This document shows positions 1-64,000 of a DNA stretch of 64,000 nt, piece by piece; positions within the stretch are counted from its first letter, which is position 1, and the number at the start of each line of letters is the position of its first letter. The position numbers were made by a program, and so were the translations under genes. This stretch comes from Beroe forskalii (taxonomy: Eukaryota; Ctenophora; Nuda; Beroida; Beroidae): assembly GCA_011033025.1 (NCBI GenBank), contig WFMF01000269.1:174266-238265 (forward strand). Reading direction: 5' to 3'. The notes under the pieces are model-generated. The model was given only the letters and a program-made list of their open reading frames with translations, was not told the origin of the DNA and made no database searches.

Positions 1-1103
1 TGGCCGAAGCGAAGCTGTGTCAATAATGGTTTGTTTTGGACGTACGAGTTCAAAACAATGTGGTATTAGGTACTCCTGAGACCTATGGTGATATTACATG
101 GCGAAATAACATAAATTATGTGGTGGAAACTCATTAGAAATAAGAAACATGGCGTCTCATTGTTTTACACTTTTACTTGTATCAGGCGTCATGGGCAGAA
201 AAAGTTTGAATGATCTCGCCGGCAATTACATTTTTTTCGGGCCTCAAGACATGTACACATGTGTCGGTGGAATGCATATTATTATGCCATGTAGCAATTT
301 ACCACAGTGAAGCAAGATAACGGCATCATTTGAACAGCCTGTTGTTCATTGGAGTCTCGATTACCACAGAACTCGAATATCTGCGTTCCACCAAAATTAT
401 TCAAATTGAATTGGAACTTAAGGAGGCAGGTAACCTTACTGTTTTAAGTCTGCGAACAAATGTAGGCAACTCACGTCATAAACGTTCTTATTGTGACGAT
501 GCCATCATTGTAACACCCTATCAACTTGGAAAATCCTATAACATGGGGTTATAGGATCCGAACGACGCTAAAAAATATGTAGGTAAACTCACGTCATAAA
601 CTTTCATATTGAATCTACGTCGAGTCATCACTGTAAACACAGCTTATAGGGTCGGAAACGACCACATAACATGGGGTTATAGGATCCATCCCGACCCTAT
701 AATATTGAAATAACCCGATGTATATGGTTGCAAATAAGGGCTTATGAGCCATGTAATAGGGATGATAAGAGGTATATAATATGTGCTGTGTCTTCAATCA
801 TTGGATGGAATAGCAAAATATTAGTATTCTTCTCTAGGTTCTAATAGAATTAACGCGACAGTTAAACAAATTTTTCCTGTCTGCAATGTCAATTTCTTGA
901 GCATTTGACTACCAGTAAATACTATAGTTCTTGCATAAATTGTAAGCAATGTTGAAAATAAATAGCTTCTCCCCGAATATTTAAGTCCGGTATATTTTAA
1001 CCATTTTAAGTCATAAAAACAACTCCGCCAATAATGAATTAATTTTAACTTTCTAAATCCTTATAACTCAATCACTGTATTTATAACCACACCGGATCCT
1101 TAT
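1..1103. other. Intron or upstream sequence without recognised exon
   Basis: This stretch lies upstream of the first visible SPOP-like exon and is probably its intron. I find no BTB or MATH coding sequence on either strand. The only internal structure is an imperfect tandem duplication at about 436-690. Confidence 0.5.
436..690. repeat. Two-copy imperfect tandem repeat
   Basis: Two diverged copies of a block of just over 100 bp. Each starts near a 'aactcacgtcataaac' segment and ends with 'aacatggggttataggatcc'. The open frame at 330-554 overlaps the repeat and has no protein resemblance I can name. Confidence 0.6.
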
Positions 1104-1675
1104 AGTACCAGTTAGAACGGTTAAATTTGAGTTGTTCTAACCCATCTACCGTTTCAGTACCAGTTAGAACTGTTGAAGTTGATGTGTTCTAATGCCTCCA
1201 CTGTTTCAGTACCAATTAGAACGGTTAAAGTTGATGTGTTCTAACCCCTCCACTGTTTCAGTGCCAGTTAGAACGGTTAAAGTTGATGTGTTCTAACTCT
1301 CCACCGTTTCAGTACCAGTTAGAACGGTTAAAGTTGATGTGTTCTAACTCATCCACGGTTTCAGTACCAGTTAGAACGATTAAAGTTGATGTGTTCTAAC
1401 CCCTTTACTGTTTCAGTACCAGTTAGAACGGTAAAAGTTGATGTGTTCTAACCCCTCCACTGTTTCAGTGCCAGTTAGAACGGTTAAAGTTGATGTGTTC
1501 TAACTCTCCACCGTTTCAGTACCAGTTAGAACGGTTAAAGTTGATGTGTTCTAACCCCTCTACTGTTTCAGTACCAGTCAGAACGGTTAAAGTTGATGTG
1601 TTCTAACCCCTCTACTGTTTCAGTACCAGTTAGAACGGTTAAAGTTGATGTGTTCTAACCCCTCTACCGTTTCAG
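1104..1675 (+). repeat. Minisatellite built from a 3' splice site and exon start
   Basis: Eleven tandem units of about 52 bp sit directly before the SPOP-like exon. Each carries a pyrimidine stretch, TTTCAG, then a near-copy of the first 30 nt of the exon (TACCAGTTAGAACGG...TTGATGTG), then TTCTAAC. In the real exon TTGATGTGT and TCTAACC are separated by 15 extra bases between short GTGT repeats, so the unit looks like the exon start with a 15-nt deletion, amplified by slippage. Most units keep the AG, so each is a potential decoy acceptor. Confidence 0.9.
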
Positions 1676-1818
1676 TACCAGTTAGAACGGTTAAAGTTGA
1701 TGTGTGAGGAGGCGCTGTGTTCTAACCTGACGGTAGAGAACGCCGCAGACACTCTGATCCTAGCGGACCTCCACTGCGCCGAGCACCTCAAGGAAATGTG
1801 TATCAACTTCATCAACAG
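1676..1818 (+). CDS. SPOP: SPOP-like BTB protein, penultimate exon (BTB end and BACK start)
   Basis: SPOP proteins are substrate adaptors of cullin-3 ubiquitin ligases: the MATH domain binds substrate, and the BTB and BACK regions bind CUL3 and dimerise. This 143-nt exon follows TTTCAG and translates to [18 protein letters not shown], then VENAAD, LILADLH and FIN. This matches the SPOP stretch around ALERLK, MCE-ALCSNL and ILADLH nearly residue for residue. It ends AAC AG before GTACAT (phase 2) and joins exactly to the exon at 8,463, giving FINSHVSEVMET against FINYHATDVLET in SPOP. The MATH and most BTB exons must lie left of the window. Orthology to SPOP rather than SPOPL or a lineage-specific paralog cannot be settled from this part. 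Confidence 0.9.
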
Positions 1819-4800
1819 GTACATTCACTATACACTGTACTGGTGAATACTGTATAAACATTATACATTGTATAATTGTATATAGTGTATACTTATTACT
1901 TAATAAGTATAACACAAAATTTTACAATAGGTTGATAAGATATACACTATACAGGTATAGTCTTTACAGGTGTCAGGTATAGTCTATACAGGTACACTAG
2001 TACACGGCTCAGGTATACTTTATACAGGTTCATTTGTACACGGCTAAGGTACCTGGTACACTGTACAGCAACTTGTAAACTGTTCGTTTTCCTGTAAACA
2101 TCAACTTCAACAACAGACCTATACTGCTAGGTATTCATTCTACAGGTATCAGTTAAAAGGTTTGTTTGTAAGAATGTATTTTATCAATGATTACCTGTGA
2201 CAGTTAGAACTTTCTGTTTTTGTTCATCGACACTGTTACGTATTGTGTCAGTATGCAGACATCCCAATTCATCAAAAGTTTCTTTGTGCCTCGTGTCATG
2301 CTGGTTCCTTGTGTACACACGTACACTCTGTTTGTTTGTAAACATCAACTGCAGTCTTCATCAACAAGTTACTTCATACTTAAGTTTTGTTGTGAACTCA
2401 GGCTGGACTTCACAGGGTGTTTCAAGACTCGTGTATACAGCTTATCAACGGTTCTGTCAACGTTCACATCACTCCATTCCTGTATGTTTGTGTGTGTCCA
2501 CAGTCCACACTGATTACAATGTACTGCTGCTCATACGTGATCACCCCATCAGAAAACAATGCTGACGACAGTACGTGTTTTCTACCCCACTGAACCAAAC
2601 AGATAACCATGAGACGATGTGTTTTCATACAAACATACATACAAACACGCTGTCACCGTGTGACATATTGCCATCACGCACACCTTATCTTAATCACAGT
2701 TCACACACTGAACCACTCATTGTCATGGTACATTTGACATCAGAAGATTGAAGGATAAACATCGCATACATCTTATCTCACGAGCACACGGAACCTCTCA
2801 TGATTCATCAGTGTCACACATACAGACTCCGGTTGTAGAAACGCGAATACTGTACACTGTACAGTGCATAAGTTCAGGAGCTCATGGTTTTCAAGAAAGA
2901 TACATTCGGATTTGAGTGCCGCTTGGTTGATTTATGGGTGGTACGGGCTGGCACAACCTTTATAGCGTACTTCTTGAACCATTCGTCTCTGAATTCTTAT
3001 GATTCTGGATCAAAAGCAAATCAAATATTTCTTTGGTATAATTATATGAATTAAGATCGATTCTTTCGTGACTTAACGTCTGAAATGTCATGTTTCCTGT
3101 AGTACTGAAGAATGAAGCTCAATTTTCGGTCAAATTATTTTGTTCCAGTTCTCGAGATTCTAATCTAAAAGATACAACAGAGCATTATAATATCATCCTC
3201 AGCGACGCAACATGCTTCAATAATTACCCACGTTATTTTTACAGACTTCAGACTCATGGACTGTACAATAATTTTACAACATGCCACCTTACCGCGCCGG
3301 CAGCTTCACATTTTATTCATTCCTTGTGCAGGAAACGGGATGCATTTTATCGTCACCAGCCGACCAGTTTGAAGCATGATAATGGCATCACTCCTTGATG
3401 CGTGGAGGCTGCTTTAAATTTTATACTAAGAAATTCTCTCCAGTTCTACCAGAACTTCCTGCAATTAACTCGTATAATCAGCTCAGTTAAGCACACACAC
3501 AGACACACACACACGCACACACATTCATAATAATAATATTTATAATAAAGTGGTAGTGAGAGTAGTAAAGTGTTAATTTCACTCCTAGTGGCAATACAAC
3601 ATAACTCCTCTCTACTTCATTACTCTATTAACTATAATACAGCTCCCCCTTCTTTCTAGGTTGTTCCGCGTAAAAAGAGCTTCAAGAACTCTAATGTATT
3701 GGGCATATACGGGATGGTTTTAATTAATTTACACCGTGTGTATGTTATTTACTGTGTTTTTCTAGTGAAAGTTGGTCGGTGAAAAGGCTCCCCTGTCACC
3801 TAATAAATGACCTAGTACACAGAGGATGGTAATGTTAGTAATACCTGGTGTTTAATGTACACACCAAAATATTATACCCCCTAAATGGGGTGTTTAATCG
3901 CCCCACACAGGCTCTTTGGGGTTTGGTGTTGTTAAATGATGTGTAGGATTTATTCATTTGAGTTAATGTGACATTAAACCCCCGGTTGATGGAATGAATT
4001 AATGAATTTGAAATCAATCAATTCGACTTAAGTATAATAATTATTCTGATAGATTAGAGTAGCCCTGCTTTATCTGAAAGCTTTTGTATTTGAGATCATC
4101 TGCTCGAAACTAATTTACGGCAAAACGTGCGAATTTGATTTGCTGCAATTAGGATAGCACAAATTGATGTCAATGATCTTGTTATCATGGACTTTTAAAT
4201 TAATATGAATTTACATTGTGTGCCTCGTCACTATACAAGCGGGATTGAATTTATTTGATTACACAAGTGTCAAGTAATGCACTGATGAAATGGCAGTATT
4301 CTAAATCCAGGTAATCGTGGAATGACAGTCAACTGAACCAGTGAAACATGCTGTCACCTGGACTAAATAAATTCAAATTTTATAGCAGTATCACTTTACT
4401 GAAGATATATTATTTTATGAGTACTTGATGAGTACTTGATATAAAATATGATTCCACCAAACGTAGGATACGTTACGAATTTAGGGAGGTGTTTACAGAT
4501 AGTTGAGTAGTCCTGATGACACTGATATTATGGCGATAGAGCCCAATATGGCGATAAAACCCGACCGGTGTATTAAATGAGTTGCATACATTATACACTT
4601 ACATTATACACAATATGATACACATTAGAACTATACATTTTACATCGCCAGATAAGTAGATAGTGACTGGTGTAGAGATTTACTGTGTACACCGACCATA
4701 CCGAGTGTTGGAGTGCCGCAGATTGCAGATTGTGGCACACTGTTAGTGGACTGTGTAATGTGTGCACTCAATTCAATCACACACACACACAAAAACCACA

Positions 4801-7800
4801 CACCTGTGGAGTCAGGGTGTGGAGAAAGTAAAAATGATGACATGGCAAAAAATAGAGCTTCTCTAAACATAAATTATTCTTCTACGGCTTTTTCTCGCAA
4901 CAAGAATAATTCTAGCTGTGCAATCTGTACAGCATTGTTAGTTTGTACCTTTTCTATGACTCATTAGGCTATTTTTGTATACAGAGGGCGTCATTTTCAG
5001 CAAAAAATCAAAGTCTAGCTCAATTTGGATGCCAGATCATAGACTTTCATGTCCTTTGCGTTAACAAAGAAAAAAAGTTAAAATACAAGTTTTGAGTGGA
5101 GAGACAAACCAGGATGAAGTTCTTCAGGTAGAATTCATTTGACATTTTAGTAACTCAGAATGCGATAATTTCCATTGCAGCACACACAGCGTGACAAGGC
5201 ATGGTTAGACGGCACATTTCACACATAAAATAATGTGTAGATCTAGTGACTCATTCAACAGTTACCGTGAATAATGATCATCGACTTCGGGCCGTCGTCT
5301 TCTCATGTCACGATTTTAATACAGTTCATGTAATATCCGAATTATAGCCTTACTTTTACATGCTACATTACTGTAAATTACTCAATTTCACATTACAGGG
5401 CCTGTAAGGATAAAGGTTGCGTGGGGGTAAATGAGGTTGTGTGGGGGTTATTCAATGTTTGGTCTATCATATCGGATCATTGTTCTATGTGCATTGGCAA
5501 TCGGAATACACATATTCGTGCCAAGTGGTTAAGAGGGGGGTCTTCTTATCTTCCCTCATATTTTGGAAAACACAAATTTGAAATATGAGTTGGCCAGGAT
5601 GGTCAGGGCGTGTGCCAACATTTTGTCGGTGGGTTAGAGTCCATAGCTATAACATTGCCATGTGAGGCCTCGGAGCAAAAATGGCGTCCAAAAATCGAAA
5701 TTTTACCGAAAGGGGATTAGCTTGCATTCGATTCCTCTCGACGAGCTGATCATTTTAGTCTATATCATGTTTGTCAAAATTGTATGAAAAATGATGAAGT
5801 TAGGGCCATGCCAAAGTGGCGTTGGGAAATCGTCGCCATATTTCTGGAGATATGAGCTTCATACCTGTTTTGCCTATCATTTAGGTCAAAATTGATGGGT
5901 TAAACAATAAAAAGTGAATTGGACCTTATTTGGCCATTTTATAATTTTAAAAACCCTTAAAATCATACAAGATTGAGATCCTTGGAGAAAGCAAGATGAC
6001 ATGACAATTACATAATTTCGTATGATCACTTGATTATCATAGAATTACCTTCACTACGAGTTGTATTATGTACCAATGATATATTATTGAATTTGGTACT
6101 CCGAATCGACAATGATGGTTCAATTTTTTGGGAGGTTTGAGGAGGATGATCCTTCTAATTCCAATCAGAATAGCCTGATAATTGCAATGGGTACGAGTAT
6201 TATAATATTGCGTTCGCTTCGAGGGTATAATTGATTCTCTGTCGAACAATGAACGTCCTGGCGAAGCCGACTTTTGTAGTATTCCGTTTTTGCTCAATGC
6301 TAAGTAGATGGATTATGTGGCGGACCTGAACCTTGAGTCACAGTACCTTGTGGTGTACAAACCATACTCTATCTACCACATTGTGATGCCTGGAATTATA
6401 CTTCTTGTATATTCTAACCGTGAAAGTGACCTTTGTTGAATGATCACGGGGGGACTGCTTTGTCACAAAACACACCTGGTAGTTTCCCCTCACTTTATTA
6501 CGATTATAAGTACACCTGTTTGTACCTGCTTTTGTGTGTCTGGAGGTCTTCCACGAAAAGAGCCCGTAAATATTTCACGTAACTTTCAAAAACCCCATAA
6601 CTCTTACGAAGATTTTTATTTGTCTTCCACGAAAATACTTCGTAACTTTATGTGCGCGATAATTACCCAAAATGTCTTCCACCAAACAGAGTTACGAAGA
6701 ATTTTATGTGTGTTTATTTAGCCGCGTATACAGTACTATTTACCATATTTGTAACGGATTATGCCTATATATGGTTTGGAGTAGGTATGCATGTAATGGA
6801 TATGTTAGCATAGCCGTGATAGTTGGGTCGGGTCATCGTAATCATATTAGTGTTTTGTTTCCGTTGTGTTTCTAACATTATGTTCGTGTTCATTAGTTAT
6901 CCAATGCCTATCCATTATCCAATATCCATGCTAGCACTGTTTCGACTTTCGATGGTGATGGATGGTTTTGCCTTTTGGCTGATAGTACCTACCTACAGTA
7001 CCTACCTACCTACAGAAGTGCTGTGATTTATAATGTGTTATAAATGGTAAAATCAAACTATACCTAATAAGTGCCTACATGCATTTATAGACGGTGTAAT
7101 TATGTTCATGAGTGAATGATGCATCATTTAACTGCCGTGATCCATTGATTTAATGCAACAATCCAATGGAAAAATTTGGTCGTCGGCCTCATACTCTCAT
7201 AGCTCAAATTTGGATGAAATGTACATTTTCCTGACAACAACCACTGTGTAACTATGTGCTTATGTGGATTGTGGACGTACAAAAGAGCAGTTTTTAATTC
7301 TAAACGTTGGAGGTCAAAATAGTTCGATAATATACACGCTCATTTAAAATAATCACTTAAAATAATCATGCAGACATACCCTCTGAATCAATAGGAACAG
7401 TTGATTCTGTTGTTTGGACTCCCTACATTTGCCGGTTTACGAAGAAAAAAACTTCGTAAGTATGCTTTTTAATCCCCCTAACTATCCCCGTAACTTATGT
7501 GACGATTTCATTTCCATAATCTTGCGTTACGAAGAAAATCTGAGTTACGAAGATTTCCCAATGCTATATACACTAATTACCTTCCATATAAGGCAATCAT
7601 AACATATCACGGCTCTACTTGCGAAGAAAATAGAAAACCCCGTAAATATTTGTGGGATACGAATTAACGCTACTTATGGTGAGTTTCGTGGAAGCCAAAT
7701 TCTACTTCCTTCGTAACTTTGCCCGTAACTCAACCGCAAACTACAAAAAAATCTTCGTAACTCCGTTCGTGGAAGAGCTCCTGCCTGATAATGTCCGTGT

Positions 7801-8337
7801 GTCTGTTCTTGTCACGGTCTGTTTGTGTCATAGTGAGTTCAGGTTACAGTCTGTTGATGTTACATTGTGTTTAATTAAAAAGTTAAATGTCAGTTAGGTC
7901 ATGTTAGTAGGTGACATCTGTTCGGTTCACTCTGACCCTATCCTCGGCCTCGGTTTTATTACCGAGGATTATTAACGTTTCCGCAAGGCCTCGGCTTCAT
8001 AACCTGCCCTTGGCTCTTGTCCTATCATATAGGGCAGCAGATTCCAACGCCTTCATATATTCTTTCTCAGAGTGTACTTATTACTTTATTCAAGTAGTTG
8101 TCGCGATTCTGAGAACGCATTATGAAATTTCCACACGACCGCCATTTGTTCATACGTGATACTGATTTAACAGTATATTCACGCATGTACATGGCGCCGC
8201 GCGATCGGAATTTTTCAAAAGATTATCATTTCTCGAACTCGCGACACCTCTGTGTATTGTATTGTATTGTTCCCCTTATCTGGAGAAAGCGGGCCGTTTC
8301 CCTGATGGGAGCCGGATTAGATCTCAATTAGGTGCAA
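1819..8337 (+). other. Large SPOP-like intron (6.6 kb) with degenerate repeats
   Basis: I see no coding exon between the two SPOP-like exons. Near the donor there are old-looking imperfect copies of the exon 3' end (ATCAACTTCATCAACAG) at 2,099-2,116 and 2,343-2,368, and repeated 'acaggta..ca' motifs at about 1,940-2,060. At 6,541-6,710 and 7,437-7,790 a degenerate 'cgtaactt/ttacgaag' motif recurs and looks like scattered pieces of one repeat. A short CA-rich run lies at about 3,495-3,530. Confidence 0.5.
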
Positions 8338-8462
8338 GTATTCGGAGCGTACCTCTCTAAATCTACCCGTATATAGTATCTCTCTAAATCTCCCCGTATT
8401 TCAGTCACGTGATTGAGGTTATGGAGCGTACCTCTGTCCTCTCTAAATCCTCACTATTTCAG
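8338..8462 (+). repeat. Duplicated 3' splice site and exon start before last SPOP-like exon
   Basis: A unit of about 58 bp is present in one full decoy copy plus shorter pyrimidine-rich pieces. The decoy is TTTCAG at about 8,399-8,404, followed by a copy of the exon's first 22 nt (TCACGTGATTGAGGTTATGGAG). It then returns to the pyrimidine tract before the real TTTCAG at 8,457-8,462. The shared 'cgtacctct..ctctaaatc' pieces at 8,346-8,396 show further copying of the tract. Confidence 0.8.
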
Positions 8463-8619
8463 TCACGTGAGTGAGGTTATGGAGACAGCCGGCTGGAAGA
8501 TCCTCTGCAACCATTCCCACCTACTGGCGGAGGCTTTCAAAGCCCTCGCCGCCATCCAGGCGCCCCACATGTCCATGCTCATGCCGCCCAACAAAAAGAG
8601 GAAAAAACTCGGTGAGTGA
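8463..8619 (+). CDS. SPOP: SPOP-like BTB protein, last coding exon
   Basis: This exon gives the end of the BACK-like helices and the basic C-terminus. It reads VMETAGWKILCNHSHLLAEA, FKALAAIQAPHM and ends PPNKKRKKLGE before TGA at 8,617-8,619. The SPOP family ends in the same way, with ETSGWK, HPHLVAEAYRSL and a short nuclear-localisation-type tail (PPRKRLKQS). I therefore read the TGA as the true stop, although GGTGAGTGA also looks like a splice donor at the same place. The phase-2 start fits the exon at 1,676-1,818. The lysine-rich end is probably a nuclear localisation signal, by analogy with SPOP. Confidence 0.88.
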
Positions 8620-8760
8620 CCATCGTAATTTTAATAAAAAGAGGGAAAAAAGTAGGTGAGTAACCGTCGTTATTTTAACAAAAAGAGGAAAGAGCTCTGT
8701 GAGTTACAGTAGTGAATTAAAAAAAGTGGGAAAAAACTCGGTGAGATGCCGGTGTAAATA
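8590..8760 (+). repeat. Tandem repeat seeded on the stop codon region
   Basis: About four diverging units of roughly 44 bp, each starting with an A-rich and GAGGAAAAA tract followed by CTCGGTGAGTGA-like sequence. The first unit is the coding end (KKRKKLGE and stop). The later ones lie in the 3' untranslated region and decay with distance. Confidence 0.7.
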
Positions 8761-8922
8761 TTTAAATTATTTGATGTGAAATCTTGATATTATATGAAAT
8801 CTTGTACAATCTTGAATGTGATAATTGTATTGTAATATTATGAGATTATGGCATTGCCGTGGCCCTGTCAACCCTAGGGCAATGTTCTTTGCCCGTCCCA
8901 GTCTTAAGATAATCGCGAGTAA
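8761..8922. other. Short spacer
   Basis: Probable 3' UTR and spacer of the SPOP-like gene, followed by a GC-richer patch. No feature recognised. Confidence 0.3.
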
Positions 8923-9120
8923 CAGTGACGTAGCCAGAGGTTATAATGCAGGATACTGGATATGCATTGCAATTGCACACCCTGAAAAAGTACCTTGCAT
9001 AGTCTTGAATTTTGTGAACATATCTGCGTAATCATAGCTGATTAGGATTTTGACTGAGAAAATTTCCCCACCCTGGAAATGTTTTGCATTCCCTGATGTC
9101 AAACCCTGGCTACGTTACTG
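8923..9120. mobile_element. MITE with CAGTGACGTAGCCAG ends
   Basis: A 198-bp segment bounded by inverted termini. The left end is CAGTGACGTAGCCAG and the right end is CTGGCTACGTTACTG, which pair with one mismatch. It has no coding capacity. The terminal motif closely resembles that of the element at 39,118-39,300, so both probably belong to one superfamily of DNA transposon derivatives. Confidence 0.75.
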
Positions 9121-9403
9121 CATGGCCTGTCCATCATTTTTACAATTAATTGATCTATTCATGACAATATTATGATAAGACAACGCTACACTGCATCTAC
9201 ATCGGTCGTGACTGCCATTAGAAGAAGTTTTGTGTAAGGCTTTGTAAAATGGAGAAGTTAAGAGAGAAGTTCACGTCAGCGCTACGTCAGACAGAGATAT
9301 AATAACCTAATTTCCTACCAATTACTGTCTCGTCCATGCCTTCCATTTCCTAATGAATTACATAAATTGTGGAACTGTTCTCCACAGAGCTTCACATTCA
9401 TCT

Positions 9404-9480
9404 ATAAATAGGCGGTTGGGATGACGTCATTATCACAGGAAATGCTTGTTAGATGATGTCGTTTTAAACGCCTATTTTCA
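9404..9480. repeat. Mini fold-back element carrying a CRE palindrome
   Basis: About 75 bp from AAATAGGCGGTTGGGATGACGTCA to an inverted ACGCCTATTTT. A related copy lies at 11,714-11,795 and a third, more diverged, near 25,885. Confidence 0.55.
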
Positions 9481-11713
9481 TTGTGCAGTCACTCAGTTAG
9501 AACAAGTCAGCATGTAAATTAGATCCGCTTGATACGCTCCTCCCATCGATAAACTGATAGAATATTAATTTTATGTTTGTAGCTCAGCAAACGAATTTCC
9601 CAGATAGTACTGTCACATTTCTGGCAAAGGGAATCAAGACCAAAAAATTTATAATGCCCGTCTCAAGGCGTGGAAGCCAATGTCTGATTCAATAAACTAA
9701 AGCCTTTTATTGCGTATACTGAGTTGACTCACCGTGCCTAATGTACATTGTACAATGTGTACAATACATTCTAATACATTCATATGCTTCCACGATACAA
9801 GGCTGTTCTACTTTTCTAATATAGTTGATAAAGAAGTTCATTGTATCATTAAATATAAATTTTAGCTTCCCCAATTAATTTCCAATAAACAAATTGCTTC
9901 ATGCCACTGAAAAGGCTTCCAATCGAATTACATTTAGCACACTGTATATTTTGTTAAGATAGGACCTATGAAGTGCTGGGTAGTGTCTCGTATCAGGAAT
10001 AAGGGTTGAAATGGAAAGGAAGGCCGGGATCACCATAGTACCAGCCACTGCCTTTTCACAACACCTCCGTGTATCTGTTGATACCCTCCACCTCTCAACC
10101 CGATCCTCGGCTCCCTTGGCTCGGTGTGTGACGCCGTCACACTGCCCGGGCGTTACGCGCGCGGCTCGAAAAGTGAGGATATGTTATTTGAAGGAATCAT
10201 GTGAGACAATACCTGTTATGGGGACATCGTATACTGTATAGGTGGAGAAGCATTAGTTTAAACTTAAACTATGCCTCTAGAAGTACCACAACCCAGATTC
10301 TTAGATTAGTTTAGTTTCAGTATAACTCGAATTGAATTGCAAGCCATTTTATGTTAACAACGGCACTGTGTAGCCTCGTCCATGATAAGATTTCTGAATC
10401 CAGTCATTTATTAATTCATTATTAAAAAGTTAAAAGAGCTACTCACGTCTGACTTAATGGGAAGCTCTACAAATTAATAGATATTTTCTGACAGAATGTC
10501 CCTTGTCTCGAATAGGGTCTAGTGAACTCTAATCAACATGGAGTTCGTGTGCTTCTCATCACTCATGTATTACATTGTGATGGGATGAATGAATAGCGAC
10601 CTAGTGAGACATGTTCGATTTTTAAACGATATGGTCGATATACTGTTATGCGCACATTTATTGTACATTGTATGAAAGTGTTATAAGCGGTTGTTAGTTC
10701 TATTGCGCAATACATGCAACAACGTAGAGTTTAAACTTTAAGGCTCTAATAAGGGATTATTTATAATGAAGACCTCGAACAGAAATTGGAATTGAATCGA
10801 AATCGAGCAAAGTTTTCCAAAAAATTCGTTACTTTGAGTACGAAGTGGAGACATTGCTCATTAGTCAAGTCATAAGCCAAGTTAATTCAACACACATTCT
10901 ACATTACTCTACTCTTCCGAACTGCTGAATTCTTGTAATTAAAGAAATTAGTTCAGACATACCAATAATATGATTGTAGCAAGTTTAAACGTTTTACTCA
11001 ACGTCAAATCTTTTACGTATAATGTTGTATGTTTTTAACACTATCGTGTCTATTAATTGGCTCATGTTCATGCAACTCTGGATGAAACTTTCAAACTCTC
11101 AATTATTATGGAACATTCAAATCACAAATTGAACATAATTACAGTATAACACAAATCACTGAATGAAATCTCAGTGAACATCATTATCATGAACTTTCTA
11201 TAGCTTTTTTAAAATGAATGTCTCTATCGGTTTTTAACTTTTAAGATAGCCATGGTAGCAAATGCGTATCCAACATTTAATTTTTAAAACAGAAAATTAA
11301 TAAAGTTGTACTTTTGAATTGTTCAAATAATCATTCTTTCCCTTTTAATAATTTCATTGAAATCACTCATAAATTTTGACTTTATGCCGCCTCAAGTAAT
11401 AATATTATTCCTTTATATAACATGAATCATGATACGCCATTCAAAACAACAAATTATTACATGTTTCCATAGAGCACTAAGACCTACGTCGATATGTGAT
11501 ATTCACGCTCAGCTCCGAATGTCGATCTGGATGGGCAACCATCAAATTCTCCGGAGCTGTTCTTTGGACTTTGACATCGAATCAGCGCACTACACCGTTT
11601 AGGTTGCGTCCTACCAGTCACTTTAAGCAAAAAGCTTCACAAAAGCTGTGTGTGGGTGTATCGTATGTAATATTCAAGCTTTATGCCGGGGTATATGTCT
11701 AGTATATGCTCAG

Positions 11714-11795
11714 AATAAATAGGCGGTCGTGATGACGTCATTAACATTGTGAGTGCTGCCAAATTGTTGAAAATAACCGCATATTTATGTTATAA
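11714..11795. repeat. Second mini fold-back element with TGACGTCA
   Basis: It starts ATAAATAGGCGGTCGTGATGACGTCA and closes with ACCGCATATTTAT, an inverted match to the start. It shares the core GATGACGTCATTA with the copies at 9,404 and 25,885. Confidence 0.5.
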
Positions 11796-12954
11796 ATGTG
11801 CGGTTATGTGCCCTTCTAACCACCAGATTTTATGTAATAGCATGTTATGGGAACCCTCCACTTGTAAGCGATGTTACGTCTCCAGTGCATCACGTTAACC
11901 CCTGATAATGACGTCATGAGGAAAGGTCTAATACGTTGTGTGTGACATCTCGGAGCGTTTCCTCTCCTCCAACCTCCCCTCCAACCACAGTGACAGAGCC
12001 GGGCAATTTAGAGATGGAAATTTGGATGCACCCAACAATTAACTGTCTAATATACATGTCATAGACGTAATATTGTTTTCCTGGCCTCCCAAATTTCCAC
12101 GTCGATTAGCTCGCGATTATTGCAGTCAGAACTGCAGCGTAGGACACGGAAATTAAAGTTAATAATGCAGGATCTAATATGGTCATCTGAATATAATGTA
12201 CATTACGAGTCGTTGGCCCTGTACTGACATTATTCTGAAAGAAGTTCATGCTTTCATATGTTTAATTAACTTTCATTTGATAACAGGAACCTTTTATAGT
12301 CACTGTTCAAATATAACAGAAGTGCTAGAACTTTCAAATCCAGCCTGTAACCACTTCCCTCACTATTCCGTATTTGAGGATTTGATTACGACTAGGATTG
12401 AGCTAGAAGTATGAATGAACCGTGATGTTATGAATCATCATACCAAGTATAAAGATAGGGATGCACGTAAGTGCTGTAGTCCCTGATTGATTACAGTAAG
12501 AACCCCTCATACTTTAGTACTGGATCATGTCTGTAGACTAGGATTATAATTTTCATAAATAGAGCCAATGATGTACATAGAAAGGTTTTGACTTTCGTGT
12601 CATGAGTCATCCTTATTTGCTCTTGCGTCTAACACAAAAAAGGAGGACATAATTCAGACACTTCAATACCTTAAAATGGCGCATGTACAATGTACATTTT
12701 ACTGTGAACATACATGAAAAACACCGCATTCCCTAATTCTCTAATTCTCTACCTAAGTCCTTCTCTACTAGAGTAGAGACAGTATGTTCACCAGCTTTTA
12801 AGCAGCTGGTGGTATGTAGTGATCACCGAATAGTGAATGAAGGAGAATATCAAATCCAGCATGTTACTGAGTAAGTGTACCCTTCATTAATGCGCGGACA
12901 AAACCAGGAGTGTAGCCAGATTTCTCCTTCTAGCTCAGCAATGAGTTGTGGAGG

Positions 12955-13720
12955 TGTTTAGCTTTATTAGGGATCGCAGCTGGGATCAGTGTAGTCCATG
13001 AACTCCATCTCCTCGTTCAGTACTCCAGTCGAGTAAGGAGTTGCTGTTTCGGGGTGTGTAACCCGGAACCGGTGCAATTGGCTTATCCGGGTGTTTTGCG
13101 AGGAATTCTCCAATGGCTATTTTGAATGCCTCTAGGACTGTTTCGGAGTTGACCAGTTTAGGGAGTAAGTTTCATAGACGAGAATCAGTTGTCGAGAAGC
13201 AGTTGAGACTTAACGTTGAGCCTTGTAGTTGAATTGCAAGATCTTCGCCCGTATTCCAAGAAGTTCATACTGTAGTACTCCAGTGCTATTCGGGGCCTTG
13301 TTCTGCAGGATCTTCCAAGTATGAATTATGGTGTATCATTCACTTTTAGGCTTGAGAGACATCAATGGCAGCTTCGTTAGCCGATCCCAATAGTCCATAT
13401 CTTTGGTCCCAACAATGTGCTTAGTGAAGTACCGCTATATAGACTCCACTCCTTGGATAAAGTAGAGATCCCACACTGAGCAACAGTACTTCAGTCTGCT
13501 CCGTATCAAGGACTTGAAGAGGGTCAGCAATCAGCATTGTCAGCTCAGACCTGTCCTCGAAGGTCCCAAGGACCCATGATGCGATCTTACGTGAGTCTCT
13601 TACAAGATAATTCACTTGTCGGGTCCAGCTACATTCGTCGGTGATATAAAAACCAACGTCTCTGACGGATGAGGTTGGCTGAAGGATATTCCCGTCTGGT
13701 GTACTGCCTCAGCTGCTCGG
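12955..13720 (-). mobile_element. CR1-like LINE, 3' remnant of reverse transcriptase ORF
   Basis: Reading the minus strand from about 13,720 leftward gives the typical C-terminal tail of a CR1/jockey-type reverse transcriptase. It reads DVGFYITDECSW, then VRDSRKIASWVLGTFEDRS, after a frame change LFKSLIRSRLKYCCSVWD, and then GTKDMDYWDRLTKLPLMSL. A further segment resembles FNALPKLVNSETVLEAFK near 13,140. At least two frameshifts and in-frame stops show the copy is dead. It is truncated at the 5' side, as most LINE copies are. No target-site duplication was identified. Confidence 0.8.
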
Positions 13721-16700
13721 TGAAATTTCATGAAATTTTATTAATAATAGTTAAATAGTTATCAAAGCCTCAGACATTGCATTTTCCGGCCTCAATGAAC
13801 GTTTTATGGCACGTTGAAGTCGCCCACTCGTACATAGAACAGAAAAAAAGACATTTCGTGAGGCTTAGGTCCCTAAAGAGCTGAGAGCTTATTAATTCGG
13901 TTAGCGGGACAAAATCCGCTCCCCAAAAGAAAACTACGTGTACGTCAGTTTGTGTTAGGATTAGCGTCAGGGTTAGGTTTAGGGCCATAACTACTGTCCG
14001 GGGGTCTTCTGTCCGCCGAAGAGTCCGCCTAAGCTAAGTCGACATTCATTCAGAGTGCCTTATTTCGGAAGTTCGCATTAAGGCTTTTAACACATTAAGC
14101 ATGGCACCATATTCAAGCTGTTTTGTTTAATAGTCAAACCCATATTTGGCAGCCGTCTATTGAACCCTTCCTTATTCTCATTGCTCTGTACTTCTGTATA
14201 ACGACAATCTTAATTTTCTTTGAACTGAATTTCATTCCTGATTCCTTTCTGCTTTTATAATTCTGGGCTTTTTATACCACAGTCATCTATAAAAAGCATC
14301 TGACAACGATTTTATATTCCTTTGTCGGGTTATTAAAAGTAACAGACAACGGTGCGCGGCGTTTGCCGCGCAAAAGTGTGCTATTGTTAGCAATTCAACA
14401 AAATTTCACAAATAAGAAAAGTAGGTTACCATATGCAGCATTCTTGTTCGCGCGCAAGTTTTATTAGCCATGTGTTTTCTCAATTACCGACGATTATTTC
14501 ACCTCTCATTCTCACACTGGGCTGATCGAAGTGGAAACGTTGTCTACATGGAATTCTATCAAACGGTTACGAGGCAAGAAAGAGAGGAACGCTCCCAAGT
14601 TGAGAAGATGAAGGGAGGTAACTTCTTTATTTGTTGTAATTGCAGTTCTCTCGCCACAGTAAGACATTGAGTGGGGTGCAGTGATGAAACATCGTGCTTA
14701 TTTCGAGTCGAGTGCTGAAGATTGTGAAGATCCGAGGTTGAAGACTTTTTGTTTTGAAGACTTTAAGTTGTGCTATGGTATTTGTTGACCAGATGAACTC
14801 TGAGGTGGCCGCTTACCAACTATTTAGTTATGAATCACTAAATTTTTGAATTCTGCTAGCTTCCACTCAGGAATCCTTGTTTACGGTCCCAGATTCTTGG
14901 TATATCACATTCAAGAAACCCCAAATGCACTGTCTTTTCTCTGGGCCATAATTTGAGCTTAGTAATGCACATATTATGATATCCCTGTAAAATACAATTC
15001 AAATCAATACAAATTCGAAGCTTAGTTATACAGGAGTTCCCTCGGCCAGAAATTATACACGATACTATAGTTAAGCCGTACACGATAACAGATGAGAGTT
15101 TAGGAGTTTGGCAAATCAGTTGAGCTCTGCCACTTGGCAGCAAATTCTTTCTAGTATTTAACCTTGTCAATTTACTCCGCATTTCCGCATTATCTTATTT
15201 TAATTTAAATCATTAATAAACCACTCAAAATTAAATTATATAATAAATCGTGGCGCCCGTTCAAAATTCCAAAGTGCCCTGTGACCTGGTTTCGATCGTT
15301 CAGTTGTATGAACCCAGTCGCAACAAAAAATAACCAAGCTTTCTATTCATTTGCTTTTTCATTGCTATTAGAAATTCCTTCGGAATGTTGTATGCCATGT
15401 TCATATGACTAAGTTTTAAATCTTTGCATTTTCTTCGTTCATGTGAGTTTTATGGGACAATTAGACGACCTCAATACAGTAATTTTGCATTGAGAAGAAA
15501 TATGTTCATAGCTCTTTTGACTATCAATATATCGAATACAAAACATTGTAGCAATATTGTTGACCGCTTCTGTCGATATTCCGACCAAAGCCAAAAATAT
15601 GCTTTTATATTTATGTTTAATTATTAAACGAAGAATTATAGGCTGCGTGGACTTGAACGGTATACTTTGGCTTCCCTGTTTTAAGCCGTTTTATATTTGA
15701 GGATTTAGCAAGTAAAAAGCCGGATGTTAGATAATATATTTCAGAAATAATATAACTCTATATATTAATAGCTTACTACATATTTTTAGATATTGGTTGT
15801 TATATAATATTGGAATGGGTTATATAGAAGATAATGTCTCCTAGCGTTGTTTATTATCTACAAAATATTCATTCAACTTGTTGTAATGTAATAAAGCTAT
15901 AGATCACGTGCAGTATTGCAGTTATATCCTCGAGTTTGTCTTGTTCCAAGTATCAAATTATAAAGCTCTGTGGATTCTGTCACAGTCCATTTCATGACAA
16001 AAATCCATTTTAGAATTAAAAAGTATCTTTCATTTAAACTTCAGTGTCCCAAAATCACTATCACGTTTTTGATGGCCAAATTATCCGCGCACACTCATTA
16101 CAATAAATTTTGTAAGACTCTATTTTTAGCCACGGGACTATGAGGTCGTTGTAACAAGTTGAAGTGAGCTACCTGATTCCAGCGATCGTTGGGCTTCATG
16201 CACATGATTTTACTGTAAAATTTCCTGGTTTATTGAGTTTATTGAGACTGTCTGAGACATCAAATACGTAAGTCACAGCGGTGATATTTGCATAAAGGGA
16301 TAAAGTTATGTTAATGGATTAATGGTAAATGTTAACACTTTAAAAGCAAGTGTTAACACAAGTGTTCCATAGGGTTAACACTAGTGTTCCAACACTAGTG
16401 TTGGAAGATTTTAAATTTTCAGTGTGAATTGCTAGAAAATTAGAAAAACGGCAATTTATACCAGTAAATATAATCAATAATACCAATGATAATATCATAT
16501 CAATAATATCCATACTTCTATAGTCGTGTAAAGGATGTCGCCGAAATACGAAATAAGTAAATTCCTCTGTACTTTCAATGATCTTTACGTCCAAATAAAG
16601 CTTCCATTACCACAAATAGATAATAAATAGACAATAATCTTATTTTGTATAGCAGTTATTTGATTTATCTCTTTAAGTAGTGCGGTAAATAAGTAAATAG

Positions 16701-17391
16701 ATGGTTCATGTTAAATATTATTATGTTCTATGGTATAATCAGACATCTCGGTATGCAAATAATTTTCCTATAATTCAGTAATCCGCGATTCCTCCTGTAA
16801 TCCACGGTATTGTACAACAGTTGCAAATTGCACAATAGCTGCACAATGAACTGTCATCACACTCGCCTCATATAACCTGTGGTACGGTGTAATAGAGCGC
16901 GATTCAATGTCACACGTATTGGAGAAGTAATTTTCTTTGTCATGCTTATTCACCACGCTATACAGATGTTATATGTGATGGAGCATGACATTTTACTATA
17001 GATCAATCTGCAGATGCTGTCATCATAAAGGTTGCCCTTCGAAGTGAGATTCCTTGATTCTTCATAGTAATTAGTGTCACGAAGAATCCAGCGGCAAAGC
17101 TGAAGAGCCCACGGTCTGAAATTCCAATACGATCTCCCATTGCAGCAATATCATTGGGATCCCCATCGAAATAAGCTCGGTTTGATTATCAGCAAACCAG
17201 TACTTCTGTGTAACTGTAAGTTGTAACCCAAGGTATCTCCAGATACAGGGTATGACTCCTCGACGTAGAGTGTCACAAGAGTGTCAAACTCGTGGCAATA
17301 CTCGGTGCTGTGATAATATCCTCATGCAGTTAATACCATGGTCCCCCATGCATGTAATGATTTCAACTCGTTTCCAAGCTGGTGTTGGGTA
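13721..17391. other. Intergenic, no gene recognised
   Basis: AT-rich sequence. Notable only for a few TTAGG-like tracts at about 13,960-13,985 and a cluster of AACACTAGTGTT palindromes at 16,340-16,410. Part of 17,040-17,391 is the 3' flank of the Ly6-domain gene. Confidence 0.4.
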
Positions 17392-17573
17392 TCACGCGTC
17401 CGCTGCGTTAGACTTGGAGGGGTAAACGTCCGCTGAAATGTCGATGCCGGGGGGAAGTGAGAAGTGCTGGGTCACCTTGCCGTTCGTCTTTCCGTCCTCC
17501 TGCCGACGCTGCTGTTCTGCCAGCAGGATCTTGTACCTCTGGGATCGCTCTCTGATGTTCATCAGAATCATCA
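17392..17573 (-). CDS. Ly6-domain membrane protein, exon 3 (end of TM and cytosolic tail)
   Basis: Terminal coding exon, preceded on the minus strand by TTTCTTTCAG. Its first two bases complete a leucine codon begun in exon 2, so the membrane helix continues across the junction (ILLMILMNIRER). The roughly 55-residue tail is basic next to the membrane (RERSQRYK), then glutamine-rich (EQQRRQEDGK), and ends SKSNAADA before TGA. The positively charged flank predicts an intracellular C-terminus by the positive-inside rule. I recognise no further motif. Confidence 0.8.
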
Positions 17574-17756
17574 CTGAAAGAAAAGCATTGTAATTATTTG
17601 CATCCCCTTCCGGGGTGGGTGGCAACTCTCAATTGCAGAGAGTTCTACTGGGTCCCAGTAAATTGAAAGGATATTAGACTATTGGAGTTCTTTGATCAGG
17701 TTGCATTGGACTCTGATCCATGAACCTGGTTGCACGAGTGTAGTTTGAGAACTCAC

Positions 17757-17846
17757 ACAATATGAGAAGGAGGAGGAAGGAGATGATGATTCCTGGTAGC
17801 AACCACTTATCTGCCTCGTAGGGGACGGGTTCATACAGTTCGTAGC
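17757..17846 (-). CDS. Ly6-domain membrane protein, exon 2 (transmembrane helix)
   Basis: A 90-nt exon between TTCCTAG and a good GTGAGT donor. It is in phase with both neighbours (1 nt carried in, 1 nt carried out). It encodes GYELYEPVPYEADKW and then a strongly hydrophobic helix of about 20 residues (residues 144-163 of the joined protein). Most Ly6 proteins are GPI-anchored, so a true membrane helix with a cytosolic tail is a distinguishing trait here. Confidence 0.8.
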
Positions 17847-18364
17847 CTAGGAAGGTGATGGGGTCAAAATCAAGGAGATATGGTTGAGATTAGCAGCCCT
17901 CATTAGTCATAACATCTATATCATATTGATGAAACGCCATTATTTGACAACATCGCAATGATTTTACCATGATTACATCCCTTCCATTCGCAATGTTCAT
18001 TTATCGTTAGAAGTAATGGTATAGCATTTCTGTCCTGCCTGCAAGTGCATATTTATGGTATAGTTTGTCAATTTTGTAAACGGTTTGTCAAATCACAATT
18101 TTCTGTGAAAATTAATCCATAATTATGAAACTAGTGACTACAATTTGAATTTTGATCTGTAATTACTGGTTTGCGTACATTGCGAATACATAGCACACTA
18201 TCTCTTGGGCAGATTGATTGAAAAGAAAGCTTGATATTGGATAAGATGTCCCACAATTTGCTCAAGTTCAAACACAGACTGTTAACACACAATTGTGTCA
18301 ACTCACAGAATAACACACAGATCTTGTTCTTATAAATGCACAGTTTCAACACAGTTTTTTTTAC

Positions 18365-18749
18365 CTCGTATGCTCTCTGCGTTGCACTGGTCTCCATGAC
18401 ACGTCGCATTACTACACTCCATCCTCGCATCTTCACACCTACTATCGGCCTTCTCTTGCATCCACTTGTCGGAACTGTGCCCGCAGCCCGCCAGGAGGGT
18501 CGTTGCGGGCGCTGCAGAGTCCGGGTCGGTGATGTCTAGTGACATGCGGAGGGTGTAGCAGGCGTCCTCCTCCAGCGCGCAGGCGCGGGTTGTGCCGTAC
18601 AGGGTCACGTTGTTACACATGGGCAGGGACTCGGAGACGGGTTTGGTGATCTCCCCCGTGATCCGTACGTCACCACAGGTGTGGCAGGAGAGGGGGGAGA
18701 CTGAGGGTGGGAGGAGGGCGCAGATCAGGAGCAGTAGTAGGGGTGCCAT
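18365..18749 (-). CDS. Ly6/uPAR-type three-finger protein, exon 1 (signal peptide and LU domain)
   Basis: Begins with ATG at 18,749 and a classic signal peptide (MAPLLLLLICALLPPSVSP). Ten cysteines follow at spacings typical of a three-finger LU domain: SCHTC, a single MC, AC and DAC, GCG, RC, and the final cluster ECSNATCHGDQCN, whose C-N ending is the family hallmark. N-glycosylation sites are visible at NVT and NAT. The exon ends CGA G before GTAA. With exons 2 and 3 the joined protein is 218 residues, a type I membrane protein. The family is extracellular and often modulates receptors or channels, but nothing here shows the partner. The GC-rich codon use contrasts with the flanks. Confidence 0.82.
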
Positions 18750-20059
18750 GGCCTGCAGTATTCAGTGGATAAGGGGCGCCTGGTTAGATATTATGAAAAA
18801 TAGAAATACTTATATTCAATTCAGTTCTGATCTATTCGAGCTTAGGATCTTAGAGAGACAATCATAGTAGACTTTAGATTTCTATTTCGATACATCATAT
18901 ACAGTAGCATTTTATATAAAACTCTAGCGAGAAAAAACAAAACTTTTAATATAACAAACGAAGTCTTGTAAAAACATAAATAGCTCAAATGTTCGCAAGC
19001 CGCACGTCGAAGTGCGAAAAAGACTCAAAACACATTATAATAATACACAAAGCAATTAGAAGGTTCTCGAGAGCCTTTCTTGCCAATCGCACACTTTCAG
19101 TCTATCTATATGTTGAGAAGCGGGAATATAACCTGCTCAGCCTCCCCGGAACGCCCTGTGACTTGTCACACGAGCATACAGAACAGCGAGGTGTTCCTTC
19201 AACACACCGCATGAAGTTTTCAAGCACAGAACACTTCTTACAATAAAATATATTATATGATGAGCTATTATATCGTCTGTTTGACAACTATTCCAGTGCC
19301 TATAGCAGTACTTCCCATTCCCGAACAACATGGCAAAATTTACTGCATTTTATGATAATTATACTAGTTGCGTTTATTCACTTTTATAAGGGTGCAATTA
19401 AATGAAATTATGCTGTAGACTGGTAGCCTTTGAGGCCAGAAAGTAGCCTATAACGCTGAAAAGCGTTTTCAGTAAGGAATTTTAATGTTTATAAAGGAAT
19501 GGAAGTAAAATTCCGTATAAAAAAGTCTGTGGAGATGTATCCACTATGTTACTACGAAATTCATTCTTTTGCCGAATCTATATCAATATCATGTAAAGCG
19601 GATATTTGAGCGCATCAAATACCGTTCACGGGAATATCTTTTAAACAAAACCTTGACGAAAACAACCCCAGATTTATACGTTTACCCCAAACATTCTACT
19701 GCAAAGTGTAGTACCCGAAATCTATTAATAACGTTAATAACTACGGGCATATGTTATACAGCACAAAATCTTTTCATGGAGAGCTTCGCGGTACGTTTGT
19801 GCAGGGGAAGCTTTGTTTCCAGCAATTATACAGGACCTTCTTTGTTCCAAATCGTCACAAACACTGACTATACATTGTAGTTTTATAACTATGAAATTAA
19901 AATTACTGTATACAATATACATTGACTATTAACTTAAGCTATACCAACTGTTACTAGACTAGCTAGCCAAATTTAAGTCCAGTGAAGTTCTCATCAGAAT
20001 TTGTTAGTTCAAATGATAACAATCAACTTTGAGTGGGGTAGAAAATTTCAAATCGTCGG

Positions 20060-20330
20060 GAACAGGTGACCAAGCCAGGAAGGATGGTTGTCGAGACTTG
20101 ATCTTGGGCTCAAAAGAATCGCAATAGCCATGTTTATATACGGCTTGAGCATAAAGAAATGCACCTGAACCGAGTTACTGGCTGAAAAGCATTTTGAGCT
20201 GATGTGATGGCTCGAAATTGTTAATTTATTCATGATTTTGGCTAGGAATGCCGTTGAGACTTCGTCCGTAGCTCAAAAGAACCGCACTCAGCAGTTTATA
20301 AACGGCTTGTGAATAAACATATGCCCTAAA
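20060..20330. repeat. Dispersed repeat, inverted relative to 33.0-33.5 kb
   Basis: Two internal copies of a block containing 'gagactt', 'aaaagaatcgcaat', 'ccatgttta' and 'acggcttg'. The first block matches the reverse complement of about 33,425-33,485 over some 60 bp with few mismatches, showing a genome repeat family. Confidence 0.6.
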
Positions 20331-21154
20331 ATGTTTAGAAAATGATTAGAAACTAAGTAATTGGCAAAAACTGATTTTTAGCCACTATTGCTATGAAATA
20401 TTTGGCAAAAAATAATGCAGAATCTGTTTCGATATGAAATCCAAAATCTTACTCTTAAAGGAGTGGTCATCATATTACGTCATCACGTAATCGTACCTGC
20501 TGACAGTAACGATTTCCAAATGTTTTCTAAGGTTGCTGTCACATATTACATCATCATTTTTGGTCATTTTCAACCCCAATCGATGAAGGAAAAATGAACG
20601 TAAAATTGATATTAAAACATCAACACAATTTTTGTGAATAAATTGCACAAAAAGTCATCTAAAAATGAATAACACATTTCGTCGAACCACTAACACATTT
20701 TTAATATAGTGTTAATGTTATGGACATTGGACATCAACCTGCTAGTCTTTGTTTCTGCCGACGCTGCATAATAGGCTCAATTCATTATATTGCAATGCAG
20801 TAATTATGCAGTATTATGGTAATGAACATAATAACACGCATGATGAATTAAATGGACCATTGATCCATGCTTTTCTTCAGAAATGTAATTGAAGGCATGA
20901 AGTGATCATCATAGAGTAGCATTCCTGTGAAAGGTTGTAAAACTTCAGAATCTTGGATTTTAATGATATAGCGCGCAATTCTACTGGGCAAAGCAAATGT
21001 GAAATTCATTGTAGGTATAAAGAAGCTGAACACTCCAAATTCTTACACACTACAAGGAAACAAACAAAGAAACAAAGGAAGAAAACAAAACACTATATCA
21101 CAAAGAATCACTACCGTCGGTCTTTTGTGCATTGAGAAATCTGATAATACCATT

Positions 21155-21210
21155 AATGATGTGATTCTGGGAACTTTACCACCAAATGATGTGATTCTGG
21201 GAACTTTACC
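21155..21210. repeat. Two-copy 30-bp tandem repeat
   Basis: The segment AATGATGTGATTCTGGGAAC with ACTTTACC occurs twice, almost back to back. Confidence 0.7.
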
Positions 21211-24200
21211 AACAAATGTGCAGGTGGGAATTAGCTACTGATAAGTTTCTATGATATATAGACTATAGTAGTAACTTTATAGGTATCTAAGGAGATATGC
21301 TTCTAGTTCTATAAATAGGTAAATAAGTTCCTGTGTATCAGCATGACTGTAATTACTGTTTTCCTAGTCATCAGCCAACTGTTGAAGCTTTACACAGCTG
21401 ATATTACAGCCGGTTCCTTCAGATCGTAGAGAAAGTTAGAACCCAAGGCGTTTCATCACTTATATATAGGTATACAACGTATATAAATCCGAAAGCATCG
21501 TCCAAGTAAACATCGTCTCTTTGAATCGTGCATCAGTTAGGACAGATATCACCAGTTAGTATGCCGAAATTTTCCCAAAAATTCGGATTAGTGTGATTAT
21601 CCGTAATTTACTGTAACACTAATACCTGGTTCTTCTAGCAAAACCTCACTACAAACGCCAAACTTTATGATAAAGTAAAGTTTACATAATATCAGTGAGC
21701 GTGACTATGAGCATGTTGAAGGAGTGGAGTTTAAACATAGCTGAACCTGGTTCAGCCCAAGTTTTAACATCTGAACCTGCATCTGCGTCAAGGAATTTGA
21801 TGAGAATATACGATAACGTCTACGTCATTATCTGCCTGAGCAAAATTAGATTTTTTGGAATTCTGGAATTTAAAAGTAGATAAATTTACTATCAATATTC
21901 TAGCTTTTTTAGGCAGTATTTTAGTGTACATATCAATTATCAAGTAAGCAGGCTCCATTAACTTTGGCCCATATGGTATCTCAAGTGTTCAACGTCTTGC
22001 TATGTCAGCCATTTACATGCACGTCCAGACGAGGGTCAGAATATTGAGTTAGTGTTTGTGCCAGAAAACAGCTTTTGAAGGTGTTTTCCATGTCAAGTGT
22101 TTGTTTTTAAAGGTAGGAGTACTTGCTATGGAGTTGGTAAATTAAAATAAAAGTGAAGTTTATTCTAACCTTCACTAAAACTTCATTAAAACTTCACTGT
22201 GTTAATAATGAAGTTTTTAAGTCAATCGAAGGCTATGTACCTATTTCATGATCGGTTTATAAAGTTGATGATCGGTTTATTAAAGATGAAGCAGGGTAAA
22301 TAGTCTAAATCAAGACTTAAATTGAGTGCAATTTAGATGTTACCAGTGGTCAAACTGAGGCGATATCTGAGCAGACTGAGTTATTAAAAAACGTTTCTTT
22401 AGACAAGTCATTAAAAACTGAACTAAGAAGAAGACGTACAACATGAGAGAAAAGAGAAGCTGATAAGTTCACTCTTCTGACAGATATCTCTGGTGGCAGA
22501 GTGAGCCGGTGTTAGCACGACCTAGTGATAATGACTAACTCTCAAACGTTGACAATGAGCCAGTGTGTAGAAATTAAGCATCATCGAGATGAAGTATTGT
22601 AGTAACGAGTAAGTACATTTAAACACGATAAAAGGATAAAGGCTAATTAAAATTATGTACACACTTTATACATCACAATAATTACAAAGTGGAAATGTCA
22701 AATATTAATGAGTACCAATTATTTGACCTAATTGAAAGTACGTCGGAAACCGAATCGGGTATCTATTTATCAATATGTACTGCAAACTCTGATATCCCAA
22801 TTATAATATCCTAATTATGTAATATGTACATGTGTTGAAACTGTAATATCCGACTTTGATAATTAAATCTGGGGTGTAAATTTTAAAACGGAATGTGTAA
22901 TTTTGAAACGGAAAATAATAGCAGTCAATTTTCAAAGTTTCTGATTGAAATCTTGTTTATTCGCGAACAATTAGACGTAAATCACAAATTTTGAAAATTT
23001 GGCTGCAAATCATTTATGCGACTTTGAATAAATAGTAATAAATACCGCGACCTCTAAAAGTCAAAATCTGTGGAACATAGTAAATAAACTTATATACGAG
23101 ACGAAAGTTTATATGAAGCATTAATTCTGGGGATCAGAATTTTTGGGGTTACAAATAAATGGATTTTTTCAATAGATACATAAACATTATACTAAGGTAA
23201 CATATAACCCATGTTTACGTACCATGATGATGACGTGATATTGAATTTTTATGGATTGCAAAAATATTGACGTTTTTGTCAGATCCCCAAATTTCATTCC
23301 ACTCAAATATGTCTCGTAAGGCATGGAACATCACAAAATAGACATTCGTAACATTATATAAGCAGTTATATAATCTATATATCTATAAGTGTAGCAGTAG
23401 TGCTACTGGGAGAATATAATATTAGTGAAGGTTGTTTAGCGAAAACTTTAACCTCGACGACAGCCTGAGATATGTGTGGAGAACATTTGCTTATAACACT
23501 TACAGGTCCTATAATATGTAGCTATATTATATTTGTACATAAGTACAGCACTACAGCATAACGACTACGCTACAATGATTGGAATAGCACTGTAGATGTA
23601 ATAATAATACGACAGTTTTTCATTCACTCATAGAACTCCCATATTGATTTATAATCTTTAAAAAATGTGTTGTTTGGACTATATTTATTGCGAATGAATA
23701 CAAAAATGATAAACAATCGGTCAAAGCAGCTCGTGTCACAAAGTGCAAGCAAATCCTGAGTAATCACTGGTATATTTTGGTGATGTTACAGGAACCGCCA
23801 GTCGAAATCTCAAATTGTGAAAATGGCAGGTTATATTCTACACGGTATATCAACGATTTACATGTATACATCACACAGTGATGGTATAATCAGTGACATG
23901 ATGCCACATGAGGCGGTGTTTAGAAGTTAAACTCCAACCGATGACTGACGATAATGTTTAAATAACATGTTTAATGTTTATTTATATATATCTTTATTAT
24001 CGACAATTGAACGTAGGTACATGTATTAGGCAGGAAAAACGCTAGAAAACTCTGATTGCCGTCTTTAAATTTCCGTCTTTGAATTTTTGGAAAATTCCCA
24101 ACTGCCAAGTTGTTGATTTGAGAAAAAAGTCATCGGCAAATATGTGCGACGACCATTTATAATATGTAACACGTCTAAACCTCTCGGTGAAAGTGTCAAA

Positions 24201-24214
24201 ACAGTTGTTAATCT

Positions 24215-24945
24215 TGTCCAATCATGGATTCATTAGATGTCTCATTAATAGACATTTCAATTTTACTTTCAATCAAAATATTTATTAATAAATTCATTAG
24301 ATCCATCACATCCATTCCACAGTTCCATTGGACGTCCAATGGACTTGATTTCCATCGGAAATATTGTCCGTTGGATCCTTTGTATCCATTTTTGATCACG
24401 ATGTCCGATGGACATGCCCAATTGATCCATCTGAGTGGATCCAATGGACACAATCATCAATTAAATTTGGTGAGTGAACATATCAGTCTGGTATCTTTGT
24501 CCATTATTGATACAATCCAATCTGGATCCAGCACAATTTACTTGTTGATAGAACTTGCCTATTGTATCCATGCATGTGTCCATTTGATCCATTGTGTCCA
24601 ATGAATCCATTGTGTAAGAACTGGGTACCAATGGATCTATTAGAATTAACGCATCCAGTGGACACAATGAAACCAGATATTGACATATCCAATTGACACA
24701 ATAGATCCAATGATACATTAATGGAATATGGATCTAATGGACACAATTAATCTAATGGAAACTATGGACAATTACAAAAAGTAAAATACCCGACTGATCT
24801 TCATACGCCAAACTGATTTGGTGATTGGATCAATATTCAATCCATTGAACATCCACTGAAATGTGTCCATTTAAAACATTAATGATATTTCCGATGGACA
24901 TCATGTCTGTTGGATGTCCATTGGACGATGGACATGATTCACAAC
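24215..24945. repeat. Degenerate repeat rich in TCCAATGGA and GGACACAA motifs
   Basis: Dozens of short variants of 'atggacacaatggatcc' on both strands with irregular spacing. The small overlapping open frames here (for example 24,224-24,604) are products of this repeat and have no gene-like features. Confidence 0.65.
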
Positions 24946-26814
24946 TCTAGTGTGACACTTTCGACAAAGTCTCAAACGGGTTCTTTAAATTTACAATTAT
25001 GCTTCGCGCTAGGCAACACTGCTAGTTAGAGAAATGATAAGAGAGTTAGGAAAGTCATATACACGGCAGATCGTTACTCAAATCCATATTACTGATGGCA
25101 ATAAAAAGTATACCCTCGACGGCTAAATGCTCAGAATATTTCTGTCGTGTATTATTCATATTATTATTGATATGATCATTTGGAAATGCTGTTAATTGTG
25201 CTGAAAGTGATGTGGTAATCGTGTGGCAGCGATCTGTAAAATCACTTGCCACAATTATAAGCCGCCTGGTACAGAAACTATCAGCTATTATATTTGCTAC
25301 GACGATAACAACACCCACACTTCTTCTTAGCTCAACAAATCACCACGGAGCATCCCACAAATCCTACCCATTGATAGGCCGAACCATACGTACTATATGG
25401 GTAAACTGATGTTCGACACTCCGTAATCTCAGTATATCGCCAGCTATAAGTACAATAGTGATACTCGGTGCTAGGCATTAAGTGAAGGTACTTACACGAT
25501 GAGAAGCTACATATATATTTATAACACACGAAATAAGGACTCTCCCTCCACCAGCAACCATTATATGTTATACAAATCCTGGTAGTGGCGTTCCACTAAC
25601 GACACAACCCGGCCTCTACAAAATATATATATATATATATATAAACACGGCCTATATAAAATATATAATGTGGGGTGGGATCTAAAATAGAATTCTCAGG
25701 AGAATATATTATCATACAGTGCATGCAGCTAGCCTGGCGCACACTAAATGTCAGTAGCTCGTAATGTGTTCCCCTCTATAATTGCACTGTTAGAACCACG
25801 GCATAGGGTCAAATTGCCTGCGAATAGTGGATTTATCGGTGTCAATTAGAGCTATGTGTGATGAATCTTATTCATTGAGCTGATATATTCCCAGGCGGTT
25901 GAGATGACGTCATTATCTTGGCAAGATGTAGTGAGTTCACGTTGAACCACTTGGTTTGAGGGCTCAGGTTTTGATGATGACATATCCGTGTACAAAAAAA
26001 TAGGCATTTCATTTTCAACGTCAAGTATTGACTACTCTAAACGATCATAAGGCAACTGTCAGTTAATCTTTCACTTAGGGTTATAAGCTTCCTTGTCCAA
26101 GCTTCCTTGTTCAAGTCAGACAAAGCTGCTGATGACTCTTGTAAAAGTAATTTTATGAGAATACTGCTGCTATTAAGCACTTTGGAGTCCAAATGCTCAC
26201 AGCAATCGAATCATAATACTCTGAGCAATTAAATAGTTGTGAGCAAGCAAATAGTTCTGGTACATATAGGATCGACTCCATTGGGCGACGACACCATCAA
26301 CTTGCAAGCGATCAAAGAAACTATTCACATACTTTGGAAAAACTAAAATTTGTTACTTCCATTTCGACATTGGTCATATACAGCAATAGAAATTGGTGAA
26401 GGTCAATTTATATCGTCTAACGTGTTATCATGAATTTTATGTTCAACAATGCACTTACCTAACCGAATATATAAAGTTTTTCTGCGGCATTCATAAGCAT
26501 TTATAATGATGATTAATCTCTGGTGCTATAAATCAAGACTTTTAAAGCACACATTTAAAAACAATGTTCAGAGTTCACTCAAAATCACAAGCCGTGTGCG
26601 CCTACAATTTACATTGCTGCTCAGGGATCGTTCACATAAGCACATATTACCTAATTACTTAATCATCTAGGTGCCATGGAGGAGGTGTTTTCAAGTTCAT
26701 ATGATTAACGCGAGGGGTTTCGGTGGTTGATAATGTTATCAAAATATCAAATTTTGGACGCAATTTCCGAGATTCTGGCCTCAAATTCTCCGTATTTTTT
26801 TGGCCAAATTGACA
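24946..26814. other. Intergenic, with TA microsatellite and a third CRE mini-element
   Basis: Holds a (TA)n run at about 25,620-25,665 and a copy of AGGCGGTTGAGATGACGTCA near 25,893. No supported gene. Confidence 0.45.
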
Positions 26815-27850
26815 CCACTCTACAATCCTTGACATAACTTTCGATCCTTGACATCACTCATTATCCTTGTCATCACTCTAAAATCCTTGACATCACTCCA
26901 CATTCCTAGATACCACTCCACAATCCTTGACATCACTATTCACTCCACATTCCTTGACCCTTGACACCACTTCACAATCCTTGGCACCACTCCACAATCT
27001 TTGAAACCACTCCACAATCCTTGGCATCACTCCGTCTCCACAATCCTTATTATCACTTTCTGATCCTTGACATCATTCATTATCCTTGTCATCACTCTAC
27101 AATCCTTGACACAATTCCACAATCTATGACACCATTCCACAATCCTTGACATCACTGCTTATTCGTGACACCACTCCAAAATTTTTGACACAATTCCACA
27201 ATCCTCGGCACCACTCTACAGTCCTTGACATCACTCTACAATCCTTGACACCACTCTTTATCTTTGATATCACTCCTTATCCTTAACACCACTCCAGAAT
27301 CCTTGCCACCACTCTAAACTCTGTGAAATCAATCTTTATCCTTGTCATCACTTCTTATCTTTAACATCACACTTTATCCTTGACACCACTCCACAATCCT
27401 TAACACCACTCTACAATCCTCGGCACCACTCTACAATCCTTGACACCACTTGTTATCCTTGACATCACTTCTTGTCCTTGACATCACTTCACAACACTTG
27501 ACACCACTCCACAATACTTGACACCACTCCACAATCCTTGACATCACTTTCCATCCTTGACAACACTCATTTTCTTTGGGGATCGTTCACATATTACGTA
27601 ATCAATTTTTGGCCGATTTTAACCCCCCTCCCCCTCGTAATCAAGTTTACAATTTGTTACATTAACATGTGATCATTCGAAACCCCTCCCTCCCCTAGGT
27701 GATTACAATCCTTGACACCGCTCCAAAATCCTTGAAACCACTCCACAATCTATTTAACGCCATTCCATAATCCTTGGAATCACTCTTTATCCTTGACATC
27801 ACTCCACAATTATTGACATAATTCCACACTCCTCGACTCCACTGCACAAT
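26815..27850. repeat. Degenerate minisatellite, unit about 20 bp
   Basis: Roughly forty variants of CACTCCACAATCCTTGACAC, interrupted by unique sequence at about 27,575-27,705. Unit length and sequence vary, so this is an older array than the one beginning at 27,925. Confidence 0.8.
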
Positions 27851-27924
27851 CGACGGACGTTGCCCCGTCTCCTTATCTTCTGACTGGCATCATTCTGGAA
27901 TGCCTTGTAACACCACACTCCACA

Positions 27925-29470
27925 ATACGCGCGCACGTTGCTTGAAAAGCAATGCGCGCGCAAGTTTGTTAAAAAGCAATGCGCGCGCACGTTGCTTAAA
28001 AAGCAATGCGCGCGCACGTTGCTTAAAAAGCAATGCGCGCGCACGTTGCTTAAAAAGCAATGCGCGCGCACGTTGCTTAAAAAGCAATGCGCGCGCACGT
28101 CCCTTAAAGTTAAAAAGCAATGCGCGCGCACGTTGCTTAAAAGCAATGCGCGCGCACGTTGCTTAAAAAGCAATGCGCGCGCACGTTGCTTAAAAAGCAA
28201 TGCGCGCGCACGTTGCTTAAAAAGCAATGCGCGCGCACGTTGCTTAAAAAGCAACGCGCACGTTCCTTAAAAAGCAACGCGCACGTTCCTTAAAAAGCAA
28301 TGCGCGCGCACGTTGCTTAAAAAGCAATGCGCGCGCACGTTGCTTAAAAAGCAATGCGCGCGCACGTTGCTTAAAAAGCAATGCGCGCGCACGTTGCTTA
28401 AAAAGCAATGCGCGCGCACGTTGCTTAAAAAGCAATGCGCGCGCACGTTGCTTAAATAGCAATGCGCGCGCACGTAGCTTAAAAGCAAGGCGCGCGCACG
28501 TTGCTTAAAAAGCAATGCACGCACGTTGCTTAAAAAGCAATGTGCGCGCACGTTGCTTCCTAAAAAAGCGCGCCGCGCTTAAACTGGGCAATGCACGCGC
28601 ACGTTAAAGTTAAAAAGCAATGCGCGCACGTTGCTTAAAAGCAATGCGCGCACGTTTAACCCAAAAAGCAATGCGCGCGCACGTTGCTTAAAAAGCAATG
28701 CGCGCGCACGTTGCTTAAAAAGCAATGCGCGCGCACGTTGCTTAAAAAGCAATGCACGCGCACGTTGCTTAAAAAGCAATGCGCGCGCACGTTGCTTAAA
28801 AAGCAATGCGCGCGCACGTTGCTTAAAAAACAATGCGCGCGCACGTTGCTTAAAAAGCAATGCGCGCGCACGTTGCTTAAAAAGCAATGCGCGCGCACGT
28901 TGCTTAAAAAGCAATGCGCGCGCAAGTTGCTTAAAAAGCAATGCGCGCGCACGTTGCTTAAAAAGCAATGCGCGCGCACGTTGCTTAAAAACAATGCGCG
29001 CACGTTGCCGAGAAATCAGATCGGACACGTTTCTAAAAACAGTAATTAGCAATGCCCGCACGTTTCTAAAGAAAAGCAATGCTGAATGCGCGCGCACGTT
29101 GCTTCCAAAAACAAAGTGCGCAGGATGCTTCAAAGGGCAAAGCACGCATGTTGCTTCAACATTTAAAAAGCAAAGCACGCACGTTGCTTCAAAAGCAAAG
29201 CGCATATGTTGCTTCAAAGGGCAAAGCACTCACGTTGCTTCAAAAAGCAAAGCGCTCACGTTGCTTCAAAAAGCAATGCGCGCACGTTGCTTCAAAAAGC
29301 AAAGCGCTCACGTTGCTTCAAAAAGCAATGCGCGTACGTTGCTTCAAAAAGCAATGCGCGCACGTTGCTTCAAAGAACAAAACGCGCCCGTTGCTTCAAA
29401 AAGAAAAGCACGCACGTTGCTTCAAAAACAAAAAGAAAAGCACGCACGTTGCTTCAAAAAGCAAAGCGCA
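27925..29470. repeat. 27-bp minisatellite with alternating purine-pyrimidine core
   Basis: Over 50 units of GCAATGCGCGCGCACGTTGC plus TTAAAAA, highly uniform to about 29,000. From 29,090 they diverge into a TTGCTTCAAAAAGCAAAGCG form. The unit is an imperfect palindrome with a GCGCGCGC core, so it could form hairpins or Z-DNA. Because 27 is a multiple of three and the unit lacks stops, long repetitive frames are open in several frames on both strands; I regard these as artefacts. Confidence 0.92.
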
Positions 29471-30290
29471 TTTTTCGGGCCGGGACTGCTGCCCTCGGCC
29501 CTTCGGGCGGGGTGCTAATAATTTGGAGATGCTCTTTGGGGAAATGCTCTCGTCCGAAGACCCCGTACCGTCACTGCGAGCGCTTGCCAGCGCCCTGATT
29601 ATAATCATATAATTACCTCAATTTGGAACTTTTGGAACACTGTAGTTGCCATGCTTAAAAAGCAATGTGCGCTCGTTGTATTTGATGCATGGCATAGGAA
29701 AAAGAAACTATGGCTATTCTTATTCCTTGAATCGTAGCGTAACTACCCATAACTGGCGATGAAATTGCCATAATTACAACAAAGCAATCTTTGAGGTTGA
29801 AGCGAAAACAATTGCAAATATGGAAACGATTTCAAACATACATCGCTGTCAAAACTGTACAAATAACTTATTTCGAAGCAATACGGAGTTACTTGTATGT
29901 TGTACTTATCACTTATAATGAGCGTGTAGTGACATTGAATATAACCTTAATTTATTCAAGTGAAGGTTGAGGAGTGATGTTGTTAAGAAAGTTCTTTAAA
30001 ATAAAATCTCACCTAAAACTAGTTTTCTGTATCCGTAGAATGACCCTGTACAAGAACACAGACAAGCGTGAAAGACAAAGGAGAATTCCAACAAACCGTG
30101 AACAAGCTAAAGTTAAACCTTATAATTTACACCCTTTTAAGGCACGTAGCCGTGTGCGGTCTCATTATGGGATTATTATATGCATATTAAACACCCATCG
30201 TATCTACGGAGGGGATGCTTCCAATTTACACCTATTTTATTGTTCCTCAGAATACAAGTTCCATGCTAGCCGTGCGTCCTGCAAGTGGAG
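29471..30290. other. Flank of minisatellite, no gene recognised
   Basis: A GC-rich 100 bp directly after the array (about 29,475-29,600) has an open frame ending SLRALASALIIII, without known similarity. The remainder is AT-rich with nothing visible. Confidence 0.4.
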
Positions 30291-30357
30291 CACGTGACCA
30301 AATAACGCGTTGCTATGGCAACGTCACGTGAAGGGTCACGCGAGAAGGTGTCACGTG
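30291..30357. promoter_or_regulatory. Candidate X-box with three CACGTG E-boxes
   Basis: GTTGCTATGGCAAC at 30,309-30,322 is close to the RFX-factor X-box (two GTTGC half sites in inverted orientation). CACGTG occurs at 30,291-30,296, 30,325-30,330 and 30,352-30,357. The cluster lies immediately 3' of the minus-strand exon ending at 30,364. Motif matching alone does not prove function. Confidence 0.35.
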
Positions 30358-30363
30358 TCAAGT

Positions 30364-30477
30364 TTAGTAGCTATCCCAGCGGGCAGCTTCCTTCTCCTCC
30401 TTAGCGGCCATGTTAACCCACGGCTTGAGGTAGCGCACTTCCTCATCCATGTCAACCCACCTCTCTTCTTCTGGTGC
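30364..30477 (-). CDS. C-terminal exon of an unidentified protein
   Basis: A short GC-rich exon hidden in AT-rich sequence. On the minus strand CCCTCGCAG is followed by GCACCAGAAGAAGAG. The frame reads APEEERWVDMDEEVRYLKPW, then VNMAAKEEKEAARWDSY and TAA at 30,366-30,364. Composition (amphipathic, charged, several tryptophans), the strong acceptor and the clean stop argue for real coding. I cannot name the family. Upstream exons should lie right of 30,480, but none was found before the channel gene at 34.1 kb. Confidence 0.55.
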   Translation of the reverse strand, partial: APEEERWVDMDEEVRYLKPWVNMAAKEEKEAARWDSY

Positions 30478-30504
30478 CTGCGAGGGTTTGCCATGTTATG
30501 AGAT

Positions 30505-30680
30505 GTAGAGAGATGTAAGTCATCAGTTGTAAGTCATGAGATGTACGTTATCAGTTGGAAGTCATGAGATGTAACTATGTAAGTCATCAGTTGTAAGTCA
30601 TGAGATGTAAGTCATCAGTTATAAGTCATGAGATGTTAGACGTAAGTCAATAAGTCACGAGATTTAAATCATGAGATGTA
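30505..30680. repeat. Tandem repeat of GTAAGTCAT-type units
   Basis: About a dozen copies of alternating 14-bp units GTAAGTCATGAGAT and GTAAGTCATCAGTT, placed just upstream (minus-strand sense) of the exon at 30,364-30,477. Confidence 0.75.
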
Positions 30681-33600
30681 ATTAATTCATTAGATTTTAA
30701 GAAATTCCGTAGACCCTGGTGCGCGGAATGATTGTTATTCGTATGACAATCGTTTGTCGGTGTTACCAGTTTCAGACAGTCTTGCAAGTATGTCTGGAGG
30801 AAAGGTACTAAGTTTTACAGCTTCATGTAGATGAGGAGTTCCTAGCTGCCGCTAATGTAGTTTGTTTCGGGCTAAGCTGAATTCGTTCTCAACCTGTCAT
30901 CGTTGTTTAGACTACAACACATCAACACCAAGATCTTACGAAAAAAAAAATTTGTTACTGTTAGTGATTGCTAGAGTAACCAACACAGAATATAGTACAT
31001 TGACTATAACATTTTTTTAATTTTTTTTCTGTTTTTTTTTCAAAAAATTCATATTTACAAAAGAAAAAAAAATTCACGGTTTTTCCCGTTATCTATCATT
31101 TTGGCACGATTCCTGATTATTTAGGGTTTACCCCTATTTCTATATAGGATTTTGTTAATTTTCCAAAGCACTTTGGAACTATTAGATTGTGAGGCTCACC
31201 AAAACTGTCGGATGGTTGGCGCAGTAACCTTCTGCTGAATTGGGTGTGGTAAATCCATTTTTCAAATTCATTTTGTTAGTTCGAGCCCACATAACAAAAC
31301 CTTATTCTAAGTCGGAATTAACGACAATGACGTATTTCTTACTTTCCACAACTCATCGACGTGAACTCACGGGCTGAAATACAGCAACTGACATCAAGTT
31401 TATTTTTTTAAATTTTTTTGTTTGTTTCTTAAAACAACTACCTTAAATTTCATAAACATTTACCTTAACAAGAAATAGGTCGACCCCCAACATGACAACT
31501 GACTCAGAAGTTTTTAATTCTCTGTAAAATCATGATTCTTTTATTGACGGCTAACGGACTGACCACGAAACGTCGAAACGTAAACATTTTTTATGGGGAA
31601 AATCAGGATGGCATTTCGCACCGCAGCAACTAATGCTTTTGAAGTGCTGAAAAGTCCATGGATGGACTTAATTTGCGCGCAGTTTTTGCTTCGCGTTTTT
31701 TCAGGACGCAAAGAGTACGAGTTGATGTGCTACGAGACATGTCATCACGCGGCCCCGCGCCAGAAAAATGTGGTTATCCACCAAAGTTGGATGTGTCATG
31801 CGGGTGCTCTGATCACAGGACAAGGCTATTGCGAAGTATGTGAAATATACAAATAAGATTTAGATTAAATGTATTAAAACGATCAGAGCTCATGACGCAT
31901 CCAATTATGGCAAGTAGTATTATGTAACAAAAACCAGCTGAACTTAGCTTTAAATTTGTTATCAAGGTCAATGATCATTGTAAATCTAATTACAAATAAA
32001 TGAGATTTACACCACATAGTGATATTTAATGTTGTGTTTACGTTAATAAAGGGAAATTCCCCCATCGGCAGCATTCGAACCCCCCCGGTTTCAGGTAAGG
32101 GGACCTGCAAATTTGTTGTCAGACGTTTACTGGCCCACTTAGCGCGCACGCGAAGGGGGCCAGGCAACATCTGGCAACAGATTTCGGCAATTTGGCTCAC
32201 TAATTTTTCGGCACCTTGTTCACAGATCATATTTTTAATTACACGGATAATTAGAATATTAGCAGGGGCCGAGGTTTGTTTGGAGGCGCTCAATGTATCC
32301 TTTTTCTTACTTTCCTAAACCATGTTGCCGGACGCTGTCTGGCCCATATTTTAGATTAAATAAGGTCAGGAAACGTCTTGTAAAAACCACGATCTCTGCT
32401 AACTCTTCCAATGCCTTTTTTTAAAAGTCGTTTGGGGAGGGAAAAAATGCAGGCGCAACGCAGAAAGAAAATATGGATCATACTTATGAAACTACCCTAC
32501 TAAGAGTAAGAGTTCAACAAATTGGCGGGAACGCGCACGTGACCGTTTGATACGTGGCCCAGTGTGATCTGATATATCAGTTGCACGCGTTAATTTAAAA
32601 TTGAAGAAGGAAATATGGAGCGCCCACATAACGATGACACCTACAGGAAAAGCGCAATTCTTGTTCATCATCTCAATTTGTGGTGTTGCAAGAAGTGAAC
32701 ATTCCATTTCTTTGTCACGACATTAATCAGCCAATACATTATAATACCCATCATATTACAATTTACATACATAACTAGTCAGAGACCAAACCTCCATCCT
32801 TGTTAAAAGCGTTTTATGGGATGATTTCTTTGATTAACACCATCCAAAATAAAATTGGCCTTGTTGCCAACGAATTTTTTGTGGCATCAGGCCCAAACCG
32901 GCCACCACCTTTCTTTTGTATCTCGACTCAGGAACGTCGTAGAACAAAGTTATTGGCGAAAAGTCATTTGCAAGAGTTGGCAGAGGAAATATTTGTATCT
33001 TGGCCCAGTCACGTACAGACTTACTTTTGCACATGTCAATCGCAATGGCCATGTTTATACTTCATATACTTCGTCTTGGACGTAAAAAGCAGTAATAGCC
33101 ATGTTTATTACTTCATTTTATACGGCTTGCTAGTGAATGTATTCTTGGGGGGGGTTAGTGTCAAGGGTTACACATGTACAGTTTCTTGGCCGACAAACAA
33201 AAATTGCCTCTACAATGTCTTGCAAGGGGTAACCCCCATACACCCCAAAGATTTAACCCCATTTGCATTTTTCGATATCCATTTGGGCGTTTATGGGGGC
33301 TTAATTTTCTCGGTCGAGATACAAAAATTGCTTTTGATCTGCATATTGCACTTCACTGAACAATTCGTTTTGGGTCCATAACTTTGTTCCTGAGCATTAA
33401 AGGGCATGAATTCCGTAATATTGTATATAAACATGGTCATTGCGATTCTTTCGCGCCCAAAACGAAGTCTCCACGACCATCCTGAGCTGAGATACAGAAA
33501 ATCAACCTAGCGTATTGTAGAAGAAAGGGCGTGGCCGATTTGAGCCTGTTGCCAACAAAAAATTCGTTTGTCACACGGCCAATTTTGTTTTGAAAGGTCT

Positions 33601-34099
33601 TAATCGTTGGAATCAGTCGAGAAAATGCTTTTAAAAAGAAAATCTAACGACTGAGCTTTTTGGAGGCTTCGCCTTTGACTCAAACACAATATCATATTAA
33701 ATACTTCATCAAATATACTCAAGGGCAGCGTCGAGATGCATATAAGTACATATTGGACGAGGTGCAGTCGAGTCATACATGCATCGTAACGATTAGTGAT
33801 GATAATGAGTGATGACCTATTTTTCTATTATAACGTGAGCAGAAGCTTTGGACTACATTAAAATGCAAGTGATATACATACAAACATGTAGAGAGTGGGG
33901 TCACCTTATGATATTATACATTGGTACCTTCCAGTGGCCCCCTGGTAAGGAGGGTTCTAGTCAAACTGGTACTCGTAGTGCTATGTGCAGCTAGAAAACT
34001 CCGCAATGGAGAGTTGCCAACACACTCCGCTAGGGGTTGTGATGATATCTGAATATTGCCTAAAAATAATGATAATAATAATAATAATCATAATCCACC
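30681..34099. other. Intergenic, A/T-homopolymer rich, no gene recognised
   Basis: T- and A-runs occupy about 30,940-31,075. A 193-residue open frame at 32,800-33,381 overlaps the dispersed repeat described separately and shows no domain. Confidence 0.4.
33000..33540. repeat. Dispersed repeat, partner of 20.06-20.33 kb
   Basis: Contains repeated 'gccatgtttat', 'acggcttg' and 'gaatgta' blocks. A section at 33,425-33,485 is the reverse complement of the 20.1-kb repeat. Confidence 0.55.
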
Positions 34100-35701
34100 T
34101 CAGCCATCATACACACTTCCCAGGTTGTTCTGAACCACTTTACTTGTATTTGGAGGGGTGGTGTAGGGAGGAGTCTCCTTCTTCCTCGACCACAGTCTCG
34201 ATATACAGTACGCTATGGAAATCTCTATCAGCTGGCACACCGTGAAAAAGGAAAAACCGATGAACAAATCGACGGTTCCCCCAAACTCAGCAATGAAGTT
34301 TTGTGGCTCGTACGCCTTAGTCTGCTTAATCTCGTCCACCCTGATCTGATCATAGTAAATGTGTACCCGCGCCATGTTCTGTTGAGCATACTCGTACGTG
34401 GGAGCCGGTGTCTTTTCGACTTTGTCCTTGATGAAGGTATCAAAGTACTCCTCGGTTGAGGGGAAGACGGACACGGAGTTCTCGACCTGCCAGTCGGAGT
34501 ACTCGCAGGGTTCGGGGCAGGGCTCGAGCGTGACTATCTGCTTCCTGACCAGGTATTCCACGTACACCTGACACGTGTACTGCTCGATGTACCCGCAGAT
34601 GTTCTTGTTGTACTTGCTCTTGTACAGCTCTTCGTTGTTGGTGCTGGCCTGCCCCCCATTCCTCCTTACTCGATACTGCCCTCCATTCCTCCTCACTCGA
34701 TACTGCTCCTTAGCCTCTCTCCTAACCCGGGCTTGTCTGCTGAGCAAGCTGTGCTCTTTGTTGAGTTTTACAATGTACGCATCCAACACATCCACCTTCC
34801 CCAGCGTGTAGAGTCGCTCTGCCAGATACCACGGCACACACCCGCACTTGGCTATCATGATGGAGAGCTTCTGGCGCTGGATGCACTCACGCACCGTCTC
34901 GTAGTGGCTGTCGTGCTTTGCGTACTGGCTGAGCACGTTCTTACACGTCCCGTGGGGTGGTTCCAGGCGAGTGAAGTGCGAGGTGGAGAGCCTGAGGAAG
35001 ACTTCAGAACCCGGGGTCACCACATAGCCCCCCAAGTTCATCATGACCGTCTCATCGTGGTTCCGGATGAAGATTAGGAATCCCTTGGTGGGGGTTGTGA
35101 ACACGTAGTCCTTGACATTAGCATCCAGATCAATGGTCACGCCCCCACTATGCCCGCCCCTGCTCTGCTGAAGCTTCCCATCATCATTCAGCTCGAAACA
35201 CTCGCCTAACTCCGTCATCTGAGAGTACTCAGCGTAGTCTGCCTGGGGGATGTGGTAGCCTCTGTCATGCATCTTGTAATCGTACTCCCCCACCAGAGTG
35301 TGGAAGAGGGTCTCCCTGAACCGCAGCACCAGCGAGCCCTCCTCCATCTCCCAGTTCAACAGGTCGTTATAAGCTGTCTTGTCGAGGTACTCTAGTTCCC
35401 CTACTTCGTCGTTATGGTCTTCCAGCTCGATCATCAGGGTTTTGAATTCTTGGAGAAGCGTTGGATTGTCTGTCAGTGCCTCCGTGAAGGCAGTGTAGTT
35501 GAAGCTGTTTTCGTTGCAAATGGTTATGGCAGGAAGGGAGATGTTATTCCTCCACATGGTAGTGGACTGGTTGAAGGAGTTGTACTTGAAGTAATCTGAA
35601 AAGAGTCGGTAGACCATGTACCCGGTGAAGATCATGAGTACGATTATGACGAGGAACCACACCGCTCGACACCACCGTGGTCTTCCGGACACTCTGAGGA
35701 C
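34100..35701 (-). CDS. DEG/ENaC/ASIC-type sodium channel, exon 2 (bulk of protein)
   Basis: These trimeric channels pass Na+ and have two membrane helices with a large cysteine-rich extracellular part. This exon starts after TTTCAG. It encodes TM1 (about residues 64-86, AVWFLVIIVLMIF), the post-TM1 motif LPAITICN and a cysteine-rich ectodomain (ECIQRQ, CGCVPWYL, CGYIEQYTCQ, PCPEPCEYS). TM2 begins at GGTVDLFIGFS (525-535), followed by a short cytosolic tail. Joined to exon 1 it gives 584 residues, normal for the family. Unusual points are three RVRR motifs at 376-379, 386-389 and 395-398, two of them in a tandem 27-nt coding duplication, and a GFS selectivity-filter triplet. Whether it is an acid-sensing, peptide-gated or other subtype cannot be told from sequence. 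Confidence 0.93.
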   Translation of the reverse strand, partial: VLRVSGRPRWCRAVWFLVIIVLMIFTGYMVYRLFSDYFKYNSFNQSTTMWRNNISLPAITICNENSFNYTAFTEALTDNPTLLQEFKTLMIELEDHNDEVGELEYLDKTAYNDLLNWEMEEGSLVLRFRETLFHTLVGEYDYKMHDRGYHIPQADYAEYSQMTELGECFELNDDGKLQQSRGGHSGGVTIDLDANVKDYVFTTPTKGFLIFIRNHDETVMMNLGGYVVTPGSEVFLRLSTSHFTRLEPPHGTCKNVLSQYAKHDSHYETVRECIQRQKLSIMIAKCGCVPWYLAERLYTLGKVDVLDAYIVKLNKEHSLLSRQARVRREAKEQYRVRRNGGQYRVRRNGGQASTNNEELYKSKYNKNICGYIEQYTCQVYVEYLVRKQIVTLEPCPEPCEYSDWQVENSVSVFPSTEEYFDTFIKDKVEKTPAPTYEYAQQNMARVHIYYDQIRVDEIKQTKAYEPQNFIAEFGGTVDLFIGFSFFTVCQLIEISIAYCISRLWSRKKETPPYTTPPNTSKVVQNNLGSVYDG

Positions 35702-35885
35702 CTGAAACGGGGACAGGAGTACAGAAAATTGTACAATGTACATTATATAATGTATACGTGTACACTGTACACTGCACAGGGATTGTCTGGGAGATCATCT
35801 AACTCATATCTAAATAAATCGAAATAAACCAAAAGACAAGTTCGCAAGCAAAGTAGATAATGATTTTGTTAAATTCGTCACCCAC

Positions 35886-36038
35886 TTGATAGTAATCACT
35901 GGCTAGATCCTGGAATCCGAACATCTCGTAGGTAGGACGGGGCTCCTTGGTGGAGGCCCTGCTTTCAGGAGGACTGATGGGGGTGCTGGAAGAGAAGGCA
36001 TCCCCCTTGTCGTAGGGGTCCACTGTTATCACCACCAT
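35886..36038 (-). CDS. DEG/ENaC/ASIC-type channel, exon 1 (N-terminal cytosolic region)
   Basis: An ATG at 36,038 opens 51 codons ending SDYYQ before GTGGGT, phase 0. The splice to GTCCTCAGAGTG at 35,701 gives ASDYYQVLRVSGRPRWCRAVWF. The order (acidic, serine-rich N-terminus, then aromatic and basic residues before TM1) is that of DEG/ENaC channels. The His-Gly gating motif usually found here is not present. The start is chosen because it is the first ATG of the open frame; an upstream exon cannot be excluded. Confidence 0.75.
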
Positions 36039-36919
36039 CTAGCTATGCTGCTGCTTACACGGTATTACAGATTAATTTCAGAATCCAGTGTTCTTTGATG
36101 GTAATGCAAGAAAATTTTTACAGAGTCGAAATATTTATCGTATCGTACGAACTAACGAAAAATTAAGGAGAAAAAAGACTTTTAAACCACCCTATATATC
36201 ATGAATATTGAGAATACGTGATGATAAAAGGGAAAAGTCAGACGTGTCCGAGAGCTTATTGGTGAGGTTAGCTGCAAGCAGATTAGATATCTAACTTTTA
36301 AGAGCTATTGTTTGGAAGGGCTATAATTTGGAGGGGCGAGGCGTGGCCAGCACCTTGAAGTGCATATTTTTAAATCTTAAAACAGCTGAATATTATCATA
36401 TTATCTACGAATCGAATAAAAATCATAATAATTATCACAATTGTCAAACGACGAATGGGGCCTGGATTCTGAGAAATCCAAGTTAAATTTAGGAGGGCTT
36501 TAGAGTGAAAAAGCACTCTTAAACCTCTAAATTATACCCCAGAATGGCAATCATTAGCCACAGATAATTCTGCTGGGGATAACAAAACCAGCTCGAATGA
36601 CGACTATTATCTCATGATAGCACCGAACTCTTTATTGAATAAACTAATGATTTAATATTAATTTGACAAAAAGCTAATAACTCTAGGCGTTTAAATCCCT
36701 ATGTCGTACGACAGGTAGACCCTCATAAAGCTAAAACTAAAGGAACTTAAAATTATAAACTTGTCACCTTGAAATAACTTTTAATCAGTAGAAGCAACAA
36801 AGCTGAATGAATGAATGACTGTGATAGCGCTCAAAAGTGCTATACTATGCGCTGCAAAGAAAGTACATAAGCGTGCTGTAATGCGCTGCATGAATTACCT
36901 AAGCGCGGCGTAACATACA
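36039..36919. other. Upstream flank of channel gene
   Basis: Likely promoter side of the minus-strand channel gene. I see no clear core-promoter motif and no other gene. Confidence 0.35.
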
Positions 36920-37071
36920 GCACCTCGAAAGGTCGAGACACATGGGTCACGCGTATCAAAGCCAGTGACAGTGGGTAGGATTCGTTATTATTCATCTATA
37001 ATTAATCTCGGATCCTATGCAATGCCACTGGCTATGATACGAGTGACCCTGTGCCTCGACCTTTCGAGGCC
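36920..37071. mobile_element. Fold-back MITE, about 150 bp
   Basis: Left arm from CACCTCGAAAGGTCGAG and right arm ending CTCGACCTTTCGAGG pair over about 60 nt with few mismatches around a short loop. No coding capacity. Confidence 0.75.
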
Positions 37072-38368
37072 TGCTATAGCATCAAATTTATTTCTGTTAA
37101 TTGATTTCTTTGGTATAAATAGAATTAAAATCAAAAATAGCTTAACAAATATAGCTATATAGCATTTGCTAGAACGAAGTCACTTAGGTCCAAGTTCGGT
37201 GGTGCCCCATTTTCCACGGAAAGGGTTACTTTACCAGGAATCATATTAGCCTAGAACTGCTTAACTCTTCTGGTCATAAGGTTGAAATGTTATCGCTAAA
37301 TTTGAGCATAGAAAGACCAACGACAGAGTAGCATTTAAATCAATATACCCGAAGCAGCTGGGAACATTGTTAAGAGCCTTTGTGAGCGAGGGACGTTGAA
37401 ATGATATGACGAAGTGACATGAGTCGGAGTTTAAAGTTGCGTTGATTCAATGCTTAATCAAAATGTATTCAGAGACACTGCGTCACATAACTTTGATTGC
37501 AAATTAATCGTCGATACTATAAGCAGGAACAAGCCGAAACGAGCGGAACAACCCCAAACAAACCCAAAAACCTCACTGAATCAAGCGAAACAAGAGGAAA
37601 TGTGTGAATCAACCCGAAACAAGCGAAACCACCGAATTAACCTGGATTAAGGTTACGGTTGGGGTTGATTCCCTTGTTTCGGGTTCATTCGGCCTGTCTT
37701 GGATCGTTTCGGTTTGATACTGGGAGGTTTTGGGGCTGGTTCGGGGTGGTTTCAGGGGTTTTTCCGCTAGTTTCTGCTTGATTCGGCCATTCCCTTTTTG
37801 TGGTATCAAATCAATTCTGAAAAGCTGCTTCTCAACGCAGGGGAAAATAACAATGAAACCCACCGAAAAGTAAAATGCCCGAGACACAGCATAGTTGAAT
37901 TTATTCGGACCCGTCTCTCTCAATTCAGAAAGAGACGTGTCAGTTGAACACTTAAAAAGCGCCCAGAACAGAACTTGTATGAGAGGGACTCAGGCTGAGA
38001 CACTGCCTTTTGAGTAGTCAAATGATCACCCAACGACCTGTGTTTGAGCAGTTAGGTGATCATTATGTCAGCATCAACTGCAAATTATTGGCAGGTGACA
38101 GGGACCTCACGGAATATCAACCTCTACTGCCCCGACCTTCACATGTAAACAAATGATCTATTGCCTAATAGCGGCATATTACGGTATTATGGCATTGACC
38201 GATCGGAATTTTACGGTCTAATCGCTCACTGATCGGTCAAAGGGGCCGGTGAGAATGAATAAACTTATTATTATACGTTGTAAAAAACATAGTTAGAAAA
38301 GTAAACGAGGTACTTTTAATGGAGCCAATCCAGGTTTTACCGAGAAAGGAAAAACGAAATGGTTTGCA
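37072..38368. other. Intergenic, with a loose GAAAC-rich inverted repeat
   Basis: At about 37,500-37,800 a 'gaaac/aaccc'-rich stretch faces its rough reverse complement ('gtttcgg/gggtt'), suggesting a decayed fold-back element. Otherwise no feature recognised. Confidence 0.4.
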
Positions 38369-38587
38369 GGACCCTTTGTTATACATTACAATTATAAGCT
38401 TATAATCACAGCCACACGTCGACTAAACTGACCAATGTAATGAAGCCTGCTTTCATCAACACTTAATACACCACAACACTAATAATAAAGGTTCAAGTCA
38501 TTAATACCTTATTATTGGGAAAAGTAATGATGAGAGAGTTTAATACTGAATAAACATGGGGATATTATTGAATTACACATGTTTGAC

Positions 38588-38708
38588 AATGTGGATAAGG
38601 ATTAAGAAAGACGCTTACTTCATGTCAAAAATTTCTTGACCAATATAATAAATCGGTCAAGAAATTTTTGACATGAAGTAAGTATCTTCCTCAATGCTTA
38701 TCCACATT
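38588..38708. repeat. Long near-perfect hairpin
   Basis: Two 54-nt arms separated by a 13-nt loop. The inner 27 nt of each arm (TTCATGTCAAAAATTTCTTG and flanks) pair perfectly; the outer part to AATGTGGATAAGG has a few mismatches. The partner copy at 41,808-41,928 is slightly more mismatched. Confidence 0.85.
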
Positions 38709-39117
38709 ATTATTATCATAACTCCATCAAGAACACATTCCTATACAATCCAACGCGCATAAAACCGTATGCCTATTGCCTATTGTCCAATTCAACTCAA
38801 TCGTGTCAAAGAGAGAATATTGTACACTACAAAGCTTTGTTTGAGATTTAAATGTGTTGAGATGAATCTTAATCGTATGATAGTGCAGTAGAAACAATGC
38901 GACGCACTGAGTTTAGAACGCAGAGTCCAGACAGCCATTCCCTTTCCCATGCAGTGAGCATGGTATCATGAATCAATATCTTTAGACCGGGGAGGAACGG
39001 GACTCTCGTCCCATTCGGGGGTCCCAGGGGAGCGCTCGCCTCGGCCTCAAGCTCCCTCTCCTGAGCGCTGCCTGGGCCCCGCTGGCCCATCCCCCATCTA
39101 GAAGTACTAATACCATG

Positions 39118-39300
39118 GGGGCAAGGGCGTAGCCAGGGGGAAAACGACACAGGCAGCTGCCTCCCCCTTTTTGGACAGACAGCGTGAAAATTTTGTTAAG
39201 ATTTTGTTAGGATGAGAGCTTTGAGCCAAGCAAAATATGATATTAACAGGTTTCAGTGCAACTCGCTGCCTCCTTTTCAAAAATCTGGCTACGCCCCTGC
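39118..39300. mobile_element. MITE with GGGCGTAGCCAG ends and an empty site in the paralog
   Basis: Termini GCAAGGGCGTAGCCAG and CTGGCTACGCCCCTGC pair with one mismatch. The second copy of the surrounding repeat reads TACCATGAGGGCGG at the same place (near 42,349), so it preserves the pre-insertion site. Comparison suggests a 3-4 bp target duplication (ATG or CATG). Confidence 0.88.
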
Positions 39301-40179
39301 ATGAGGGCGGTGCCCGTAACGCCTAAACCGAGCGAGGACGTTGCACGGCACTCAAAGGAAGGTGCTTAAACATTTAGAATGTACTTCGCGTTGAGCAAAA
39401 TTCGCAACAACTCGTTATCCTTTTCAACAATAGTAAGAAGGAGCAGGCTACCTTATACCTATACTATTACTGCCTAGTTTTCTTTTGATTTTGATGGTAA
39501 TCAGTAATCACGAATTGTATAGTAGTCATGGTTCACAAGGGAAGAAGACAATTGCATGTCCAGTGGAAATGCTCCTAATGTCAAGAATCTGAACTCATAA
39601 TTTCCATCAAAATCCTTTTGCCTGTTTACCTACTGGCCAATATTCGGCACCAATTCACAAAATGAACAACGTACTTAGTACCTAAATTGTACGATATCTA
39701 GCTGGAGAGTATAGTAGTGGCAACATAATGAATACACTGGCAACAGTACAACGTACTTGTTCATAAGGAGATGCAAATGTATCACAGGAGTCCGTGATTG
39801 CACACACACTCACACACACACACATTACACATAACAATTGAATGGTGATTTACAATCATTACGATAGCAGAATAGAACAATACGGGGCACTGATAAATCA
39901 CGCTAGGTCCGGGAGGGATTATATAGTACGCTATTATATAATTTGGCCCTCTCATAACAAGTTCTGAAGGTCTCAGGAGTGAGGGAGTGCGCGAGGGGGG
40001 GGGGTTGGGGGGTAGGGATAGGGGTTTGAAATAGGTGGGCATTCGGCAAGTCGAAGGTGTCTACTAGACACTGTCTAATTTTTAAAAACCCAAATTTAAA
40101 TCAAGTACCTTTTAAATCCTAATCAGACGTTATTAACATGTTAAAAATTATCTTGATTTGGTTACCCCAGTGTATCATG

Positions 40180-41588
40180 GGTGATGGTGATCCTGTATAC
40201 GTCGAAACAGTTTGTTGAATTTTGTTTTAGAATGAAATTGATCATCATTTTCGTCAGCTCGATACCCTCAATCTAACGGTCAAGTTGAACGAACTATTCA
40301 GCATGTGAAAAACTTATTACGAAAATGTATTCAAGATGGTTCTGATTTTAATAAAGCATTGCTTGTGTTTAGAAATACTCCTTTAGACAGTAATCTTGAT
40401 AGTCCTGCAATGTTATTCTTCAATAGACGACTTAGAACTAATTTGCCATGTTTAAATCTAACTACTGAAAATGATTCCCATAACCGAGTTATCCTTGAAG
40501 AACGTCAGATAAAATCAAAACAGTTTCATGATCGTCACGTTAGAAATGATAATAGAACTAATTAGTAATTTTGAGACAGGAGATTTAGTTTTGTACAAAG
40601 ATTCTAGTAAGGGAAACTGGCAACCCGGCCAGATTGTGAACTCCAAGACTCCGAATCGGTCGTACCTGTTACAGAATGAGTCTGGCAATTTGATAAACAG
40701 GAACAGACGCATGATTATTGCCGATAAGAGTAGTAATAAGTTGAATTATGATATTAATTTACCAAATCCTGTTAACCAAGATGCTAACACTCCGACCGAA
40801 CGACCAAAGATGATCTTACCATCATCTTTGCCGCCGTCGACGCCGCCCGTTCCGTTGCCGCCCGTCCCGTCGCCGCCCCCTGTTCGCAGTTCGTCTAGAG
40901 TTCGCAAGAAACCTGATTTCTATGGAAATCCGGTAGCTCACTAGAATCAAATGTACTATGTTTTGTGTGGTAAGTTCGGTTTTTTACCCGCGTGATTTGA
41001 CTCTGTTTGCTATGTACCAAAATGGGATTTTAAATAATTCATGAAAGTTGTTAATTATCCATGCGAGTCAGTTTTTTACCATTTTTATGAGATATTATAT
41101 GATTGCTGAATACAATATAATTGTATTTGAACTAATTTGTGTGAGATGATATTTCAGTTTAATGTGTACTAGTTGATAAGATGACATTTCTATTATCTCG
41201 ATTTACGATAAGAGAAAGACACGCACGATATTAGACTCTGGTACAATTGGCAATTTTAGTATTAAACGGAAGACGCTGAGTTAAATTTTGTATTTACGCG
41301 CAACGTAAATGCGCGCACGAACAGTTTTATTGTGTGAATTGTAGAATTCAGTGGAGACGTTAAAAGTAGCCGCGCATCTACGCTAGTGAGGTGTTTTTAA
41401 GTTAAAAAGGGAGATAAGGATATAGAGAATCTTTTTTAGAAAATAAGGGAGTTGTTATGATATTACTTTATATCTTTATTATCATGTAATAGATATTGTA
41501 ATATGTATCATTCCTTATAGGTCCTTATGTTATGAACTAGAACAGCTGTCTCACTTGTCCAAGACCACTCGAACAGATATCACAATAA
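40180..41588 (+). mobile_element. Ty3/gypsy retrotransposon 3' fragment (integrase end)
   Basis: The plus strand carries the C-terminal half of a gypsy integrase. ARYPQSNGQVERTIQHVKNL (near 40,257-40,320) is the end of the catalytic core. It is followed by FRNTPLDS, FHDRHVRND, then GDLVLYKDSSKGNWQPGQIV and a proline-rich tail ending SSSRVRKKPDFYGNPVAH before a stop at 40,944. Frame changes near 40,250 and 40,560 disable it. After the stop about 640 nt remain, including AAATAAGGGAG followed by TTGTTATGATATT at about 41,440, possibly a polypurine tract and LTR start. The element is interrupted on both sides by the 1.5-kb direct repeats. Confidence 0.85.
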
Positions 41589-43127
41589 GGACCCTTTGTT
41601 ATGCATTACAATTATAAGCTTATAATCACAGCCACACGTCGACTAAACTGACCAATGTAATGAAGTCTGCTTTCATCAACACTTAATACACCACAACACT
41701 AATAATAAAGGTTCAAGTCATTAATACTTTATTATTGGGAAAAGTAATGATGAGAGAGTTTAATACTGAATAAACATGGGGATATTATTGAATTACACAT
41801 GTTTGACAATGTGGATAAGGATTAAGGAAGATACTTACTTCATGCCAAAAATTTCTTGACCAATGTAATAAATCGGTCAAGAAATTTTTGACATAAAGTC
41901 AGTATCTTCTTCAATGCTTATCCACATTATTATTATCATAACCTCATCAAGAACACATTCCTACACAATCCAGCGCGCATAGAACCGTATGCCTATTGCC
42001 TATTGTCCAATTCAACTCAATCGTGTCAAAGAGAGAATATTTGTACACTACATAGCTTTGTTTGAGATTTAAATGTGGTGAGATGAATCTTAATCGTATG
42101 AGATAAGTGCAGTAGCAACAATGCGAGTCACTGAGTTTAGAACGCAGAGTCCAGAAAGCCCTTCTCTTTCCCATGCAGTGAGCATGGTATCATGAATCAA
42201 TATCTTTAGACCGGGGAGGAACGGGACTCTCGTCCTATTCGGGGGTCCCATGGGAGCGCTCGCCTCGGCCTCAAGCTCCCTCAGTCCCTCTCCTGGGCGC
42301 CGCCTTGCCCCCGCTGGCCCATCCCCCATCTAAAAGTACTAATACCATGAGGGCGGTGCCCGTAACGCCCAAACCGAGCGAGGACGTTGCACGGCACTCA
42401 AAAGAGGGTGCTTAAACGTTTAGAATGTACATCGTGTTGAGCAAAAATCGCAACAACTCGTTATCCTTTTCAACAATAGTAAGAAGGAGCCGGCTACCTT
42501 ATACCTATACTATTACTGCCTAGTTTTCTTTTGATTTTGATGGTAATCAGTAATCACGAATTGTATAGTAGTCATGGTTCACAAGGGAAGAAGACAATTG
42601 CATGTCCAGTGGAAATGTTCCTACGTCAAGAATCTGAACTCATAATTTCCATCAAAATCCTTGCCTGTTTACCTATCACACATTCGGCACCAATTCACAA
42701 AATGAACAATGTACTTTGTACCTAAATTGTACGATATCTAGCTGGAGAGTATAGTAGTGACAACATAATGAATACACTGGCAACAGTACAACAAACTTGC
42801 TCATAAGGAGATGCAAATGTATCACAGGAGTCCGTGATTACACACACATACAAGCACACATACACACTCACACTCACATTACACATAACAATTGAATGGT
42901 GATTTACAATCATTACGATAGCAGAATAGAACAATACGGGGCACTGATAAATCACGCTAGGTCCGGGAGAGATTATATAGTACGCTATTATATAATTTGG
43001 CCCTCTCATAACAAGTTCTGAAGGTCTCAGGAGTGAGGGAGTGCGCGGGAGTGGGGGGGGGAGGGGGGTAGGGGTTTGAAATAGGTGGGCATTCGGCAAG
43101 TCGAAGGTGTCTACTAGACACTGTCTA
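41589..43127. repeat. Long direct repeat, copy 2
   Basis: Partner of 38,369-40,077, lacking the MITE. It includes the hairpin at 41,808-41,928 and a short CA-rich run near 42,842-42,880. After TCTACTAGACACTGTCTA the two copies diverge completely. Confidence 0.85.
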
Positions 43128-43509
43128 TTGTCTAATGAGGATTGATGATTACTATGAAGCACCCGACAGGATCTGAACATGGACTGATGTATGAGGGTAC
43201 ATTTTGCGGTAATGATTATAAGACCATAGTTAGAAGAAAGAGAGAGCGTGAAGGAATTCTCTTCGAATTCAACCAATGAATTTTAACCGTTCGTTGAGTA
43301 GCAATACGATAACGGTCATGGTTATAATGATGTACGCATTCTAAACATCAAAATCATAATAATCGTTGACCCGATTTAATTGAATATATCATTGACCACG
43401 CAACAAGAAAGAGATTTGGGTCATACGAGCGAATTACTGCAGCACATCAGCGGCAGCCCTAGAAGGCAGTCCAACTCAAACTGCAGTACTTCGCATGACC
43501 GACTCATTC
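43128..43509. other. Short unique stretch
   Basis: No feature recognised between the direct repeat and the following tandem array. Confidence 0.3.
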
Positions 43510-43980
43510 ATTTCTGATGGGGTCCTAAAACTTGATATGTCCCTGTTTATAGGCCCTCGTTAACGTAGTGCCCCCTGTTAGGATGGGTCCTCTTTTCATT
43601 TTCCCCTTTTTTAGTGAAGGGTCTCTTTTAAACGATAGTCCCTTTGTGGTGGGTCCTCTTTAATTTTTGATAGGCCCCCCGATTTTGGGGCCCCTTTTAA
43701 CTTGATAGTGTCCCCTTTTAGTGATACCTCTTTCGAAAAACCCTTTGAAAACCCTCTTTTAAACGTAGGTCCCCGTTGGTATGGGGTCCCTGACGTATTC
43801 CCCTTTTTAGTAAAAATTCCCCCCTTTTGATAGCCCCTTTGTTAGTAAAAATTTTGTTAACTTGATGTGTCCCCTGTTATGTGGGGTCCTTGTTTTATTG
43901 CCCCCTGTTAGTGATAGGGTCCTCTGTTAACTTGAAAGTGTCCCCTGTTAGCGATAGGGTCCTCTGTTAACTTGATACCG
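43510..43980. repeat. Degenerate tandem array, unit near 30 bp
   Basis: Many variants of CCCCTGTTAGTGATAGGGTC and CTCTGTTAACTTGATAGTG. Better-preserved units lie at the right end, strongly decayed ones at the left. Confidence 0.75.
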
Positions 43981-44172
43981 AACCAAAGCCCACATAGGTG
44001 CAGTATGTACGCACCACGCGCTTCCTCGCTAAACACGTATATCCCTGTTTGCGTTGCGCGATTCCCCAGAACAGCGCCGCGCGCTCGTAGGATGTTACAC
44101 TTCAGCGCGGCCCGTTCCACATTTGACAGCCGCGCGTACACACACACACACCTATGCAGGCTTAGGTGGTTT

Positions 44173-44294
44173 CATCGTTCCGCGTCGATCGAATGGATTG
44201 ATCAAATGAAAAACGCATACAATACACAAACTGCAATCGCGCGCAATTGTGTGCGTTACGTTATTCATTTGATCAGTTCATTCGCGGAACGATG
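44173..44294. mobile_element. Fold-back element, about 120 bp
   Basis: CATCGTTCCGCG at the left faces CGCGGAACGATG at the right, and inner blocks TTGATCAAATGAA and TTCATTTGATCAG also pair. A small non-autonomous fold-back element is the simplest reading. Confidence 0.65.
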
Positions 44295-44500
44295 CAGGTG
44301 CTTTAGGAACGCGCTCCAGCTCCCCTACCGGATATGATCGGGACACGTTCTGAGGAAGCGCGTTACCACATGTTCCGTTTTACGTGTCCCTGTTTGTTCG
44401 TAAGCGCTTTTCAGTTTTCGGAGAAAAGTCTTGTTGCCGGAAGGGCCAGACAACGTCTGACAAGAAAATTCACGAACATTTAGTTGTTGGAGTTGGACTA

Positions 44501-45100
44501 GATGGATTTCACCCATGCCTAGCGCGCAACACTCGGAAATTTGGAGGGTAGTGTTGCGCGCTAGGAAAAATGGTGAAATCCATATTTTTTTCCACAGGCG
44601 TTGACCCCCTCCAAATGTTTCCGAAATTTGGAGGCGGCGCGAACAAAATCCCAGAAGCCCGCAGAGCAAAGATTTTTGCGTACGCAGGAAGACAGACAGG
44701 GAATAAAGCTTAGCAATAGTGTGCTCGATTCTACAAAAAAAATGGATGTTGCGGCGGAGGGTAATTTGGACGTCACTTTGCGTCCAACAATGGGTGCGCG
44801 CAAGGACGGACATCGCGGTCAGAAATAAAGGGGAACGAGATTCTACACTACCCACGAACTTTTTTGAAATCATACTGCGAACAAACTCTTTCAATTATCT
44901 ATATGAGCGACACGTGAAAAAGATATTTTTTGTACTTCTCTGATGGGTTAGGATCGATTAGCGCAAAAATGTCTCAATTAATGTTAGGTTTTTGGTTACC
45001 TCCGGTTGAGCGCCATTTTTAAGGTCTGCAACACGACCCTCCAAATTTCCGACCCTCCAAATTTCCGAGTGTTGTGCGCTAGGGATGGGTGAAATCCATC
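44501..45100. mobile_element. 600-bp element with about 48-bp inverted termini
   Basis: The left end GATGGATTTCACCCATGCCT plus AGCGCGCAACACTCGG is mirrored at 45,053-45,100 with few changes. Inner partial copies of the termini (near 44,545-44,580 and 45,036-45,056) show rearrangement. The 189-residue open frame at 44,325-44,894 runs across this element and has no recognisable transposase signature. Confidence 0.65.
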
Positions 45101-46044
45101 TAAGCTCTGTAACATTACATGGAGTATTAAGGAAGCGAGCCGCGCAGCACGAACAGGGGTTGTGATGAGAATCAGGGTATGTGTCCCACATAAGTACAAC
45201 TCTGGTTGAGTGACGTCACAGACCTAAACGTCAATATTTTTGTATTGCCCTTAAATTACGTATGGTCGTACATATTAGCGCATTCAACATATTAGTGTAT
45301 TCAACATGTCCTTTGGCCGTGAGACTGTCGACCGCTGAAGCTTGAGCACACTGAAACGTCTCCTATTGAGGCAAAAAACAGACAGAGTATTAAAAATAAT
45401 ATATACTCAAGGCGTGAGACATGTGACTCCTTAATTCCACGAAAATGCGCGCAGAAATTGTTGTGCGCGGAAAATATGGTACTTTTTAAAGAAAAAGTGA
45501 TAATATTGCTAGTACTTTAGCACATATTACGTTTTCGTCCCATACAGGAAGAGACGAATTTCCTTTCAAACTCATACAAAATCATTCGACAATCATAACA
45601 GTTTATTTTACCAATTTTTAACATCTGATAATTGTTTGACATTTAACAATCATCCTTGAAGATTGAAATAGGGGCAAAACTCACGTGAATCTTTATCAAC
45701 CACGTCTGTTCCCCGTGATAACATGCTGATAATGCTAAGCTAATTAAATACCTGTCTTTGTTCATAGTCTTAAAAGCGATATTTCAAATATTAGCAACTT
45801 CAGATAACCTCATCTACTGTCGCAAATTCACCAAGAAAAACTTAAAAACAGATTTTAGCATAATCGAGCGCAAAATCAAATACATACGAATATTTCTGGA
45901 TCAGTAAAATCGTAATATTGTTGATATCATTATACTGAGTAACTCTCTCGTTACCATTTCATCCGATATTTATTATGAAAACAAGTTACAATTCAAACAC
46001 GTAATATACAATGATAAAACAGCAGTAGGCCTGGGGAGGGGTCT
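45101..46044. other. 3' flank of Arl8, AT-rich
   Basis: No gene seen. From about 45,929 the sequence duplicates 47,847-47,963 and includes the presumed Arl8 3' UTR, with a minus-strand AATAAA at 45,969-45,974. Confidence 0.4.
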
Positions 46045-46091
46045 TTATTTTTTGTTTTTATTCCGAGAGATTATCCACTGCATCGTGATAT
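46045..46091 (-). CDS. arl8: Arl8 terminal exon, distal duplicate
   Basis: On the minus strand AATTTAG precedes ATATCACGATGCAGTGGATA. Joined to the G carried from the exon at 48,757 it gives DITMQWIISRNKNKK and TAA, the Arl8 C-terminus (DITLQWLIQHSKSRR in vertebrates). It repeats the proximal terminal exon at 47,964-48,010, together with about 115 nt of 3' flank and the AATAAA. Both are intact, so either could be used; the proximal one has the better acceptor (TTCAG). Confidence 0.55.
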
Positions 46092-47590
46092 CTAAATTAT
46101 GCTTAATAAGATTGGGGGGGGGGGTGATATATCACTACATCGTGATATCTGAATTGGTGTTATTTAAGATAGGGGGTGAGATATCACTGCATCGTGATAT
46201 CTGCATTGGGGTTTATATAAGATAGGGGGGGGGGTGATATATCACTACATCGTGATATCTGAATTTGGGTTATTTAAGATATGGGGGGGTGAGATATCAC
46301 TACATCGTGATATCTGAATTTGGGTTATTTAAGATAGGGGGTGAGATATCACTACATCGTGATATCTGAATTGGGGTTATTTAAGATAGGGGGTGAGATA
46401 TCACTACATAGTGATATCTGGAATTGGGGTTATTTAAGATAGGGGTGAGATATCACTACATCGTGATATCTGAATTGGGGTTATATAGGGGGGGTGAGAT
46501 ATCACTGCATCGTGATATCTGAATTGGGGTTATTATTTAAGATGGGGGGTGAGATATCACTACATCGTGATATCTGAATTGGGGTTTATTTAAGATAGGG
46601 GGGTGAGATATCACTGCACGTGATATCTGAATTAGTTATTTAAGATAGGGGGGTGAGATATCACTACACGTGATATCTGAATTGGGGTTATTTAAGATAG
46701 GGGGTGAGATATCACTGCATCGTGATATCTGAATTGGGGTTTATATAAGATGGGGGGGGTGAGATATCACTACATCGTGATATCTGAATTGGGGTTTATA
46801 TAAGATGGGGGTGAGATATCACTGCATCGTGATATCTGAATTTAGGTTTATATATATAAGATGGGGGTGAGATATCACTACATCGTGATATCTGAATTTG
46901 GGTTATTTAAGATATGGGGGGGGGGGTGAGATATCACTGCATCGTTATATCTGAATTGGGTTTATATAAGATGGGGGGGTGAGATATCACTATCGTGATA
47001 TCTGAATTTGGGTTATTTAAGATGGGGGGGTGAGATATCACACGTGATATCTGAATCGGGATATTTGATGGGGGGGAGATATCACTGCATCGTGATATCT
47101 GGGGGTTTATATAAGATGGGGGTGAGATATCACTACATCGTGATATCTGGAATTGGGGTTTATATAAGATGGGGGGGTGAGATATCACTGCATCGTGATA
47201 TCTGAATTGGGGTTTATATAAGATGGGGGGGGGGTGAGATATCACTACATCGTGATATCTGAATTTGGGTTATTTAAGATATGGGGGGGGGGGGTGAGAT
47301 ATCACTGCATCGTGATATCTGAATTGGGGTTTATATAAGATGGGGGGGGGGTGAGATATCACTACATCGTGATATCTGAATTTGGGTTATTTAAGATATG
47401 GGGGGGGGTGAGATATCACTACATTGTGATATCTGAATTTGGGTTATTTAAGATAGGGGGGGTGAGATATCACTACATCGTGATATCTGAATTGGGGTTA
47501 TTTAAGATATGGGGGGGGGTGAAATATCACTACATCGTGATATCTGAATTGGGGTTATTTAAGATATGGGGGGGGGGGGTGATATTATTG
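46092..47590 (-). repeat. Minisatellite made of the Arl8 terminal-exon 3' splice site (distal array)
   Basis: Nearly thirty units of about 50-56 bp. In minus-strand sense each reads CCAATTCAG, then ATATCACGATGTAGTG, then ATATCTCACC and a C-run. The first 16 nt after the AG are the first 16 nt of the terminal exon with one C-to-T change. Each unit also holds a small palindrome (AGATATCAC...GTGATATCT) and a G-run on the plus strand. Confidence 0.9.
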
Positions 47591-47963
47591 ATATAATACC
47601 ACTAGAGTGCATATAACTGCAGTGCAATATCAGGGCGTATTGCACTCTCGTGATTTTATACGCTAATATAACTCCCCAGAAGTGATATTATTGCACTAAT
47701 ATGCACTCGGCTGACGCCTCGTGCACATTAGTGTACTAATCAACACTCGGCTTCGCCTCGTGTGATAAGTACACTTATTGGCACTCGGCTTCGCCTCGTG
47801 CAATAAGTTCAATAATACCACTATGCGTCGTTAAATTAGCGTATATTATTATACTGAGTAACTCTCTCGTTACCATTTCATCCGATATTTATTATGAAAA
47901 CAAGTTACAATTCAAACACGTAATATACAATGATAAAACAGCAGTAGGCCTGGGGAGGGGTCT
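47591..47963. other. Duplicated 3' flank plus CTCGGCTTCGCCTCG motif cluster
   Basis: At 47,700-47,810 the near-palindrome CACTCGGCTTCGCCTCGTG occurs three times among short AT-rich spacers. From 47,847 the sequence repeats 45,929 onwards, with AATAAA on the minus strand at 47,888-47,893, a plausible polyadenylation signal for the proximal terminal exon. Confidence 0.5.
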
Positions 47964-48010
47964 TTATTTTTTGTTTTTATTCCGAGAGATTATCCACTGC
48001 ATCGTGATAT
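47964..48010 (-). CDS. arl8: Arl8 terminal exon, proximal copy
   Basis: Preceded on the minus strand by AATTCAG. It encodes (D)ITMQWIISRNKNKK and a TAA at 47,966-47,964. The split aspartate codon is completed by the G at the end of the exon at 48,757. In Arl8 this segment forms the last helix of the GTPase fold. The exon is very short (47 nt) and sits between two arrays that copy its own acceptor, so correct recognition must depend on downstream exon sequence. Confidence 0.75.
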
Positions 48011-48490
48011 CTGAATTTGGGTTAATGAGATTGGGGGGGGGGGGTGAAATATCACTACATCGTGATATCTGAATTGGGGTAATTTAAGATGGGTGGGGGG
48101 TGAGATATCACTACATCGTGATATCTGAATTGGGGTAATTTAAGATGGGTGGGGGGTGAGATATCACTACATCGTGATATCTGAATTGGGGTTATTTAAG
48201 ATATGGGGGGGGGGTGAGATATCACTACATCGTGATATCTGAATTGGAGTAATTTAAGATGGGTGGGGGGGTGAGATATCACTACATCGTGATATCTGAA
48301 TTGGGGTTATTTAAGATAGGGGGGGGGGGTGAGATATCACTACATCGTGATATCTGAATTGGATTTATTAAGATGGGGGGGGGGGGTGAGATATCACTAC
48401 ATAGTGATATCTGAATTGGGATTATTAAAAATGGGGGGGGGGCGGGAGGGGTGAGATATCACTACATAGTGATATCTGAATTGGGGTTAT
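48011..48490 (-). repeat. Minisatellite made of the Arl8 terminal-exon 3' splice site (proximal array)
   Basis: About nine units of the same type as at 46,092-47,590, lying in the intron just before the proximal terminal exon, with longer G-runs on the plus strand. Confidence 0.9.
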
Positions 48491-48756
48491 AAAAGATTAA
48501 ACAAAAAAGAAATCATAATAGCAACAATCTGCAACACACAAGGGTAGAAACAAGGTAGGTTCTTCCCAAACTTGCCAACTTGGAAGTTCCCCAAGTTGGA
48601 GCAAATATTCATTTTGTGATGTATTATAAATGAGCACAAAATAAAAGTAGCACATCTTGCAATTGTATCATGATATTATCTCAATGAGGGGGGGGGGGGC
48701 AGGGGGTAAATAATCCGCTGTATGATGATATGAGAAAAGTGGAAATTGTACTTCAC

Positions 48757-48827
48757 CTAAATTATGCTTATCTTTGCAGGAGATGGAGTAGCAGGAAATG
48801 TCCCGATCTGTCACTAACTTCAACTCC
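48757..48827 (-). CDS. arl8: Arl8 exon with the G5 guanine-recognition motif
   Basis: A 71-nt exon between TTTCTAG and GTGAAG, phase-consistent on both sides (1 nt in, 1 nt out). It reads (M)ELKLVTDRDISCYSISCKDK then HNL. This aligns with Arl8 [24 protein letters not shown]; SCK is the G5 loop that contacts the guanine base. The residues after the leading Met (ELKLVT) differ from vertebrate Arl8, so this is a diverged orthologous stretch, but the core is unmistakable. Confidence 0.88.
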
Positions 48828-48914
48828 CTAGAAAATACTTCTTATTGGGGGAAGTGGCTAGGGCAATGTTCGATGTAATATGTCAAATTATATGTGACCG
48901 TTCCCTAATCCTAA

Positions 48915-49050
48915 CAAAATTACAGTGGCAGTTCTTACTGCAGTTTTGCGTGCGCGGCGTTAGTTTGCGTTGCCTTCAGACATGTCTTTACGCCGCGCAA
49001 ACTTACACCGCGCACACAAAACTGCAGTTCAAACCGTCACCGTAAAATTA
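48915..49050. mobile_element. Fold-back element inside an Arl8 intron
   Basis: The arms ACTGCAGTTTTGCGTGCGCG and CGCGCACACAAAACTGCAGT pair closely around a short loop, with looser pairing extending outward. It lies between the Arl8 exons at 48,827 and 49,168. Confidence 0.7.
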
Positions 49051-49167
49051 TAGTTATGCAATAGTGCCACACTACTGTATGTAACCATATGAGATGGGTC
49101 CTGTGAATTAACAGGACTCTTTAAAATGTTACATTCCAATCTTCTATGTAAAAAGCGTGTAACTTAC

Positions 49168-49250
49168 ATCTTATCAATGAGTTGGTTTTCGTCAAGAGAA
49201 TTAGGTAGATCCTTCTTATTGCCCAAAACAAGCACGGGAATGCCCACTAG
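49168..49250 (-). CDS. arl8: Arl8 exon with the NKxD guanine-binding motif
   Basis: On the minus strand CTCGCAG precedes CTAGTGGGCATTCCC. The exon reads [28 protein letters not shown], and ends AAG AT before GTAAGT. NKKD is the G4 motif that gives guanine specificity. The first 15 nt repeat the last 15 nt of the previous exon, so a join of the two strongest sites would duplicate LVGIP in the protein. It uses A/T-richer codons than the neighbouring exon at 50,013-50,180. Confidence 0.9.
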
Positions 49251-49319
49251 CTGCGAGAACAAATCGAATACTCATTCTCTAAGATAAATTTATTGTAGAT
49301 ACACTGGGAGTGTTCCCCT

Positions 49320-50008
49320 CTTCCAAACTATGACCCGGTAACACGTGACCCTGTGACCCGGTAACACGTGACCCTGTGACCCGGTAACACGTGCCCCTGT
49401 GACCCGGTAACACGTGACCCTGTGACCCGGTAACACGTGACCCTGTGACACGTGACCCAGTAACACATGACCCTGTGACCCGGTAACACATGACCCTGTG
49501 ACCCAGTAACACGTGACCCTGTGACCCAGTAACACGTGACTCTGTGACCCGGTAACACGTGACCCTGTGACCAGGTAACACGTGACCCTGTGACCCGGTA
49601 ACACGTGACCGTGTGACCCGGTAACACGTGACCCTGTGACCAGGTAACACGTGACCCTGTGACCCGGTAACACGTGACTCTGTGACCCGGTAAGACGTGA
49701 CCCTGTGACCCGGTAAGACGTGACCCTGGCCCGGCAACACGTGACGTGACCCGTGTAACACACCCTGTGAACCTGGTAACACATGACCCTGTTACCCGGT
49801 AACACATGACCCTGTGACCCGGTAACACGTGACCCTGTGACCCGGTAACACGTGACCCTGTGACCTGGTAACACGTGACCCTATGACCTGGTAACACGTG
49901 ACTCTGTGACCCGGTAACACGTGACCCTGTGACCCGGTAACACGTGACCCTGTGACCCGGTAACACGTGACCCTGTGACCCGGCAACACGTGACCCTGTG
50001 ACCCCCAC
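49320..50008 (-). repeat. 24-bp minisatellite filling the Arl8 intron
   Basis: Nearly thirty units of GTAACACGTGACCCTGTGACCCG. The array starts just inside the GTAAGT donor of the exon at 50,013 and fills almost the whole intron. It keeps open frames on the minus strand (for example 49,328-50,008) that are repeat read-through, not genes. Each unit contains a CACGTG palindrome. Confidence 0.92.
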
Positions 50009-50012
50009 TTAC

Positions 50013-50180
50013 GGGAATGCCCACTAGCTGCGGCTTTGCCAGGAGGTTGTGCAGCTCCTGCTTGCTGCCCTCCAGGCGCTCGTGGTCCGCAGCGTCCACC
50101 ATGTAGACTATGCAGGAGACACCCCTACAATACCGCTCCCACATGCTGCGGAACCGGGGCTGACCTCCGATATCCCACAA
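50013..50180 (-). CDS. arl8: Arl8 exon with switch II (WDIGGQ)
   Basis: Arl8 is a small GTPase of lysosomes that recruits kinesin-linked effectors and the HOPS tether. This 168-nt exon begins after CCTCAG and reads [20 protein letters not shown], then [20 protein letters not shown] and [16 protein letters not shown], ending before GTAAGT. WDIGGQ is the switch II (G3) signature of Arf/Arl proteins, and the WERYCRG continuation identifies Arl8. Identity to animal Arl8 is very high, implying a functional gene. Codons are GC-rich. The exon is bracketed by two minisatellites, and 99 nt of it are copied upstream at 50,303-50,401. Confidence 0.95.
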
Positions 50181-50800
50181 CTGAGGGGAGTTAGAGGGAG
50201 TGAGGGGAGTTAGAGGGAGTGAGGGGGAGTTAGAGGGAGTGAGGGGGAGTTAGAGGGAGTGAGGGAGAGTTAGAGGGAGTAAGAGGGGGAGTTAGAGGGG
50301 GAGTGGTCCGCAGCGTCCACCATGTAGACTATGCAGGAGACACCTCTACAATACCGCTCCCACATGCTGCGGAACCGGGGCTGACCTCCGATATCCCACA
50401 ACTGAGGGGGAGTTAGAGGAGTGAGGGGGGTTAGAGGGAGTGAGGGGGGTTAGAGGGAGTGATGGGGAGTTAGTGGGAGTTAGAGGGAGTGAGGAGGAGT
50501 GAGGAGGAGTGAGGGGGAGTTAGAGGGAGTTAAGGGGAGTGGGGGAGTTAGAGGGAGTGAGGGGGGTTAGAGGGAGTTAGAGGGAGTTAGGGGGAGTGGG
50601 GGAGTTAGAGGGAGTGAGGGGGAATTAGAGGGAATGAGGGGAGTTAGAGGGAGTGGGGAGTGAGGTGGATTGTGGGGAGTTAGAGGGAGTGGGTAGTTAG
50701 AGGGAGTGAGGAGGAGTTGGACGGAGTGTGGGGGAGTTTGGGGGAGTGGGGAGTTAAAGGGAATGGGGAGTTAATGTAATGGGGAGATAGGGCCCGGGGG
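50181..50800 (-). repeat. Pyrimidine minisatellite at the Arl8 switch-II acceptor
   Basis: On the plus strand this is a run of GAGTTAGAGGGAGTGAGGGG variants (about 20 bp). On the sense strand it reads CTCCCTCTAACTCCCCTCA, an expanded polypyrimidine tract ending at the real CAG. The embedded exon copy at 50,303-50,401 shows that exon and tract were duplicated together with a shift of 221 bp. Confidence 0.88.
50303..50401 (-). pseudogene. Truncated copy of the Arl8 switch-II exon
   Basis: The first 99 nt of the exon at 50,013-50,180, with its CTCAG acceptor, are repeated here with a single C/T difference ([10 protein letters not shown] ... VDAADH). The copy then breaks directly into the pyrimidine repeat and has no donor, so it is a decoy or dead exon. 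If its acceptor were used the message would run into repeat sequence. Confidence 0.92.
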
Positions 50801-51631
50801 TGTGTGGGGAGTACATCATGTGGGGGAAGATGAATAGTAATTAATGGGGGGGGGTTAAGTTGGGGGATAACGAGGAAACAATTCACGGAGAACAAATAAC
50901 CCTGCGTTACAGTACTGTGTGAATACATCACTCCATCAATTACCTGCTGTGTAACGTTACATTGTATTACTCAGAACATAATCTTAAACTTATGTTTAAC
51001 TCATCTGTTTGTAACTTACAACACAGAGACACAGCACCATGGTGTACTGTGTGAATAACACAAAGACACAAGGGGGACAGGTATTGGCTTGTATAATAAC
51101 TACAACAACTATTATTAATAGCTGTAGTTATCATAGTCGTCATTGTTGCGCCAATACCACTATTGGTGAACACACTTGTCACTTATAAGTAATACCACTT
51201 TTAATTAACTCATTATTAACAAACTTATGGCACTTTTGATAACACAATATCAAGAAGGCACCAGTGAAAGATCAGCATTGAGTTCAGTGAATGAAATGTC
51301 ACATGTAACAGCATGTCACATCTCATGTTAACTGTAGTCTATACATGAATCCTAAGTTGAATGTAGGTTGTGCTATACCGCATGTATTAAAAATCATCTG
51401 AATTGTCAGCAACACGTCATCTTAAGATCAATGATCATATTGATGGAAATTGGAAGTAGATCCTACTCTACTACTCTAGCGTCATCAGAAAAAAGTTACC
51501 AGATTGGTTCCAATTCCGGTTATCAAAATATACATGATACAAAGATATCATACAAAATAATTCATAATCTTCGTATAACCAAAATGATCACTCCAGTGCT
51601 GGAATCAATGGAGGGGGGGGGGTTTACTCAA
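50801..51631. other. Arl8 intron, AT-rich
   Basis: No feature recognised apart from the G-run next to the exon at 51,632 and the tail of the pyrimidine repeat. Confidence 0.4.
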
Positions 51632-51712
51632 CTTAATCGTAACGTTGCCCTTCGTGACTTTCCTCATGTTGAAGCCCACGGTGGGAATCATGTCCTCATT
51701 AAACTGTCCTGA
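51632..51712 (-). CDS. arl8: Arl8 exon with switch I (PTVGFNM)
   Basis: On the minus strand CCCCCAG precedes TCAGGACAGTTTAATGAG. The exon reads [20 protein letters not shown] then KGNVTIK, matching Arl8 across switch I; the Thr of PTVGF contacts the nucleotide-bound magnesium in this family. To join LWDIGG it must end AAG at 51,632, but the next bases are TTGAGT. The only GT is one base earlier (AA/GTTGAG), which would need the partner to begin with G. So no canonical GT-AG pair restores the frame as written. The preceding P-loop exon (GLQYSGKTT) is not found in the window. Confidence 0.9.
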
Positions 51713-54700
51713 CTGGGGGAAGAGGGAATCATTAAACTGCCCTGACTGGGGGAAGAGAGACTCATTAAACTGTCCTGACTGGGGAAAGAGACTCATTAAA
51801 CTGCCCTGTCTGGGGAAGAGAGACTCATTAAACTGCCCTGTCTGGGGGAAGAGAGACTCATTAAACTGCCCTGTCTGGGGGAAGAGAGACTCATTAAACT
51901 GTCCTGACTGGGGGAAGAGACTCATTAAACTGCCCTGTCTGGGGAAGAGACTCATTAAACTGCCCTGTCTGGGGGAAGAGACTCATTAAACTGCCCTGTC
52001 TGGGGAAGAGAGAATCATTAAACTGCCCTGTCTGGGGAAGAGACTCATTAAACTGTCCTGTCTGGGGGAAGAGAGACTCATTAAACTGCCCTGTCTGGGG
52101 AAGAGACTCATTAAACTGCCCTGTCTGGGGAAGAGACTCATTAAACTGCCCTGTCTGGGGAAGAGAGACTCATTAAACTGCCCTGTCTGGGAAGAGACTG
52201 CCATTAAACTGCCCTGACTGGGGGAAGAGACTCATTAAACTGCCCTGTCTGGGGGAAGAGACTCATTAAACTGCCCTGTCTGGGGGAAGAGACTCATTAA
52301 ACTGCCCTGTCTGGGGAAGAGAGACTCATTAAACTGTCCTGACTGGGGAAGAGACTCATTAAACTGTCCTGACTGGGGAAGAGACTCATTAAACTGCCCT
52401 GTCTGGGGAAGAGACTCATTAAACTGCCCTGTCTGGGGAAGAGACTCATTAAACTGCCCTGTCTGGGGAAGAGAGACTCATTAAACTGCCCTGACTGGGG
52501 GAAGAGACTCATTAAACTGCCCTGTCTGGGGGAAGAGAGACTCATTAAACTGCCCTGACTGGGGGAAGAGAGACTCATTAAACTGCCCTGACTGGGGAAG
52601 AGACTCATTAAACTGCCCTGACTGGGGGAAGAGAGACTCATTAAACTGTCCTGTCTGGGGGAAGAGACTCATTAAACTGTCCTGTCTGGGGAAGAGAGAC
52701 TCATTAAACTGTCCTGTCTGGGGAAGAGACTCATTAAACTGCCCTGACTGGGGAAGAGAGACTCATTAAACTGTCCTGACTGGGGAAGAGACTCATTAAA
52801 CTGCCCTGTCTGGGGGAAGAGAGACTCATTAAACTGCCCTGACTGGGGAAGAGACTCATTAAACTGCCCTGTCTGGGGAAGAGACTTATTAAACTGTCCT
52901 GTCTGGGGGAAGAGGGAATCATTAAACTGCCCTGTCTGGGGAAGAGAGACTCATTAAACTGTCCTGACTGGGAAAGAGACTCATTAAACTGCCCTGTCTG
53001 GGGGAAGACACTCATTAAACTGCCCTGACTGGGGGAAGAGACTCATTAAACTGCCCTGTCTGGGGAAGAGACTTATTAAACTGTCCTGTCTGGGAAGAGG
53101 AACATTAAACTGCCCTGTCTGGGAAGAGACTCATTAAACTGCCCTGACTGGGGAAAGAGACTCATTAAACTGCCCTGTCTGGGGAGAATAAACTGTCTAA
53201 ACTGACTCCTGACTGGGGAAGAGACTCATTAAACTGCCCTCCTGGGAAGAGACCATTAAACTACCCTGTCTAGGGGAAGAGAGACTCATTAAACTGCCCT
53301 GTCTGGGGAAGAGACTCATTAAACTGCCCTGTCTGGGGGAAGAGAGACTCATTAAACTGCCCTGTCTGGGGAAGAGACTCATTAAACTGCCCTGTCTGGG
53401 GAAGAGAGACTCATTAAACTGCCCTGTCTGGGGAAGAGACTCATTAAACTGCCCTGTCTGGGGAAAGAGACTCATTAAACTGCCCTGTCTGGGGAAGAGA
53501 ATCATTAAACTGTCCTGACTGGGAAGAGAGACCATTAAACTGCCCTGTCTGGGGAAGAGACTCATTAAACTGTCTGGGGTCTGGGGAAAGAGACTCATTA
53601 AACTGCCCCTGACTGGGGAAGAGACTCATTAAAAGTAAACTGCCCTGTCTGGGGAAGAGACTCATTAAACTGCCCTGTCTGGGGGAAGAGAGACTCATTA
53701 AACTGCCCTGTCTGGGGAAGAGACTCATTAAACTGCCCTGACTGGGGAAGAGAGACTCATTAAACTGCCCTGACTGGGGGAAGAGACTCATTAAACTGCC
53801 CTGTCTGGGGAAGAGACTCATTAAACTGTCCTGTCTGGGGAAGAGAGAGACTCATTAAACTGCCCTGTCTGGGGGAAGAGACTCATTAAACTGCCCTGAA
53901 TGTTAAAGAACTCATTAAACTGCCCTGTCTGGGGAAGAGACTCATTAAACTGCCCTGTCTGGGGGAAGAGACTCATTAAACTGTCCTGACTGGGGAAGAG
54001 ACTCATTAAACTGCCCTGTCTGGGGAAGAGAGACTCATTAAACTGCCCTGTCTGGGGAAGAGAGACTCATTAAACTGCCCTGACTGGGGAAGAGAGACTC
54101 ATTAAACTGCCCTGTCTGGGAAAGAGACATTAAACTGCCCTGTCTGGGGAAGAGACTCATTAAACTGTCCTGACTGGAAGAGACTCATTAAACTGCCCTG
54201 TCTGGGAAGAGACTCATTAAACTGCCCTGACTGGGGGAAGAGACTCATTAAACTGCCCTGACTGGGGGAAGAGAGACTCATTAAACTGCCCTGTCTGGGG
54301 AAGAGGGAATCATTAAACTGCCCTGTCTGGGGAAGAGACTCATTAAACTGCCCTGACTGGGGTAAGAGAGACTCATTAAACTGGCCTGTCTGGGGGAAGA
54401 GAGAGACTCATTAAACTGCCCTGTCTGGGGGAAGAGAGACTCATTAAACTGCCCTGTCTGGGGAAGAGAGAGACTCATTAAACTGTCCTGACTGGGGAAA
54501 GAGACTCATTAAACTGCCCTGTCTGGGGAAGAGAATCATTAAACTGTCCTGACTGGGGAAGAGACTTATTAAACTGTCCTGACTGGGGAAAGAGAGACTC
54601 ATTAAACTGCCCTGTTCAAAAGAGAGACTCATTAAACTGCTCTGTCTGGGAAGAGACTCATTAAACTGTCCTGTCTGGAAGAGAGACTCATTAAACTGCC

Positions 54701-55195
54701 CTGACTGGGGAAGAGACTCATTAAACTGTCCTGACTGGGAAGAGAGACTCATTAAACTGCCCCACTGGGGAAGAGAGACTCATTAAACTGCCCTGTCTGG
54801 GGAAGAGAGACTCATTAAACTGCCCTGTCTCAGGAAAGAGAGAATCACAAACTGTCCTGACTGAGAAGAGATATTAAACTGCCCTGTCTGGGGAAGAGAG
54901 ACTCATTAAACTGCCCTGTCTGGGAGAGAATCATTAAACTGCCCTGTCTGGAAGAGAGACTCTATTAAACTGCCCTGTCTGGGAAGAGACTCATTAAACT
55001 GCTCTGTCTGGGAAGAGACTTATTAAACTGTCCTGACTGGGAAAGAGACCTCATTAAACTGCCCTGTCTGGGGAAGAGAGACTCATTAAACTGCTCTGTC
55101 TGGGAAGAGATTTAAACTGTCCTGACTGGGAAAGAGAGAATCATTAAACTGCCCTGTCTGGGGAAGAGAGACTCATTAAACTGTCTGACTGGGGA
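51713..55195 (-). repeat. 3.5-kb minisatellite made of the Arl8 switch-I exon 3' splice site
   Basis: About 110 units of 28-33 bp. In the sense (minus) direction each is TCTCTTCCCCAG followed by (T/A)CAGG(G/A)CAGTTTAATGAG. The latter is the first 18 nt of the adjoining Arl8 exon (SGQFNE). Nearly every unit keeps the pyrimidine tract and AG. Repeating open frames reading [11 protein letters not shown] are simply this array. Confidence 0.95.
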
Positions 55196-56230
55196 AGAGA
55201 CCCCCAATTCCCCAAGTAGGGGGAAAGAAAAACCAAAGAAACCCGTGCTTTTTTCGGTGCCATTGGTGGGGGCCATAATTTCGGGGATCTTTTGATGGCT
55301 GAAGTGGGGGAAAAACCCCCAAAAAACCCTTTTTCATTTTTGGGTTTGACGTTGCCCATCCCCAAGCCTCTTTCCCTTAAAGTTTGGGGGGAACGGGGCC
55401 AGGGGACAAGGCATTACAGAATTAATGGACAGTTCGTGAAGACACGGTTGTACCGGGGGGGGGGACACTGGGGGAGTCATGGTCGTTTTTGGACGTGTTT
55501 ACACCCAAAAAAAGGGGTAAACCTTCCCATACTCCAACCCCTTTGTTTTTAAAAAGGACAAGTCGAAACCAACCCCAAACACATCCAGAAGTCCTTTTCA
55601 AAACCCAGGCTTTTTTACCCCAATTCTGGTTCGTTAAAACCTTTGCTGTTTGATTTTTGAAAGCCGGGGGATCCCCAGGACACACATTTCCTGACATTGT
55701 CTAATAAAAGGACTGTTTAACGAAAGATTGCGGGCACAAATAAAAATTTTTCAGCTACATAGCAGTACCAATTTCAATTCGGGGCGTCTTTCCATTGTTT
55801 GCCCCCTCATTTGGGGCGGAGGATAAACAAAACAGGGCATGAAATCGTTTTTTTTTGGGCCGGAGCTCCCGCCAGACCCCCTTCCCCTAAAGGGGTTGGG
55901 ACAACAGGTAAAGGCGGGGCCAAAAAAAACATCCACATTTTCCCAGTGGCCCGTTTTTGGGGACATAACTTCTCTAATTCCCCCTCATTGTGATAGCGAC
56001 CAGTCGGGGTTTTCCCATCCCCTTTTTCCTATTCCGTACCTCAAAACTTTCAACCCCTAAACCAAACATAGCAGCAGTAAAAAAAGTAGTTTTTGGGCTC
56101 AGTCTTGCCCCCCTGTTTTGGCTCATTTTCCCAAGCTGCCGTGAAGTTTGGCGTTGGGGCAAAAAAAGGAAATGGAAATGCTGGGAAGATGATGGATACT
56201 ACGAAATTGTGTCCAATTACTAAATGAATT
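55196..56230. other. Homopolymer-rich stretch that resembles poor base calling
   Basis: Composition changes abruptly at the end of the array. Runs of C, G, A and T of 4-8 bases dominate, unlike anything else in the window. No exon is recognisable, although the first Arl8 coding exon might be expected here. Confidence 0.5.
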
Positions 56231-56689
56231 TCATCTCGAAACAAGGATCGACCGAGGCCTCGGCTCGGCCTCGGTTTTCACCGAGGATTGGGGTTTCACC
56301 GAGGCCTCGGCCTCGGCCTCGTCCCAGGTGCCAATCCTCGGAATGCTCGGCCTCGGTCATTTAAAATCCCGATTTTCCCCGGTGGCCTCGGCCGAGTTTT
56401 TTTGTAAATTTGCTGAGGATTTTGTTTAGGATTTTCAAGGAAAATATCCATATTTTGGATAACAGGAAAAACTGAATTTTATTTTTGAAAAGGTCCAAAA
56501 TAACTAGTAGGATTAATTTGAAAGATCTTGAAACATTTGACATGAACTGTATATCATAGAAGCTAAAAAAACTGACGTCCTTTTATTTGACAAAAGTCTC
56601 ATTCAAAAATAGGAAAAATGGGTGGTAGGGAAGAAATTTAATCTATAATCTGGATACTGAATTTAGTCTTATCCAAAAACGTCTGGCTT

Positions 56690-58170
56690 AAAGGGACTGC
56701 TGGCCAATACCCATGCTTAAGCAGTTATTCAGACTTTAAAACTGCCTGATTTTATTGCGACCATTGTTATCTAAGTACCCAGATATGCAAAAAATAAGGA
56801 AATCCTATTAAATTCAATTTCACTTACTCGAACGTTTGGCTGCCGTCCCAGACACCTCCTAAACATTTAACATTATGGCCAGTAGTTAGGCAAGTTACCG
56901 CCGCGATTTTAATTCGGCAGACAAAATATTGATAAAATTATTCAAGGAGCTTCACTAATTAATTAGTACCGTATCGTCTTAAGTGGCTGCCGTGATTTTT
57001 CGACCAGTTGTTTTAGGCAAGAATTGAAGGAAATCCCAAGGGCACCAATCTAATCTAATCCATAATCTAAACGACTGGTTCTGGGGCTGCCGCCCAGACC
57101 CCCCGCCTGCTCTGTACTTTTAAGTTACTGCTGTAAAATTTCCTCGAACAGTCTCGTCGAAAAATAGGCAAGAATTAAGTGAAATCCTATTGAGGCACCA
57201 GTTTAATCTGGATCTAAACGTTCATTTCTGGGGGCTGCCGCCCCAAATCCCCGATAGCGACTTTTAGTTGCGCCGTGATTTTTCTCCGACCAGTCTCTCG
57301 TCAAAAATCGGCAAGAATTGAAGTGAAATCCTATTGAGGAAACCCTCAATTTATCTTTACCTAAACGTTCGGCGGAAGGCCTGGGACTGTCACAGACCCC
57401 TGCCTAGCCCCTGCATGTAGATTTTCCTTAAGTCTAGTTTTTAAATTTTACAAAACTATACCGAAACTGAGACCTGAAGATATGTCGTAGAACGACGAAA
57501 TTTATTGTCATTAAAGAACCACATCGTTTCCGTTTGTACGTGTACCACTGAGTCAAAAAAGAATAACTAAAGTACTCATTAATTACAATTATGGGACTCT
57601 TATTCAACGTCCCGATCCGTGAAATTGTCGAAAATAGGCAAGATTCGAAGTTAGATCCTATTGAAGCACCAATTTTTAATCTCATCCGAATGTCTGGCTT
57701 CTGGGGGCTGCCGCCCCCGCATCCTCTACTGCCGTACCCAAGTCGCTGGTGGTGATTTTTCCTGACCAGTCCCCTTCTCAACAGGCAAAAGAATTGAAGA
57801 AATCCTATTGAGGCACAAATTTAATCAAATGTAAACGTCTGGCATCTGGGGGCTGCCGCCCTCGACCTCTCCCTAGTCCCTAGCACTGTACTTAAGTTGC
57901 TGCCGCGATCAGTCCCGTCGAAAATAGAAGTGAAATTCTATTGAGGAACCAATTTAATCAAATCTAAACGCCCAAGCTGTGTTGCCCCAGACCCTGCCTA
58001 GCACTGTAGGGCCTGTGGCACTCACGTTGCTGCCATGATTTTGTCTTTGAAGAGTCTTGTAGAAAGTAGGCAAGAATTGATGTGAAATCATACTGAGGCA
58101 CCAATTTAATCTAATCTAAACGTCTGGCTTGTGGGGGCTACCCAGAACCTTGCTAAATATTGTCAAATAG
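56690..58170. repeat. Satellite-like array, unit about 180 bp
   Basis: Around seven diverged units with the landmarks AAATCCTATTGAGGCACCAA, then TTAATCTAATCTAAACGTCT, GGGGGCTGCCGCC, TTAAGTTGCTGCCGTGATTT and CAGTCTCGTCGAAAATAGG. The left units are most decayed. Confidence 0.8.
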
Positions 58171-58317
58171 GAAGCAACGTCAAACCTAAAGCACTGTTAG
58201 GCTACAGAAGTGAAAGAGGTCGAAATTGACAAATGCCCGCAAGACCAAATTTTAAAAGCCTTTGTCTTGTATTATAGGTATCTTTCTATGCAAACAATAC
58301 TATTACCTACTATACTA

Positions 58318-58633
58318 AAGGGTCAGTGGTGTAGTGGTATCGATTTGAGCACAGGATCCAAAAATCCTCAGTTCGAGATCCCGGTAAGCACGACTAAGCT
58401 AAGGGTGAGATTTGTCTCGAGCTATGCAGCCCAAACAGTTCACTCAAAGCCGAGTGTATAGGAAACTGTGCGGGGAGGGTTAAATGAGATGCCCATTGCA
58501 GCGAAGTCTCAAGAATTAAGTATGGATTACACTTCCTCAACTGCACTGGCTTGATTACACTTGAATCCTTCGATTCCTGTCATTGGCCGTACGGCTATTG
58601 GAATAAAAGTAAAACCTTCAAAATCAAAAAAAA
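58318..58633 (+). mobile_element. tRNA-derived SINE
   Basis: A tRNA-like head with an A box (GTGGTGTAGTGGTATCG, from 58,326) and a B box (GTTCGAGATCC at 58,371) is followed by a tRNA-unrelated body of about 240 nt and an A-rich tail (AAATCAAAAAAAA). The spacing between the boxes fits a pol III promoter. Not a functional tRNA gene: the 3' half does not fold into a proper acceptor stem. Confidence 0.75.
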
Positions 58634-59040
58634 TTATACTATGCTATATTATGCTCGTTGAGGTCTCATACAGGTCTCTTGCAGGGAACTGTGCTTTCAT
58701 TTGTCCAGATAAGATGAATAATAAGTGCAAATAATGCAGTTAAGATGTAGTATTACGATCCACTGAACAATATCAATTAATTTTTGATTTTTCCAACAAA
58801 TCAGTGCAGTTGTGGTGATCCGTTCAAATTGTTGAAAATATCCACTAAAATCCTCGGCCTCGGCCTCGGCCTCGGCCTCGGCCTCGGTGCAAATAAGGGC
58901 ACCGAGGACTCGGCCTCGGCCTCGGTCAAAATTTTAGATCGTCGTTTTCCTCGGCCTCGGTTGAAATTTCAGATTTTCGTTTTCCTCGGCCTCGGCCTCG
59001 GTCAGAAATCTGCCCCTCGGTCGATCCTTGTCTCGAAAGA

Positions 59041-59475
59041 TGCTATGCTCAATCATATGTCAAAACAATTTGCCCCATTTCGTATGGCCATGGAATGTAG
59101 AAAGGTTCCAGAAAAGGGATAAAAGAATGACAGAAACTTCAAAAGTTCAAAAGCTCCAACACAATGCTGTACGATTAAATTTCAAGCTGACTGGCAAGAA
59201 AAATGGCAGTAAATTAAGTCATACCTTTTAAAGATTTCAATTCAATTCAATTCAATTATATGTTTTACAGCACAATTGGATAAAATATATACTGCTTCTA
59301 ATTATAAAGGAGGCTTCTCTGGTTGTGCTGAGGGAAAGCACCAAGGCAATCATTAAGACTGTTGAAAGGGCCACCCCCAAAGGACTATCTATACTACATT
59401 GCTTGCCTGTTGAGCACAGAATTAAGTTCAAAATAGCCTTGTTAGTGTTCAAGTGTTTGAATAATTAATTTAATT
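59041..59475 (+). mobile_element. LINE 3' remnant (reverse transcriptase tail)
   Basis: Plus-strand fragments KVQKLQHNAVRLNFKLTGKK (near 59,140) and LHCLPVEHRIKFKIALLVFK (from about 59,397) match the conserved end of CR1/L2/jockey-type LINE proteins (LQxxQNxAARL and LHWLPVxxRIxFKI). Stops and frame changes between them show decay. Confidence 0.75.
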
Positions 59476-60049
59476 ATGATGTATTGGAATTGAGTGACAT
59501 GCTTAACTTCTATAATTTGTTCACGCTTGAATGGCAAAATATGCCTTAGGGTTATGTTAGTGATTGTCTTAGAGTGTAATTAATGCTTATAATTTATCAA
59601 TTTACTATTATACATATCCTCGATTGTATTTTGCTTTGCAAAATATTCTACTAATTTACCACCATTTAATTTTACATTGCTTCTGCATTGTTACAAAGTT
59701 ACTAAGAGTAAAAATTATGCCCAAATATTGTCATTGACCATATTATATGCGCAAAGAAAAATTTTCTGTATCTCAGCCTCTTGATGAGATAGAAGCATGA
59801 CTCGTCAACCTATGGTTATTACCCCCCTTTTCATACCATTAGAAAACGAGAAGTGTCTTAGACATTCAGTTGCAAACAGCAAAGGTATGCAATCCCCAAA
59901 TTTGCCTTTCTAAAGTTCTAAATAACAAACAAAAAAATTAGGTGGCCCACTTTTTCAATTTGTTGCTAGACATGATCAGGACGTCTACTGCATATGAACT
60001 GGTTGACTATAATCTATAACCTAGCAAGGCATGAGGTTTTTTTTCAGGT
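59476..60049. other. AT-rich intergenic
   Basis: No feature recognised. Confidence 0.35.
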
Positions 60050-60320
60050 AGCCACAGGCCCACCCAAGGATGCTGGTTTTTGTCGACGTTCAGGTCCACT
60101 TTTTCCCTTTTTCCGCCACAGGCCCGCTTTTTGGCGAAAAACTTGACCACAAACCCATGTCATTTGAGGCATCGCAGGCCCATTTGAGACAATATACATT
60201 ATGCCCATTTGAGATATCGTAGGCCCATCTGAGACATGAAAAGACGCAAATGAGACCATAAAAACAGGTCAGTTTGAGAAATTCCAGGCCAATCTTGGTC
60301 ATTGCAGACCCAAAATTTCA
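60050..60320. repeat. Degenerate tandem repeat, CAGGCCCATTTGAGACAT units
   Basis: About ten variants of a 20-30 bp unit. The small minus-strand open frames here (60,044-60,302) are translations of the repeat. Confidence 0.65.
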
Positions 60321-63100
<2,780 letters not shown>

Positions 63101-63217
63101 CTTTGATGTGAGCTCTTCAGGTTTTAAATCCTTGATTTCACTTTCCATTTCTGTCTTGGACTTGTTGCAGTCAAGAAGTAGGGGTGGAACTTTGTTTGTA
63201 TCTATCTGGCCTGCCAT
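63101..63217 (-). CDS. PRMT1: PRMT1-like methyltransferase, exon 1 (start)
   Basis: ATG at 63,217 opens 39 codons (MAGQIDTNKVPPLLLDCNKS, then KTEMESEIKDLKPEELTSK) ending before GTGATT. The last four residues, LTSK, correspond to the MTSK that precedes [11 protein letters not shown] in PRMT1. The rest is the variable acidic and lysine-rich N-terminus. There is no in-frame ATG further upstream within the open frame. This short N-terminus, without a zinc finger or SH3 domain, argues for PRMT1/PRMT8 rather than PRMT2 or PRMT3. Confidence 0.88.
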
Positions 63218-64000
63218 TAAAACCTCAAATTTGATTGAGATTTTAAACCAAGTTTGTTACATTGGCACAATATTACTTTCAATTACACTTTTGCTATCTG
63301 AACCTTTGAGTTTAGTTTTAGTCACGCTTAAATGGCTAGAGTAGTTCCCTCCTAGATATCTATTTGACAATGTCTAAGCGTGTAATAAATGTTCTAATTT
63401 ATTTTTATTTTATAGGACCTCATACAGTCTGAAACAATGTAAGTCTAACTTAGATTATCTAAATTTACATATTTCTACATGGACTCATGTGCTGAACACA
63501 ACTGGCTTCAATTTCACTTGTATTTATTGTATTTGAACTTGATTCACTTTGTAAATATCTATTTCTTTAAATCCCATAATTTCTACAAATCATCCACATA
63601 AACACATGTGCTGAAATATAGCAACAGTATCTAATTCCATGTGCCTCAGTCATTAATTTGGATTCATTTCAATGTTCTAAAGTCGAAAATCTCATGTAAG
63701 TACCAATTTATTGAAATCCTTTTATTCCCTTTATTTCTACAAAACTTCCATGTGCTTCACAAGTACATTCTATATTTCCCATCCCTATGGAGAAACCATT
63801 ATTAGTTCACTATTGTATCACAGAATTGAGCTACAGTAAATTTTTTGTCATAGTCATAATTTTAAGCAGTTTGAAGTCAATTTTTACAAGCCTCCCATGA
63901 CAACAAATTTCAATTGACAGCCCTGAAACGCGTTTTATAGCTAAATCTTGAGGTTCAAAAGCGACATAACAAAGTGAAACATTATCCAACAAAACTCTCT
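63218..64000. other. 5' flank of PRMT1-like gene
   Basis: AT-rich sequence with no recognised exon or core promoter element. CATGTGCTGAA occurs at about 63,487 and 63,605. Confidence 0.35.

What the first reader, a model, noticed from the sequence alone, without database searches (positions are those of the whole stretch)
1104..55195. Minisatellites in two genes are amplified copies of their own splice junctions
In the SPOP-like gene and in Arl8, array units can be aligned base for base with the adjoining exon. They consist of a pyrimidine tract, AG, and the first 15-45 nt of the coding exon. Seen at 1,104-1,675 (SPOP-like), 46,092-48,490 and 51,713-55,195 (Arl8), with longer or fewer copies at 8,338-8,462 and 50,181-50,800. 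This is unlikely by chance and points to a shared mechanism, such as slippage or repair templated at 3' splice sites, or selection allowing growth only where a real acceptor is kept. From memory, unverified, exon-boundary 'mirage' minisatellites were reported in amphioxus. The clustering and scale here, with three consecutive Arl8 introns affected, may still be new.
Basis: partly seen in the sequence, partly recalled or inferred. Interest (0 to 1): 0.82.

Follow-up and report, generated by a model that had tools for sequence, protein, structure and literature searches.

The report
Exon-edge minisatellites in a likely ctenophore
Short DNA repeats beside several exons really are copies of the exon's own edge, as once described in amphioxus, but in the exons sampled here such edges are not hit more often than ordinary intron DNA, so a special splice-site mechanism is not needed.

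Summary
At four coding-exon starts in the window (two SPOP-like, two Arl8) array units hold pyrimidine tract + AG + the first 16-29 nt of the real exon: 12, 2, about 110 and about 35 copies. Arl8 exon 4 differs: a pyrimidine array containing one 103-nt exon copy.

The inference is not supported. On 124 splice boundaries of Ras/Arf/CCT exons, TRF arrays cross 4 (5.9 expected at random intron points) and 5 carry a spanning duplicate (11.2 expected; ratio 0.45, CI 0.08-1.15). Against this, arrays abutting an edge are in excess (8 against 3.1). One array sits on a stop codon. Most likely minisatellites arise everywhere and some straddle exon edges.

These equal the 'mirage' minisatellites published for amphioxus, here in a probable ctenophore.

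Separately, some intron ends (Arl8, CCT genes) carry neighbour-exon sequence and lose GT or AG. I read this as RNA reads in the consensus; RNA-templated repair is the bold alternative.

The parts
1104..1705 (+). 3' splice-site array before a SPOP-like exon: 52-bp unit = CCTCCACYGTTTCAG + 29 nt of exon start + TTCTAACC (exon nt 45-52)
1676..1818 (+). SPOP-like coding exon ([25 protein letters not shown]..); acceptor TTTCAG|TACCAG, donor AACAG|GTACAT
   Evidence: tblastn; Pfam BACK_BPM_SPOP
8338..8462 (+). short acceptor repeat before the next SPOP-like exon; exon-start copies at 8405 and 8463 (the real exon)
8463..8611 (+). next SPOP-like exon (HVSEVMETAGWK..KKRKKL)
   Evidence: tblastn; no Pfam family
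8590..8757 (+). 5' splice-site array: 44-bp unit = exon end AACAAAAAGAGGAAAAAACTCG + GTGAGT + intron, about 3.6 copies, 77% matches; not in the finding
51695..55201 (-). array of about 110 units of about 31 bp = TCTCTTCCCCCAG + first 18 nt of Arl8 exon 3 (TCAGGACAGTTTAATGAG)
51632..51712 (-). Arl8 exon 3 ([27 protein letters not shown]); after AAG the sequence reads TTGAGTAAA, a canonical GT is missing there
50185..50773 (-). pyrimidine array (20-bp unit CTAACTCCCCCTCACTCCCT) before exon 4, interrupted by the exon copy below; ordinary units hold no exon sequence
50299..50401 (-). 103-nt copy of the start of exon 4 embedded in that array
50013..50180 (-). Arl8 exon 4 ([27 protein letters not shown]), donor CCC|GTAAGT
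49331..50004 (-). purely intronic 23-bp array starting 8 nt after the exon-4 donor; also present in L064
49236..49255 (-). junction patch: last 20 nt of exon 4 (CGCAGCTAGTGGGCATTCCC) stand directly before GTG CTT of exon 5; L064 has other bases in most of this place
49168..49250 (-). Arl8 exon 5 as the assembly reads, from the AG inside the patch
48757..48827 (-). Arl8 exon 6 (..KDKHNL, ends AAGCATAATTTAG|GTGAAG)
47986..48497 (-). array before terminal exon copy 1; unit holds TTCAG + ATATCACGATG(C/T)AGTG.. of the terminal exon
47964..48010 (-). terminal exon copy 1 (DITMQWIISRNKNKK stop)
46118..47574 (-). second array of the same unit (27 units)
46045..46091 (-). terminal exon copy 2, duplicated with its 3' flank
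46092..46105 (-). junction patch seen by eye: TAAGCATAATTTAG, the last 14 nt of exon 6, directly before terminal exon copy 2 (copy 1 and L064 read TAACCCAAATTCAG)

Best explanation
These are mirage minisatellites. The genome makes short tandem duplications widely; arrays grow and shrink by slippage or unequal exchange (inferred). Where a founder duplication happened to straddle an exon edge, copies of the edge lie on the intron side and one intact edge stays on the exon (shown). Selection removes duplications that spoil the exon and tolerates those that keep one working edge (inferred). Splicing must then ignore up to about 110 look-alike acceptors and use the exon-proximal one, most simply by exon definition, i.e. 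pairing with the downstream donor (inferred, no RNA data). The splice site is not the cause.
For: Units contain exon edges far beyond chance. Both edge types are hit: acceptors, and donors at 8590, L006 and L041. An array of the last codons plus stop (SKQDTFQ*, three times) shows that an edge without splicing is hit too (L057). No excess at boundaries: TRF crossing 4 of 124 against 5.9, P(>=obs) 0.85 (first run 4 of 107 against 5.6); spanning duplicates 5 of 124 against 11.2 at random intron points, P(<=obs) 0.017, ratio 0.45, bootstrap CI over 34 loci 0.08-1.15; 11.3 when drawn from 2731 intronic pseudo splice sites. Background is high: about 157 array starts (TRF rows merged by 40-nt start bin) in 169 kb. 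Copy number differs between the two Arl8 copies.
Against: Arrays ending just outside the edge on the intron side are in excess: 8 against 3.1, P 0.01. I read this as arrays stopped by exons, or slippage in pyrimidine tracts, but a weak edge effect is possible. In the window genes plus L064 exon 2, 5 of 8 acceptors carry a spanning duplicate at the same threshold (SPOP x 2, Arl8 exons 2, 3, 7; not exons 4, 5, 6; exon 6 was scanned 9 nt off its place), far over the sampled rate, though chosen after looking; no donor there reaches the threshold, the array at 8590 scoring 16 against 17. The sample is 124 boundaries, and some of its exons are near-copies of each other (L024/L025, L039/L040), so an enrichment up to about 1.2-fold or 1.7-fold (Poisson limit, my arithmetic) is not excluded. 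No RNA data: correct splicing is assumed.
Confidence: 0.8

Rival explanations
1. Splice sites themselves provoke the duplications, by slippage or repair templated at acceptors, R-loops or spliceosome-linked breaks.
For: The cluster in SPOP-like and Arl8; arrays abutting edges 8 against 3.1.
Against: No excess of spanning arrays or duplicates at 124 boundaries; donors and a stop codon are hit as well.
Confidence: 0.07
2. The arrays are assembly artefacts.
For: Local consensus is poor: exon 4 in L064 is full of apparent errors and exon 3 is missing there; exon 2 was not found in the window; junction patches suggest that the consensus was altered.
Against: Two separately assembled Arl8 copies share the same unit families at the exon-4, intron-4 and exon-7 places with different copy numbers; units differ from each other by substitutions; similar arrays occur in unrelated genes on other contigs.
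Confidence: 0.08
3. The arrays are kept by selection because spare acceptors or donors help or regulate splicing.
For: Nearly all of the 104 exon-3 units aligned keep the AG (units were picked by an anchor, which favours conservation).
Against: Real boundaries carry spanning duplicates no more often than intron points; exon-3 unit lengths are not confined to multiples of three; the SPOP 5' array is decayed.
Confidence: 0.04

Closest known systems
'Mirage' minisatellites of amphioxus (Adh3, troponin C, globins BflGb6 and BflGb9, PGBD5)
   Same: Tandem units spanning intron-exon boundaries, at 5' and at 3' boundaries, length-polymorphic, units of 10-160 bp (passages of PMC3087553 and PMC3902484)
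   Different: Here a probable ctenophore; up to about 110 units; also at a stop codon; rate measured against intron background. Transcripts and somatic instability not tested here
Intron gain by tandem duplication (Rogers model; mirage-to-intron model of PMC3087553, passages)
   Same: Duplicated splice signals that could become new exons or introns
   Different: No new intron shown here
RNA-templated repair or cDNA gene conversion (recalled, no call)
   Same: Would write spliced exon-exon sequence into the genome, as seen at the junction patches
   Different: Patches are about 6-20 nt, remove GT or AG in some otherwise intact genes and differ between the two Arl8 copies, which fits consensus contamination better

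Membership tests
mirage minisatellite | tandem units that include an intron-exon boundary | tested here: met
mirage minisatellite | authentic boundary intact at the exon | tested here: met
   acceptors of both SPOP exons, Arl8 exon 3, exon 7 copy 1 and L064 exon 2 read pyrimidine-rich sequence + AG
mirage minisatellite | both 5' and 3' boundaries can be affected | tested here: met
   donor arrays at 8590, L006 and L041
mirage minisatellite | length polymorphism between alleles | tested here: inconclusive
   two Arl8 copies differ in unit number, but whether they are alleles or paralogs is not settled
mirage minisatellite | mRNA spliced correctly despite decoys | not testable with these tools
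   no transcripts held
splice-site-targeted duplication | excess of edge-spanning arrays over intron background | tested here: not met
   124 boundaries only

The most novel reading that the evidence does not exclude
Spliced mRNA or its cDNA is used as a repair template in this animal. It writes the tail of the previous exon, or the head of the next one, into intron ends (Arl8 exon 5 and terminal copy 2; CCT genes L065 and L066), and the same repair may seed exon-edge arrays.
Probability: 0.05. Interest if true: 0.85.

Novelty: new member of a known kind. Interest (0 to 1): 0.4.

Why it matters
It extends mirage minisatellites from amphioxus to what looks like a distant animal lineage and adds what the passages I saw of the amphioxus papers do not give: a background rate, by which the sampled exon edges are not hotspots. 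The Arl8 exon-3 array, with about 110 near-identical decoy acceptors before one real exon, is a natural test of exon definition. The junction patches warn that splice sites in this assembly should not be trusted base by base.

Tried and rejected
First suspicion that 46118-48497 is a transposable element: rejected, because its 3' flank encodes the Arl8 C-terminus and a genome search found it at three places only, the query included, all on this contig. Intron gain at exon 5: considered because of the 22-nt identity across the intron, but a like pattern recurs in CCT genes. Amphioxus: rejected in favour of a ctenophore. COX1 has in-frame TGA and appears to keep AGA=Arg and ATA=Ile (judged by eye against COX1 motifs recalled from memory), and an iGluR (L063) has ML032222a as best PDB match (that ML means Mnemiopsis leidyi is recalled). 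It is not Mnemiopsis itself by this test, best identity 47%. Against the ctenophore reading, another iGluR, L061, had vertebrate kainate receptors as best PDB matches. A fold-back at the window start: no long inverted repeat there. Exon 2 in the window: not found, best 13 mismatches of 31. Unit-column variation is biased by its anchors. In one search minus-strand loci were modelled unturned; one search corrects this and only and later are used. Paper searches for minisatellites or tandem repeats in ctenophores listed nothing relevant (listings only). Passages of the Hormiphora genome paper (PMC8527503) bear on another, 110-Mb assembly.

Full report
What the window is. The window is the last 64 kb of a 238,265-base contig (C324) of a 216-Mb eukaryotic assembly. 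COX1 lies on a separate contig, has in-frame TGA and, judged by eye against motifs I recalled, keeps AGA as Arg and ATA as Ile. One glutamate receptor (L063) has ML032222a, a ctenophore protein as I recall, as its best PDB match; the best match of that protein anywhere in the genome is 47% identical. Another receptor (L061) matched vertebrate kainate receptors best. I take the animal to be a ctenophore other than Mnemiopsis leidyi, with moderate confidence.

Observation. Exon-edge sequences recur 12, 99 and 33 times (up to 2 mismatches, real exons included) where shuffles give about 0. The SPOP unit carries 37 nt of exon with a 15-nt deletion between TGTG repeats. The Arl8 terminal-exon unit carries about 25 nt: the first unit in L064 still reads ATATCACTATGCAGTGGATAATCTC, and the common unit has lost two bases of it, which makes it a near-palindrome.

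Second Arl8 copy. A DNA search finds a second Arl8 on the same contig, inverted, about 87 kb away, read as L064. In four stretches outside the arrays substitution identity is 96.0-99.4%, gaps set aside. By eye and TRF it shows exon 1, exon 2 with a 35-bp x 7 acceptor array ending in exon sequence, the same pyrimidine and 23-bp arrays, and one terminal exon with fewer units, split by two insertions. It lacks exon 3, and its exon 4 looks like poor consensus. Other gene pairs in inverted orientation on one contig were seen (C558, C44, C225, C370). Alleles misjoined into one contig, or true inverted duplicates, are both possible.

Is the splice site a hotspot? I took exons found by Pfam Ras, Arf and Cpn60_TCP1 matches, picked from the hit lists for being multi-exon, not for repeats; one region (L041) includes a locus whose arrays I had already seen (L036), but the array that counts there lies outside that locus. 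Of the 38 loci returned by the first two searches I used 12, leaving out single-exon genes and loci covered by a fetched region; with 54 exons in 20 fetched regions and 13 in two CCT loci this gave 79 exons. Splice sites were placed by a simple score near the match ends. Of 158 possible boundaries 124 passed (66 acceptors, 58 donors) and 34 were dropped. TRF arrays cross 4 (L042 and L032 acceptors, L041 and L006 donors) against 5.9 expected. A more sensitive test asks whether the 20 nt around the boundary recur with at least 17 matches within 12-200 nt on the intron side: 5 of 124 (the same four and the L006 acceptor) against 11.0 at random intron points and 11.3 at pseudo splice sites, and 11.2 in a larger resampling. 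At thresholds 16, 17, 18 and 19 the counts are 6, 5, 5 and 3 against 12.8, 11.2, 9.5 and 7.3, P(<=obs) 0.012, 0.017, 0.062 and 0.045. There is no enrichment; depletion is suggested but the bootstrap interval over 34 loci reaches 1.15. Against this, arrays that end just outside an edge are in excess, 8 against 3.1, P 0.01. Arrays that cannot run through exons would give this, but a weak edge effect is not excluded. In the window genes and L064 exon 2 the rate is 5 of 8 acceptors, a cluster chosen after looking. One more array repeats the last codons and stop of a Ras-like gene (L057), an edge without a splice site.

Mechanism. The simplest account is general minisatellite turnover (about 157 array starts in 169 kb) plus selection that keeps one good edge. 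The spliceosome must choose the exon-proximal acceptor among many; exon definition would do this. That step is inferred, since no RNA data are held.

Known or new. Passages of PMC3087553 (amphioxus globins, 2010) and of the PGBD5 paper (PMC3902484) describe the same structures in amphioxus, at both boundary types, with a model for intron gain. Searches for minisatellites or tandem repeats in ctenophores listed nothing relevant, in a library that lacks most subscription papers. So this is a new instance of a known kind, with a background rate added.

Junction patches. Before GTG CTT of window exon 5 stands CGCAGCTAGTGGGCATTCCC, the last 20 nt of exon 4; L064 reads CACACATATTTCTCATTCCC there, without an AG. 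Before terminal exon copy 2 stands the last 14 nt of exon 6, where copy 1 and L064 have array sequence (by eye). After exon 3 the assembly reads TTGAGT; GTGAGT is what I take to be the original, and exon 4 starts TTG. Among 53 exon pairs compared (pairs less than 90 nt or more than 8 kb apart left out), 3 of 11 in the two CCT loci show the like: exon tail before the next exon (L066), or head of the next exon at the donor (L066, L065, the latter without GT); 1 of 5 in window Arl8 has the 22-nt run; in the other 33 Ras/Arf pairs no shared run exceeds 7 nt. Short overwriting on either side of the junction, with GT or AG lost in otherwise intact genes, fits RNA reads used in making or polishing the consensus. 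That is my inference; I did not find the assembly's methods. RNA-templated repair is the bold alternative.

Noticed in passing
window 49236-49255, 46092-46105, 51631; L065 and L066 introns: Intron ends carry spliced neighbour-exon sequence, some losing GT or AG; probably RNA reads in the consensus.
   Followed up: partly
C324:125500-133700 (L064) and window 45900-51712: Inverted second copy of Arl8 on the same contig about 87 kb away; similar inverted gene pairs on C558, C44, C225 and C370.
   Followed up: partly
L064:646-1740: Open frame beside Arl8 with ABC_ATPase (PF09818) and ABC_N (PF20446) domains; its origin in an animal genome was not examined.
   Followed up: no
L057:3534-3642: 39-bp x 2.8 perfect array repeating the last codons and stop codon of a Ras-like gene.
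   Followed up: yes
window 26809-29469: Large arrays (20-bp TTGACACCACTCTACAATCC; 27-bp with GCGCGCACG); whether they touch an exon was not examined.
   Followed up: no
window 38588-38708 and 41808-41928: Two 121-bp imperfect palindromes (each about 86-88% self-complementary) that are about 87% alike, perhaps a small mobile element.
   Followed up: no
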